A program made the position numbers and the translations under genes. Shown here one piece after another: positions 1 to 37,164 of a DNA stretch of 37,164 bases. How positions within the stretch are numbered: the first letter of the stretch is position 1; each line of letters opens with the position of its first letter. The DNA lies in IMG/VR virus record IMGVR_UViG_3300027996_000086, positions 1-37,164 of that record. One strand, written 5' to 3'. Origin of the DNA: a virus. The notes beneath the pieces are model-generated. The model was given only the letters and a program-made list of their open reading frames with translations, had not been told where the DNA came from and ran no database searches.

Positions 1-458
1 ATTGGATGATAGTAAGGCTGAGTATTAGAGATAAGTTTAAGGGAAAGAAGGTAGGAATATTCTATAAGTTTAAGCAAGAACTAAAGGTACTTATGGCTGT
101 GTACGGTACAGACTATTTAACTACAGACTTGAGTGTCTTCAACGACACTGACAAGTCTATTGCTCTACAGATTGTATCGGGAAGAGAGGGTATATCTCTA
201 CGTCAGGCAGATGCTCTTGTGTACTACAACATTGACTTTAGTGCCACATCGTATTGGCAGAGCCGAGACCGTATGACAACAAAGGATAGGCTAAAGAGTG
301 ATGTATATTGGGTGTTCTCAAATGGTGGTATAGAACGGGAGATATACAAAGCTGTTTCCAAAAAGAAGGACTACACGATTCGGCACTTCAAAAGAGATTT
401 GCTATCTTTGGTAGGTGACGGAACAGCAGATACAGACGAAAAGAATAAAAGAACTTGA
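1..458 (+). CDS. SNF2-family DNA helicase, C-terminal part (5' end outside window)
   Basis: The reading frame is open to the left edge, so this is the last 150 or so residues of a larger gene. It carries the second RecA-like lobe of an SF2/SNF2 helicase. The segment SGREGISLRQADALVYYN matches motif V, and the following FSATSYWQSRDR matches motif VI with its Q-x-x-R arginine finger. Family knowledge: such ATPases remodel DNA or protein-DNA complexes, and SNF2 helicases are common in the replication module of crAss-like phages. It overlaps the next gene by 44 bases, so the two are probably co-transcribed. A perfect copy of the dispersed hairpin repeat lies inside it at 132-149 and encodes SVFNDT just before motif V. 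The ATG at position 6 is unlikely to be the true start. Confidence 0.85.
   Translation, partial: WMIVRLSIRDKFKGKKVGIFYKFKQELKVLMAVYGTDYLTTDLSVFNDTDKSIALQIVSGREGISLRQADALVYYNIDFSATSYWQSRDRMTTKDRLKSDVYWVFSNGGIEREIYKAVSKKKDYTIRHFKRDLLSLVGDGTADTDEKNKRT
132..149 (+). repeat. dispersed hairpin repeat, copy 1
   Basis: AGTGTCTTCAACGACACT, arms of 6 bp, in frame in the helicase gene (SVFNDT). It is identical to the sense strand of copy 6 (17611-17628). Confidence 0.85.
403..410 (+). promoter_or_regulatory. possible -7 box before the VRR-NUC gene
   Basis: TATCTTTG lies within helicase codons (L-S-L), four bases before the GTG start of the nuclease gene. It matches the four intergenic boxes exactly, but a chance match in coding DNA cannot be excluded. 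Confidence 0.3.
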
Positions 459-654
459 GGAGCAGGGCTATTATGTTATCAAGCTTATCAAGACAAACAA
501 GAACGGAATCCCCGATATAATTGCTATACCCCCTAACTCTGATGTTATATTCAGCGAGGTCAAAAGACCGGGGGGAAAGCTGTCTAAACTGCAGGAGTAC
601 AGACTAAAAGAGCTAAAGGACTATGGTAGAACAGAAGTATACAAAGGTGAGTAA
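415..654 (+). CDS. VRR-NUC domain nuclease
   Basis: A 79-residue protein that is essentially only a VRR-NUC domain, the PD-(D/E)XK-fold nuclease found in phages and in FAN1. Visible motifs are GIPDIIAI with the catalytic Asp, FSEVKRPGGKLS with the E-x-K pair, and a following Q-x-x-Y (LQEYRL). Family members cleave branched or flapped DNA; the exact substrate here is unknown. The start is GTG at 415, since there is no ATG in the frame before the core. It overlaps the helicase gene by 44 bases. A TATCTTTG box ends only four bases before the GTG, so the gene may also be made from its own leaderless transcript. Confidence 0.85.
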   Translation: MTEQQIQTKRIKELEEQGYYVIKLIKTNKNGIPDIIAIPPNSDVIFSEVKRPGGKLSKLQEYRLKELKDYGRTEVYKGE

Positions 655-997
655 TATTCAGTATGACATTGACGATTGGTTTATAGAACAGATAAGAGAA
701 CTGCCAATGGATTATGCTTTTGATATCGCAACACAGATTACAGAACAGGTAGAGGAACTGCCTAAAAGAAATGGATGGACTCAGTACGTTGCGGGAGTGT
801 CACACGCTCTTGAAGAACCGTTCTTCTTTAGACTTGAATACCTAAACCAAGAGGATGAGCTGTGCTTATTCCTCGGAGTAGAGGAGGTAGATATAGATAC
901 CTTCTTAGATTATATAATTGAAAATCAAACACTAAAATTTAATAAAGATGAGAAAGAATCACGAATTAGAAAGACAACTGATACAAATAGTAAATGA
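623..997 (+). CDS. hypothetical acidic protein
   Basis: A 124-residue protein I do not recognise. It is acidic, with aromatic and hydrophobic residues scattered (DDWFIEQIRELP near the start, EEPFFFRLEYL in the middle) and a charged tail. No signal peptide, membrane segment or catalytic motif is visible. The ATG at 623 overlaps the nuclease gene by 32 bases. A GTG at 647 would shorten the overlap to 8 bases and is an equally good start. It lies inside the nuclease/replication operon, which suggests an accessory role in DNA metabolism, but this is only context. Confidence 0.6.
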   Translation: MVEQKYTKVSNIQYDIDDWFIEQIRELPMDYAFDIATQITEQVEELPKRNGWTQYVAGVSHALEEPFFFRLEYLNQEDELCLFLGVEEVDIDTFLDYIIENQTLKFNKDEKESRIRKTTDTNSK

Positions 998-1382
998 AGA
1001 ATTTAATATAGATATAAAAACGATAAGCAGAAAGAGGGAGATAGCAGACGGAAGGGCTGTGTTCTATAAAATATTGTTTGACAATGAATACTCCTTAACA
1101 TTGATAGGAGAAGTTATTAATAAGCATCACTCAACGGTTATTAATGGACTGAAAGTATTTGATACAGTGTTGCGTAGAAACAAGTATTATATCGTAGGAT
1201 ACAATAAGTGTAAGGAAAAGTTTGAAGAGATTTGTAATAACTTTATACCCGAAGAGGAACCTCTTATGACTAATGAAGATATTCTAACAAACAAATTAAA
1301 TATGCTTGAAGAACAGGTAACCTCTTTGAAATCTCAAATAAAATATTTACATTCGTTAAATCGTATATCAAATGAAGTATAA
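948..1382 (+). CDS. stand-alone DnaA domain IV-like DNA-binding protein
   Basis: A 144-residue protein. Residues about 5-75 match the C-terminal DNA-binding domain of DnaA. The segment IGEVINKHHSTVINGL (residues 53-68) fits the DnaA signature, including the H-S-T-V that contacts the DnaA box, and RKREIADGRAVFYKIL supplies the preceding helix. The AAA+ ATPase part of DnaA is absent. The last 40 residues look like a coiled coil (NKLNMLEEQVTSLKSQIKYL), which could give dimers. In DnaA this domain binds 9-bp boxes at origins, so a phage version could mark an origin, repress host initiation or act as a regulator. The ATG at 948 overlaps the previous gene by 50 bases. Confidence 0.75.
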   Translation: MRKNHELERQLIQIVNEEFNIDIKTISRKREIADGRAVFYKILFDNEYSLTLIGEVINKHHSTVINGLKVFDTVLRRNKYYIVGYNKCKEKFEEICNNFIPEEEPLMTNEDILTNKLNMLEEQVTSLKSQIKYLHSLNRISNEV

Positions 1383-1605
1383 TATAAACGACATAGAAAA
1401 GATTGTTGACTTCACAACTTGGAGCAGCAAAGAAAAACAGGATGAACTTCTAAGGATAGATGCTTCACTTCATTGTAACCTTGGTACTGACTCTACAAAA
1501 TCAGATAGAGAATTTGTACGTAAAGAATCAAAGAAAATATACAGGTCATTACAAAAAGTAAACCCACTTCTTAGTGAGTCTTTATTAAACGCTATAGATA
1601 AATAA
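1372..1605 (+). CDS. hypothetical protein
   Basis: A 77-residue protein not recognised. It is charged and predicted helical, with no membrane segment or cysteine cluster. Its ATG lies inside the end of the DnaA-like gene (11-base overlap), a sign of translational coupling. The next gene starts two bases after its stop. Confidence 0.55.
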   Translation: MKYNINDIEKIVDFTTWSSKEKQDELLRIDASLHCNLGTDSTKSDREFVRKESKKIYRSLQKVNPLLSESLLNAIDK

Positions 1606-1606
1606 A

Positions 1607-1795
1607 ATGCCAATACCGTCCATTGAGAACGAGAGACTTACCCATATCAATCATATTATGGATGAGCTTCACGACCATATGGATAGCGTATATGAGCATC
1701 TTGTGGACAGGGAGATATTCGAATGTGTAAAAGAGCTTGACGGCTGTTTGTTAAAAATAAAAGACTTAAAACAATCATTAGAAGATGGACTCTAA
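1607..1795 (+). CDS. hypothetical small helical protein
   Basis: A 62-residue, acidic, histidine-rich protein that looks wholly helical (THINHIMDELHDHMDSVYEHL, then KELDGCLLKIKDLKQSL). It could form a short coiled coil or bind a metal through the spaced His residues, but no known family is evident. It overlaps the following HNH gene by 11 bases within the same operon. Confidence 0.5.
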   Translation: MPIPSIENERLTHINHIMDELHDHMDSVYEHLVDREIFECVKELDGCLLKIKDLKQSLEDGL

Positions 1796-2174
1796 GCCTT
1801 GTGCTAAATGCAAAAAGAATAAAACCATTGACAACTATTGGTCTGCAGGAGTAAAGAACGGTAAGAAACATCTCAGACAGACCTGTATAACCTGCTATAG
1901 AAAAGTAAAAAAAGATTATAAAAAAAGAAAAAGGGATTGGTACAATAAGGTAAAGAAAAATTTAAGTTGTGCTGAATGTGGATACTCAAAACTAACCCAC
2001 GAAAAATTCAGCTCTCACGCTTTGGAGTTTCATCATCATAATAAAGACAAGTCTTTTGCAATATCAGATGGGATATACTTAGGTTTTTCAAAAAGAAAAA
2101 TTGTAGAAGAAATAAAAAAATGTACAGTGCTGTGCTCAAGATGCCACGTAGAAGAACACTATAAATTAAATTAA
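1785..2174 (+). CDS. HNH endonuclease-like zinc protein
   Basis: A 129-residue protein with paired zinc-ligand motifs: C6-x2-C9 and C34-x2-C37 at the N-terminus, C62-x2-C65, and C117-x2-C120 with H121. The segment LEFHHHNK (residues 80-87) matches the first HNH strand with the catalytic His, and the C-x2-C-H-x3-H end matches the final H of the finger. The middle (residues 38-60) is very lysine/arginine rich and probably binds DNA. Family members nick or cut DNA and serve in packaging, homing or host DNA degradation. Its place here, beside two other nuclease folds, favours DNA processing. I see no intron or inserted gene around it, so homing is unsupported. Confidence 0.8.
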   Translation: MDSKPCAKCKKNKTIDNYWSAGVKNGKKHLRQTCITCYRKVKKDYKKRKRDWYNKVKKNLSCAECGYSKLTHEKFSSHALEFHHHNKDKSFAISDGIYLGFSKRKIVEEIKKCTVLCSRCHVEEHYKLN

Positions 2175-2178
2175 ATAT

Positions 2179-2445
2179 ATGTCAGAATCAAAAACAATTT
2201 TAAATCAACTAACAGAAGACTTCCCGGATGAAACATTCTTATACCCAACAGGGTATGAAGATTGTGTTGTAGGTCTCCAATACGCATCCAACGTACTCAT
2301 AATGGATTCCAATAAGATTATCAATAAGCTAATAGTAAACGAGGGATTAAGCGAGGCAGATGCCATTGAATATTTCAACTACAACATTGCAGGTGCAGGA
2401 GGAGATGGTTTTCCTATATACGTATACATCCCCGAAGAAGAATGA
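2179..2445 (+). CDS. conserved phage hypothetical protein
   Basis: An 88-residue acidic protein. The segment ADAIEYFNYNIAGAGGDG resembles, from memory, small conserved phage proteins with an EAIEYFEYNV-type motif that are common in many tailed phages and have no assigned function. The ATG follows a short AT-rich gap of four bases. Its stop overlaps the ATG of the next gene in an ATGA arrangement. Confidence 0.6.
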   Translation: MSESKTILNQLTEDFPDETFLYPTGYEDCVVGLQYASNVLIMDSNKIINKLIVNEGLSEADAIEYFNYNIAGAGGDGFPIYVYIPEEE

Positions 2446-2861
2446 GCCCTCGTTTTGAAACAGAAAAAGACAGGGACAGAGAACTAAGAGCCATAACAAA
2501 ATTTGTTGAGCGGTTCAATGGTTCGTTCAAGAAGCTTGACCCATTTGATGTAGACTACAGGGTGTATAACGACAAAGGAAACCTTATAGCTTACATCGAA
2601 GTAAAAGGTAGGCTGAGAGAAATGTCTGATGCTTATCCCCTTCCTATATCTGCAACCAAAGTAACTAAGCTATGCGCCAAGAGGTTAAATCCTGTAGTCA
2701 TATGGGCGTGTGAAGATGGAATTATCTACGGGAAGGTAAACGAGATTGTGGGTGAGGCAAGATGGGGAGGTCGTAAGCCACGTAAAGATGCATACTCCGA
2801 CGAGGAGCTGATGATATACTATCCCAAACAAAAAACATTCAAGTACGCAAAGTATTATTAG
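2442..2861 (+). CDS. PD-(D/E)XK-like putative nuclease
   Basis: A 139-residue protein. The core DVDYRVYNDKGNLIAYIEVKGR has the D...E-x-K layout of the PD-(D/E)XK nuclease superfamily. A helix with KVTKLCAKRL and a strand PVVIWACEDG follow, as in the fold. This supports a DNA endonuclease or resolvase role, though the substrate is unknown. It starts by ATGA overlap with the previous gene and is the last gene of the plus-strand operon. Its TAG stop (2859-2861) overlaps the first bases of the convergent hairpin at 2860-2877. The nuclease call rests on motif spacing only. Confidence 0.6.
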   Translation: MSPRFETEKDRDRELRAITKFVERFNGSFKKLDPFDVDYRVYNDKGNLIAYIEVKGRLREMSDAYPLPISATKVTKLCAKRLNPVVIWACEDGIIYGKVNEIVGEARWGGRKPRKDAYSDEELMIYYPKQKTFKYAKYY

Positions 2862-2877
2862 TGTCGCTGACGACACT
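2860..2877. terminator. hairpin shared by two convergent operons (repeat copy 2)
   Basis: The sequence AGTGTCGCTGACGACACT forms a 7-bp stem with a 4-base loop. It fills the 14-base gap between the plus- and minus-strand genes. The TAG stop of each gene overlaps the outer two bases of one arm. There is no long T-run on either side, so classical Rho-independent termination is not certain. It could act as a bidirectional terminator, RNA end protector or processing site. It is a variant of the dispersed repeat. Confidence 0.6.
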
Positions 2878-5800
2878 ATCTAATCCTGCGGAACTTTCTT
2901 CTTTTCATTTCTGATTCTCTTTTCTTCTTCAGCTTATCTCTATCCTTGGTTCTTTTTTCCGATTGTTTTTTTATCTCCTTTTCACGCTTATCTCTCTCTC
3001 CGAACTGTTTTTTGTAAGCATTCGGGTTGTACTCCTTCAAGTCTCTTTCATACTGTTTCTGTTCTGTCTTGGTTCGTTTCCCCTTTGATTCCTTTGCTTT
3101 CTTCTCTGCTTCTGTTTCTCCACTCGGCGAGTATGATTTGCTGATACCCAAAGCATCGAAGGTAGCTTGGTCAAACTCCGCCCCATCAGTTCCGAACATA
3201 TTGTACAGCCCTATGAACGGGTCCGTCTGCATCCCTAATACTACTTCAACTATAGGCTTTAGACTTCCTGCCCATCCATACTTCTCTATTTCTTTATTTA
3301 CTTTATAGTATATGCTTAAGATAGGATTGGTAACATCACCGGCAAATTTATTCCCGCCAAACTCTCTCTCTGCAAAACTTCCTAATAATGGAATCTGATA
3401 TAAAAGATTAAGACCCATCATTGCCTCTTTCATTTTCTTAAGAGCCTCATCCCTGTCGTCGTCGTCTCCCTTTATAAACTTAGCGAGGTTGGCTGTCCCC
3501 GCGAACATAACATTCGCTATCCCAAGGTTAAGAGCAAATGCTCTAACATCTTTTCTCTTTGGTGCAGCCTTGGCAGCCTCTTTTCTTTTTTGATTCGCCT
3601 CCTTCATCTTGCCCTGTGCCGCAAGCATAGATGCCTCTGCAGATAGCCTTAAAGACATTGCCGAATCTCTTCTCATATTCTTGGTTGACTGCATTACCCT
3701 GTTCATCTGTAGGAACAATGTGCTTCCGAACATTGTGAAGGAGCGAATAAGTGCGTTGTTATCAAATTGAAGAGGTATTTTATCTGCAGCTCTACGCGAC
3801 TGCTGTGTGGCGTTGTAATTGTTGAAAGCCTCTACAGCCTCCGTCTTACTCATACCGTTCTTTATGTTACGCTTGTGGTTAATCATATACCCCATCACAC
3901 CTAAGATATCACCTAACACTGTTGGTGCTGCTGCGGATGTTCTGATTAATGCTCTTGCTCTTTTAAACCTTGATGACTCTTTGTTTACATTCTTAAAAGT
4001 TTTAGAACCCGATTCCAATCCGTATACATCACCCTCAATACCCTGCTCAACCCTTCTCTTGAATGTGGCTGACATCTCCATAGCTTGGTGTATCGGTCCA
4101 TTCTTACCCACTAAGTCCAATGGCAGTGATAATATTGTAGTCGCCGCGTCAAACATAAACCCAAGCGTATCCATTCCGGGGATATATCTTTTTCCTTTAC
4201 CCCTGTAGTTGTAATCTTCAAAAGCTTGTACGAATGATGATGCCTGCTTTAATATTTGTATCGTCTTAAAGGATAATGCGAATGATGTGAACTGAGTCTG
4301 AAGTTTTGTCAGCAGTTTGTTTTTATTCCCGCCTTCTAAAGAAGCAGGATTTATAGCTTGATTAATTGCTATCTTCATAGCTCTTAAAATCTTAGACTCT
4401 TGAAGTAATAGACCTACTTCCGGTATGCTAAAGAAATCATTCATCTCACGCACTCCCTCGGCATAAGCCATAAACTTTTCCATTGTCTGCGTGTGATTGT
4501 CAAGAGTGCTGAAGAAGTCTGCTCCTACTAAGTCTATGTCTGATTTGTAGTTCTCACGTTGTTTGAATGAATCTGCTGTCTCTGCGTTAAATATACCGCT
4601 GAAGTCACCGTTCTCTAAAATTCCACCCGTTTCTTTACTGCTAATTGTTTTTGTTGGAAAATAGTTTTCTATGAACCCTAAGTTAACATTGTTCACCTGT
4701 GCATACACACCATTGACCTGCTCGTAGTATTCGTTACTCAAGAAGCTGACGACACCCTCAACGAACTTTACCACATCCGGCTCAAGTATTTCCTTTATTT
4801 CCTGTAACTGTTCTTTCCCTATGCCTTGGTTCTCAAGCTTAGCTCTCTGAACATCGTTAAGACTAAGCGCATATATACGCATCAGTTGGTCAGCATTAAG
4901 CTTCTGTTCGGATACTGTTTGTTTTCCGTCTTTGTTTACAACAGTCTTTATTCTATGTATCCCTGTATACAATCTTCTTTTAACTCCCTTGATACCCCCA
5001 ACAATGCCCACTGATTCTGCAATTTGGTCAAGCTTCTTACGTGTCGCGATAGTCCCTCGGTTGTTGTTCTCATCCATTCTGTTGAGTGACTTATAGGTGT
5101 TGTCGGTGAATATAGATTTCCCTTCTGTTATTCTATCCGCTATGTTTGCTAATGTTTCAACATTACTAATACTGTTTTTAGCACTTTGTATCCAATCTTT
5201 TATCGTGTCAAATTTAAAGCTTGATTTCACCCACTCAAATATTGCCTCCGGGATTTTTCTTTCTCTTATTAATGCGCGAACCTCATCCTTCTTAGAGTTT
5301 AGTTCATTATTATTTAAGGGTTTCCCATTCTCGTCAAACAATTCGGGATTTGTTTCCTGTATCTGACTCCTTACTTTCTTAGCCTTATCTGCTCTGAGCT
5401 GTCTCCTAACAGTGTTCTCAGCCTTGAGCTGTGCGATTGATTCACTGCTCATATCCTTCAGTGTATTGAGCAGGTCATTGGTCTCCTCAAGGGTCATCCC
5501 CTGTATAGGAGCGAAGTTGTCAAGAGCCTGCACCTCAGCAAGAAGCTTCTGTTGTTTGGTAGTAAGAATCTTATCCGCTGTCAGAGGGTTCTCTTCCTGT
5601 ATAAGAAGAGCCTCATTAATCTGTTGCTTTACCTCCGGGTCGTTTAGCCTGTCTCGTAGCTTCTGAATCTTCTCCTCTGCTTCTTCAATCCGAGTCTGCG
5701 TGTTGCTGATAGACTTAGCCTCTGCTTTTGTGCTACGCTTCTTACCCTCAAGCTCCTGTATTTTAGTCGCTTTCTCTTCTGCTGATAGCCTTGTGTTCTC

Positions 5801-8800
5801 GTTTACCTTATCTATCTTATTTTCTATGTCGAATAATCTTTGGTCAATCTTAGACTGAAGTGCCTGCATACCCGCTCGTGCTCGTGCAAGGTCAACGATA
5901 TCTTCTACTATAGGAAGAACAGCTTTAAAGTATAGCTGTGTTGCTGCGTTAACCCCTGCACCTCTACGCTTTCCGCTCCTTGTTATCTTTACCTTTGATT
6001 TCTTTTTAAGTATGTCAAGGATACCCGTTACGGTCTCCGCTTTCATACGTGCTCGTGCGTTTTGTATTTCAATCTCTACCTTCTCAATCTTAGATTCAAA
6101 GTTCTCTACGGTTGAATCCACAAGAAGCTTGTTGATTCTTTGTATAGCACCACGCGTATACGGAGTATCCGGTAGGCTCTGTCTGATGTAGTTCTTCAGT
6201 CTTATCTGAGCTTCTTTTAGGTTTTTCTTTCCAATCTTTCTTTGCTTGAGTGTCTCTCTAATCTTAGCCATCTCCGCCTGTACTCTTCTATTGGAACGGA
6301 TAGGTCCCTGTGCATCAAAGTCTCTGTATAGCGATTGGTCATACCCCAATAGAATCTCTTGTTGTGTCTGTTCGGGTTGTTTCTTAAATATTGGATTAGC
6401 CTTTAATGTTTCCTGTGCTTTCTGTCTTATCTGAGAGAAAGTTTTGTTACGTGCTCTTACTCCCGACACTCCGCCTCTTGGTCCCATCACTGCAAACTGA
6501 CGAACAGTTTCTTGCGTCTCATCAAATAGCTGACGTGCCTCGTCAATACCACCCTCTACTTTCTCAAATGCTCGTGGCATCGGACGTGTTTCGTTTACGA
6601 TATCAACCGTAAGAGCTTCATTAATATTACCTGTTGAGAAGCCTCTATCTTTTAGCACCTCTCTGATTGCGGCATCCGTGAAGCCGAGTCTTCTACCCCT
6701 GTCTATTACATCAAATATAGGAGATGTTCTACTAAATAAAACCTCCGGGTTCTTCATCTTCTTTTGCTGAACCTCTGTAATCTTTAGGTCCTTACCGCTG
6801 AATACATCAGCCAATGCTGTGCCTAAAAACTTATCAAGGGTTAAGTTCTGAATTTCTTTAGCTGTTAAGTCCTTAGATAGCGTTGGGAATTGGTCCTTTA
6901 TGTATGACCACATTCCAAGTAACCACTCTTTAAACTGCGCGTTTAGAGATGCGTTTGCTATGGTTTCTCCTTTGTTTCCTATGAGTATAGCCATAGCCTC
7001 TTTTGCTGCGGCTACCCTGTCTCCATCAAACTTCTTTAGCTGCTTCTGAAACTCTTCGGTCTGCTCAACAAGAGACACACCCTTAGCGTAAATCTCTTTA
7101 CCCTTCGTTGTTGTCTGCAAGTAGTTCTGCCACACGTGACCCATCTCGTGAATCTGAGTGTTGAACAAATCAGATTTGTTGTTGTGAACCTCCGGATTTA
7201 CGTACACGTCTCCGTCTACAGTGACACCATAAACAACATCACCATCCTTCATAACAGCCTGTACCCTATCCGAGTTCATAACAGCCTCAAACGTAGCTTG
7301 GTCTGTGGATATAGCTGTGTTTGGGAATGCTAAGTTCATAAAGTTAGCAAGCTTATTGGCATCACTGACGCTCTCAACTGATGTGATAGCACCAACCATA
7401 CCCTTCTGAGGTATGCCCTTGCCCACGTTAAGAGCGTTTTCAATAGCCTTATCTTCGGATATACTCTCGCCTACTTCGCCTTCTTTCTGTGCAGCCAAAG
7501 CCTTTTCCTCTGCCTTCACAGCCTTGCCTATTACAGCAGAAAAAGTTTCTCCGTATGTATCAAGAATGTTCTGCGGATTCTCAAGAACCCCTATCGTCTT
7601 ACCCTTGATACCACCTTTATAGTTCGGGTGCTCTATGCTCACCACGCCGCCTGCTTCAGCCCAACTCTTTCCGTCTTTCTTTGCAACCTCGACTCCCTGC
7701 AGTGAGATGATACTCTTCTGAGGTACGTTCTTAGTGGATGGCTCGGTGATAAGGTCTGTGATAACCGCTAAGTTTAATAGCTGTTCTGAATTTGCTATAC
7801 CCTCTGCTAATAATTGAGCTGTGATTGGGCTCTTAGAATTAGGGGCTGATACTCTTTTTTTCTGTCCCGGCATATTAGGACCACCAACCGTCATCATCTT
7901 TATCAGAGCTGTCCGTGCGGGCAATGTCATCTGCCTAAGATTATCGGGTGTCAATAGTTCTTTAAAATTGGTTATGTTATTGTTGCTTAACATTCCTATT
8001 ATATTCTTCACACCTTTTCTTTCTGCATCTGTGCTATACTTAGGCTGTCTTCTTTTTATATCCTCCTTGAACGCCGCGAATGCTTCCTGCTTATTCTTCT
8101 CCGGTATCTGTGATATGTTGTCCAAGAACACTCTGAACACCGCCTCGTTTGATAGCATTGAGCCCTCACTCATTTTTACTACGGGCATCGGAACGAGACC
8201 CGCTAACTTTGGATTCGCTTCCCAAAACCTGTGAAACAGTTCCTTATTATTCTCGTAAGCCCTTCGTGCTTTATTCAAAAACTCTCCTGCTTTCTTCTCG
8301 TCTATACTCGCCCAAGCTAAGTTCTCATTCCCCTCAATCCCTGTGAAACCAACACCACCCTGTAGATTATCTATCGTTGTTCCTGTGTTAGGATTCACAA
8401 CGCTACCTATAGTAAGTTGGTCTGAGATATTAAACACAACAGGTATGCCATTGATAACCTCAAGGTTCTTTATTCTCGGCATCGGTCTCGATGCTCTTTC
8501 ATCAAGGCTGTTTATGTCAGTCTTCTCCTCTGTTGTCTTTGTTTTTTCTGCAAGACTAAAGTCAGCATTAGGAGACTTCTCAGCAAGCTCATTTATCTTC
8601 TCTGTTATAACCTCTTCCTCTGTGGTAGTCTCTTTGGTAGCCTCTCTTTCATCAGTCCTAAAATCAACGCCCGAATCAAGTTTCTTTTTTAGCTTAGCGA
8701 TTCTTGACTTAGCTTTCCTTGCCTCTCTTTTCGCTTCTGACAAATCAAATTGATAGTTCTCTATGGCGGCATCCCTATCGTTCATAAAGCCATCTCTTTC

Positions 8801-11800
8801 AGCTTCGAGGTCATCAAGCTTATCTTGTTTCTTTTGTTTAGATAAGGTTTTATTTTTTCTAACCTTAGCCTTCTCTTCTTTTATTCTTTGAGCCTCTTCT
8901 TTATAGTTATCCTTTTCGTTTTGAATTTCTTCTTGAATGTTTTCAAGGTTCATTTCTAAATCGTCAAGCTCATTGTTTTCAATATCTGCTATTTCAGCCT
9001 CAATCTCTTCTCTCTTGGATTGCGTTTCCTCAGCTACAGGTGAAGCTTCCTCGGTGACTTGTTCATCAATCTGCTCTTGGGTAAGCATAACATCTCCCTC
9101 ATCTATAGGACCCTCTTCGGTAGTCACCTCTTCCTCAACCACTGTTTCAGTCGGTGTCGTTGGCGACACTTCCTCCTGCTGTGTTCCAAACTCCTCGTCA
9201 ACTATTCTACCGAGTTCCTCGGTCTCTGCCTTGAGTGTCGTTGGCGACACTTCCTCTGTTGCTACCGTCTCTTGGGTTGTAGGTTTTTTATTCTTTAACT
9301 GTTTGGTAATTTCTTTTGCTTTGCTATTTGTATCGGTAAAGTCACTAATGAATTTAGCATCTCTAACAACAGTAACATCCTGCTTTACTTGTGGTCCATC
9401 ATATATGTTTTTAAAAACAACCGCATCATAACCATTTTCAAAAGCATCTTGAATAATTTTATTTTTATTTTTGCCTTCTGAAGTAGCTTGCCCTTCAAAA
9501 TCTACTTCTAAAACATTATCAGTATTTAATGTAGCTGAATAAATGGTTGGTTGAATTCCTTTTAATTTACCTAAACCTACAGAGGTAAGTAAATTACCCA
9601 ATGGGTCCATTGTTTCCTTAGAATAATACTCAGCTATATAGGGGTCGTTGCTAAAAAATATACCTTGAGCCTGTCCTGCATCTGCACTTGAACCCACCTT
9701 TGACATATCAAAACTCTGAAACTTACGAGGTGAACCTGTAAACAATAATCTTTTACCATTTTTATTATATACGGGTGACTTTAAAGAACCATCATCTAAA
9801 GCTTCCTCTACCACATTAATATTTTCAACCGTCTCCTCCGGCATCACCTCTTGTGTTGTTGTGGTCTCCTCTACTTGAGGCTGATTGTCAAGCCCAAACA
9901 TCTTAACAGCCTCTTCTTTAATCTGCTCTTCTGTTACTTCTGTCTTCTTTGCATACTTAACCTTAGACCCTCTGAAAGTCTTGACTCCAAACCTTCTGAG
10001 TCTCTGACCAAGAGTGACCCTCTGTTTTTTTCTTAAATTATTTTCTGCTTTCTTTAGGTATTCCTGTTGGTCTGTATCTGATAGGTCCTCAAATGTTGGT
10101 TGCTTTTCTTCTACCTGTTCCGTTTCAATGGTCTCAGATTGTTCGGTTTCGCTTGGTACTTCCCGTACTTCGCCTTCCACTTCTTCCACAACTCCGGCTT
10201 GTTTATCTGCAGGTACTGCTCCTGTTTCTTGCTCTTGAATGGCATCTACTTTTGTCTTTAAAAATTCACTTACTTCCTCATCGTTGTCAACTCTTGCTCT
10301 TGTCTTAAGAATCTTTCTCTTAGACATCTTCTCTATACGCTTCATAAACTCCTCCTTGGTGTAGGAGATATTGTTTATTGTATACTTACCAACATCACTA
10401 CGAACATCGGTATTTGTTGTTTGGTCAAGACCAATGATGTTTAGGTTGGTCTCTGTTCCTGATTCTTTAAGATTACCCGTCTCAGCAATCTCAGAAATCT
10501 CTTTATTTATCTCTGTTACCTTTTGAGAGAATGCAGACTTCCTGTTTGCTGTGCTCGTAAGCTCTTTCTTAGCAGCCATAAGCTCCATTACACGAGACTG
10601 AGTCTTCTTATTGGACTTTGTGTCCTTGTTTATGTCTAAGACGTTCTTAGCGTCTCTTTTAAGACCTAAGTTCTCACGTATTCTTTGAGTCTGTTCTGTG
10701 TTAATCTTGCCTAACCTTTCCATATTATCAGCCCAAGAAAGAATACGCTCCTCAGAAACATTCTCGCTCATCATACCGTCTATAGTAGCAAGCTTGTTTG
10801 CAAGGTCTACATTATTGGTGTTACGAGCATCCTTGTACAGGTTGATTGCCATAGCACCTGTGTTGTTCCCAAATCCACCCATAGCCTCAGCGAATATTTC
10901 TTTTCCTGATACCTGTTCTCCGGCGTTTACCTGTGCAAGAAACTCACCTGTCGCCTCTCCTAAAGGGTCAACAACCGCACGCTCACCCAACATCGCGCTT
11001 ACTCTTGCGGTCTTAGAAGATAAACCACCTACCTTAAATACTCTACCTGCAAGACCTGCTGTTACATAATTCATAACAGCAATGGGCACACCTCTTTCGT
11101 GACCCTTCTTGCTTCCCTCTTTCCAAACCTCCTCGTCCTTTAATGCTTTTACAACATCGTTAGGGTCCATCATATTGTACCCCTTCTCTCTTGCTACATC
11201 AAGTATGGAGTTGGTATACTCCATAGCGTATCCCGTTGCTGCAAATCCTGTTTTAAATCCTTGACCTGCGCCAAGCACGGCTCCTGCAGATGTACCATAC
11301 CCCGGAACTATAAAAGTACCTACACCCGCACCTGTTGCCGCACCTGTTGCTGTTGTTGTTCCAATAATCTTTGTTCCATATGGTAGCATCTGAGATAAGC
11401 TTCCCGCAACGAATGTCGCTGTTAATTCAAATGGGTCATCCTTGAAAGCATCCCAACCCTCTCTAAAATCACGGGCACTGTTCCAACGGTACTCTGCTCT
11501 TCCCGGAGCGCGAGACTGTGCCGCTTCAAGGTTCTCCACTATAGTCTTTGCTGCTTCTTCTACTGAGGCGTTATCATCTATATCTGTAATCCCTAATGAT
11601 ATGTAAAGAATCTCCTGTGCCGCCTGCCCATTATCGAAACCATTTCTCCAACTGCTATAAACTGCCTTCCAATTTTCATCGAATGCACTACGCACGTTCT
11701 TGTCAAACTTACCATCAAACCAAGTATTAGCCAATTCGTATTGTGTTGCCGCATACTGTGACTCTGTTCTTGCAACGTCATAGTTAGTGAGCAGGTTGTT

Positions 11801-13612
11801 TATCTCCTCAAATTCTTCTTTATTTTTAGGCTCATACTTTTTTAAGCTTTCTATTTCTAGACCAAACTTATCTATAGATTCTTGATTTAATGTTTGTTGT
11901 TGATTTAATGCTACTTGATTGGTGACAATGGCATCCTTAGAAACCCTGTTAAACTTACCCTCTACGTATACATCAAAGTCCTCACGAACGGTTCTAAATT
12001 GGTCATCATTAACAAACTCCATAAGGCTATTAGCATCACGGTCTATATTTTTCTTTACCTCTTCAATATCAGTCCTTAGCTTTTCTCCTGCATAAAAATC
12101 TGCATACTTCTCTTTCTCTTCTTTTGTAAGATTTTCTTTATCAGTGTACCCTCTTGTTTCAAGAAACATTTGAGTCTCCTTAAGCTCATCATACCTGTCT
12201 AGCGCATCTCTGTAAGACCTGTAATCTAGTCCTCTTTTTTCAAAGAATCTATTGGCTTCGTAATCAAATGTATTTACATTCTTCCAAGACCCCTCGGCAA
12301 AGTTAGCAGCATCTTCTTCGTTCTCAAACCAAGTTAGCTCATTTCTTTTATCAGCTTCATCAAGAGCAGCATCCATATCAAGCTCAAGCCATTCTTCAGA
12401 ACCACTACCGTAGTATCTTAGATTAGGATTCTTTGGGAATAATGTTGGATAAGCGACATACTTTCCGTCAACCTCAGCATAGGTCATCAGCACCGTAGAC
12501 TCTGTACCATCTCCATTATCCCTTGCGCCTGTACGCATATCTCTTATACGAATAGAGTTTGTTATATCGTCATCCTCAAGACCTTTGTTAAACTTATTAG
12601 ATGGCTCAGCGTGTTTGTTTAAAAAAGATTGTAGCTTTGTTACTTCTTCTTCTGCTGAAGAATCAAACCAAGTATCAAAGTCTATCTCCATTTTTTCACC
12701 ATCAGCGGCTATAACCTCAAGAGCATCTCCCCAACCTATTTGTTTAAAATTAAAACCAAACTCTCCAAAGTCTTTGTTTAGATATGCCTGTGCGTCTTCT
12801 TCGTTCTGCTGTATAACATATTTTGTTATACTATTAACTCTACTCGTAAACTGAGGCGGAAGAAACTCACGAAACTCGTCTAATTCTTTTTGAAGCCCTT
12901 CAGCTTCTTTCTTTTCTTTATCCTGTATTTCTTTTGTTGCTGCTTCTTGTTTGATTTTTTGCTGAATATTATTTAATCTTTCCTCAGTTTTTACATCATC
13001 CTTGTACTCAAGAGCTTTCTTAAAACCAAGTTCAGCATTGTATAAATCTCCCGCTAACTCTGCTCTCGCTGCCTCTGTTGCTATCTCATCAAACTTCTGT
13101 GTCTGTGATTCCTCTACAGCCCCCATAAGTTTACGTGGTGTTTTGGGGGTTGATGGTGTCTCTATTGCTGTAGACATAGACTCAACCTGCGTAGGGTCTG
13201 ACACCCTCTCGCTATCTTCCTCAAAGGTGAAACCGCTGAGCTGCCGCTCTCTTATTTGTTCGGGGGTAAGCCCCTCATTCTCTACTGATTCCGATGAACC
13301 ATCTGCCAATGTGGATACCGTAGTATCTTGAATTTTTTCTTTTATTCTTTCTAAGAAAGGAGTTGAGGTATCGGCTGACTCTTCTCCAACGTCTTTTTTT
13401 TTTACAGGAAGGTCTTCTGTTGAGAAACTAATTCCAATTAATTCTGCAAAATCTTGCTTCGTTCCCTTATATCCTGTTGATGTAAAGGATGAAAAGCCAT
13501 CTTGAAATGCTTCCGGGTTAGTCTCTAATAATATTTTAAAATCATCCGGACTACCATTATATCCTGTGCTTACAAACTCTTTATATAAATCGTTAAATGC
13601 TTCTTCGTTCAC
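2876..13612 (-). CDS. giant polyvalent ejection (internal virion) protein with ADP-ribosyltransferase-like and zincin domains
   Basis: A 3578-residue protein, last in the virion operon, in the slot of the T7 gp16-type internal core protein. In order (approximate residues): two STGY[NK]G repeats (1-60); linker and coiled coil (70-250); a domain ending FAEGSWK (350-446); a Gly/Ala-rich hydrophobic stretch that may insert in membranes (730-785); an ART-PolyVal-like domain with LLFTGSPRKFQ, FFSNDPYIAEYY and YDAVVFKN (1275-1420), where Thr stands in the usual first-motif His place; coiled coil (1530-1660); an unassigned domain (1690-2040); a zinc metallopeptidase with HEMGH (2155-2159) and a likely third-ligand Glu in KEAMA; helical polyvalent-type regions including ENYFPTKT (about 2982); a hydrophobic LPD38-like region (3100-3450); a very basic tail. 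The start is GTG, overlapping the previous TAG stop by one base. It is probably injected with DNA and modifies host proteins. Confidence 0.8.
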   Translation of the reverse strand: MNEEAFNDLYKEFVSTGYNGSPDDFKILLETNPEAFQDGFSSFTSTGYKGTKQDFAELIGISFSTEDLPVKKKDVGEESADTSTPFLERIKEKIQDTTVSTLADGSSESVENEGLTPEQIRERQLSGFTFEEDSERVSDPTQVESMSTAIETPSTPKTPRKLMGAVEESQTQKFDEIATEAARAELAGDLYNAELGFKKALEYKDDVKTEERLNNIQQKIKQEAATKEIQDKEKKEAEGLQKELDEFREFLPPQFTSRVNSITKYVIQQNEEDAQAYLNKDFGEFGFNFKQIGWGDALEVIAADGEKMEIDFDTWFDSSAEEEVTKLQSFLNKHAEPSNKFNKGLEDDDITNSIRIRDMRTGARDNGDGTESTVLMTYAEVDGKYVAYPTLFPKNPNLRYYGSGSEEWLELDMDAALDEADKRNELTWFENEEDAANFAEGSWKNVNTFDYEANRFFEKRGLDYRSYRDALDRYDELKETQMFLETRGYTDKENLTKEEKEKYADFYAGEKLRTDIEEVKKNIDRDANSLMEFVNDDQFRTVREDFDVYVEGKFNRVSKDAIVTNQVALNQQQTLNQESIDKFGLEIESLKKYEPKNKEEFEEINNLLTNYDVARTESQYAATQYELANTWFDGKFDKNVRSAFDENWKAVYSSWRNGFDNGQAAQEILYISLGITDIDDNASVEEAAKTIVENLEAAQSRAPGRAEYRWNSARDFREGWDAFKDDPFELTATFVAGSLSQMLPYGTKIIGTTTATGAATGAGVGTFIVPGYGTSAGAVLGAGQGFKTGFAATGYAMEYTNSILDVAREKGYNMMDPNDVVKALKDEEVWKEGSKKGHERGVPIAVMNYVTAGLAGRVFKVGGLSSKTARVSAMLGERAVVDPLGEATGEFLAQVNAGEQVSGKEIFAEAMGGFGNNTGAMAINLYKDARNTNNVDLANKLATIDGMMSENVSEERILSWADNMERLGKINTEQTQRIRENLGLKRDAKNVLDINKDTKSNKKTQSRVMELMAAKKELTSTANRKSAFSQKVTEINKEISEIAETGNLKESGTETNLNIIGLDQTTNTDVRSDVGKYTINNISYTKEEFMKRIEKMSKRKILKTRARVDNDEEVSEFLKTKVDAIQEQETGAVPADKQAGVVEEVEGEVREVPSETEQSETIETEQVEEKQPTFEDLSDTDQQEYLKKAENNLRKKQRVTLGQRLRRFGVKTFRGSKVKYAKKTEVTEEQIKEEAVKMFGLDNQPQVEETTTTQEVMPEETVENINVVEEALDDGSLKSPVYNKNGKRLLFTGSPRKFQSFDMSKVGSSADAGQAQGIFFSNDPYIAEYYSKETMDPLGNLLTSVGLGKLKGIQPTIYSATLNTDNVLEVDFEGQATSEGKNKNKIIQDAFENGYDAVVFKNIYDGPQVKQDVTVVRDAKFISDFTDTNSKAKEITKQLKNKKPTTQETVATEEVSPTTLKAETEELGRIVDEEFGTQQEEVSPTTPTETVVEEEVTTEEGPIDEGDVMLTQEQIDEQVTEEASPVAEETQSKREEIEAEIADIENNELDDLEMNLENIQEEIQNEKDNYKEEAQRIKEEKAKVRKNKTLSKQKKQDKLDDLEAERDGFMNDRDAAIENYQFDLSEAKREARKAKSRIAKLKKKLDSGVDFRTDEREATKETTTEEEVITEKINELAEKSPNADFSLAEKTKTTEEKTDINSLDERASRPMPRIKNLEVINGIPVVFNISDQLTIGSVVNPNTGTTIDNLQGGVGFTGIEGNENLAWASIDEKKAGEFLNKARRAYENNKELFHRFWEANPKLAGLVPMPVVKMSEGSMLSNEAVFRVFLDNISQIPEKNKQEAFAAFKEDIKRRQPKYSTDAERKGVKNIIGMLSNNNITNFKELLTPDNLRQMTLPARTALIKMMTVGGPNMPGQKKRVSAPNSKSPITAQLLAEGIANSEQLLNLAVITDLITEPSTKNVPQKSIISLQGVEVAKKDGKSWAEAGGVVSIEHPNYKGGIKGKTIGVLENPQNILDTYGETFSAVIGKAVKAEEKALAAQKEGEVGESISEDKAIENALNVGKGIPQKGMVGAITSVESVSDANKLANFMNLAFPNTAISTDQATFEAVMNSDRVQAVMKDGDVVYGVTVDGDVYVNPEVHNNKSDLFNTQIHEMGHVWQNYLQTTTKGKEIYAKGVSLVEQTEEFQKQLKKFDGDRVAAAKEAMAILIGNKGETIANASLNAQFKEWLLGMWSYIKDQFPTLSKDLTAKEIQNLTLDKFLGTALADVFSGKDLKITEVQQKKMKNPEVLFSRTSPIFDVIDRGRRLGFTDAAIREVLKDRGFSTGNINEALTVDIVNETRPMPRAFEKVEGGIDEARQLFDETQETVRQFAVMGPRGGVSGVRARNKTFSQIRQKAQETLKANPIFKKQPEQTQQEILLGYDQSLYRDFDAQGPIRSNRRVQAEMAKIRETLKQRKIGKKNLKEAQIRLKNYIRQSLPDTPYTRGAIQRINKLLVDSTVENFESKIEKVEIEIQNARARMKAETVTGILDILKKKSKVKITRSGKRRGAGVNAATQLYFKAVLPIVEDIVDLARARAGMQALQSKIDQRLFDIENKIDKVNENTRLSAEEKATKIQELEGKKRSTKAEAKSISNTQTRIEEAEEKIQKLRDRLNDPEVKQQINEALLIQEENPLTADKILTTKQQKLLAEVQALDNFAPIQGMTLEETNDLLNTLKDMSSESIAQLKAENTVRRQLRADKAKKVRSQIQETNPELFDENGKPLNNNELNSKKDEVRALIRERKIPEAIFEWVKSSFKFDTIKDWIQSAKNSISNVETLANIADRITEGKSIFTDNTYKSLNRMDENNNRGTIATRKKLDQIAESVGIVGGIKGVKRRLYTGIHRIKTVVNKDGKQTVSEQKLNADQLMRIYALSLNDVQRAKLENQGIGKEQLQEIKEILEPDVVKFVEGVVSFLSNEYYEQVNGVYAQVNNVNLGFIENYFPTKTISSKETGGILENGDFSGIFNAETADSFKQRENYKSDIDLVGADFFSTLDNHTQTMEKFMAYAEGVREMNDFFSIPEVGLLLQESKILRAMKIAINQAINPASLEGGNKNKLLTKLQTQFTSFALSFKTIQILKQASSFVQAFEDYNYRGKGKRYIPGMDTLGFMFDAATTILSLPLDLVGKNGPIHQAMEMSATFKRRVEQGIEGDVYGLESGSKTFKNVNKESSRFKRARALIRTSAAAPTVLGDILGVMGYMINHKRNIKNGMSKTEAVEAFNNYNATQQSRRAADKIPLQFDNNALIRSFTMFGSTLFLQMNRVMQSTKNMRRDSAMSLRLSAEASMLAAQGKMKEANQKRKEAAKAAPKRKDVRAFALNLGIANVMFAGTANLAKFIKGDDDDRDEALKKMKEAMMGLNLLYQIPLLGSFAEREFGGNKFAGDVTNPILSIYYKVNKEIEKYGWAGSLKPIVEVVLGMQTDPFIGLYNMFGTDGAEFDQATFDALGISKSYSPSGETEAEKKAKESKGKRTKTEQKQYERDLKEYNPNAYKKQFGERDKREKEIKKQSEKRTKDRDKLKKKRESEMKRRKFRRIR
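9153..9170 (-). repeat. dispersed hairpin repeat, copy 3
   Basis: The plus strand has GTGTCG-TTGG-CGACAC, a 6-bp stem. On the coding strand it encodes VSPTTP in an acidic linker of the giant protein, after the ADP-ribosyltransferase-like domain. Confidence 0.85.
9234..9251 (-). repeat. dispersed hairpin repeat, copy 4
   Basis: AGTGTCG-TTGG-CGACACT, a 7-bp stem, 81 bases from copy 3 and in the same frame. It again encodes EEVSPTT, so the linker carries two copies 27 codons apart. Confidence 0.85.
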
Positions 13613-15603
13613 TATGGTTTGTTTTTATTGTATATGCTTCGGTCTTTCTTAGGGGGTGTCTTTGACGACACTTCTTTCTTTTGTGTTTTTCTGTAATCGT
13701 ATGTCTCATCAAATAAGTCCTCTACTGCATCTGCTCCTAATGATAATATATAATCTCTAAACTCACCAAATTCTCTAGAATTATATTCATTTAAATCAAG
13801 GCTGTTTATTTCATTACCATCTGCATCTTCAAGTGTAATTACATCATATCCCGGTGTAAGAGGTATAGTAACTTTAATTTCATCTGATAAACCAAGTGAG
13901 CTTATCATTGCTCTTACGTTTTTAGCGGCTTCATCTTCATCACCTATGACAAGTCTATCCGTGTTGAATAACTCTGCGTTTGGACCCTCTGTCTTGTTGT
14001 ACCTTATAAACGCTTCCTTTTCCGTTTCCTCAAACTCCGGGGTTCCTGCTCTTCCCGAAGACATACCCCTCAGACCTGTAGGGTCTATCGTTGTTACTCC
14101 TCCAAGAATTGCGTTCATATCATCCGCTCCCATAACACCGAATATTTCTGTACCTAAGTTCATCCAAGCTGTAGCATCGGTCCCAACAGGTCCTGTGGTG
14201 GTAAAGTCGTTGTCTGAATCTGAATGTTTAAAAGTAATCTTGCCATCTTGTTCAAAAATAATATCGACTACTTTGTCATCTTTCTCTCCCTTCCCTACAT
14301 TAGCCGCCATAATAACAGCATCTATGTTGTTCTGTCTTGATGTCTCGTCGGTAGCAGTACCAATATTTTTCCACAGCTCAACAAGGTTTTCTTGTTTCTC
14401 TTTGTCCTCTCGACTTTTAATAGTTGCGGAAGTTGGCTGTGGTGCAAAAGCCTTAGCCCCTGCAGATTTCGCTTCTTCGCTTACAGATATTTTACTACGC
14501 ATCTGAATTTTTAGATAGTCATAAGCCTTCTGTATCTGCCCCTCTGTTGGCTCAGCAACAAGACCTGTGGGTGTGGTTCTGTAAAATATAACAGACTCAT
14601 CTCCTCTTGCGTGTGCTGCTTTGGCTTTTTTCTCATCTAACTCAGTGGTAAATGTTTCATTTAAGTTCTCTGTTAGTATTGATGTTACGTTATATGGATT
14701 AACTAACATCTTATCAATAGCAAATTTTTCTTGTGCTGAATAAGAACTAGCCGCTAATGTTTCATAGTATTCTACTTCTCCAATAAGTTTGTTATCGTAG
14801 TCTTTTTTAAGACTTTCTAATTCTGCTTTAGTAAGATACTGCCCCTCTTTTTTATCAGATAACGTATATATCTTATTTAGGTCACCGCCTTTACTTGCAG
14901 CCAATATAATTGCTGACGTAACATCTCCAAGCTGTTCTACTTCTGCAGCAGTAGCTGAATCTACGTCAAAATAATCGTATTTAGCTTTAATTCTATTTTT
15001 TAATTCACCTACAGTATAAACATCATTAGCACTATCACTGATAACCCTCACCTGCTTTCCGTCAATAGTCTTATTTACGTACTTTCCTAAACTAACTACT
15101 CCATTGGTAGGGTTTATAACAGCGTCTGTATTTTTTAAATTGCTTAAACCCTCTACCATCGCCATTAGGTCAGACTCTAATTGCTGACTTCTATTAGCGG
15201 GGTCTATGTTATCTATTCTGTCCATCTTATCTTGATACTCAGCTTCATAATCTTTAGCTAAATCAAACATCTGAGATGTTCCGTCGTTTAGATTCTGCCT
15301 CATAACCGCATAATTATTAGGCTTAAGAATTCCGGACTTTAATAATCTGTCTTGAATTAACAACTGTTCTTGCGCCTTGTCTGCAAATTTAATAGCAAAC
15401 TCATTTGCAGTCGCAAAATCTCCCGAAGGCAAGTCATCTGTAAGAACTTTTTGTTGTCTGCGTGAAGCTTCATCAATAGCCGCTTTCTTTTCCTCTCGGA
15501 TACGTGCTTCTTCTTGAAGCATATCGGTCATTCCCTGTCCGACCTGCGCCCAATTTATTGTTGAGTCTGCGCTTCTCTCTGCGTATTTATAATAGGTAGC
15601 CAT
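13612..15603 (-). CDS. internal virion protein (T7 gp15-like position)
   Basis: A 663-residue protein, mainly helical, with a charged N-terminal coiled coil (QEEARIREEKKAAIDEASRR, residues about 30-50) and acidic repeats. It has no signal peptide or membrane span. It lies between a small Ala-rich protein and the giant polyvalent protein, which matches the gp14-gp15-gp16 order of podovirus ejection proteins; the role is inferred from this order and length. The start ATG is preceded by an A-rich leader (TAAACTATGGC) without Shine-Dalgarno. The gene ends in TAG, whose G begins the GTG start of the giant gene. An imperfect hairpin repeat lies near its C-terminus and encodes VSSKTP. Confidence 0.7.
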   Translation of the reverse strand: MATYYKYAERSADSTINWAQVGQGMTDMLQEEARIREEKKAAIDEASRRQQKVLTDDLPSGDFATANEFAIKFADKAQEQLLIQDRLLKSGILKPNNYAVMRQNLNDGTSQMFDLAKDYEAEYQDKMDRIDNIDPANRSQQLESDLMAMVEGLSNLKNTDAVINPTNGVVSLGKYVNKTIDGKQVRVISDSANDVYTVGELKNRIKAKYDYFDVDSATAAEVEQLGDVTSAIILAASKGGDLNKIYTLSDKKEGQYLTKAELESLKKDYDNKLIGEVEYYETLAASSYSAQEKFAIDKMLVNPYNVTSILTENLNETFTTELDEKKAKAAHARGDESVIFYRTTPTGLVAEPTEGQIQKAYDYLKIQMRSKISVSEEAKSAGAKAFAPQPTSATIKSREDKEKQENLVELWKNIGTATDETSRQNNIDAVIMAANVGKGEKDDKVVDIIFEQDGKITFKHSDSDNDFTTTGPVGTDATAWMNLGTEIFGVMGADDMNAILGGVTTIDPTGLRGMSSGRAGTPEFEETEKEAFIRYNKTEGPNAELFNTDRLVIGDEDEAAKNVRAMISSLGLSDEIKVTIPLTPGYDVITLEDADGNEINSLDLNEYNSREFGEFRDYILSLGADAVEDLFDETYDYRKTQKKEVSSKTPPKKDRSIYNKNKP
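13656..13671 (-). repeat. dispersed hairpin repeat, copy 5 (imperfect)
   Basis: GTGTC-TTTGAC-GACAC with a 5-bp stem. It encodes VSSKTP close to the C-terminus of the 663-aa ejection protein, in the same frame as copies 3 and 4. Confidence 0.7.
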
Positions 15604-15610
15604 AGTTTAT

Positions 15611-16456
15611 TTAAAGATTAGGTCCTTGATTTGGGTCTTGATAAGCATTAGTAAAATCACTTCCAAAATATAAATTTTGTCTTTGAGTTTTTGACATACC
15701 TTTTTTAAATCCTCTATACTGTTGAGGACTCATATTCTGATAGTATTGCTGTGTGACAGCATCTCCAAACTGACTTGCATTAATGTTAAATGGATTATTA
15801 TCCATCATTGAGGGACTCATAGAATTAGGGTCAAATGTATTTTTAAGTGTACTCAGACCGCTTTCAGTTCCTGCCATTTTTCCTATAGCCGCTCTTTGAG
15901 CTGTTTGATTCTGTTGGTACAATGGAACCATAGACAATCCCTGTTGAGCCACACTTCCAATACCCTGTATACCCTCAGATATTTTAGCGGCACGCATTTC
16001 TTCTGCGTTTGCTGCAGCCTGCTGTGCTCCTGCTACCTCCTCTAAGTCTAACTGAACATTAAGGTCACGTAGTCGTGAGTCCTCTTGAGCTGTAAGCTTC
16101 TCAAGGTCTGATAATTCTTTACCCATAGCTGTTCGTGTAGCCGCCTGCTGCTTCTGTCCTGCTAATGCAAGCCTTCCTACACCACCTGCAACACCACGCT
16201 GCCCGGATTCTTGAAGAGCCTGTAGTGCTCCTGCTTCTGCTTGTAACGTAGCATCACGCTCTAACTCATACGCTTCTTTTTGTACAGCTAAATCCTCAAA
16301 GTAGTTCACATCCAAAGCGGAACGAGCGTCTTTCATAGCATCATCTGCTTTGGTTGCCGCATCCTCAGCTAATTTCTTTTGCTTGCCTGCTTGTATAAAT
16401 GAAGCGGTAGTTGTTCCCACTGATATCGCTAATCCTGCTATCGCTATTCCTGACAT
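15611..16456 (-). CDS. internal virion protein (T7 gp14-like position)
   Basis: A 281-residue Ala- and Gln-rich protein. It begins with a small-residue hydrophobic segment (GIAIAGLAISVGTTTASFIQAG, residues about 3-24) followed by a long coiled coil (KKLAEDAATKADDAMKDARS onwards, to about residue 165). The tail is Gln/Asn/Met-rich. This layout is typical of the smallest podovirus ejection protein, which forms the outer-membrane part of the DNA ejection channel. It starts inside the cupin gene (13-base overlap) and is followed after seven bases by the next ejection protein, so the three are probably translated together. Confidence 0.7.
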   Translation of the reverse strand: MSGIAIAGLAISVGTTTASFIQAGKQKKLAEDAATKADDAMKDARSALDVNYFEDLAVQKEAYELERDATLQAEAGALQALQESGQRGVAGGVGRLALAGQKQQAATRTAMGKELSDLEKLTAQEDSRLRDLNVQLDLEEVAGAQQAAANAEEMRAAKISEGIQGIGSVAQQGLSMVPLYQQNQTAQRAAIGKMAGTESGLSTLKNTFDPNSMSPSMMDNNPFNINASQFGDAVTQQYYQNMSPQQYRGFKKGMSKTQRQNLYFGSDFTNAYQDPNQGPNL

Positions 16457-16983
16457 AATCCTTTAATTTTGTTTATAGTTTCTTGAGGCAACTCCTTATA
16501 GTTATTTGTATAAACATCTGCCTCTGCTTCTTCAAAAGTTTTTGCATCCGTTTTATATACACAACACCACTCCGTGTCTTCGTGAATATAAAGAACTCTT
16601 TGAGTTCCTGTCTGCGTAAAAATAGTATGGGGTCCGACTATTGTTTTAAGTTCTCCACTGTCAGTCAGATAAGAAACTTTACCCTTCAGTAAAAATGACG
16701 GATGCTGTTGCTTATGAATCATACTAACAACAAGAGAGCCCTTGGGCATAAATAATTCTCTTGTGTAAAGACCACCCTCAATGTGCTGCTTTAGTGGATA
16801 CATTTCTGCCATTTCTTTTGACTGAGGTGTACCTGCTTTATGCTCTAAGAAACCTTCAATTTTTTTTAATTGATTTTGAAAGTCTTCTATTCTATCCCAT
16901 ATAAGACCTCTGCTCTCTTGAACATACTCAAGAATCTGTTCGGGTCGGTACTCTTCTGTTTTAGAAACTTCTAATATCTCCAT
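16444..16983 (-). CDS. phage cupin-fold protein
   Basis: A 179-residue protein. Residues about 70-150 look like a cupin barrel: GLYTRELFMPKGSLVVSMIH supplies the first strand pair with a metal-ligand-like His, then HPSFLLKGKVSYL, a turn, and VLYIHEDTEWCCVY. Proteins of this kind recur in tailed phages and are annotated as cupin or hypothetical; their role is unknown, possibly structural or binding. It begins a new unit: a TATCTTTG promoter box ends seven bases before the ATG, so the transcript may be nearly leaderless. The AGGAG just upstream of ATG is too close (one base) to serve as a normal ribosome site. Confidence 0.7.
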   Translation of the reverse strand: MEILEVSKTEEYRPEQILEYVQESRGLIWDRIEDFQNQLKKIEGFLEHKAGTPQSKEMAEMYPLKQHIEGGLYTRELFMPKGSLVVSMIHKQQHPSFLLKGKVSYLTDSGELKTIVGPHTIFTQTGTQRVLYIHEDTEWCCVYKTDAKTFEEAEADVYTNNYKELPQETINKIKGLCQE

Positions 16984-16990
16984 ACTCCTA

Positions 16991-16998
16991 CAAAGATA
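16991..16998 (-). promoter_or_regulatory. Bacteroidota-type -7 box (TATCTTTG)
   Basis: The reverse strand reads TATCTTTG, a match to TAnnTTTG, seven bases before the ATG of the cupin gene. No clear -33 TTTG is seen at the expected distance; a TTTC lies about 16 bases upstream. Transcription would begin within a few bases of the ATG. Confidence 0.65.
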
Positions 16999-17004
16999 GG
17001 AATT

Positions 17005-17829
17005 TTAAGGGAAACTTTTCATCAACTCGGTCTCTACAGCAAATAGTTCTGTAGCTGTGGTGTCATCATTCGTTAGAGTAAACTCGCAATAGTGACCTAA
17101 TACACCGTGAGACTCTGCAACTTGGTTCTTTATAAACATAAAATAATCTGTCTGCGTAAGCGGTATATTACCCGTCGGTACAGTGTTGACAACAATCTGA
17201 TTGACTCCTTCGGGAAGGTCAATGTTGATGGATGTAACAACTCCGCATATAGTTGGTGTAGCATTCGTCATCGGTGGCACAGGAGCAGGAGATATAAAGT
17301 AAAAGGTATCACCAATACTCAAGATGCTTCCGATAGATGTGTTGATGTTAAAGTTTATCTCTACCGCCGCAGGGTCTGATGAATCTACACTCTGACTTGA
17401 GGCTATACCATTTAAAGAACGTAATGGATATTCCGATGCAGATGCAGGGGTTAATGCTGTGTCTCTAATAAAAGCAAACCAATTTCCCTCTTTCTTGACA
17501 AACCAATCCGCATCAATATTTCCACCTGTCTGTTGGTCTGATGTAAACGTTCCTGTCCAAGCTGAGTCAGACTCTAGGTGTATGGTCTTAAATATTTTAT
17601 TCTCCAACGGAGTGTCGTTGAAGACACTCGTCATCTGAGAAGAAGTAAAAGAACCATAGTAAGTGTTTCTTTCTTCATTAGTGTTATGTCTGTACAGATT
17701 ACCTCCTTTAAATGAATATAAATAATTATTCATACCTATCATCATATCCGGATAGTAAGAATAAAAAGATGGGAATCCTTTAGAAGATTCGCTGTACGTA
17801 AGTGTGTAGTTTCCTGTTAATCCTTCCAT
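17005..17829 (-). CDS. virion tail protein, partner of the stabilisation protein
   Basis: A 274-residue protein. Its first half (FPSFYSYYPDMMIGMNNYLY, then FKGGNLYRHN, NTYYGSF, TSVFNDTPLENKIFKT and KKEGNWFAF) matches from memory a segment found in tail stabilisation-type proteins of crAss-like and flavobacterial podoviruses. In some relatives this segment seems to be part of the long preceding protein, so here it may be a split-off piece. The second half is beta-rich and possibly forms a tail tip or ring. It starts five bases after the 1499-aa gene. A hairpin repeat at 17611-17628 encodes SVFNDT at the VFND motif. Confidence 0.65.
   Translation of the reverse strand: MEGLTGNYTLTYSESSKGFPSFYSYYPDMMIGMNNYLYSFKGGNLYRHNTNEERNTYYGSFTSSQMTSVFNDTPLENKIFKTIHLESDSAWTGTFTSDQQTGGNIDADWFVKKEGNWFAFIRDTALTPASASEYPLRSLNGIASSQSVDSSDPAAVEINFNINTSIGSILSIGDTFYFISPAPVPPMTNATPTICGVVTSINIDLPEGVNQIVVNTVPTGNIPLTQTDYFMFIKNQVAESHGVLGHYCEFTLTNDDTTATELFAVETELMKSFP
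17611..17628 (-). repeat. dispersed hairpin repeat, copy 6
   Basis: AGTGTCGTTGAAGACACT on the plus strand; the flanking G and C extend the stem to 7 bp. It encodes SVFNDT in the 274-aa tail protein, in the same frame as copy 1. Confidence 0.85.
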
Positions 17830-17834
17830 ATATT

Positions 17835-20800
17835 TTAGCTAAAGTAATCAAATACAATATACATATACTGTTCTGTACCTCCTGCAGGAAGCGTGTATGT
17901 TCCTGTGATTGTAGGTATCGCACCTGTCTGTGGAAGCACCTGTAATCCGGGGTCAATTAATAAAGAGTTATACCCCACAAATGTAGGTGGGTAAAGCGTT
18001 GAGCTTCTACAAAACAACATTCTATTACTCGGTTGAAACTTGTAATTATCTGAAGGTGGTATGGAATTGCTTATCACAGATAAAACATCTCCGTTGTTAG
18101 GTATTATTCCGCCACCTTGAGGAGCGGTAACAACCGTTGTAGAAGATACAATAGGCGTAGATATGGTAGGCTTGCCCGGTGAAAACTCAACTTGCTCGCT
18201 CTGAAGTGCTGAAGTAAATGAACCGTCTGTCCATTGATATTGATTGTGAATAAACTTACCTGCATCAGAAGCGTCAGTAACACAAAAAGTAGTAAGAGTT
18301 ACTTCCTGTGCCTGCGGGCATCCAATCATAACCTCAAGCTCAACAGTTTGCTTACCTGATGCGGAGGACGGTGTTAATGTAATAACAACATCCGTATCTC
18401 CCACGCTGTCTTTGTTAAAACTAAAGGTCCCTGCGCCAATAGTGTTTATAAAGGTTGACGTTCCTTGATAGTCCTCTGCTATAGTTATACCCCCGCTTGC
18501 GCCTGCATCTGAAGCAATAGACAATATGTTATATTCTATATCGCAAATTCCAACCGTGTTCCCTAAATTAACTGTAAAGGAAATAGGGTTCTCTTGTGTA
18601 ACAGTAATGGTTCTTCTAACTCCGCAATTTTGCGTTGGTTCATCTTTTGGAATTTTAGTTTCGTTAGATGACAGCACATACTCATTCATATACGGGTCAA
18701 AGGCTCCAAGCTTCTGCGTATCTGAACTTCCAATAAATAAATCTCTAAACCAAGAACGCATCCCCATTTCTGAAATTACAGTGAGCTGTTCTGCTTGTCC
18801 CGAACCTTTAAGCTGTATGAGCGCACCTCTTTTTGCATCCGTAAAGAATTTATAGAATCCCCACTTTACGTAGCTCTCCGGGTTCTGACTTATGCCATAC
18901 TTCTCTACTCTCGCTATCTGCGTTCCTAATACTTCGGGTACAGAAGCTATAGAGCCACCTCCTGTGGAGTCACTAAGTAGATTCTTTCCTGCAAGCACGT
19001 AAGATATTTTGTCTTCCTGTAGCGTTAATATATCTGTTTCTCTTCCGTCAATTAATTCTATAGAACCAAAGGAGTCCTCTAAGGGTTTAAAATTTAAAAG
19101 ACCAAGGTTGAATTCATTGAGCTTGTTTACGTTCGTCTCATCGTTAAATACACCGCTATAAGTTAAGTCTGCAAACCTGTGAACTCTTGAATAATCTTCA
19201 GCGGCTGTAGAAAAGAATCTTTCTCCAAGCTCCATAGGCTTACCAACTATAGAGTCTAATATCTTAAAACTCTCAATGCCATTACCAAAAGAATAGCAGT
19301 TTCCAAAAGTAGATTTAACAATCGCATCGTCTATTGCTGTTTGGTCTTGACCGCCTCCTATAGCGGGGGAACCACTGTGAAAACCTGTGGCTTGGTCTAT
19401 AGCATAAGACTCAGACCCTTCATACCAAAGGTCGGGAGTTGCATCTTCCGGTTGTGTTTCAAAAACAAGAAGATTTTCTGAACGGAATATCTGCCACTCA
19501 CAAGTAATGGATGACCTTTTCTTTTCGCTGTTACCATTACCGCATCTTGGTGGACCCGTCATAATAAATCTGATGTCAGTTCCGTTCTTATACCATCTAT
19601 AATAATTCGTAAGGCTTCCCGCATAAGCATCCATACCATAGTTGTTTGCGGCTGATGTGACAACGGGTAAGTAAGTGTTAGTGATAGAGCTACCATTTCC
19701 TGTTGTGGATTCACCATCTGATAAAGTACCTTGAATTCCTTGTCCTTCAAACCACGAGGCTATATCGGGATAGTCAGCATCCGCAAAGAAAGTCCTATCG
19801 TACTCATAAATTCTTCTTTCACAGTTATTATTTCCATCTCCTGTACCAAGTCTTTGAAACTTAAACTTTAAAACTATTCTTGCTCTTTCCGGAATTGTAA
19901 AATCACCAAGCCCCCTATAAGCCATAAGCGGTTGGTCCTTGCCATTGAAATTGTTAAATACGGTTTCTTGTCCGGGATTAATTAACGCATTGTCGGGTAG
20001 GTTTAAGCTAATGCTATTTGTAGCCAACTTAATATATGTACCCGAAGGTAAGGGGATAGGGTCACCTGAATCATCAGTTGGTGCAGGGTCTAAAAAGTTT
20101 TTTTGTTGTGGGTTTTTCTCTAATACTACCACTTCGGTGCACGTATTCATAGGACCTACAGAATCTCTTTTTACATTTAAAGTGTCACCCTCTTCTACTT
20201 TTCTAGTATTCTCACCCTCTAATAAAATATAACTATCACCCGTGCTTGGGTCTTGAATATAAAAGTTGGAATAAATAATATCATATCCCTTCTTGTCCGG
20301 CTTAATACATAGCTTATACCTTGTTGCAAAGGAAGGAGCAATCTGAGAAGGGGGTATGTTAAACTGAATAGAGTTTTTAAATATTGAGTTAGAACAAGGA
20401 ACCTGCACTGAGTTGTTGGTACTCACCAAGGCTGTTGTAGCTCTGTTATACTCATCCATATATATTAAGCCTACCTCATAGTTTCTATTACTGTGTAAAC
20501 TCAAAGGTGTCTTAACAGAGCTAAATCTATTTAGTGGATTAACTATTTGAAAGTATTCATAGGTGCTTGCTGTTGGGGTAACAACATCGTTTACCCTTCG
20601 CATTGCAGGAAGCTGTATGTTTATCACATCCGATGTTACCGCAGGAGGGGCTAATGCTAATACATACGCTATACCTTGGTTCCCATTTGCAGGAATATTA
20701 TCATACCCCGATTCATACTTTGTTCTTGCTTGAGGAGTACCCGCATCTAATATATTCTGAATTGTACAGTTTATTACATCGGTAAGAGTGAACCCATTAC

Positions 20801-22334
20801 AAGATGTAGGATTGGCTGCATCATACACAGGAAGCATTGTTCCTGTTGGGAGTGATGTACCAAGTGAATTTAAAAAGTCAGGAGATGTAGCAAGTTTGTA
20901 TGCTGCTGTAGAAGTTCCATCAGTAAGATAATCTTGAATAAGAGTATACTCCCAAGTAATATCCACAGGCTGCTGTTCCTCAGCTAAAGGGGGAACAGTG
21001 TTGCTTGTGAAATCTGCGTGGTCTAAGGTAAAGTCTATAGATATTGTAGAACCCCTTGTAAGCTCAATGCCATTAAAGTCCATCTGCATTAAAGCATTGA
21101 GAACTACATACGGAGAGTTGAGAGGGTCTGCTTGGTAGCCCGGATTGCCAAGGGTTGTAGGAATATCTAACGTTGATACCTCTTCAGTTATTAAAGAGGT
21201 GTTAAAGCTTAGATTAATATTGTTTCCGTTTTTATCTTTCAAGTCATAACCCTCTACATAGTTACCATAAACAAGACGGTTACCCATTAATGTTTGTGCC
21301 TTTGCTAATAAAGGGACGTTATCATAATTTCTTAAAATTTCAGAATCGGTAAGTACAGTAAAAACTTTATATCCACTTAATTCATAAACAAAATCAGTGT
21401 TATTAGCAATACCATCTGTGTTCTTGTCAAATTTCTGTACCACTCTGACAATAGAGTTTGTAGATTCTTTGTATAACAAATCAAACCCTAATACCAAAGG
21501 GCTTCCTGTATCCATAGTTATAATTACATTGTTGTCCGCATTCTGCATTCCTTCATTTAAGAACGTAGCTATAGTGACATTAAAAAAGTCCGGCTCAAAT
21601 GCAGGTCTGCTAAACTGAGATATAGCGGAGTATTGATTATCTGCATACCTGTACCTGTAAGCAAAGCAAAGAAATCTTTCTTCAATGAAGTCATCGTTAC
21701 CCGGTATAGTATTAGTCTTTATGATTGGCGACGTAACAGGAGGCTTCTTTATAACAAGTATTTCTTCTGCAGTAAATTGGTCTGATAGTGTTGTTGCAGG
21801 TGATACTATTAATGGTTCCGGATAGTTATTTCTAACGTTAATTGCTCTTGGAGGATTAAGATTATCCGTAAAAAGAAGAATGTCTCTACCCGCCATATTT
21901 ACTCCGTTTATTAAATATGCAGAGTCAAAGTTTAAAGTAGTGTTAGTTGGAGATGTATCGTTTTTAACGCTAACTACGTGATAAGTAATTGCATCTGTTT
22001 TCATATCCATAGAAACAATCATATCAAGTTTTCCTGTTACTCCCGGAGATACGGTTTCAAAAGAAGAGTCGTGAACAAACCAATAAATAGTTTCATTCGC
22101 GCTATCCTCATATGCTCCTATACACTTTGCATTTATGCTTAAAGAGGTTCCATTAAATCCTAATGCTGTAATCTTAGTATTACCCTTTGAGTTCTCAACT
22201 GAGCCTATCTCTGAAGCTTCAGTAGAGCCAAGTCTAACATTCATAGCGTCAACGTACTCACCATTGGGCACAAGTCTTTCGTCTACAGACTTGTTCATTC
22301 TGCCTGCTATAAAATTTCTTTTTAAATTAGCCAT
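17835..22334 (-). CDS. large tail stabilisation / tail tube-type virion protein
   Basis: A 1499-residue, beta-rich, Asn/Thr-rich protein. The N-terminus (NFIAGRMNKSVDERLVPNGE, then YVDAMNVRLGSTEASEIGSV) is the hallmark start of the tail stabilisation protein family of Bacteroidota podoviruses: G-x-MN-x-DxDERL-x-PNGEY followed by S-E-x-S-x-x-G. Such proteins are thought to form the tail barrel below the ring proteins, equivalent in position to T7 gp12. The C-terminal 300 residues look like repeated beta sandwiches and may be exposed. No signal peptide is present. It follows a ring-protein gene after one base, in the order TerL-portal-scaffold-MCP-rings-tail. Confidence 0.8.
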   Translation of the reverse strand: MANLKRNFIAGRMNKSVDERLVPNGEYVDAMNVRLGSTEASEIGSVENSKGNTKITALGFNGTSLSINAKCIGAYEDSANETIYWFVHDSSFETVSPGVTGKLDMIVSMDMKTDAITYHVVSVKNDTSPTNTTLNFDSAYLINGVNMAGRDILLFTDNLNPPRAINVRNNYPEPLIVSPATTLSDQFTAEEILVIKKPPVTSPIIKTNTIPGNDDFIEERFLCFAYRYRYADNQYSAISQFSRPAFEPDFFNVTIATFLNEGMQNADNNVIITMDTGSPLVLGFDLLYKESTNSIVRVVQKFDKNTDGIANNTDFVYELSGYKVFTVLTDSEILRNYDNVPLLAKAQTLMGNRLVYGNYVEGYDLKDKNGNNINLSFNTSLITEEVSTLDIPTTLGNPGYQADPLNSPYVVLNALMQMDFNGIELTRGSTISIDFTLDHADFTSNTVPPLAEEQQPVDITWEYTLIQDYLTDGTSTAAYKLATSPDFLNSLGTSLPTGTMLPVYDAANPTSCNGFTLTDVINCTIQNILDAGTPQARTKYESGYDNIPANGNQGIAYVLALAPPAVTSDVINIQLPAMRRVNDVVTPTASTYEYFQIVNPLNRFSSVKTPLSLHSNRNYEVGLIYMDEYNRATTALVSTNNSVQVPCSNSIFKNSIQFNIPPSQIAPSFATRYKLCIKPDKKGYDIIYSNFYIQDPSTGDSYILLEGENTRKVEEGDTLNVKRDSVGPMNTCTEVVVLEKNPQQKNFLDPAPTDDSGDPIPLPSGTYIKLATNSISLNLPDNALINPGQETVFNNFNGKDQPLMAYRGLGDFTIPERARIVLKFKFQRLGTGDGNNNCERRIYEYDRTFFADADYPDIASWFEGQGIQGTLSDGESTTGNGSSITNTYLPVVTSAANNYGMDAYAGSLTNYYRWYKNGTDIRFIMTGPPRCGNGNSEKKRSSITCEWQIFRSENLLVFETQPEDATPDLWYEGSESYAIDQATGFHSGSPAIGGGQDQTAIDDAIVKSTFGNCYSFGNGIESFKILDSIVGKPMELGERFFSTAAEDYSRVHRFADLTYSGVFNDETNVNKLNEFNLGLLNFKPLEDSFGSIELIDGRETDILTLQEDKISYVLAGKNLLSDSTGGGSIASVPEVLGTQIARVEKYGISQNPESYVKWGFYKFFTDAKRGALIQLKGSGQAEQLTVISEMGMRSWFRDLFIGSSDTQKLGAFDPYMNEYVLSSNETKIPKDEPTQNCGVRRTITVTQENPISFTVNLGNTVGICDIEYNILSIASDAGASGGITIAEDYQGTSTFINTIGAGTFSFNKDSVGDTDVVITLTPSSASGKQTVELEVMIGCPQAQEVTLTTFCVTDASDAGKFIHNQYQWTDGSFTSALQSEQVEFSPGKPTISTPIVSSTTVVTAPQGGGIIPNNGDVLSVISNSIPPSDNYKFQPSNRMLFCRSSTLYPPTFVGYNSLLIDPGLQVLPQTGAIPTITGTYTLPAGGTEQYMYIVFDYFS

Positions 22335-22335
22335 A

Positions 22336-23259
22336 TTATTTTAACCACTTATCTCGACCTCGAAGATTCATTAACAATCTTCCGGGGTGAATATTACTCA
22401 TTCTAATTTTAGCATTTCTTAACAATGCCATAGACTTTTTTCTTAGCCTTGCAATAATGTATTCTTGTGTTCCTGCTTTAGAGCTTAGTAGACTATACTC
22501 AATATATGCGTAGATGTAATCTTCAAAGAGCTTGTTAACGCTTACTAATGTATCGTCTCCGTTTTCCATCCCGTCAGACACATACTCAAGTATACACTGT
22601 TGGTTTGCCATATCAGAACTGAAGTTTATAACACCACCCTTCTTGTCTATCTTAAATGTGGGGTTTATGTTTGCTGTTTCAGTGCTAAGACCAAAGCGAG
22701 CTCCTATGCTGTAATCAAAATACCAAGTCCCGTCTATATTCCAACCTTCATAGTTGTTATATACACTGTTTTGGTTTAGATATATAGACCTCTTGCTTCC
22801 CGTAATCCTATCAAAGTCTATGTTAGAATTTTCGGGTTTAAGTATGTTGCCATCTTCGTCAAACAAAATTCTAAAATTATTATCCTGCAGATAAGCATCA
22901 CTATAGTTAGTTTGAACATTTTCAGTTAAAGGTCTAAGAACTCCGTTCTGATATATAGATACCCGAACCCAATTTACAAAATCCGGAGGAAGAACAAATC
23001 TTAGGTTATCAGAAACGTCAAGCTCTAAAATTTTAATCTCCTTAAACGCATCGTAGTTAAGCTCTTGTATACCACGCTTTGCGTGAAACAGAACCTTATA
23101 TCTCTCTTCGTTATTTATTAAACTATGGTTACCGCTGTACATCAACATAAAGTTGTTTACAATGTCGTATAGACTAACGTACTGATATGAACCCCAATTT
23201 GCATCTTCGGGATTATTACCTCCGTTCTCATAGTATTGATATGCTGTTATGTATGCCAT
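22336..23259 (-). CDS. head-tail ring / tail connector protein
   Basis: A 307-residue protein. Its N-terminal half has a conserved pattern I associate with ring or connector proteins of crAss-like phages: NWGSYQYVSLYDIVNNFM, then HAKRGIQELNYDAFKEIK, and FVLPPDFVNWVRVSI. It sits directly between another ring-type protein and the large tail protein, so a role at the head-tail junction is likely. The C-terminus is basic (KKSMALLRNAKIRMSN, then RGRDKW). The ATG has an A-rich leader (TAAACTATGGC). Confidence 0.75.
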   Translation of the reverse strand: MAYITAYQYYENGGNNPEDANWGSYQYVSLYDIVNNFMLMYSGNHSLINNEERYKVLFHAKRGIQELNYDAFKEIKILELDVSDNLRFVLPPDFVNWVRVSIYQNGVLRPLTENVQTNYSDAYLQDNNFRILFDEDGNILKPENSNIDFDRITGSKRSIYLNQNSVYNNYEGWNIDGTWYFDYSIGARFGLSTETANINPTFKIDKKGGVINFSSDMANQQCILEYVSDGMENGDDTLVSVNKLFEDYIYAYIEYSLLSSKAGTQEYIIARLRKKSMALLRNAKIRMSNIHPGRLLMNLRGRDKWLK

Positions 23260-23262
23260 AGT

Positions 23263-24213
23263 TTATCTTTCTTCTTGTGTGTCTTCTTGGTCCTGTGCCT
23301 GTCCAAACTGTACAGCTTGAACCTCTCTTATTGACATTCCTGCGTACTGAAGTATCTTCATAATCAAAGAAGGTTCGTCATCATTAGGAACTTCAAAGTC
23401 TTGATAGTCTGATTGACTTGAATCAAAAGAAGGTTCTCCATTTGTTAATTGTACATATGTCCACTTAGGGTCTTTAGGATATCGAATATACTGACAAAGT
23501 ATTCCTTCTGTTAAGTCAGATGGATATGCAGTTAAAAGATTGCCCTCTTGTGAGTATACAGGAAACAATCTGTTTGGTGCAGTTAACATTGAATTATTTA
23601 GCATTGTAATCTTGCTAAGCGTAACTTTTTCAAGCTCGTTCTGTTTAGTTTTAAAGACCACATAATTAGCACCCAAATCTAAAACATTATCAAAGATACC
23701 CGAAGATAAATCTAAGGTTGTTGCATTAACAACGTTAGTAACAGTAGCAAAGGTTGCTGCCGTAGGTCTGTAATTAAAAACTATATCACCCACCTGTACT
23801 CCTAAAGATTGAAAGTTCACATTCGCATCCACAAGCTCGCCTGCTGAAACTGTGGTTACAGTTCCCGTGGCGGCAGTGGTTTGATACCCTAACACTTTAT
23901 TTATCAAGTAATAATCATCTCCTGTGTATATCTGAGCAGGTAAAAAGAATGTGTTATTTGTGTTATGAGCAAGGTACTTAGTTTCTGAAAACATTTCAAT
24001 CACCTCTTCATACCCCTTCTTTATATCGGCGTATCCTGTGCCCGATTGTCTTGCATTCTCTTTTAATAGCTGATAGTTATACTGATAAAAGTAATCCTCA
24101 AATATATCCATCTGCGCCTGTTTAGCAAATAGGTTAAAGTCTGATGGAGAGATGTATCCGTAGTTGTTCTTATTCAGTATAGATAGAACCGTATTTCTTA
24201 CTGAGTTTATCAT
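23263..24213 (-). CDS. head-tail ring / adaptor protein with inserted beta domain
   Basis: A 316-residue protein. The helical start (RNTVLSILNKNNYGYISPSD, then FNLFAKQAQMDIFEDYFYQY) and the later LLTAYPSDLTEGILCQYIRY resemble virion adaptor proteins of flavobacterial podoviruses. Residues about 115-190 form a separate Thr/Val-rich beta domain (TTVSAGELVDANVNFQSL, VQVGDIVFNY, ATVTNVVNATTLDLS). The same layout recurs in the major capsid protein and in the 153-aa protein near the right edge. The gene has its own promoter box, just behind the terminator of the upstream gene, so it starts the tail transcription unit. Confidence 0.7.
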   Translation of the reverse strand: MINSVRNTVLSILNKNNYGYISPSDFNLFAKQAQMDIFEDYFYQYNYQLLKENARQSGTGYADIKKGYEEVIEMFSETKYLAHNTNNTFFLPAQIYTGDDYYLINKVLGYQTTAATGTVTTVSAGELVDANVNFQSLGVQVGDIVFNYRPTAATFATVTNVVNATTLDLSSGIFDNVLDLGANYVVFKTKQNELEKVTLSKITMLNNSMLTAPNRLFPVYSQEGNLLTAYPSDLTEGILCQYIRYPKDPKWTYVQLTNGEPSFDSSQSDYQDFEVPNDDEPSLIMKILQYAGMSIREVQAVQFGQAQDQEDTQEER

Positions 24214-24230
24214 TCGTTATCTTCTTTACA

Positions 24231-24238
24231 CAAAGATA
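24231..24238 (-). promoter_or_regulatory. Bacteroidota-type -7 box (TATCTTTG)
   Basis: Reverse strand TATCTTTG lies 17 bases before the ATG of the ring protein gene and immediately downstream of a Rho-independent terminator. The upstream region is taken up by the terminator T-run, so no -33 box is visible. It probably drives the tail genes. Confidence 0.75.
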
Positions 24239-24241
24239 AGC

Positions 24242-24273
24242 AAAAAAAAAGAGGGCTCCTTAAAAGCCCTCTT
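24242..24273 (-). terminator. Rho-independent terminator
   Basis: The reverse strand forms a 9-bp stem (AAGAGGGCT with AGCCCTCTT) with a seven-base loop, followed by a run of nine T. It lies 22 bases after the stop of the 249-aa capsid-linked gene. This is the clearest terminator in the window. Confidence 0.9.
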
Positions 24274-24294
24274 GTTTGATAATTTGAAAAATAT

Positions 24295-25044
24295 TTATTC
24301 TTCTAACTGTTTTTCAAGATATTCAAGTATATCTACTCCTTCATCAGATTGCATATAAGACGTTACCACGTACATAGGCTCTTCACCGTATGGAATACTC
24401 ATCAATCTCTTTTTGTTTCCCGGTAAGTTAAAGTATACTTCTTTCTTTTGATTCCTAAAAGATAATAGTCTATCGTCAAAGAATTTCTGAACTGTAGACT
24501 GTAGTTTTACAGCGGGGTCAGATATGATACTTAAGAAATCTTTTGGAGCGTTCTTGGCAAAAATAAGCATATCTCTACGTAATTCTGATGTTGTCATAGA
24601 AGATGCACCTGCACCAATAACTACTCTTGCGATTGTTTCAAGCTGCTCTATGGTTAGCTTTCTTGCTTCAACTAAAGCATCTACCTCAGCATTAAGAGCC
24701 TCAACAATTTCAGAAGCATCTTTCTCTTCATTAATCTCAGCAAATCTTTTTCCATTAAGAGGATGGTAGTGTAAAAATTCTTGAAGAACTTGATTTGTTC
24801 TTGATACTTGCAAGAATCCATCTTCAAAAACTACAGGCTCTACAATAGCGTTACCATCCTGTTCATCCTCAAACGGAGACTTTTGGTTTACTGCGTATCG
24901 TAGTGGTCTGTTAATTCCTTTGTCTTCATCAAAATGTAGAAGCGGACTTCTTCTTGAGTTTCGGACAGGCAGCATAAAAGATAAGGGTGCTGCATCCCTT
25001 AGTAATCTGTACGTTTTGTCAACGTATTTTTCTTGTTTTTTCAT
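24295..25044 (-). CDS. conserved capsid-region protein
   Basis: A 249-residue acidic protein directly after the major capsid gene. The middle (VEPVVFEDGFLQVSRTNQVL, then QEFLHYHPLNGKRFAEIN) resembles from memory a protein found next to capsid genes in Bacteroidota phages. Its function is not known; an auxiliary or head-completion role is inferred from position. The C-terminus is also acidic (DILEYLEKQLEE). It sits between two strong terminators (25071-25098 and 24242-24273), so it forms a single-gene unit with its own expression or depends on read-through from the capsid gene. Confidence 0.55.
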   Translation of the reverse strand: MKKQEKYVDKTYRLLRDAAPLSFMLPVRNSRRSPLLHFDEDKGINRPLRYAVNQKSPFEDEQDGNAIVEPVVFEDGFLQVSRTNQVLQEFLHYHPLNGKRFAEINEEKDASEIVEALNAEVDALVEARKLTIEQLETIARVVIGAGASSMTTSELRRDMLIFAKNAPKDFLSIISDPAVKLQSTVQKFFDDRLLSFRNQKKEVYFNLPGNKKRLMSIPYGEEPMYVVTSYMQSDEGVDILEYLEKQLEE

Positions 25045-25070
25045 TTGATTTAATTTATATTAAAGTAAAA

Positions 25071-25098
25071 AAAAGGAGTGTCGTTGAGGACACTCCTT
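25071..25098 (-). terminator. Rho-independent terminator after the capsid gene (repeat copy 7)
   Basis: The reverse strand forms a 10-bp stem (AAGGAGTGTC with GACACTCCTT), loop CTCAAC, followed by a run of T. It begins 16 bases after the major capsid stop. Its inner 20 bases, GAGTGTCGTTGAGGACACTC on the plus strand, are identical to a copy that lies in frame within the terminase gene at 32230-32249. Confidence 0.85.
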
Positions 25099-25114
25099 CG
25101 TATTGTATCAACTT

Positions 25115-26545
25115 TTAGTCTTCAAAAATGAAGAAGTTGTTTGCACCCATAGTACATACACATCTTTCAGATAGGAAGTGAACCTCCATTGCATCTAAAG
25201 AAGATGTTGCTGCACCACCTGCAGAACCTGTTACCCAAGACTTATATCTTCGGTCTTCAGTTTCTGACGCTCGGTAACGAACGTGTAGGAATGGACGCTT
25301 AGCGTTCTTACCAAGGATTTGGTCATACACAGATGTGGAACCTGCAGGAACCATCAATCCGTTTACAGCTCCCGAACCTGTACCTGTAGGTAAACCTCCA
25401 CGCATTGTTGGGTCGTTCAAGTATTTCCAATCAGACTTATAGAAGTCATATCCTCTACGGAATCCTGTGAATCCTAAGTTAAGTGCCATCTCCTCGTCAT
25501 TGTCAAACAATCCGTAAGATGTACCACCTGCTCCGTAAGAGTTTTGAGCTGCTAACATATCGTCGATATCGAAACCAAAGTCTCTGTCAAGGAAGATAAC
25601 ATTCTCCTCAATAGCACCTTGCTTGTCTAATCTTGAAATAATAGAGTCAAAACCTATTAGGTCAGTAGGGTTACCACCCGACCATACGTTACCACGATTC
25701 TTAACAGAGTAAAAAATACCCTCCGTACCTTTGAATCCTAAATCTTCAGCGTTACCTGTACCCGTAGTTGGGGCTTCAGCAGGAACTGCTTCAATCATTG
25801 AAGTTTCCAAGTAGTCATCAAAACGTAGACGAGTCTCGTGCTCAGACTTCAAATACCATAAGTATCCATTTGCTCCGTTCTCAGTTGTTACTTCAACCCA
25901 TCCAATCTGAGCCATATCAGAACCTGATACTGCATACTTATCTTTTAAGATAATTGGAGAGTTTTCAAAGAAGATATCGTCAGCCTCTAAAGAGCCAAGC
26001 ATTCCTTCTGTTCCTTTCTTGAACTCAGAACCATAGATAAATACAGTACACTTAGTTACTCCTCCTCCTGCAAAGTCTTGACCACCTGCTTCGTAGTAAG
26101 CTACGTCAAACTCATCATTAGCTAAGTCAACAGCAGTAACGATACCTTTGTTACTCCCGCCACTTGCGTTATCAATAACCATAACAGTCTGTCCTATTCG
26201 GATAGCAATACCATTGTTTGATGTAAATCCGGGAACACCTGTGTCACTAACAGTGATTGTAGCACTGTTAGCCGCTGCTGCTCCATCTGACTGACAGTCT
26301 ACATACTTCGTGTGTAAACGTCCTTGTTCTGCCCATTTCACTAAGTCAGAGTTGGATGGCATCTCTGCGCCAACTAATCGTAGGAATGAACTAATTGTGC
26401 GATTTCCGTATCGCTCAAATTCTTTCTCGTAAGTATCCGGAAGATACTGATTCAAGAAATCAAAATTGGTTATGTAATTTGTTGCTGTTGGTACTTGTTG
26501 TGCCGACGGTTGCAAATCAAAACCGGGTGTGCTTTCTACTGCCAT
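25115..26545 (-). CDS. major capsid protein (HK97-fold, inferred)
   Basis: A 476-residue protein in the fixed TerL-portal-scaffold-MCP order. The N-terminus (TNYITNFDFLNQYLPDTYEK, then FERYGNRTISSFLRLVGAEM) and the acidic loop (DYLETSMIEAVP) suit an N-arm and E-loop. Residues about 85-155 carry a beta domain (ATITVSDTGVPGF, AIRIGQTVMVID, GIVTAVDLANDEFDVAYYE) similar to that in two other virion proteins. The fold is inferred from size and order, not from a search. It is the only gene here with a perfect Shine-Dalgarno (AGGAGG) ahead of its ATG, as expected for very high expression, and it is followed by a strong terminator. Confidence 0.85.
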   Translation of the reverse strand: MAVESTPGFDLQPSAQQVPTATNYITNFDFLNQYLPDTYEKEFERYGNRTISSFLRLVGAEMPSNSDLVKWAEQGRLHTKYVDCQSDGAAAANSATITVSDTGVPGFTSNNGIAIRIGQTVMVIDNASGGSNKGIVTAVDLANDEFDVAYYEAGGQDFAGGGVTKCTVFIYGSEFKKGTEGMLGSLEADDIFFENSPIILKDKYAVSGSDMAQIGWVEVTTENGANGYLWYLKSEHETRLRFDDYLETSMIEAVPAEAPTTGTGNAEDLGFKGTEGIFYSVKNRGNVWSGGNPTDLIGFDSIISRLDKQGAIEENVIFLDRDFGFDIDDMLAAQNSYGAGGTSYGLFDNDEEMALNLGFTGFRRGYDFYKSDWKYLNDPTMRGGLPTGTGSGAVNGLMVPAGSTSVYDQILGKNAKRPFLHVRYRASETEDRRYKSWVTGSAGGAATSSLDAMEVHFLSERCVCTMGANNFFIFED

Positions 26546-26556
26546 TTTTTCTTGTG

Positions 26557-26576
26557 CCTCCTATTTTATTTAGAGG
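26557..26576 (-). promoter_or_regulatory. perfect Shine-Dalgarno of the capsid gene within a possible hairpin
   Basis: The reverse strand has AGGAGG (26557-26562) 11 bases before the capsid ATG. Just upstream, CCTCTA (26571-26576) can pair with TAGGAGG, leaving one bulged G, so the site may be partly closed. Neighbouring genes show only A-rich leaders. Confidence 0.55.
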
Positions 26577-26590
26577 ACTTTGTTTGTTGT

Positions 26591-27724
26591 TTATAATCTT
26601 TTTATTTTTCTAATCTTTAAACCTCTACCATTTTCGGGGTTCAAAGACTTAACCTGCATTCCTCCCTTTGAAGTAACTTCGGGTGCTTTACGTTCAGACA
26701 TATTAATGTTTTTCATCTTCTTGGTAACACCCTCCGTACCTGCAGATAAACCCTGCTCATAAAAGAACTTGGCATATCTTTCGGGATTCGAAGCTATAGC
26801 TAAAGCTTTATGAAACCCTGCAGCATCATTAATCAAACCGTTGTCATCAACGAACTTCTTCATAAAGTTATTCGTATCTAAGTTTCGTTTTTTTAAGTCG
26901 TCCACATTGTTTGGAGTATAAGTCAAAACTTGGTCTTCTCCTATCTTGAAATCAAAACCTTTGAAATCTGAGAACACCTCATCTGTCTTTTCCACGAACC
27001 ATTCGCGTCTCCGCTTCTGTTCCTCTTCGTAGCTCTTTGCTTTTTTTATATATTGGTTGTATGCCTCACGCTCTTCTTTTTCACTTTCAGATTGTTCAAC
27101 CGTACTTGACTCAAGGGGCCGCTTATACATCTCTTTCTGCTCATTGAAAAACTTTTTGGCTCGTCCAATCGCTTTTTTCTTTGCTAACTTTATTTTCTTA
27201 ATATCTGTTTCATCGTCAACATCTACATCATACTTGAAGTCATCTAATAAAACATCTACATCGTCAGAATCTAATCCCTCTTCTGTAGAAAGAAAATAAT
27301 TCTCTAGCAAACTTTTTTCGTCCATAGAATCGAAGTCTTGGTTTAATTTAACATAGTCTTCAATTCCACGTCCTGTTTTTTTCTTGTACTCAAAGTAAGC
27401 TGCAACATCTTCGGGTAGCTCTTCATTTGATTCTTTCTCATCAAACAACTGACCCACAGAGTCTATCTCCTTATCGTACCTATTCTTAATATATGAAAGA
27501 ACGTCTTCCTCTTTTAACTCTGAGGACTGAGTTTGTGTTTCGCCTTGCGGCTGTATTGTTTCTTGCTCTTGTGGGGCGGTGGCACTCTCAGTGCTTGTAT
27601 CCACTCCTTCCAAGTTAATTTCACTTCCTTTATTAGCTACCTCTGCTTTTGCTAATAATTCTTCTTCTACTTCCGCACGAGACTTCTGCTCTCCACCGGA
27701 AACTTCTTTTACTTTAATGTTCAT
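26591..27724 (-). CDS. scaffolding protein (inferred)
   Basis: A 377-residue, highly acidic, largely helical protein between portal and capsid genes, the normal place of a scaffold. The first 60 residues are a Gln/Thr/Glu linker (TAPQEQETIQPQGETQTQSS). The middle has acidic and coiled stretches (DVDVLLDDFKYDVDVDDETD, REAYNQYIKKAKSYEEEQKR). The C-terminus is short and basic (GRGLKIRKIKRL), like the capsid-binding tails of known scaffolds. No catalytic motif is visible. A TAACTTTG box lies 15 bases before the ATG. The only GGCC tetranucleotide that I found in the window falls in this gene (27117-27120). Confidence 0.75.
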   Translation of the reverse strand: MNIKVKEVSGGEQKSRAEVEEELLAKAEVANKGSEINLEGVDTSTESATAPQEQETIQPQGETQTQSSELKEEDVLSYIKNRYDKEIDSVGQLFDEKESNEELPEDVAAYFEYKKKTGRGIEDYVKLNQDFDSMDEKSLLENYFLSTEEGLDSDDVDVLLDDFKYDVDVDDETDIKKIKLAKKKAIGRAKKFFNEQKEMYKRPLESSTVEQSESEKEEREAYNQYIKKAKSYEEEQKRRREWFVEKTDEVFSDFKGFDFKIGEDQVLTYTPNNVDDLKKRNLDTNNFMKKFVDDNGLINDAAGFHKALAIASNPERYAKFFYEQGLSAGTEGVTKKMKNINMSERKAPEVTSKGGMQVKSLNPENGRGLKIRKIKRL

Positions 27725-27739
27725 TTAATTATATTTTTA

Positions 27740-27747
27740 CAAAGTTA
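27740..27747 (-). promoter_or_regulatory. Bacteroidota-type -7 box (TAACTTTG)
   Basis: Reverse strand TAACTTTG, a full TAnnTTTG match, lies 15 bases before the ATG of the scaffold gene in the 50-base gap after the portal gene. The surroundings are AT-rich. No -33 TTTG is seen. It probably drives scaffold and capsid genes. Confidence 0.65.
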
Positions 27748-27774
27748 ATAATAAATTTATTACATTTTATTTAA

Positions 27775-30210
27775 CTATCTAGGCTCAAACTCTGCCATAT
27801 CAAAACCATCAAGACTATCTTCGTTAGATTCAAATGTAACAGGAGGAAGGTTATTTTTCCTTTGGTCTATAAGCTTAGACTGCTCACTGTTCTGTTGACT
27901 TATACGGTCTGACTTTGCGGTCTCTCTTTGATTCTCTCTACTCTTTAGTGCATTCTCACTTATGTCTCTAAGCTGCATATTGAAATCAAACTCAGTCTGC
28001 ATAAGCTCTCTCTTAAGCATTGCTTCATTCTTAAGCTTCTCAATCTCAAATGCTACCTCTGCTTGCTTAAGCTGCATTTTTCCCTGCAACTCTGCTTGCT
28101 GTTTCTGCATAGCAGTCTGAGCTGCCATCTGCTGTGATTGCATATTAAGCTGAGCCTGATGCTCATTCATTTCTTTTTTCTGCTTCTGTTCTTTTTCTTG
28201 CTTTTGAACTCTCTTTACTTTTAACAACTGATTTGCAAGTTTTATATTCTTGAGTTCTCTTATGTCAATAGCATCCTCAAGATTTATATCCTGCTTCTGT
28301 AATGCCATCTGTATGTTTTGTTCAAGCTTTGCTTGCTCTTCTTCGTCCGGACTTACATCAATAAATATACCGAAGTCATATATGTATAGGTCTGATATGT
28401 CTCCGAGTATACTCACGTTATACTTTCCTATTTTATTTACAAAATCGTCTTTAAAGTCTGCATACTCTAATATGTCAGCAACTCTATATGTCAATGCTTC
28501 AGATAGGCTTCTAAATAAATAAAGGCTCCCGTCAAGTATGTGTCTCGTTGCTGTGTTGGAGTTTAGTGCTGCAAGTTTCTGTAAGCCAACTAATGAATTA
28601 GGGTCCGGAGTAGATGCGTCTCTAGCTTCATTGAGACCTGTAACCGTCCTAATCATATTTAGGTAATGGTTATAGTTTGTTAAAAGCATCTGTGTCTTAC
28701 TAGCACCCGACGACGACTGAAGCTCCTTGATAGGAACCTTACCTTGATTATAATCTCCGTCTTGAGTATAGCTTCTACCTATAACACTACCCGTTTGAAA
28801 ATACATACGTAAAGCATCTTCGGGGTTATATGCCTGCCCTGTTCCTAAGTCAACCTCGTTTAACCCATCTGCATCTATATAAACACCGTCGGGTACAACT
28901 CTTGATATTACTTGTTGAAGCTTAAGGTGTGTCATCTGAATTAAATCAGCAAAAGGAATCATCCTCCTAACCAAAGATTCAATAACTCCCTTGTACATTC
29001 TTGGAGCCACAGCTACGTAATTAGGAAGTGCGTGTTGACTTGAAGACTTTGGTCTTACCATATTCTGAGCTAACTCCCACTTAAGGATAATGTTAGTACC
29101 CATAACCATAACACCATCATACCACACATCAATAGTCTTCTCAATCTTTTCAAACCTACCCTCTTCCATCATATCTACAGGAGGATTAAATTGGTCGTCT
29201 TTTTCTACTACTTTACTACCCCCGGTTTCAAGAATTTTTTTCTTGTAAACCATCTTCTTTGTGGTCTTGTAGTTAAAGTACATAACGGTTACGGTGTCTC
29301 TATAAAATATATCGTTCTCGTAATACTGAGCAACGTTATAATAGTTGTACCAATTTTGACTGTACTTGCCTATTTCTTCTAAATCTTCTTTTGTTAATGA
29401 AGGGTCTATCTTTAGTAGTTCTACAATAGGAAGAGTCTTTATTTCTCCCCAATAAAAACAATCTTTAAAGTGAGGGTCTTCAGTATAGCTATAGACCACG
29501 TTCGCAGGGTCAACATATTCAACCGCAACTCCCGAACCTTTTAAGAAGTTATGCTTAGCTATACTAACGCCTATTGTAGCTAAATCATAGTCACATCTTT
29601 TTCTTACATCTTGATAATGATTCTCTTCAAATATAGTGTTTATAGCCTCTTCTTCTGCTATCTCAATAGCAGGCTTATAGTTAAGCTGCATATATAAAGA
29701 AAGCTCTTCATCTGTATTAGGAAGTTCATCGGGTTCTATAATAAAAGGATTGGCTCCTGTTTTGTCTTTTATAATATTAAGAGTTTCTTTGGCAACCATC
29801 TGCCCCTCTATCATATCTTGATACTTGCTTCTCTTTGATTGTGACAATGCGTCTTGAGAATAAGCCTTTACCTTAAACAATCTATCAGACATCCCATTAA
29901 CAACGATGTCAACAAACTTAGGTATAACAGGCACAGGTGTCCAATCTAAGTTTAGATAAGATAAGTCACCATCAATAGCAAGCTCGTTCTTGTATTTAGC
30001 AACAGACTGTTCGCCTCGTGCATATAATCTTAGCTTGTTAAAGTCTCTCCATTGACTATAAAATCTGCATTGTTGCCCATCTTTCTTAAACCATTCGTAC
30101 TGAATTGCTTGTCCAATCTGTAATCCAAATTCTTCGGTAGCTTTCTCGGCATCCGATACGAATTGACTTGGGAAACCTGCAGATGAAATATTTATTTTTA
30201 CGTCTTTCAT
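27775..30210 (-). CDS. portal protein
   Basis: An 811-residue protein that starts by ATGA overlap with the end of TerL. Several segments match from memory crAss-like portals: QLNYKPAIEIAEEEAIN, VRKRCDYDLATIGVSIAKH, GVAVEYVDPANVVYS and DPHFKDCFYWGEIK. The C-terminal 170 residues are a Gln-rich coiled coil (QMALQKQDINLEDAID, then NEHQAQLNMQSQQMAAQTAM), as expected for a crown or barrel. The portal dodecamer sits at one capsid vertex, binds TerL for packaging and the ring proteins below. The length is large but normal for this group. Confidence 0.9.
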   Translation of the reverse strand: MKDVKINISSAGFPSQFVSDAEKATEEFGLQIGQAIQYEWFKKDGQQCRFYSQWRDFNKLRLYARGEQSVAKYKNELAIDGDLSYLNLDWTPVPVIPKFVDIVVNGMSDRLFKVKAYSQDALSQSKRSKYQDMIEGQMVAKETLNIIKDKTGANPFIIEPDELPNTDEELSLYMQLNYKPAIEIAEEEAINTIFEENHYQDVRKRCDYDLATIGVSIAKHNFLKGSGVAVEYVDPANVVYSYTEDPHFKDCFYWGEIKTLPIVELLKIDPSLTKEDLEEIGKYSQNWYNYYNVAQYYENDIFYRDTVTVMYFNYKTTKKMVYKKKILETGGSKVVEKDDQFNPPVDMMEEGRFEKIEKTIDVWYDGVMVMGTNIILKWELAQNMVRPKSSSQHALPNYVAVAPRMYKGVIESLVRRMIPFADLIQMTHLKLQQVISRVVPDGVYIDADGLNEVDLGTGQAYNPEDALRMYFQTGSVIGRSYTQDGDYNQGKVPIKELQSSSGASKTQMLLTNYNHYLNMIRTVTGLNEARDASTPDPNSLVGLQKLAALNSNTATRHILDGSLYLFRSLSEALTYRVADILEYADFKDDFVNKIGKYNVSILGDISDLYIYDFGIFIDVSPDEEEQAKLEQNIQMALQKQDINLEDAIDIRELKNIKLANQLLKVKRVQKQEKEQKQKKEMNEHQAQLNMQSQQMAAQTAMQKQQAELQGKMQLKQAEVAFEIEKLKNEAMLKRELMQTEFDFNMQLRDISENALKSRENQRETAKSDRISQQNSEQSKLIDQRKNNLPPVTFESNEDSLDGFDMAEFEPR

Positions 30211-32453
30211 CTGATTATTTCACTTAATGTTCCTGTGTTACTATACCTTGCAAAGTTAACTTTTATTTTTGACTCTTTTTTCTGTGGAGTGTATAGATGT
30301 TTCTGACACGCCATTATTGCAAGTCCCGAACTTATAGAAGCATCATACTTAGTTCTGTTGTTTATATCAAACTTTGCCCAATCTTCCAATGTTCTAACAA
30401 ATGGCATTGTACCCATAGCATCATTATCCCTAAAAGTTCCGTCCATATCCATACCCACGTACTTCTCTATGTATGACTCAATAGCAGAGGCGTGAGCCTG
30501 CTTTACATCCTCACTTGTGTTAGGTATACCTCCGAGTTCTTTTTCAGTCTTAGAGAGCTTCGTATAAGTCTTGTCGGGTCTGTTCATACAGAACCCCCTA
30601 TATCCTCTATTCTTAAAGTGATATAGTAGTCTTGGTTTGTTGTTCTCTATAAGTATAGGCATTCCATAAAATATACAAGCCATTAGAACTTCTTCATAAA
30701 AAATCTCTGCAGTCTGAGGTCTTGCTACATACTCAAGAAAAAACTCATTAGAAGGAGCATCTTCCATACTAAACTTAGTTAATCCGTGAAGCGCACCATT
30801 TGAACCGCCGCCTCCAACTACTCCTGATATATCATAAGAGTCACAACCAAATGCCCCCATATGTTCATTCCCCGGATACTTGACTCCGTTCTTAACAGAA
30901 AATCTATTGTTTAACCCCTTCCTCGGTGTCCAAGACACTTTAAATCTACCGCGATTATCGGGGCTAAATATAACATCAGTATCTTTTATACCGTCTCTCC
31001 AATGAAAAGAACCCCTTGTTATGTGATGCTCCTTTATCATTGAATCATTATAGTCTATCTGTTGATATATCTTCGTAAGGTTAAATAAAGATTCTTTACT
31101 TTCATCCCTAAATGCGTGAGACTCAGTTCGTGGAAACTGACGATAAAACTCATTTAGTGCATCGGGGTCGTTCTTTAAAGACTCTACCTCTGCTTCCCAA
31201 TAGTCTATCGCTCCATTTGAAATCATTTCATTATCAACGCCTAACACTTCTACCGGAGGTTTTCTAAAAACAGGCATACCGTACCTATCAATAAATCCTT
31301 CCATATTCCATTCCATAGGGATAAACAACGAATACATTCCGCTCTTCGTTTGACCGTTAGCATTTCGTGTTGAAAGCCTTGAGTCTTCGTAAAGTTTTTT
31401 AAAGTTTCCACCCCCTTTTGCCAAAGCATTTGATGTAGAGCCCATCATACACTTACCTATAATCTTACTACCTAAACGTAAACACGTTTTTGTTACTCGC
31501 CAATTATTAAGTATGTTGTTTGGTTTAATCCATTTTCCACTTTCATCGTGTATCAGTAGTAACAATTTTTCACCATCATAGCTGTTGTCATCTGTGTTCT
31601 TCCAATCTATTGTTGTGTCGAGTCCTTGCATCTCATTCTCAGACACCTCGTACATATTCTTCTTTGTAATCTTGGATGCAGGAATCCTAAACGCTAGTTC
31701 TGTTTTAGGCTTGTCCATACCATCTTGTATAGGCTTAAAGAAAAAAGGATAGTTGTTTACTACAGGCACAACCTTATCTGTAAACATCTTCTTGGCATCT
31801 GCGCCTGTTTTGGATAAGATTCCTATCCTTGAATCTTTAGATATAGTACCTATGTTTGCACACTCCTCTGAACCCATATAAGAAAATCCGGAACGTCTTA
31901 TCTTTAAATAGTCCATACCAAAGCTTCTACTGTCAGCTTTACAGGCTTCCCAAAATAAATATAGTATTCTGTTAGCTTCTCTATAGTCGGGGTATCCAAT
32001 ATCAATCTTGGTCCACTGAAGATACATATAGTGACCTCCGGTTATGTAAGTTTTTTTTCCGTTATTTATAAACCAACACCCCTCTTCTCTTCTATTGAAC
32101 TCTTCCTCTATGTAATCAACCCATCTGTTCTTAAAGGTTGCGTGCTGTTCATTCCACTGAAATATAGATTGTATTTTTTTAAGGTCTTTTGGTATATCTA
32201 TTCTCTCCCAATACTGTTCTGATTTTTTTGAGTGTCGTTGAGGACACTCTTTAGGAGGTCTAGGTAAAGCAATAGCAAGACCCTGCACTTCAACTATCTC
32301 ACCTATCTCACCTGTCTTTGATATAACAACTACGTCATACTTCGAATCATACCCATACCTCCAACTGCCACTCTTGTTTTTGTTGGTCAAAACAGTCTTT
32401 GGGATGTAATCCTCTAAGACCCTGTATAGATTATCCTGCGTGTCTTTCTGCAA
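30207..32453 (-). CDS. terL: terminase large subunit
   Basis: A 748-residue packaging motor. Walker B is LLLLIHDE with D303-E304, followed by a C-motif-like MMGSTSN. The usual Walker A Gly-Lys-Ser/Thr is not seen; KIRRSGFSYMGS (about residues 183-194) stands in its place, as I recall for crAss-like TerL. The nuclease half shows FGCDSYDISG with D538, PILIENN and EDVKQAHASAIESYI, matching the RNase H-like acidic sites. The start is taken as TTG at 32453, because no ATG or GTG suits; it overlaps the previous gene by 23 bases. A hairpin repeat at 32230-32249 lies in frame and encodes ECPQRHS near residue 70, outside the motor motifs. Confidence 0.9.
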   Translation of the reverse strand: MQKDTQDNLYRVLEDYIPKTVLTNKNKSGSWRYGYDSKYDVVVISKTGEIGEIVEVQGLAIALPRPPKECPQRHSKKSEQYWERIDIPKDLKKIQSIFQWNEQHATFKNRWVDYIEEEFNRREEGCWFINNGKKTYITGGHYMYLQWTKIDIGYPDYREANRILYLFWEACKADSRSFGMDYLKIRRSGFSYMGSEECANIGTISKDSRIGILSKTGADAKKMFTDKVVPVVNNYPFFFKPIQDGMDKPKTELAFRIPASKITKKNMYEVSENEMQGLDTTIDWKNTDDNSYDGEKLLLLIHDESGKWIKPNNILNNWRVTKTCLRLGSKIIGKCMMGSTSNALAKGGGNFKKLYEDSRLSTRNANGQTKSGMYSLFIPMEWNMEGFIDRYGMPVFRKPPVEVLGVDNEMISNGAIDYWEAEVESLKNDPDALNEFYRQFPRTESHAFRDESKESLFNLTKIYQQIDYNDSMIKEHHITRGSFHWRDGIKDTDVIFSPDNRGRFKVSWTPRKGLNNRFSVKNGVKYPGNEHMGAFGCDSYDISGVVGGGGSNGALHGLTKFSMEDAPSNEFFLEYVARPQTAEIFYEEVLMACIFYGMPILIENNKPRLLYHFKNRGYRGFCMNRPDKTYTKLSKTEKELGGIPNTSEDVKQAHASAIESYIEKYVGMDMDGTFRDNDAMGTMPFVRTLEDWAKFDINNRTKYDASISSGLAIMACQKHLYTPQKKESKIKVNFARYSNTGTLSEIIR
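30251..30258 (-). promoter_or_regulatory. possible -7 box inside the end of terL
   Basis: Reverse strand TAACTTTG fits TAnnTTTG and lies 40 bases before the portal ATG, within coding sequence (codons for V-N-F-A). It could add expression of the portal gene, but a chance match in coding DNA is also likely. Confidence 0.3.
30926..30938. repeat. weak relative of the hairpin repeat in terL
   Basis: GTGTC-CAA-GACAC with a 5-bp stem and 3-base loop, in codons for VSWTP. It has the same arms as the family but lacks the conserved loop, so membership is uncertain. Confidence 0.35.
32230..32249 (-). repeat. dispersed hairpin repeat, copy 8
   Basis: GAGTGTCGTTGAGGACACTC, a 7-bp stem, in frame in terL (ECPQRHS, the third reading frame used by the family). 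The 20 bases are identical to the terminator behind the capsid gene. Confidence 0.85.
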
Positions 32454-32712
32454 AACCTTGCTTTGAATTGTTATTATTTTTTCCGCTCTTAGTTAACTCT
32501 AAAGCTTCCTTCTCTGTTTCGATTCTACTTAGAATTTCAAAGGCATCGAATATGGCAAGCTTCTTTGTTGCTGCTGCGTTCTTTAACCTATCTGCTGCAA
32601 GCTCGTCTTCAGAGTCGTATCTTATTATCTCCTCTTTAGCGACCTTTATAAGCTGCTGAACAGCTATACTTCCTGCCTTAATAATATTTTCTTTTAGTTC
32701 TGTAGGTGTCAT
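32431..32712 (-). CDS. candidate small terminase subunit
   Basis: A 93-residue helical protein just before terL. It has a helical core (IAVQQLIKVAKEEIIRYD, LAADRLKNAAATKKLAIFDA, FEILSRIETEKEAL) and a loose polar tail. I do not recognise a helix-turn-helix with confidence. Position directly upstream of TerL and small size make it the best TerS candidate in the window, but this is context only. It overlaps the previous gene in ATGA fashion and the terL TTG start by 23 bases. Confidence 0.45.
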   Translation of the reverse strand: MTPTELKENIIKAGSIAVQQLIKVAKEEIIRYDSEDELAADRLKNAAATKKLAIFDAFEILSRIETEKEALELTKSGKNNNNSKQGFAERHAG

Positions 32713-33272
32713 ACAAGCATTGTTATTTGATGGTCATACATTCTGTAAAGTTTTTCACCATCTACATTAAATTCATATTCACTATCCGGCTTAAAACTAA
32801 TTCTATCACCCGGTTTTACACCTTTACTTAGAAGGTATGTATTAGGGTACTTCATTTCTCCTACTAAAGGCTCCTCACTAAATGGTTTAAATATGTAAGA
32901 CTCTTCTGTTGGAACAGGTTTTACAAAGCAGTATCTGTCATATGGATTCCAACCGTTTTCATTCTTGTACATATAGAATTGGTCCGGGTCCACAAGAAAC
33001 ATATCATCCTTTAAAAAACTTTTCCCACTCTGTCTACTCCCTTTCATATCGTTGTAGAACTTAAATACATTATGGTGTACTAAAAGTGTGTCTCCTTTTT
33101 TAATTTCTCCCGTATAAGATAATGGAGTTGATAATACTTCTGCATACCTGTTAGAAAAATTATGGTCCTCTTCCGATGTGCTTATGATTAAATCAACACC
33201 TGCAACATCTTTAGTATTGTCGTATCGTTTTCCTTTTGATGGGGTTACTATGAACTGAGTTGGTGATTTCAA
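32709..33272 (-). CDS. GroES-like (chaperonin-10 fold) protein, putative
   Basis: A 187-residue protein. The segment YAEVLSTPLSYTGEIKKGDT, then LLVHHNVFKFYNDM, has the Cpn10 pattern: a strand, a G-x-x-V/I-K-x-GD turn and a strand with a following mobile loop (KGSRQSGKSFLKDD). GDRISFKPDSEYEF near the end repeats the GD-turn. T4 gp31 is a precedent for phage GroES-like proteins that help fold the capsid protein; this role here is inferred. The start is TTG at 33272, overlapping the upstream stop by four bases (TTGA). The assignment is from pattern memory. Confidence 0.55.
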   Translation of the reverse strand: MKSPTQFIVTPSKGKRYDNTKDVAGVDLIISTSEEDHNFSNRYAEVLSTPLSYTGEIKKGDTLLVHHNVFKFYNDMKGSRQSGKSFLKDDMFLVDPDQFYMYKNENGWNPYDRYCFVKPVPTEESYIFKPFSEEPLVGEMKYPNTYLLSKGVKPGDRISFKPDSEYEFNVDGEKLYRMYDHQITMLV

Positions 33273-33496
33273 AAATTTATATTATATTCTATTGTTATAG
33301 GAAGATTAGAATTAAACTCTTTCCAAAGCACAACCATATCTCCTTTTGTTTCTTCTATATAAATTTTATAAGAAGAATTTGTTGAGTTGAACTTTACTAA
33401 GTGTATCACATAGCTACCTCCTAAAACCTCCTGCCCTATTATGTAGTGCATTGCAGCCTTAAAATCTGTACCTATTGATATTTTTCTAATATCCAC
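33269..33496 (-). CDS. conserved phage hypothetical protein
   Basis: A 75-residue protein (MDIRKISIGTDFKAAMHYII, then GQEVLGGSYVIHLVKF and PITIEYNINF). The beginning and end feel conserved among Bacteroidota podoviruses, but no function is known to me. It is small, beta-rich and without membrane segments. It leads the packaging operon and overlaps the GroES-like gene by four bases. Confidence 0.6.
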   Translation of the reverse strand: MDIRKISIGTDFKAAMHYIIGQEVLGGSYVIHLVKFNSTNSSYKIYIEETKGDMVVLWKEFNSNLPITIEYNINF

Positions 33497-33514
33497 TTTT
33501 ATTAAATTTAATTT

Positions 33515-34549
33515 TTATAAAGCCTGCCCATTGCTGCAATACCAATCCGTACCATCACTTACGCAGGTGGTTGTAGAATAAAGTATTGTTGGTAATGGTT
33601 TAGTTGAAACACCATTAATTAACGCCCCACCATTAGCTCCTATATTTGCAGCAGTAGTAGTCGATTTTCTAACTAAAACAACTTTCTTTCCTGCTACGTT
33701 TAGTGTTGAATCTAAGTAAATTGTACCTGACCCCGATGTTGCACTATAAAATATTACATCTGCATTTGCTGAAGGGTCACCCGCAGCATCTACTGTAGTA
33801 GTAGAGGATAATAGTTCAGACTGCCAAGTTAGTTTACCGCTTGCGTTTGAAACAAGAATCTGACCGTCACCACCTAAAGTGTTTGTGGAATCCTTTACCG
33901 CTGCCTGCAATCGTATTGATGACCCCGTTAAAAAACCGAACTCCCCAACACTAAATAAATAGCCCCCTGTGTGTTCTACATCTCCTGTAATATCTTGGTC
34001 CCCTACCTGTTGAATATTACCCGTAAGAATTATATCTCCTGTCTGCTCTATGTTTCCTATAAGCTCTATGTCACCCGCAGTAATTTCTATATTACCTGTT
34101 TGCTCTATGTTTCCTATAAGCTGTATATTACCTGTAAGATTAATGTCATTAGTAGCTGTGTTACCTATAGCTAATACTTGCTCAAGATTCTGATTCGTAA
34201 GTCCCGAACCAAAAACAAGCTGACCACTTGCATTACAAACAAGAGTCTCACCGTTGGTGCCAAGAGCGCCATTGAAGTCTCTTACTGTACCTCCCAAGCT
34301 TAAAGCTCCTCCTGTTATACTGAAGTTACCTGTCTGCGTAATGTCTCCTGTGAGTATTATACTCTGAGTAGCTGTGTTACCTGCATCAAGTACATTCTGC
34401 AAAGTAATATTAGATTGGAACAATGCGAGAAGGTCACTAATTAAAAAGTTCTTAGTAACGTTAACAGGTGTTCCTGCTACCTCAGTTCCAATAAATTTAT
34501 CCGATAGTGTTACCGGACTTGCATTTGTGTATGTACTTATTCTTGCCAT
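33515..34549 (-). CDS. fibre-like virion protein with short beta repeats
   Basis: A 344-residue protein. The N-terminus (MARISTYTNASPVTLSDKFI, then TKNFLISDLLALF) resembles the virion-anchoring head of fibre proteins in Bacteroidota phages. Residues about 55-200 hold repeated units: TLQNVLDAGNTAT and NLEQVLAIGNTAT, then LIGNIEQTGNIEI, LIGNIEQTGDIIL, LTGNIQQVGDQDI and DITGDVEHTG. These suit a trimeric beta-helix shaft. The C-terminal part (GQILVSNASGKLTW, TTCVSDGTDWYCSNG) may be the tip, though it lacks a clear peptidase or carbohydrate module. Whether it is a head or tail fibre cannot be told. Confidence 0.65.
   Translation of the reverse strand: MARISTYTNASPVTLSDKFIGTEVAGTPVNVTKNFLISDLLALFQSNITLQNVLDAGNTATQSIILTGDITQTGNFSITGGALSLGGTVRDFNGALGTNGETLVCNASGQLVFGSGLTNQNLEQVLAIGNTATNDINLTGNIQLIGNIEQTGNIEITAGDIELIGNIEQTGDIILTGNIQQVGDQDITGDVEHTGGYLFSVGEFGFLTGSSIRLQAAVKDSTNTLGGDGQILVSNASGKLTWQSELLSSTTTVDAAGDPSANADVIFYSATSGSGTIYLDSTLNVAGKKVVLVRKSTTTAANIGANGGALINGVSTKPLPTILYSTTTCVSDGTDWYCSNGQAL
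34044..34122. repeat. 57-bp direct repeat in the fibre gene
   Basis: A 22-base unit (TGCTCTATGTTTCCTATAAG plus CT) occurs at 34044-34065 and again at 34101-34122, a spacing of 57 bases or 19 codons. It encodes LIGNIEQ repeats of the fibre shaft and could support changes of shaft length by recombination. Confidence 0.8.
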
Positions 34550-34551
34550 CT

Positions 34552-34779
34552 TTATTTTTTGTTTTCAGTAACCTCTCCTGTCTGAACATTTATAACGGAG
34601 TCGGCTCCATATTTATCTATAAGCTTCTGCTCGTGCTTACCGAAGTCCTGCTTCAAGACATCAATCGTCTTTAGAAGTTGGTGCTTGTTAAGCTCTAAAT
34701 CTGCTAAGGCAAGTTTTGCCTTCTGAAACTCACCCTGCATCTCACGGATGGTCTCTAATTCTTTTTCATTAAGTTTCAT
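34552..34779 (-). CDS. small coiled-coil protein
   Basis: A 75-residue protein that is almost all coiled coil (LETIREMQGEFQKAKLALAD, then LELNKHQLLKTIDVLKQD), ending in VINVQTGEVTENKK. Proteins with this shape and a YG..S.I.V.TGE end are common in flavobacterial phages, without known function. It is preceded by a TATCTTTG box and followed after two bases by the fibre gene, so it may assist fibre production or assembly. Confidence 0.6.
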   Translation of the reverse strand: MKLNEKELETIREMQGEFQKAKLALADLELNKHQLLKTIDVLKQDFGKHEQKLIDKYGADSVINVQTGEVTENKK

Positions 34780-34800
34780 TGTATTAGATTTTATTTGCTA

Positions 34801-34808
34801 CAAAGATA
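34801..34808 (-). promoter_or_regulatory. Bacteroidota-type -7 box (TATCTTTG)
   Basis: Reverse strand TATCTTTG lies 21 bases before the ATG of the coiled-coil gene, in the gap after the holin gene. No -33 box is clear. It probably starts the unit coiled coil-fibre-packaging genes. Confidence 0.75.
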
Positions 34809-34812
34809 GGAA

Positions 34813-35208
34813 TTATTTCTTTCTTGTCTTCTCAATGGTTCTACCGCCAAAATATGCGGCTATAACCGTAAGTAACAATATCTCTAGTAGGCTCACCCAA
34901 TTATCTTCTACCTTAAAGTCAAGCTGTCCTGCATCAATAAATATTAACAGCATCGTGTTGAAAATTAAGAACATCAACACCAATGGACGAACATTCTTTG
35001 ACAGCCAAGAGTCAGAACCCATATCTGACTTCCACCTCTCGGTGACGTTCTTCTGCATATCAGCCTCAGCATTGATAAGTATCTCTGACATCTCCTTCTC
35101 GAACTGAGCCTTCTCATCTTTGGTTCTAATGAACTTGTCTACAACCCCTCCGACCTGCTCAACAACCCCCGAACCTTTTCCAAATAGTCTTGCTAATATT
35201 TCTTTCAT
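34813..35208 (-). CDS. holin, GTA 3TM-type
   Basis: A 131-residue protein with two strong membrane segments (residues about 74-93 and 105-121) after an amphipathic N-terminus (VVEQVGGVVDKFI). The segment SDSWLSKNVRP just before the first span and the ERW in front of it match the holin family of gene-transfer agents (3TM type), in which the first amphipathic helix can act as a third segment. It ends in a basic tail. It lies two genes from the amidase, forming a lysis cassette. Holins make the inner-membrane lesions that start lysis. Confidence 0.75.
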   Translation of the reverse strand: MKEILARLFGKGSGVVEQVGGVVDKFIRTKDEKAQFEKEMSEILINAEADMQKNVTERWKSDMGSDSWLSKNVRPLVLMFLIFNTMLLIFIDAGQLDFKVEDNWVSLLEILLLTVIAAYFGGRTIEKTRKK

Positions 35209-35582
35209 TTATTTTTATTTGATTTTCTTTCTTCTTTCTTTTTTTTACGGTAAGCCTTCATAGCTTCTCTTTTGTCCTTACCCTTTTTCCAAGAACCTGC
35301 TGCGAATCTCTCAGCGCGTTTTTCTTTTTTAAATTCAAAGACTTCGCCACGTTCAATAGCCTGTTTGTATGTTTGTCTTTCATACTTACCTCCTTTACCT
35401 GTAGGGGCAATAGAAGGATTAACAGTGTATACTTTCTTACCTCTTTTCTTGCTTTCACTCTTGTCTTCTCCAAATTCCATCTTGTGCGTAGACACCGTAT
35501 TGTCAGAGTTTTTTTGAATACCCTTTCCTTTCCTGAGGTCTTGAGCTTTTTTCTTTCTTCTTCTTTTTATAAAATCTGTCAT
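35205..35582 (-). CDS. basic conserved protein with GSWK-type domain
   Basis: A 125-residue, very basic protein with lysine-rich ends (FIKRRRKKKAQDLRKGKG; RKKKKEERKSNKNK). The middle, residues about 30-100, reads STHKMEFGED, VYTVNPSIAPTGKGG, ERGEVFEFKKEKRAERFAA and GSWKKG. The same order of motifs is found in residues 350-446 of the giant polyvalent protein (AYPTLFP, FENEEDAANFAEGSWK). It therefore seems to be a stand-alone version of a virion-associated domain. Its role is unknown; DNA or membrane contact is possible from charge. It overlaps both neighbours by ATGA, lying between amidase and holin. Confidence 0.6.
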   Translation of the reverse strand: MTDFIKRRRKKKAQDLRKGKGIQKNSDNTVSTHKMEFGEDKSESKKRGKKVYTVNPSIAPTGKGGKYERQTYKQAIERGEVFEFKKEKRAERFAAGSWKKGKDKREAMKAYRKKKKEERKSNKNK

Positions 35583-36238
35583 TCTTTCTCTATTTTGTTT
35601 ATCATTTCAATGTGAGACTTTGCGATGCGGTCCCTACCTTCCTCACCAAGAAGTAGTGTCTTGCACTCTCTCTCGTTTGTCATAAAGAAGTTCTCAGATA
35701 GTATAGCAGGCATAGCAGTGTGTATAAGCACATAGAAGTTTGACTCCTTGTCAACATCGCCATCCCTTGTGTCCTTACGCATCTTGTAGTTAGGGAACTC
35801 TTTCTCTACCTGTTCGTATAGCACCGTTGCGATATGGTCTGACTGAGTTTCTCCCGGAGATGTATACACCTCCCAACCATTTGCCGACTCATCACTGAAT
35901 CCATTTGCGTGTACGCTAACATATATACAGGGCTTATCTGACTCACGATAAACCTCATTAGCCATCTTTACCCTTGTGGATAGAGATACATCCTCATTGG
36001 TGTTAACCAAGTTTATATACTCGATGTTATTCTTATCGCAGTATGCTGCAATCCTATCTACAATAGCACGATTAAACTCACCCTCAAAGAGCTGAGTACC
36101 ATCTGACCAAATAGGACTACGCTTTCCGGGTGTCTGATAGACACCATCAATAATTCCACCGTGACCATTATCAAGAATCCAAATGTACTTTGAATCACTC
36201 TTGATTTCTTGGTGACAGCATCTACATACCTTTGCCAT
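35579..36238 (-). CDS. N-acetylmuramoyl-L-alanine amidase (Amidase_3 type), endolysin
   Basis: A 219-residue zinc amidase. Ligands are visible as H26 in LDNGHGG, E52 in LFEGEFN and H110 in VSVHANG; the catalytic Glu is E182 in ILSENFFM. This is the complete Amidase_3 set. The enzyme cuts the bond between muramic acid and L-alanine of peptidoglycan. The N-terminus has a short cysteine cluster (VCRCCHQE, residues 4-11) that could bind a metal. No signal peptide is present, so release needs the holin. The hairpin GGTGTCTGATAGACACC (36129-36145) lies in the codons for GVYQTP. Confidence 0.9.
   Translation of the reverse strand: MAKVCRCCHQEIKSDSKYIWILDNGHGGIIDGVYQTPGKRSPIWSDGTQLFEGEFNRAIVDRIAAYCDKNNIEYINLVNTNEDVSLSTRVKMANEVYRESDKPCIYVSVHANGFSDESANGWEVYTSPGETQSDHIATVLYEQVEKEFPNYKMRKDTRDGDVDKESNFYVLIHTAMPAILSENFFMTNERECKTLLLGEEGRDRIAKSHIEMINKIEKE
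36129..36145. repeat. weak relative of the hairpin repeat in the amidase gene
   Basis: GGTGTCT-GAT-AGACACC with a 7-bp stem. It shares the GTGTC/GACAC arms but has another loop. It lies in codons for GVYQTP, which may be conserved for the protein itself. Confidence 0.35.
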
Positions 36239-36241
36239 AAT

Positions 36242-36505
36242 CTATTGGAGTTCATAGAGACGGTCATCCATTATTTGAAGTTGTCCCTTTATTTCTGTGA
36301 TTTCCTCCTTAATGAACTGTAGTTCATTTGAGGTTTTTATTACCGCCTCCTTAACCTCTCGGTCTTGAACGGGTAGTTGTTTAGCTTCTTCGATTTGAGA
36401 CTGAAGGGAGAAGTACATACTTACAAAAGTTGTGACTAGACCCACAATAAAAATAAAATTCTTTGGGGTTAATTTAATCTTTGTGCTCTCACTAATCGTC
36501 TCCAT
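36242..36505 (-). CDS. single-span membrane protein of the lysis cassette
   Basis: An 87-residue protein with one membrane segment near the N-terminus (residues about 16-34, NFIFIVGLVTTFVSMYFS) and a C-terminal coiled coil (LQFIKEEITEIKGQLQIMDD). This shape fits an inner-membrane spanin or a small holin-like protein. It lies three bases before the amidase gene. The family is not recognised. Confidence 0.6.
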   Translation of the reverse strand: METISESTKIKLTPKNFIFIVGLVTTFVSMYFSLQSQIEEAKQLPVQDREVKEAVIKTSNELQFIKEEITEIKGQLQIMDDRLYELQ

Positions 36506-36535
36506 CGCTAACTATTTCATAATTTATTTTAACAT

Positions 36536-36550
36536 CCACCGATGAGGTGG
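36536..36550. other. small hairpin after the virion surface gene
   Basis: CCACC-GATGA-GGTGG forms a 5-bp stem beginning 9 bases after the stop of the 153-aa gene. On the minus strand it is followed by an AT-rich stretch but no T-run, so it is at best a weak terminator or RNA end. Confidence 0.35.
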
Positions 36551-36559
36551 AATAGAATC

Positions 36560-37021
36560 TTACCACAGTGCAACAATATTTGTAGGGCTTCCTGTTGCCC
36601 AAACCTTTAACACTTGCACAGGCATAAAGCTTCCTGCAAGAACACCGTTAAATGTGACAACATCACCTCCTGCGGTTGTTACTTTAATGTTTCCCGCTGC
36701 TCCAACATAAAGAACACATCCTAAATTAGCATTTTGTTTTCTGAATATTTTATATGATGTTGTTGTTGGAACTGCTACAGTAACACTTAACTGAGTTGCA
36801 CTATCTACTGCCGTGACTGTAGCAGCAACATTTCCTGCATAAACAATATCTCCAATATTTATTCTTTTATTAATAAAATCTCCCGAAGAGTCTATAAGCT
36901 TTAATGCAGCAGCAGAAGTTGTTGTGCTGCTTACTGAAAGAACTGCAGGATTAGGAATGTTTATACTATCACTTGGTATTACTTCTAAGGCTGTTGAAGC
37001 CTGTAATTTTTGATAAGCCAT
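36560..37021 (-). CDS. virion surface / decoration-type protein
   Basis: A 153-residue, Val/Thr/Ala-rich beta protein. The end (GCVLYVGAAGNIKVTTAGGD, then FMPVQVLKVWATGSP and IVALW) strongly resembles from memory a small virion protein widely found in tailed phages of marine and other bacteria. Residues about 27-95 hold the extra domain (LKLIDSSGDFINKRINIGDI, ATVTAVDSATQLSVT) also seen in the ring protein and the capsid protein. It has its own TATCTTTG promoter box. Confidence 0.65.
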   Translation of the reverse strand: MAYQKLQASTALEVIPSDSINIPNPAVLSVSSTTTSAAALKLIDSSGDFINKRINIGDIVYAGNVAATVTAVDSATQLSVTVAVPTTTSYKIFRKQNANLGCVLYVGAAGNIKVTTAGGDVVTFNGVLAGSFMPVQVLKVWATGSPTNIVALW

Positions 37022-37042
37022 CTTTGTCTTTTTGTATACCTA

Positions 37043-37050
37043 CAAAGATA
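37043..37050 (-). promoter_or_regulatory. Bacteroidota-type -7 box (TATCTTTG)
   Basis: Reverse strand TATCTTTG lies 21 bases before the ATG of the 153-aa gene. The upstream side is AT-rich, with no clear -33 TTTG. It probably drives this gene and perhaps the lysis genes. Confidence 0.75.
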
Positions 37051-37080
37051 GCATTATTTTTTTATATGTATAAACACCTA

Positions 37081-37164
37081 CTACTCTTCGACAGGTATAG
37101 GCTCTGACCATTCAGCACTTGCCATAAGCGTTAAGGCTTGTTCGTGTGTCAAAGTTTGTAAAGG
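37081..37164 (-). CDS. C-terminal end of an unknown protein (cut by window edge)
   Basis: The reverse strand is open from the right edge to a TAG at 37081-37083, giving at least 27 residues ending LTLMASAEWSEPIPVEE. It has no recognised family. The end-to-gap spacing and the promoter that follows agree with a real gene that ends here. Confidence 0.5.
   Translation of the reverse strand, partial: PLQTLTHEQALTLMASAEWSEPIPVEE

Follow-up and report, generated by a model that had tools for sequence, protein, structure and literature searches.

Nucleases encoded by phages T4 and T7 destroy host DNA, and T4 itself is protected by its modified cytosine. The PLE satellites reportedly lack sites for their own nicking endonuclease NixI, whose motif is said to be longer than the 4-base word considered here. 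These satellites are associated with the Vibrio cholerae phage ICP1, and NixI is described (PMC12409358) as a sequence-specific enzyme with which a mobile element attacks DNA other than its own. On the bacterial side, CCGG, CGCG, CCNGG and GCSGC systems are listed for Flavobacterium psychrophilum CSF259-93, together with a GATC methylase whose cognate nuclease was not found; CATG, CTGG and CCAG do not occur in the main text of that paper. A narrow literature search for phage nucleases whose sites are lacking from their own genome returned no relevant paper.

The window analysed here, a stretch of 37,164 nucleotides of viral DNA, comes from a group of Flavobacteriia-type podoviruses whose genomes have short words purged, on or off, by selection. 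The absence of one of these words, CTGG, is tied to a small nuclease gene of the phage.

Words missing from the window and their loss by selection

1-37164, no strand: stretch without GATC, CATG, CTGG or CCAG (0 each) and depleted in CTAG, from word counts and shuffles
27117-27120, no strand: the only GGCC of the window, from the word count

A preliminary description, made by eye, had reported the absence of GATC, CATG and CTGG/CCAG and the single GGCC. Counting over the 37,164 bases bears this out: 0 GATC, 0 CATG and 0 CCAG+CTGG were observed for 118.4, 105.4 and 177.5 expected under a maximal-order Markov model, and 1 GGCC for 28.0, in line with its forecast of about a hundred or more for the first two and tens for GGCC. 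In 200 shuffles of the coding bases preserving proteins and codon usage, the means were 176.8 (sd 11.1) for CTGG/CCAG, 100.1 for GATC and 58.2 for CATG, each with 0 observed, and 22.8 for GGCC, with 1 observed. The tetramer count that the description had proposed, against Markov and codon-preserving models, thus gives strong depletion of all four words. The codon pattern seen by eye is also complete: His before a codon starting with G is CAC in 27/27 cases, Asp before a codon starting with C is GAC in 84/84, and CTG codons are followed by A, C or T (19, 9 and 12) and never by G. None of the 93 Trp TGG codons has a C directly before it. CCTG (202), CCGG (57), AGCT (183), GTAC (102) and GCGC (22) are present as described. 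The idea that only four words are affected was too narrow, since CTAG (15 for 97.6 expected, Markov), TCGA (27 for 54, half of expectation) and the 5-mer CCTGA/TCAGG (12 for 76) are low as well.

Where relatives keep a site, the window has lost it by various synonymous changes, both transitions and transversions. At position 1 of CTGG, 272 of 281 single synonymous changes were C to T, the one observation favouring mutation bias or composition as the cause; at position 2, T changed to A 241 times, to G 79 times and to C 54 times, and control words were kept at 21-53% of sites (all counts from related records, which are not independent). The varied changes at position 2 and the exact zeros against codon- and protein-preserving shuffles rule mutation bias out, and we give it practically no weight. 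An mRNA-cutting enzyme selecting against CUGG in transcripts would fit the lack of CTGG in coding strands and is just as improbable: on the coding strand of minus-strand genes CTGG (0 for 64 expected) and CCAG (0 for 79) are equally missing, the absence is strand-symmetric, and the best structural matches of the nuclease described below are DNA nucleases. The joint absence of CTGG and CCAG there indicates duplex DNA as the target.

The window and its close relative G029 avoid different sets of words, and relatives purge 5-mers such as GGATG, GGTGA and CCWGG. None of the isolates elemoE, Panino, phi40:1, phi18:3 and Calle_1 purges CTGG overall (first 50 kb each). In the same stretches, phi40:1 and Calle_1, in which no nuclease homologue was found, lack CCWGG and have almost no GCTGG, so that CTGG is missing or nearly so when C or G precedes. 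The metagenome genome MW202828 does purge CTGG (4 for 293 expected), and its four remaining sites all lie in a CCTGGG context, which accounts for 79 of 3,110 CTGG in non-purging relatives. Four other phage groups showed CTGG avoidance in 0/6, 0/19, 0/33 and 0/55 records (at least 8 kb, as in the MW202828 survey); one of these groups is a relative of Polaribacter phage P12002L. Two further locus surveys listed 80 of 599 confirmed loci each.

A small nuclease gene tied to the absence of CTGG

3-458, plus strand: C-terminal part of a helicase (PHROG 62; Helicase_C under the Pfam cut-off); the window begins inside the gene
948-1382, plus strand: protein with a DnaA C-terminal (HTH) domain, early module (PF08299)
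1785-2174, plus strand: HNH endonuclease-like ORF, same early module (PHROG 2255, E 1.8e-20)
2179-2445, plus strand: 88-aa ORF directly upstream of the nuclease (no Pfam match at E 0.1)
2442-2861, plus strand: 139-aa PD-(D/E)xK nuclease (PDDEXK_14), proposed CTGG-specific endonuclease (PF24579, fold model, co-occurrence)
2481-2483, plus strand: putative catalytic E14 (55-sequence conservation)
2553-2555, plus strand: putative catalytic D38 (55-sequence conservation)
2598-2612, plus strand: EVKGR motif at residues 53-57, which includes E53 and K55, both putatively catalytic (55-sequence conservation)
2876-13612, minus strand: giant 3578-aa protein whose 3' end borders the nuclease slot (ORF)
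25115-26545, minus strand: virion structural protein, likely major capsid (PHROG 13704)
27775-30210, minus strand: portal protein (PHROG 6547)
30207-32453, minus strand: terminase large subunit (PHROG 6681)

The nuclease is the last gene of the early module and converges with the giant structural gene, an arrangement that is the same in relatives. The homologue of the likely capsid protein in Cellulophaga phage Calle_1 is annotated as structural protein/major capsid protein. The window nuclease matches PF24579 with 43.8 bits for a curated cut-off of 25; the homologues of L096 (23.3 bits) and MW202828 (21.3 bits) fall slightly under it. Its structure model (pLDDT 89.7, pTM 0.84) is closest to the Holliday junction resolvase Hjc (Z 10.3, with an rmsd of 2.5 across 105 residues and 17% identity); chains of the SPARDA complex, NhoI, DpnI and PvuII match it less well, and Z values under 8 may be unspecific. 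Among 55 sequences D38 and E53 are invariant and E14 and K55 at least 90% conserved. With the core fold, the acidic residues and the ExK motif, the protein as modelled is a member of the PD-(D/E)xK superfamily. A sequence search of solved structures gave no match below E 0.76, Foldseek none at E <= 0.001, and PADLOC on 7 proteins none; homologues were found in 0/395 Bacteroidia genomes, in a search run without a positive control.

Gene content was compared over 70 gene families (clusters) in 34 full or nearly full related phages. The nuclease is present in 14/18 CTGG avoiders and 1/16 others, and its cluster is the best of the 70 for CTGG absence (p 2.8e-5; next 1.1e-3). With the nuclease as bait, using patterns that leave EVKGR out, CTGG was at 10% of expectation or less in 79 of the 80 loci closest to the window protein, of 258, with 31 sites for 5,547 expected in sum. 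The neighbouring helicase, of the family to which the ORF at 3-458 belongs, was also used as bait and the slot then read. Among the 80 loci listed, of at least 540 confirmed, CTGG was avoided in 26/27 with an intact EVKGR nuclease, 2/11 with a homologue lacking the motif, 2/32 with no homologue in the slot and 1/10 whose slot was not covered; intact against remaining covered loci gives a Fisher p of 6e-14, but Fisher values of this kind overstate independence because the records share ancestry. In homologues lacking the motif, EVKGR is changed to EVV, EVS, ALV or others, and for 9 of those 11 the locus has ordinary CTGG.

The tie persists after deduplication to 207 records (85 of 292 dropped as near-duplicates, records under 8 kb excluded). 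All 86 intact carriers avoid CTGG (35 sites for 8,468 expected), compared with 3/10 records with a homologue lacking the motif and 29/111 with no homologue; no other tetramer shows such a carrier pattern. One locus, L548, is classed here with the homologues lacking the motif solely because it was linked to a different ORF of the slot, and was entered as having no homologue in the helicase-bait count. On a helicase tree of 138 branches, 9 nuclease changes and 8 avoidance changes were placed, with 5 branches carrying both in matching direction (p 1.7e-5 under random placement), leaving 4 branches with a nuclease change only and 3 with a purge change only. Single genomes illustrate the pattern: G033, with the gene, has 2 CTGG for 292 expected, and G032, 79% identical in DNA over aligned parts and with an empty slot, has 236 for 298. 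In G017, where EVK is changed to EVV, 180 remain for 296 expected.

The two neighbours of the nuclease show a similar but weaker association and are outranked by it, CTGG being avoided in 16/16 carriers of the 88-aa ORF (deduplicated set) and in 34/35 carriers of the HNH ORF.

Exceptions, other words and competing explanations

The 29 purged records without the gene include contigs that do not cover the slot. G036 carries a metallophosphoesterase in the slot and still has 3 CTGG for 293 expected; G009 (the same as L565; EVSSR) and L579 (EVVSR) have no lysine and still avoid CTGG. Conversely, L560 has an intact gene and 13 CTGG (O/E 0.21), all within its first 2.5 kb. It was dropped from the 207-record set as a near-duplicate, having 76% of sampled 25-mers in common with L488, which has 0 CTGG for 86 expected.

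Other words were also examined for linked genes, partly in records of at least 10 kb, and no family marks off its carriers as sharply as the nuclease marks off those avoiding CTGG. GATC is avoided in 73/86 intact carriers and 48/111 others (deduplicated), and by family in 80/92 carriers of the nuclease cluster (p 1.6e-10), 34/35 carriers of the HNH ORF and 15/15 of another family, for a base rate of 128/200. The gene may thus mark a lineage or host range. GGCC is avoided in 9/9 and 13/14 carriers of two families, with high base rates. All 12 carriers of a second, unrelated small family (about 105-135 aa) avoid CTAG, each with 0 sites, compared with 43/195 others; L566:10730-11047 is an example. 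Two more slot ORFs, PD-(D/E)xK-like by eye and with no Pfam match, have 3 and 5 carriers, too few for assigning a word. Of the methylase families, PF01555 and PF00145 were searched, and each occurs in 1/32 related records, phi18:3, which purges no tetramer; such methylases are thereby rejected as the reason why non-avoiders keep CTGG. Terminase matches in bacterial genomes, sought as a guide to the host, gave 8 loci, all MAGs, 5 of them from implausible taxa.

Host restriction might account for every word if hosts carried a CTGG-specific restriction-modification or other system and the nuclease only marked lineages or hosts. CCGG, CGCG and CCNGG, avoided by group members, match targets of F. 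psychrophilum systems; Parabacteroides distasonis is reported to methylate CCAGG and CCTGG; the purged 5-mers, the purge of CTGG in some records without the gene and the link of GATC absence to that same gene also agree. However, this leaves unexplained both the role of the active site (86/86 with the motif, 3/10 without) and the matched changes on the helicase tree. CTGG is purged in 0/113 records across the four other phage groups, and no CTGG restriction-modification specificity was found in the literature searched, mostly open-access main texts. We hold host restriction as the cause for every word, CTGG included, to be unlikely. Still less probable is a role of the nuclease in resolution, recombination or packaging, without short specificity, its association with CTGG then coming from linkage in the early module. 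The Hjc-like fold and the similar signal of the HNH and 88-aa neighbours speak for it; but a resolvase offers no reason for purging a word, the nuclease outranks these neighbours, and slot homologues without EVKGR mostly go without the purge.

The preliminary description ascribed the missing words to restriction or other sequence-specific defences. Selection by sequence-specific nucleases stands, and host restriction, past or present, is the best available reading for GATC, CATG and GGCC (partly CTAG), as no phage gene fixes them in the way the nuclease fixes CTGG, avoidance varies even among close relatives, and group members avoid words targeted by F. psychrophilum systems; for GATC it is made less certain by the link, with exceptions, to the nuclease gene. 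For CTGG a less usual system was rightly suspected, with the evidence now favouring the phage's own nuclease over a host defence.

Proposed role of the nuclease and relation to known systems

We consider it probable that the phage encodes a CTGG-specific nuclease directed against the DNA of hosts or rivals, its own genome being protected because it lacks the site. The enzyme would most likely cut or nick double-stranded DNA at CTGG, presumably as a monomer, given that the site is not a palindrome. Host DNA, with about one CTGG per 200 bases at this composition, would be shredded, and DNA of co-infecting phages may be a further target. Zero CTGG would suffice for self-protection; no methylase partner was found among PF01555 and PF00145, the window itself being a fragment. 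Once the gene or its catalytic lysine was lost, the pressure would end and CTGG could drift back; lineages without either, mostly with ordinary CTGG, would be natural experiments. A broader and rather doubtful possibility is that these phages carry a shifting set of small nucleases without methylases, every one specific for a different 4-base word, so that missing words would partly record the weapons carried: the EVKGR nuclease would account for CTGG, the second family for CTAG and other nucleases of the slot perhaps for GATC. In that case site-purged genomes would supply the immunity in a restriction system that does without modification.

If the proposal for CTGG is correct, the phage has a modification-free restriction system in which self and non-self are told apart by the vocabulary of the whole viral genome. 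The missing word would give a cheap and direct specificity test (read the word, then assay the enzyme) and could lead to new nucleases that recognize 4-base sites. Host defences would then no longer suffice as the reading of words missing from phage genomes.

The family of the window protein, PF24579 (PDDEXK_14), is titled 'Phage putative PDDEXK endonuclease' in Pfam, with no specificity or role; here a member above the cut-off is tied to one absent 4-base word. Hjc resolvases, its closest solved fold, share 17% identity and would have no reason to purge a word. T4 relies on modified cytosine, whereas protection of the window phage would be by sequence. NixI serves a satellite against one phage, whereas here a phage group with genomes reaching about 60 kb has purged a 4-base word. 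With Type II restriction-modification systems of 4-base sites the window nuclease would have in common a short fixed word, the PD-(D/E)xK fold and the expected frequent cutting. It differs from them in being phage-carried, with an asymmetric word, no methylase of the two families searched and proposed protection by the absent site; its putative restriction activity is read from the genomic consequence, CTGG being avoided in 86/86 intact carriers.

Missing words in the window and in related phages

As the preliminary description had it, GATC, CATG, CTGG and CCAG are all absent from the 37,164 bases of the window (0 each) and GGCC occurs once, at 27117-27120. Trimer counts predict 118 GATC, 105 CATG, 178 CTGG plus CCAG and 28 GGCC. 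In 200 shuffles that kept both the proteins and the codon usage, the expectation was 177 for CTGG/CCAG (sd 11), 100 for GATC, 58 for CATG and 23 for GGCC, and codon counts bore out the codon choices reported with these absences. The depletion of the four words therefore stands, but not their exclusivity: CTAG, unreported at that stage, is low too (15 versus 98 expected). The non-palindromic 5-mer CCTGA/TCAGG is also partly avoided (12 versus 76 expected). Hereafter CTGG is counted with its complement, and a word is called purged when its count is at most 10% of expectation.

The window, a virus record, starts within a helicase gene and is thus a fragment, in which gene families for terminase, portal, capsid, endolysin and holin were recognised. 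The nearest named record is MW202828.1, a circular podovirus genome of 60,850 bases from Manatee Spring (terminase identity 76%), followed by Flavobacterium elemo phages, Maribacter phage Panino and Cellulophaga phages. The host is likely of Flavobacteriia type. Eight terminase relatives were found within bacterial assemblies, all in MAGs, two of Bacteroidota and five of implausible taxa. Phage contigs of the group in MAGs of implausible taxa include L196 (CP070801.1) and L192, L193 and L198 (an Aliivibrio MAG), and one such contig sits within a 1.05-Mb 'Aenigmatarchaeota chromosome'; these placements are likely binning or assembly errors.

We surveyed 97 related records of at least 8 kb among the matches listed, duplicates known by contig being taken out. 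GATC is purged in 59, CTGG in 49, CATG in 28, CTAG in 18, GGCC in 16 and CGCG in 13; GCGC (9), CCGG (7), CCCG (5), CCGC (1) and ACGT (1) are rarer. The observed/expected ratio of CTGG is bimodal: it falls in the lowest tenth for 49 records, at 0.1-0.4 for 5 and at 0.5 or above for 43. Four near-full genomes of 49-60 kb (G007, G008, G009 and G019) contain no CTGG where 199-294 are expected. Purging is a trait of the group that switches on and off. Outside this group, CTGG was purged in 0 of 6 phi18:3-like, 0 of 19 Polaribacter P12002L-like, 0 of 33 P-SSP7-like and 0 of 55 HTVC010P-like phages.

Among the 5-mers purged in relatives are GGATG, GGTGA and CCWGG, which are known restriction sites (of FokI, HphI and EcoRII respectively). 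Observed/expected counts are 1/63 for GGATG, 1/38 for GGTGA and 0/21 for GTGAC in G008 (L096-L098), 0/42 (G017) and 0/83 (Panino) for CCWGG, and 0/17 for CCTTC in L192. In Cellulophaga phages phi40:1 (L086; GCTGG 0/25, CCWGG 2/37) and Calle_1 (L088; GCTGG 1/20, CCWGG 0/28), total CTGG is about half of expectation, yet none or nearly none follows C or G, a pattern that may reflect a related, narrower specificity.

A nuclease gene associated with the loss of CTGG

Gene content was compared between 18 CTGG-purging and 16 non-purging records, all 34 full or nearly full. Among 70 clusters the best associated was that of window ORF 2442-2861 (14 of 18 purging versus 1 of 16 non-purging records, p 2.8e-5); the runner-up was its neighbour at 2179-2445 (p 1.1e-3). 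The region reads as follows.

1785-2174, plus strand: HNH-like ORF
2179-2445, plus strand: 88-aa ORF
2442-2861, plus strand: 139-aa PDDEXK_14 protein, the nuclease, with putative active-site motif EVKGR
2876-13612, minus strand: giant structural gene (3578-aa protein), about 29% of the window

The nuclease slot is fixed, flanked on one side by the early module and on the other by the giant gene, whose 3' end faces it; slot-adjacent long genes in relatives encode about 2,400-3,900 aa. In nuclease-free relatives other genes occupy the slot, or none at all (G032). The sole non-purging carrier of the 34, G017, has EVVGR in place of EVKGR, and G009 purges CTGG with EVSSR at that position. Four records purge CTGG without the nuclease: in G005 (30.7 kb) and G006 (36.5 kb) the slot is unseen, and in G019 and G036 it is filled by another ORF and a metallophosphoesterase, respectively. 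G033, which has the nuclease, contains 2 CTGG versus 292 expected, and G032 236 versus 298, at 79% identity over alignable DNA; close pairs of this kind illustrate the turnover.

Loci were then collected with the nuclease alignment alone as bait (patterns KL[DG]xxD[IV]DY[KR] and E[LM]MxY[YF]..., the EVKGR motif not being used), keeping the best 80 of 258 confirmed, nearest to the window protein. All 80 carry E[VI]KGR and 79 purge CTGG, the remaining one standing at 0.13; 69 have no CTGG at all, and the sum is 31 sites versus 5,547 expected. Other words purged in these best 80 of 258 are GATC (72), CATG (32), CTAG (26) and GGCC (21). Because these loci are biased toward the window protein, the nearby helicase (A3) was also used as bait, its first row taken from a nuclease-free phage (Table).

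Table. CTGG purging in the best 80 of at least 540 loci found with the helicase bait
Intact EVKGR-type nuclease: 26 of 27
Homologue without the motif: 2 of 11
No homologue in loci read for 4.5 kb or more downstream of the helicase: 2 of 32
Slot not covered: 1 of 10

Intact loci differ from the other covered ones among these best 80 of at least 540 at p 6e-14 (Fisher), a figure for records that are not independent. Among the exceptions, L560 has an intact nuclease and CTGG at 0.21 of expectation, its 13 sites all lying in the first 2.5 of 15 kb; at the slot or close to it, L578 and L548 have other ORFs that are PD-(D/E)xK-like by eye; the lysine is gone from the nuclease of L565 (the same record as G009) and L579, which still lack CTGG. 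Residual CTGG is bunched at one end in several records (6 of 10 at 38.0-39.9 kb in G045, 8 of 10 at 708-2803 in L505, 13 of 13 within 1-2537 in L560), as if these segments had been recently acquired or wrongly joined.

Since the records are not independent, a tree was also used. On its 138 branches lie 9 nuclease and 8 purge changes; in 5 cases the two coincide on a branch and run the same way (p 1.7e-5 under random placement). The nuclease changes alone on four branches (L565, L579, L603, L551) and purging alone on three (L560 and the ancestors of L603/L578 and L551/L548).

After deduplication (207 of 292 records retained), CTGG is purged in 86 of 86 carriers of E[VIL]KGR, many of them drawn from the nuclease bait, with 35 sites in 1.93 Mb versus 8,468 expected. 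Three of 10 cluster members without the motif purge it (G009, L579 and L548, the last counted in the cluster via another slot ORF) and 7 have ordinary counts; without a homologue, 29 of 111 purge. GATC is purged in 73 of 86 carriers versus 48 of 111 records without a homologue, and CATG in 31 of 86 versus 23 of 111. The cluster is associated with CTGG at 1.8e-23 and with GATC at 1.6e-10; the second-best family for CTGG reaches 4.9e-7 with loose and 1.1e-11 with strict clustering. No other tetramer in the 207 records behaves like CTGG with respect to the nuclease.

Selection against CTGG and possible action of the enzyme

Alignments of six genes offered 1,128 CTGG sites from relatives that do not purge the word, counted over related records and so not independent; the window retains none of them, and five control words are retained at 21-53% of sites. 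Single synonymous changes took several routes: at position 1, C to T (272), C to G (6) and C to A (3); at position 2, T to A (241), T to G (79) and T to C (54); at position 3, 14 changes. These several routes, together with the retained control words, speak for selection and against mutation as the cause of the loss. On the coding strand of minus-strand genes CTGG (0 versus 64 expected) and CCAG (0 versus 79) are both missing; the target is therefore duplex DNA.

An AlphaFold2 model of the nuclease (55 sequences; pLDDT 89.7, pTM 0.84) aligned in VIA-align with Hjc resolvases, at Z 10.3 and an rmsd of 2.5 across 105 residues, and, at lower Z, with SPARDA complex chains, NhoI, DpnI, I-Ssp6803I and PvuII, matches under Z 8 being possibly unspecific; Foldseek gave no match to the model at E <= 0.001. 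Conserved E14, D38, E53 and K55 fit a putative catalytic set by analogy. MW202828 retains 4 CTGG, every one within CCTGGG, a context of 79 of 3,110 CTGG in non-purging relatives (about 7 thus expected in this genome; p 4e-7 for 4 of 4). Its enzyme, 50% identical to that of the window, may spare CCTGGG. No common context of residual CTGG was seen in the other listed records.

We infer the specificity, timing, targets and direction of change as follows. The product of the early-module gene, a small nuclease, would cut or nick the DNA of hosts and rivals at CTGG. A phage without such sites would not need a methylase; were the enzyme lost, CTGG would be free to return. The asymmetric site suggests monomeric recognition. 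As for methylases that might allow non-purging phages to retain CTGG, PF01555 and PF00145 each match 1 of 32 records, Cellulophaga phi18:3, which purges no tetramer.

Other words and comparison with known systems

Gene-family scans of the related records found no gene that fixes GATC, CATG or GGCC as the nuclease fixes CTGG, and host restriction, one of the sequence-specific defences first proposed for the missing words, is therefore the natural reading for these three, but a less likely one for CTGG, which is tied to a phage nuclease gene. GATC purging accompanies the nuclease gene and its HNH neighbour (34 of 35 HNH carriers). PMC11837570 describes CCGG, CCNGG, GCSGC and CGCG systems in F. 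psychrophilum CSF259-93, along with a GATC methylase that is common across the species and whose nuclease is not known there.

Nuclease homologues without EVKGR include eight with no GATC and ordinary CTGG (L554, L555, L556, L561, L571, L611, L617 and G017), which could reflect another specificity or shared ancestry; L544 and L590 also lack the motif and have ordinary GATC. Two further ORFs at or close to the slot are PD-(D/E)xK-like by eye, and GATC is absent in 8 of their 8 carriers.

L102:19445-19873, L578:12920-13348 and L603:9354-9752: slot ORF with 3 carriers
L548:9042-9479: slot ORF with 5 carriers
L566:10730-11047, and 11 other deduplicated records: CTAG-linked family

The CTAG-linked family, of about 105-135 aa, carries the motifs PTSDH and KGWKYFFPTDSH and gave sub-threshold Pfam matches alone (best RnlA_toxin_N, E 0.014). 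All 12 deduplicated carriers have no CTAG, and 43 of 195 other records purge it; of the 12, 2 purge CTGG and 3 purge GATC. By its sequence associations the family resembles a further instance of the nuclease-type design, a candidate site-purging nuclease, and its role may differ from that of the CTGG nuclease.

Phages are known to avoid restriction sites, and phage nucleases are known to degrade host DNA. Literature searches, made outside REBASE and most subscription journals, found no phage nuclease whose site is absent from its own genome, whether aimed at that topic or at neighbouring ones. To our knowledge there is no precedent for a group of phages that would encode a nuclease for a short word and owe its immunity to the absence of that word. 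Sequence-specific nucleases of satellites, such as NixI, are already known (PMC12409358).

What the first reader, a model, noticed from the sequence alone, without database searches (positions are those of the whole stretch)
2876..13612. 3578-residue polyvalent ejection protein with predicted ADP-ribosyltransferase and zinc protease
The last virion gene is far longer than T7 gp16 (about 1300 residues). It joins an ART-PolyVal-like module, an HEMGH metallopeptidase, a Gly/Ala-rich hydrophobic stretch and polyvalent helical domains. Because it sits in the position of an ejected core protein, it could deliver two effector enzymes into the cell with the DNA, as T4 Alt does for ADP-ribosylation. 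The first ART motif reads FTGS where H is common, so activity is not assured.
Basis: partly seen in the sequence, partly recalled or inferred. Interest (0 to 1): 0.7.

Follow-up and report, generated by a model that had tools for sequence, protein, structure and literature searches.

The report
Giant phage ejection protein, swappable cargo
A virus of bacteria encodes one 3,578-residue protein, probably carried in the particle and pushed into the cell with the DNA; a conserved protease-bearing scaffold carries interchangeable enzyme modules, and the module here (an ADP-ribosyltransferase) is absent from its nearest relative and may no longer work.

Summary
The ORF at 2876-13612(-) is open for 3578 codons and has full-length homologs. 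The ART reading is supported by homology: 37% identity (E 1e-16) to cr130_1 gp80, which is PF18760 ART-PolyVal at 8e-24. Two of the three H-Y-D catalytic residues are changed (T1292, F1319; D1412 kept), so activity is doubtful. The HEMGH zincin is supported by H/E/H plus E2205 being invariant in 52/52 homologs, but its model found no solved-structure match.

The neighbourhood is a crAss-type 'muzzle' podophage, not a T7 relative. The 281/663/3578-residue gene trio resembles, in layout, internal-virion trios of other podophages. 65 non-redundant relatives show a conserved scaffold (N-terminus, hydrophobic Gly/Ala stretch, zincin, C-terminus) with two exchangeable sites. In the nearest relative (77-85% DNA identity) the 567-nt ART segment is cleanly absent; the segment is among the most AT-rich of the gene and is flanked by a 12-nt repeat. 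Other relatives carry GNAT, DUF7178 or other modules.

So the zincin is core machinery (probably self-processing) rather than a second effector, and the ART is a cassette. This is a new family of a known kind (polyvalent proteins, Iyer 2017). Virion presence is inferred, not shown.

The parts
2876..13612 (-). giant polyvalent-type protein, 3578 aa
   Evidence: homologs
13388..13612 (-). N-terminal tandem repeat of about 45 aa (LYxxFVxTGYxGSxxDF...) followed by a KKKD motif; conserved at the start of most relatives, possible packaging signal (inference)
10859..11431 (-). Gly/Ala-rich hydrophobic stretch, residues 728-918; candidate membrane/channel segment (inference)
   Evidence: matches giants in gp16 position in Pseudomonas phage AF and Limnohabitans phage DC33
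9281..9847 (-). cassette site A: ART-PolyVal-like insert, 567 nt in frame, residues 1256-1444; T1292, F1319, D1412 at the H-Y-D positions
9848..9859 (-). 12-nt direct repeat ACAACACAAGAG at the 5' edge of the ART cassette
9269..9280 (-). 12-nt direct repeat ACAACCCAAGAG at the 3' edge of the ART cassette
7345..8658 (-). cassette site B: conserved domain of unknown function (ISDQL...GGxGF...NEAxxR...HPNY), residues about 1652-2089; replaced by an unrelated domain in the nearest relative
6578..7345 (-). zincin metallopeptidase domain, H2155 E2156 H2159 plus E2205, residues about 2090-2345
3113..6577 (-). conserved C-terminal scaffold, residues 2346-3500
13612..15603 (-). 663-aa partner protein (phrog_35506), conserved immediately before the giant
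15611..16456 (-). 281-aa partner protein (phrog_13764, virion structural), hydrophobic N-terminus
17835..22334 (-). crassvirus muzzle protein homolog (PF25731), fixes the phage type

Best explanation
The giant protein is an internal virion (cargo/ejection) protein of a crAss-type muzzle podophage. It works with the 281-aa and 663-aa proteins encoded just before it, as T7 gp14/15/16 or crassvirus cargo proteins do: packaged in the head or tail, pushed out ahead of the DNA, with the Gly/Ala hydrophobic stretch helping to cross the membrane. Its scaffold (N-terminus, hydrophobic stretch, zincin, C-terminus) is fixed; effector modules are plugged in at two sites before the zincin. The zincin most likely cuts its own polyprotein to free the modules. 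The ART in site A is a cassette that modifies, or in an ancestor modified, host proteins early in infection; with H to T and Y to F it may now be inactive or only bind. Shown here: gene, homology, cassette presence/absence and exchange, zincin residue invariance. Inferred: packaging, ejection, self-cleavage, activity.
For: ORF and homologs. Muzzle, portal, TerL and capsid context. Partner genes conserved across the loci (76 and 74 hits). ART homology: cr130_1 gp80 at 37%, E 1e-16, itself PF18760 at 8e-24. The low-confidence ART model matches ART-fold structures; the best is a cyanophage A4 pre-ejectosome chain, then MbcT, PARPs and RES toxins (E 0.002-0.04). Cassette absence in L047 at 77-85% DNA identity, GC 33.3% against 41.1% for the gene, 12-nt edge repeat found only there in the window. 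Coverage of the ART region by other relatives is zero while the flanks have about 45-60. Other modules: GNAT, DUF7178, DUF3293. Zincin residues 52/52. The Gly/Ala stretch is shared with gp16-position giants of other phages. Polyvalent proteins and MPTase self-processing: PMC5512222. Crassvirus cargo ejection: PMC10172136.
Against: No virion proteomics for this clade. phmmer found no homology to crAss001 cargo proteins gp45-gp50. No PDB match for the site B/zincin model. Pfam matches of the zincin are all sub-threshold (SprT-like in 20 of 52, best E 0.032). No cleavage site identified. The ART model is low-confidence (mean pLDDT 59).
Confidence: 0.7

Rival explanations
1. [quoted passage not shown]
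For: ART-PolyVal homology; strand-5 D1412 kept; F at the Y position also occurs in another phage homolog that keeps H (L008); ARTs are common in polyvalent proteins (PMC5512222).
Against: H to T at 1292 together with Y to F at 1319; from general knowledge of PARP-type ARTs, loss of the H goes with lost or weakened NAD binding.
Confidence: 0.2
2. The zincin is itself an effector (or entry enzyme) that cuts host proteins or cell-wall peptides rather than the phage polyprotein.
For: HExxH plus E invariant; T7 gp16 carries a cell-wall enzyme in the same position (general knowledge); Iyer et al. list host targeting as an option (PMC5512222).
Against: An effector would be expected to vary like the site A and B modules; this one never varies and is placed directly after them.
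Confidence: 0.25
3. Scaffold or tape-like structural protein only: the giant organises the core or fills the tail, and the enzyme-like modules are decaying passengers.
For: The scaffold is far better conserved than the modules; the ART has lost catalytic residues.
Against: The zincin site is invariant, and module exchange keeps bringing in enzyme families (GNAT matches at or above curated cut-offs).
Confidence: 0.15

Closest known systems
Polyvalent proteins of phages and conjugative elements (Iyer et al. 2017, PMC5512222)
   Same: giant multidomain protein next to virion genes, ART-PolyVal family module, zincin MPTase, module variety
   Different: no match to the published LPD families by Pfam; fixed two-site layout in one phage clade; exchange visible at DNA level between near relatives; ART active site changed
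Crassvirus cargo proteins gp45-gp47, gp49, gp50 of phage crAss001 (PMC10172136)
   Same: encoded in the block after the muzzle gene; cargo stored in the virion and thought to be ejected
   Different: no detectable sequence homology; one giant instead of separate RNA-polymerase-associated proteins
cr130_1 gp80 (crassvirus, NC_055901)
   Same: ART-PolyVal and an HExxH motif in one large late protein; closest ART in the named phages searched
   Different: ART at the N-terminus with intact H-Y-D; different scaffold; TAG recoded
T7 gp14/15/16 and phage N4 virion RNA polymerase (general knowledge; N4 also in PMC5512222)
   Same: small-medium-large internal virion set; the N4 protein is of similar size and has a zincin
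   Different: no lysozyme or RNA polymerase domain found; no homology to T7 or N4 proteins found by Pfam or PHROGs
T4 Alt
   Same: ART delivered with DNA is the proposed role
   Different: Alt is of the R-S-E ART clade and a separate protein
Giant 'structural proteins' of Tenacibaculum phage Gundel_1 and Flavobacterium elemo phages
   Same: zincin region similar by sequence (Gundel_1, E 2e-7) and predicted fold; in Gundel_1 preceded by two smaller genes
   Different: different flanking modules; annotated structural, experimental proof not checked here

Membership tests
Polyvalent protein (Iyer 2017) | several unrelated domains in one large polypeptide | tested here: met
   ART homology plus zincin plus site B domain
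Polyvalent protein (Iyer 2017) | encoded with virion genes | tested here: met
   portal, TerL, capsid, muzzle in the same run
Polyvalent protein (Iyer 2017) | delivered into the host with the DNA | not testable with these tools
   needs virion proteomics and an ejection assay
ART-PolyVal (PF18760) | direct match to the Pfam model | tested here: not met
   no hit for the window protein
ART-PolyVal (PF18760) | homology to a clear member | tested here: met
   37% to cr130_1 gp80, E 1e-16; that protein matches PF18760 at 8e-24
ART-PolyVal (PF18760) | H-Y-D catalytic triad | tested here: not met
   T1292, F1319, D1412
ART superfamily fold | predicted fold matches ART structures | tested here: inconclusive
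   listed matches look ART-fold, best E 0.0019, but model mean pLDDT is 59
Zincin metallopeptidase | HExxH plus downstream acidic third ligand, conserved | tested here: met
   52/52 for H2155, E2156, H2159, E2205; HEMGH lies in a predicted helix
Zincin metallopeptidase | fold match to solved zincins | tested here: not met
   no PDB match below E 0.8 with the 656-residue two-domain model; the zincin was not searched alone
Crassvirus (order Crassvirales) | muzzle protein of the crass fold | tested here: met
   PF25731 at 3.8e-8, above cut-off; phmmer from crAss001 gp44 hits sibling loci at about 1e-7
Crassvirus (order Crassvirales) | cargo and RNA polymerase proteins gp45-gp50 | tested here: not met
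   no phmmer hit in the clade, including the complete 60.8-kb relative
T7 gp16-type ejection protein | last and largest of an internal virion gene set | tested here: met
   281/663/3578 order conserved
T7 gp16-type ejection protein | lytic transglycosylase domain or gp16 homology | tested here: not met
   no Pfam or PHROG hit

The most novel reading that the evidence does not exclude
The giant is a plug-in delivery platform: a fixed ejection scaffold with two docking sites into which phages of this clade swap effector modules by recombination at short repeats in the linkers, with the always-present zincin releasing whatever module is loaded; in this phage the ART has become a non-catalytic binding module (decoy or NAD/ADP-ribose sensor).
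Probability: 0.25. Interest if true: 0.7.

Novelty: new member of a known kind. Interest (0 to 1): 0.5.

Why it matters
It gives a clade of roughly 60-kb muzzle phages in which one giant internal protein keeps a constant delivery scaffold while its enzyme modules come and go between closely similar genes. That makes the polyvalent-protein idea testable: natural pairs with and without a module exist (window versus L047; L057 versus L058), so module function, zincin processing and delivery could be separated experimentally. It also shows that an ART call alone does not mean an active enzyme.

Tried and rejected
Pfam and PHROG scans of the window protein gave no usable domain, so homologs were used instead. 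Pattern search with the ART alone found few relatives. PDB fold search of the site B/zincin model found nothing; the viral library mostly finds other phage giants. Sequence search of PDB with profiles gave only sub-threshold hits. Homology of the partner proteins and of the clade's ORFs to crAss001 gp45-gp50 was tested and not found. A virion RNA polymerase inside the giant was considered and rejected: no RNA polymerase family hit. Proteomics support through Cellulophaga phage phi38:1 was sought, but the passages found name no matching protein. The cyanophage A4 ejectosome paper is not held. DNA repeats in the linkers: only a short 12-nt edge repeat and one 22-nt repeat; the linkers are T/E/P-rich, so this is weak evidence for the mechanism of exchange.

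Full report
Observation. The ORF 2876-13612(-) is open for 3578 codons from a GTG. It is the last gene of a minus-strand late block whose other members are terminase, portal, capsid, other head/tail structural proteins and a muzzle. The muzzle matches PF25731 crAss_MUZ above its cut-off. The window is a 37,164-base linear viral record; a complete relative, MW202828, is 60.8 kb and circular, where the giant is named 'reticulocyte binding/rhoptry protein', which is a misannotation.

Relatives. Scans found 77 loci with homologous giants; the full set is 65 non-redundant at 90%. Complete ones run up to 3859 aa, median about 3100. The two genes before it (281 and 663 aa here) go with it (76 and 74 matching ORFs). 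A small-medium-giant order also occurs in Tenacibaculum phage Gundel_1 (225/511/2482 aa), Cellulophaga phi38:1 (200/549/1691) and Limnohabitans phage DC33 (203/562/3125); Pseudomonas phage AF has two small internal virion proteins and a structural lysozyme before a 2213-aa protein. The AF and DC33 giants share the Gly/Ala hydrophobic stretch of the window protein. This supports the reading as an internal virion protein of the ejection type, by position and by one shared segment.

ART. tblastn of the module against named phages gave cr130_1 gp80 at 37% identity, E 1e-16; that protein is PF18760 ART-PolyVal at 8e-24 and also carries an HExxH motif. In the alignment YHGS becomes FTGS (T1292), GFYFT becomes GIFFS (F1319), and QDV is kept (D1412). 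Iyer et al. define the clade by H, Y, D. The predicted model is poor (mean pLDDT 59), but the listed PDB matches look like ART-fold proteins, the best a chain of the cyanophage A4 pre-ejectosome (E 0.0019); none reaches 0.001. So ART homology is firm, ART activity is not.

Zincin. H2155, E2156, H2159 and E2205 are identical in 52 of 52 aligned homologs. The 656-residue model covering site B and zincin is good (mean pLDDT 83.7), with HEMGH inside a long helix and E2205 in a later helix. No PDB structure matched, and Pfam matches are sub-threshold, though the commonest is a zincin family (SprT-like, 20 of 52 members, best E 0.032). I call it a zincin on residue conservation, not on a fold match.

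Cassettes. Against P0001, relatives cover residues about 250-1100 and 1700-3500 about 45-60 deep, but residues 1200-1500 not at all. The nearest relative, L047, matches the window gene at DNA level in three colinear blocks (77%, 85%, 83%); the window has 567 extra in-frame bases exactly where the ART lies, and the two flanks meet in L047. The insert has GC 33.3% against 41.1% for the gene, close to the lowest of the sliding windows (minimum 33.0%), and GC3 21.7% against 38.3%. A 12-nt near-repeat ACAAC(A/C)CAAGAG sits at both edges and nowhere else in the window (the pattern was chosen after seeing it). A second segment, residues about 1652-2089, is replaced in L047 by an unrelated domain that I read by eye as GNAT-like (Pfam found nothing there); 48 of 65 relatives keep the window's version. 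A second pair, L057 and L058, share the scaffold at 74-86% DNA identity but carry a GNAT and an ART-like module (PF18760 at 0.0024, below cut-off) at about the same place. Further modules before the zincin: GNAT and DUF7178 (L072) and DUF3293 (L049), and a second HEFGH in MW202828. Direction of change is not proven: low GC favours gain in the window over loss in L047.

Mechanism. The constant parts are those an ejection machine would need; the variable parts are enzyme-like. The zincin is constant, so I place it with the machine and follow Iyer et al. (PMC5512222) in proposing self-processing. Crassvirus work (PMC10172136) shows cargo proteins stored in capsid and tail and proposes that they leave before the DNA; this clade has no detectable gp45-gp50 homologs, so the giant and its two partners may stand in for them. 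These steps are inference.

Verdict. The added findings are the cassette behaviour and the doubtful ART site. It is a new family within the known polyvalent-protein kind.

Noticed in passing
window 17005-17829: A 274-aa gene next to the muzzle matches the C-terminal part of longer structural PHROGs (phrog_15100, positions 1550-1633 of 1783), so the muzzle may be split into two genes here.
   Followed up: no
window 32709-33272: 187-aa protein matches phrog_13932, co-chaperonin GroES.
   Followed up: no
window 35579-36238: Sequence reads like an N-acetylmuramoyl-L-alanine amidase next to small membrane-like genes; probable lysis set (by eye).
   Followed up: no
window 13388-13612 and relatives: Tandem 45-aa repeat plus KKKD at the N-terminus of most giants; possible packaging signal.
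   Followed up: partly
L008 300-12338: Unrelated 4012-aa phage giant that carries an ART with YHGT (H kept, F at the Y position).
   Followed up: partly
L005 13902-25481 (MW202828): GenBank names this giant 'reticulocyte binding/rhoptry protein', a misannotation; it carries a second HEFGH motif before the main zincin.
   Followed up: partly
L094 (PQ492659.1): Limnohabitans phage DC33 is filed under Inoviridae although it is 39 kb with podophage-like giant genes.
   Followed up: no
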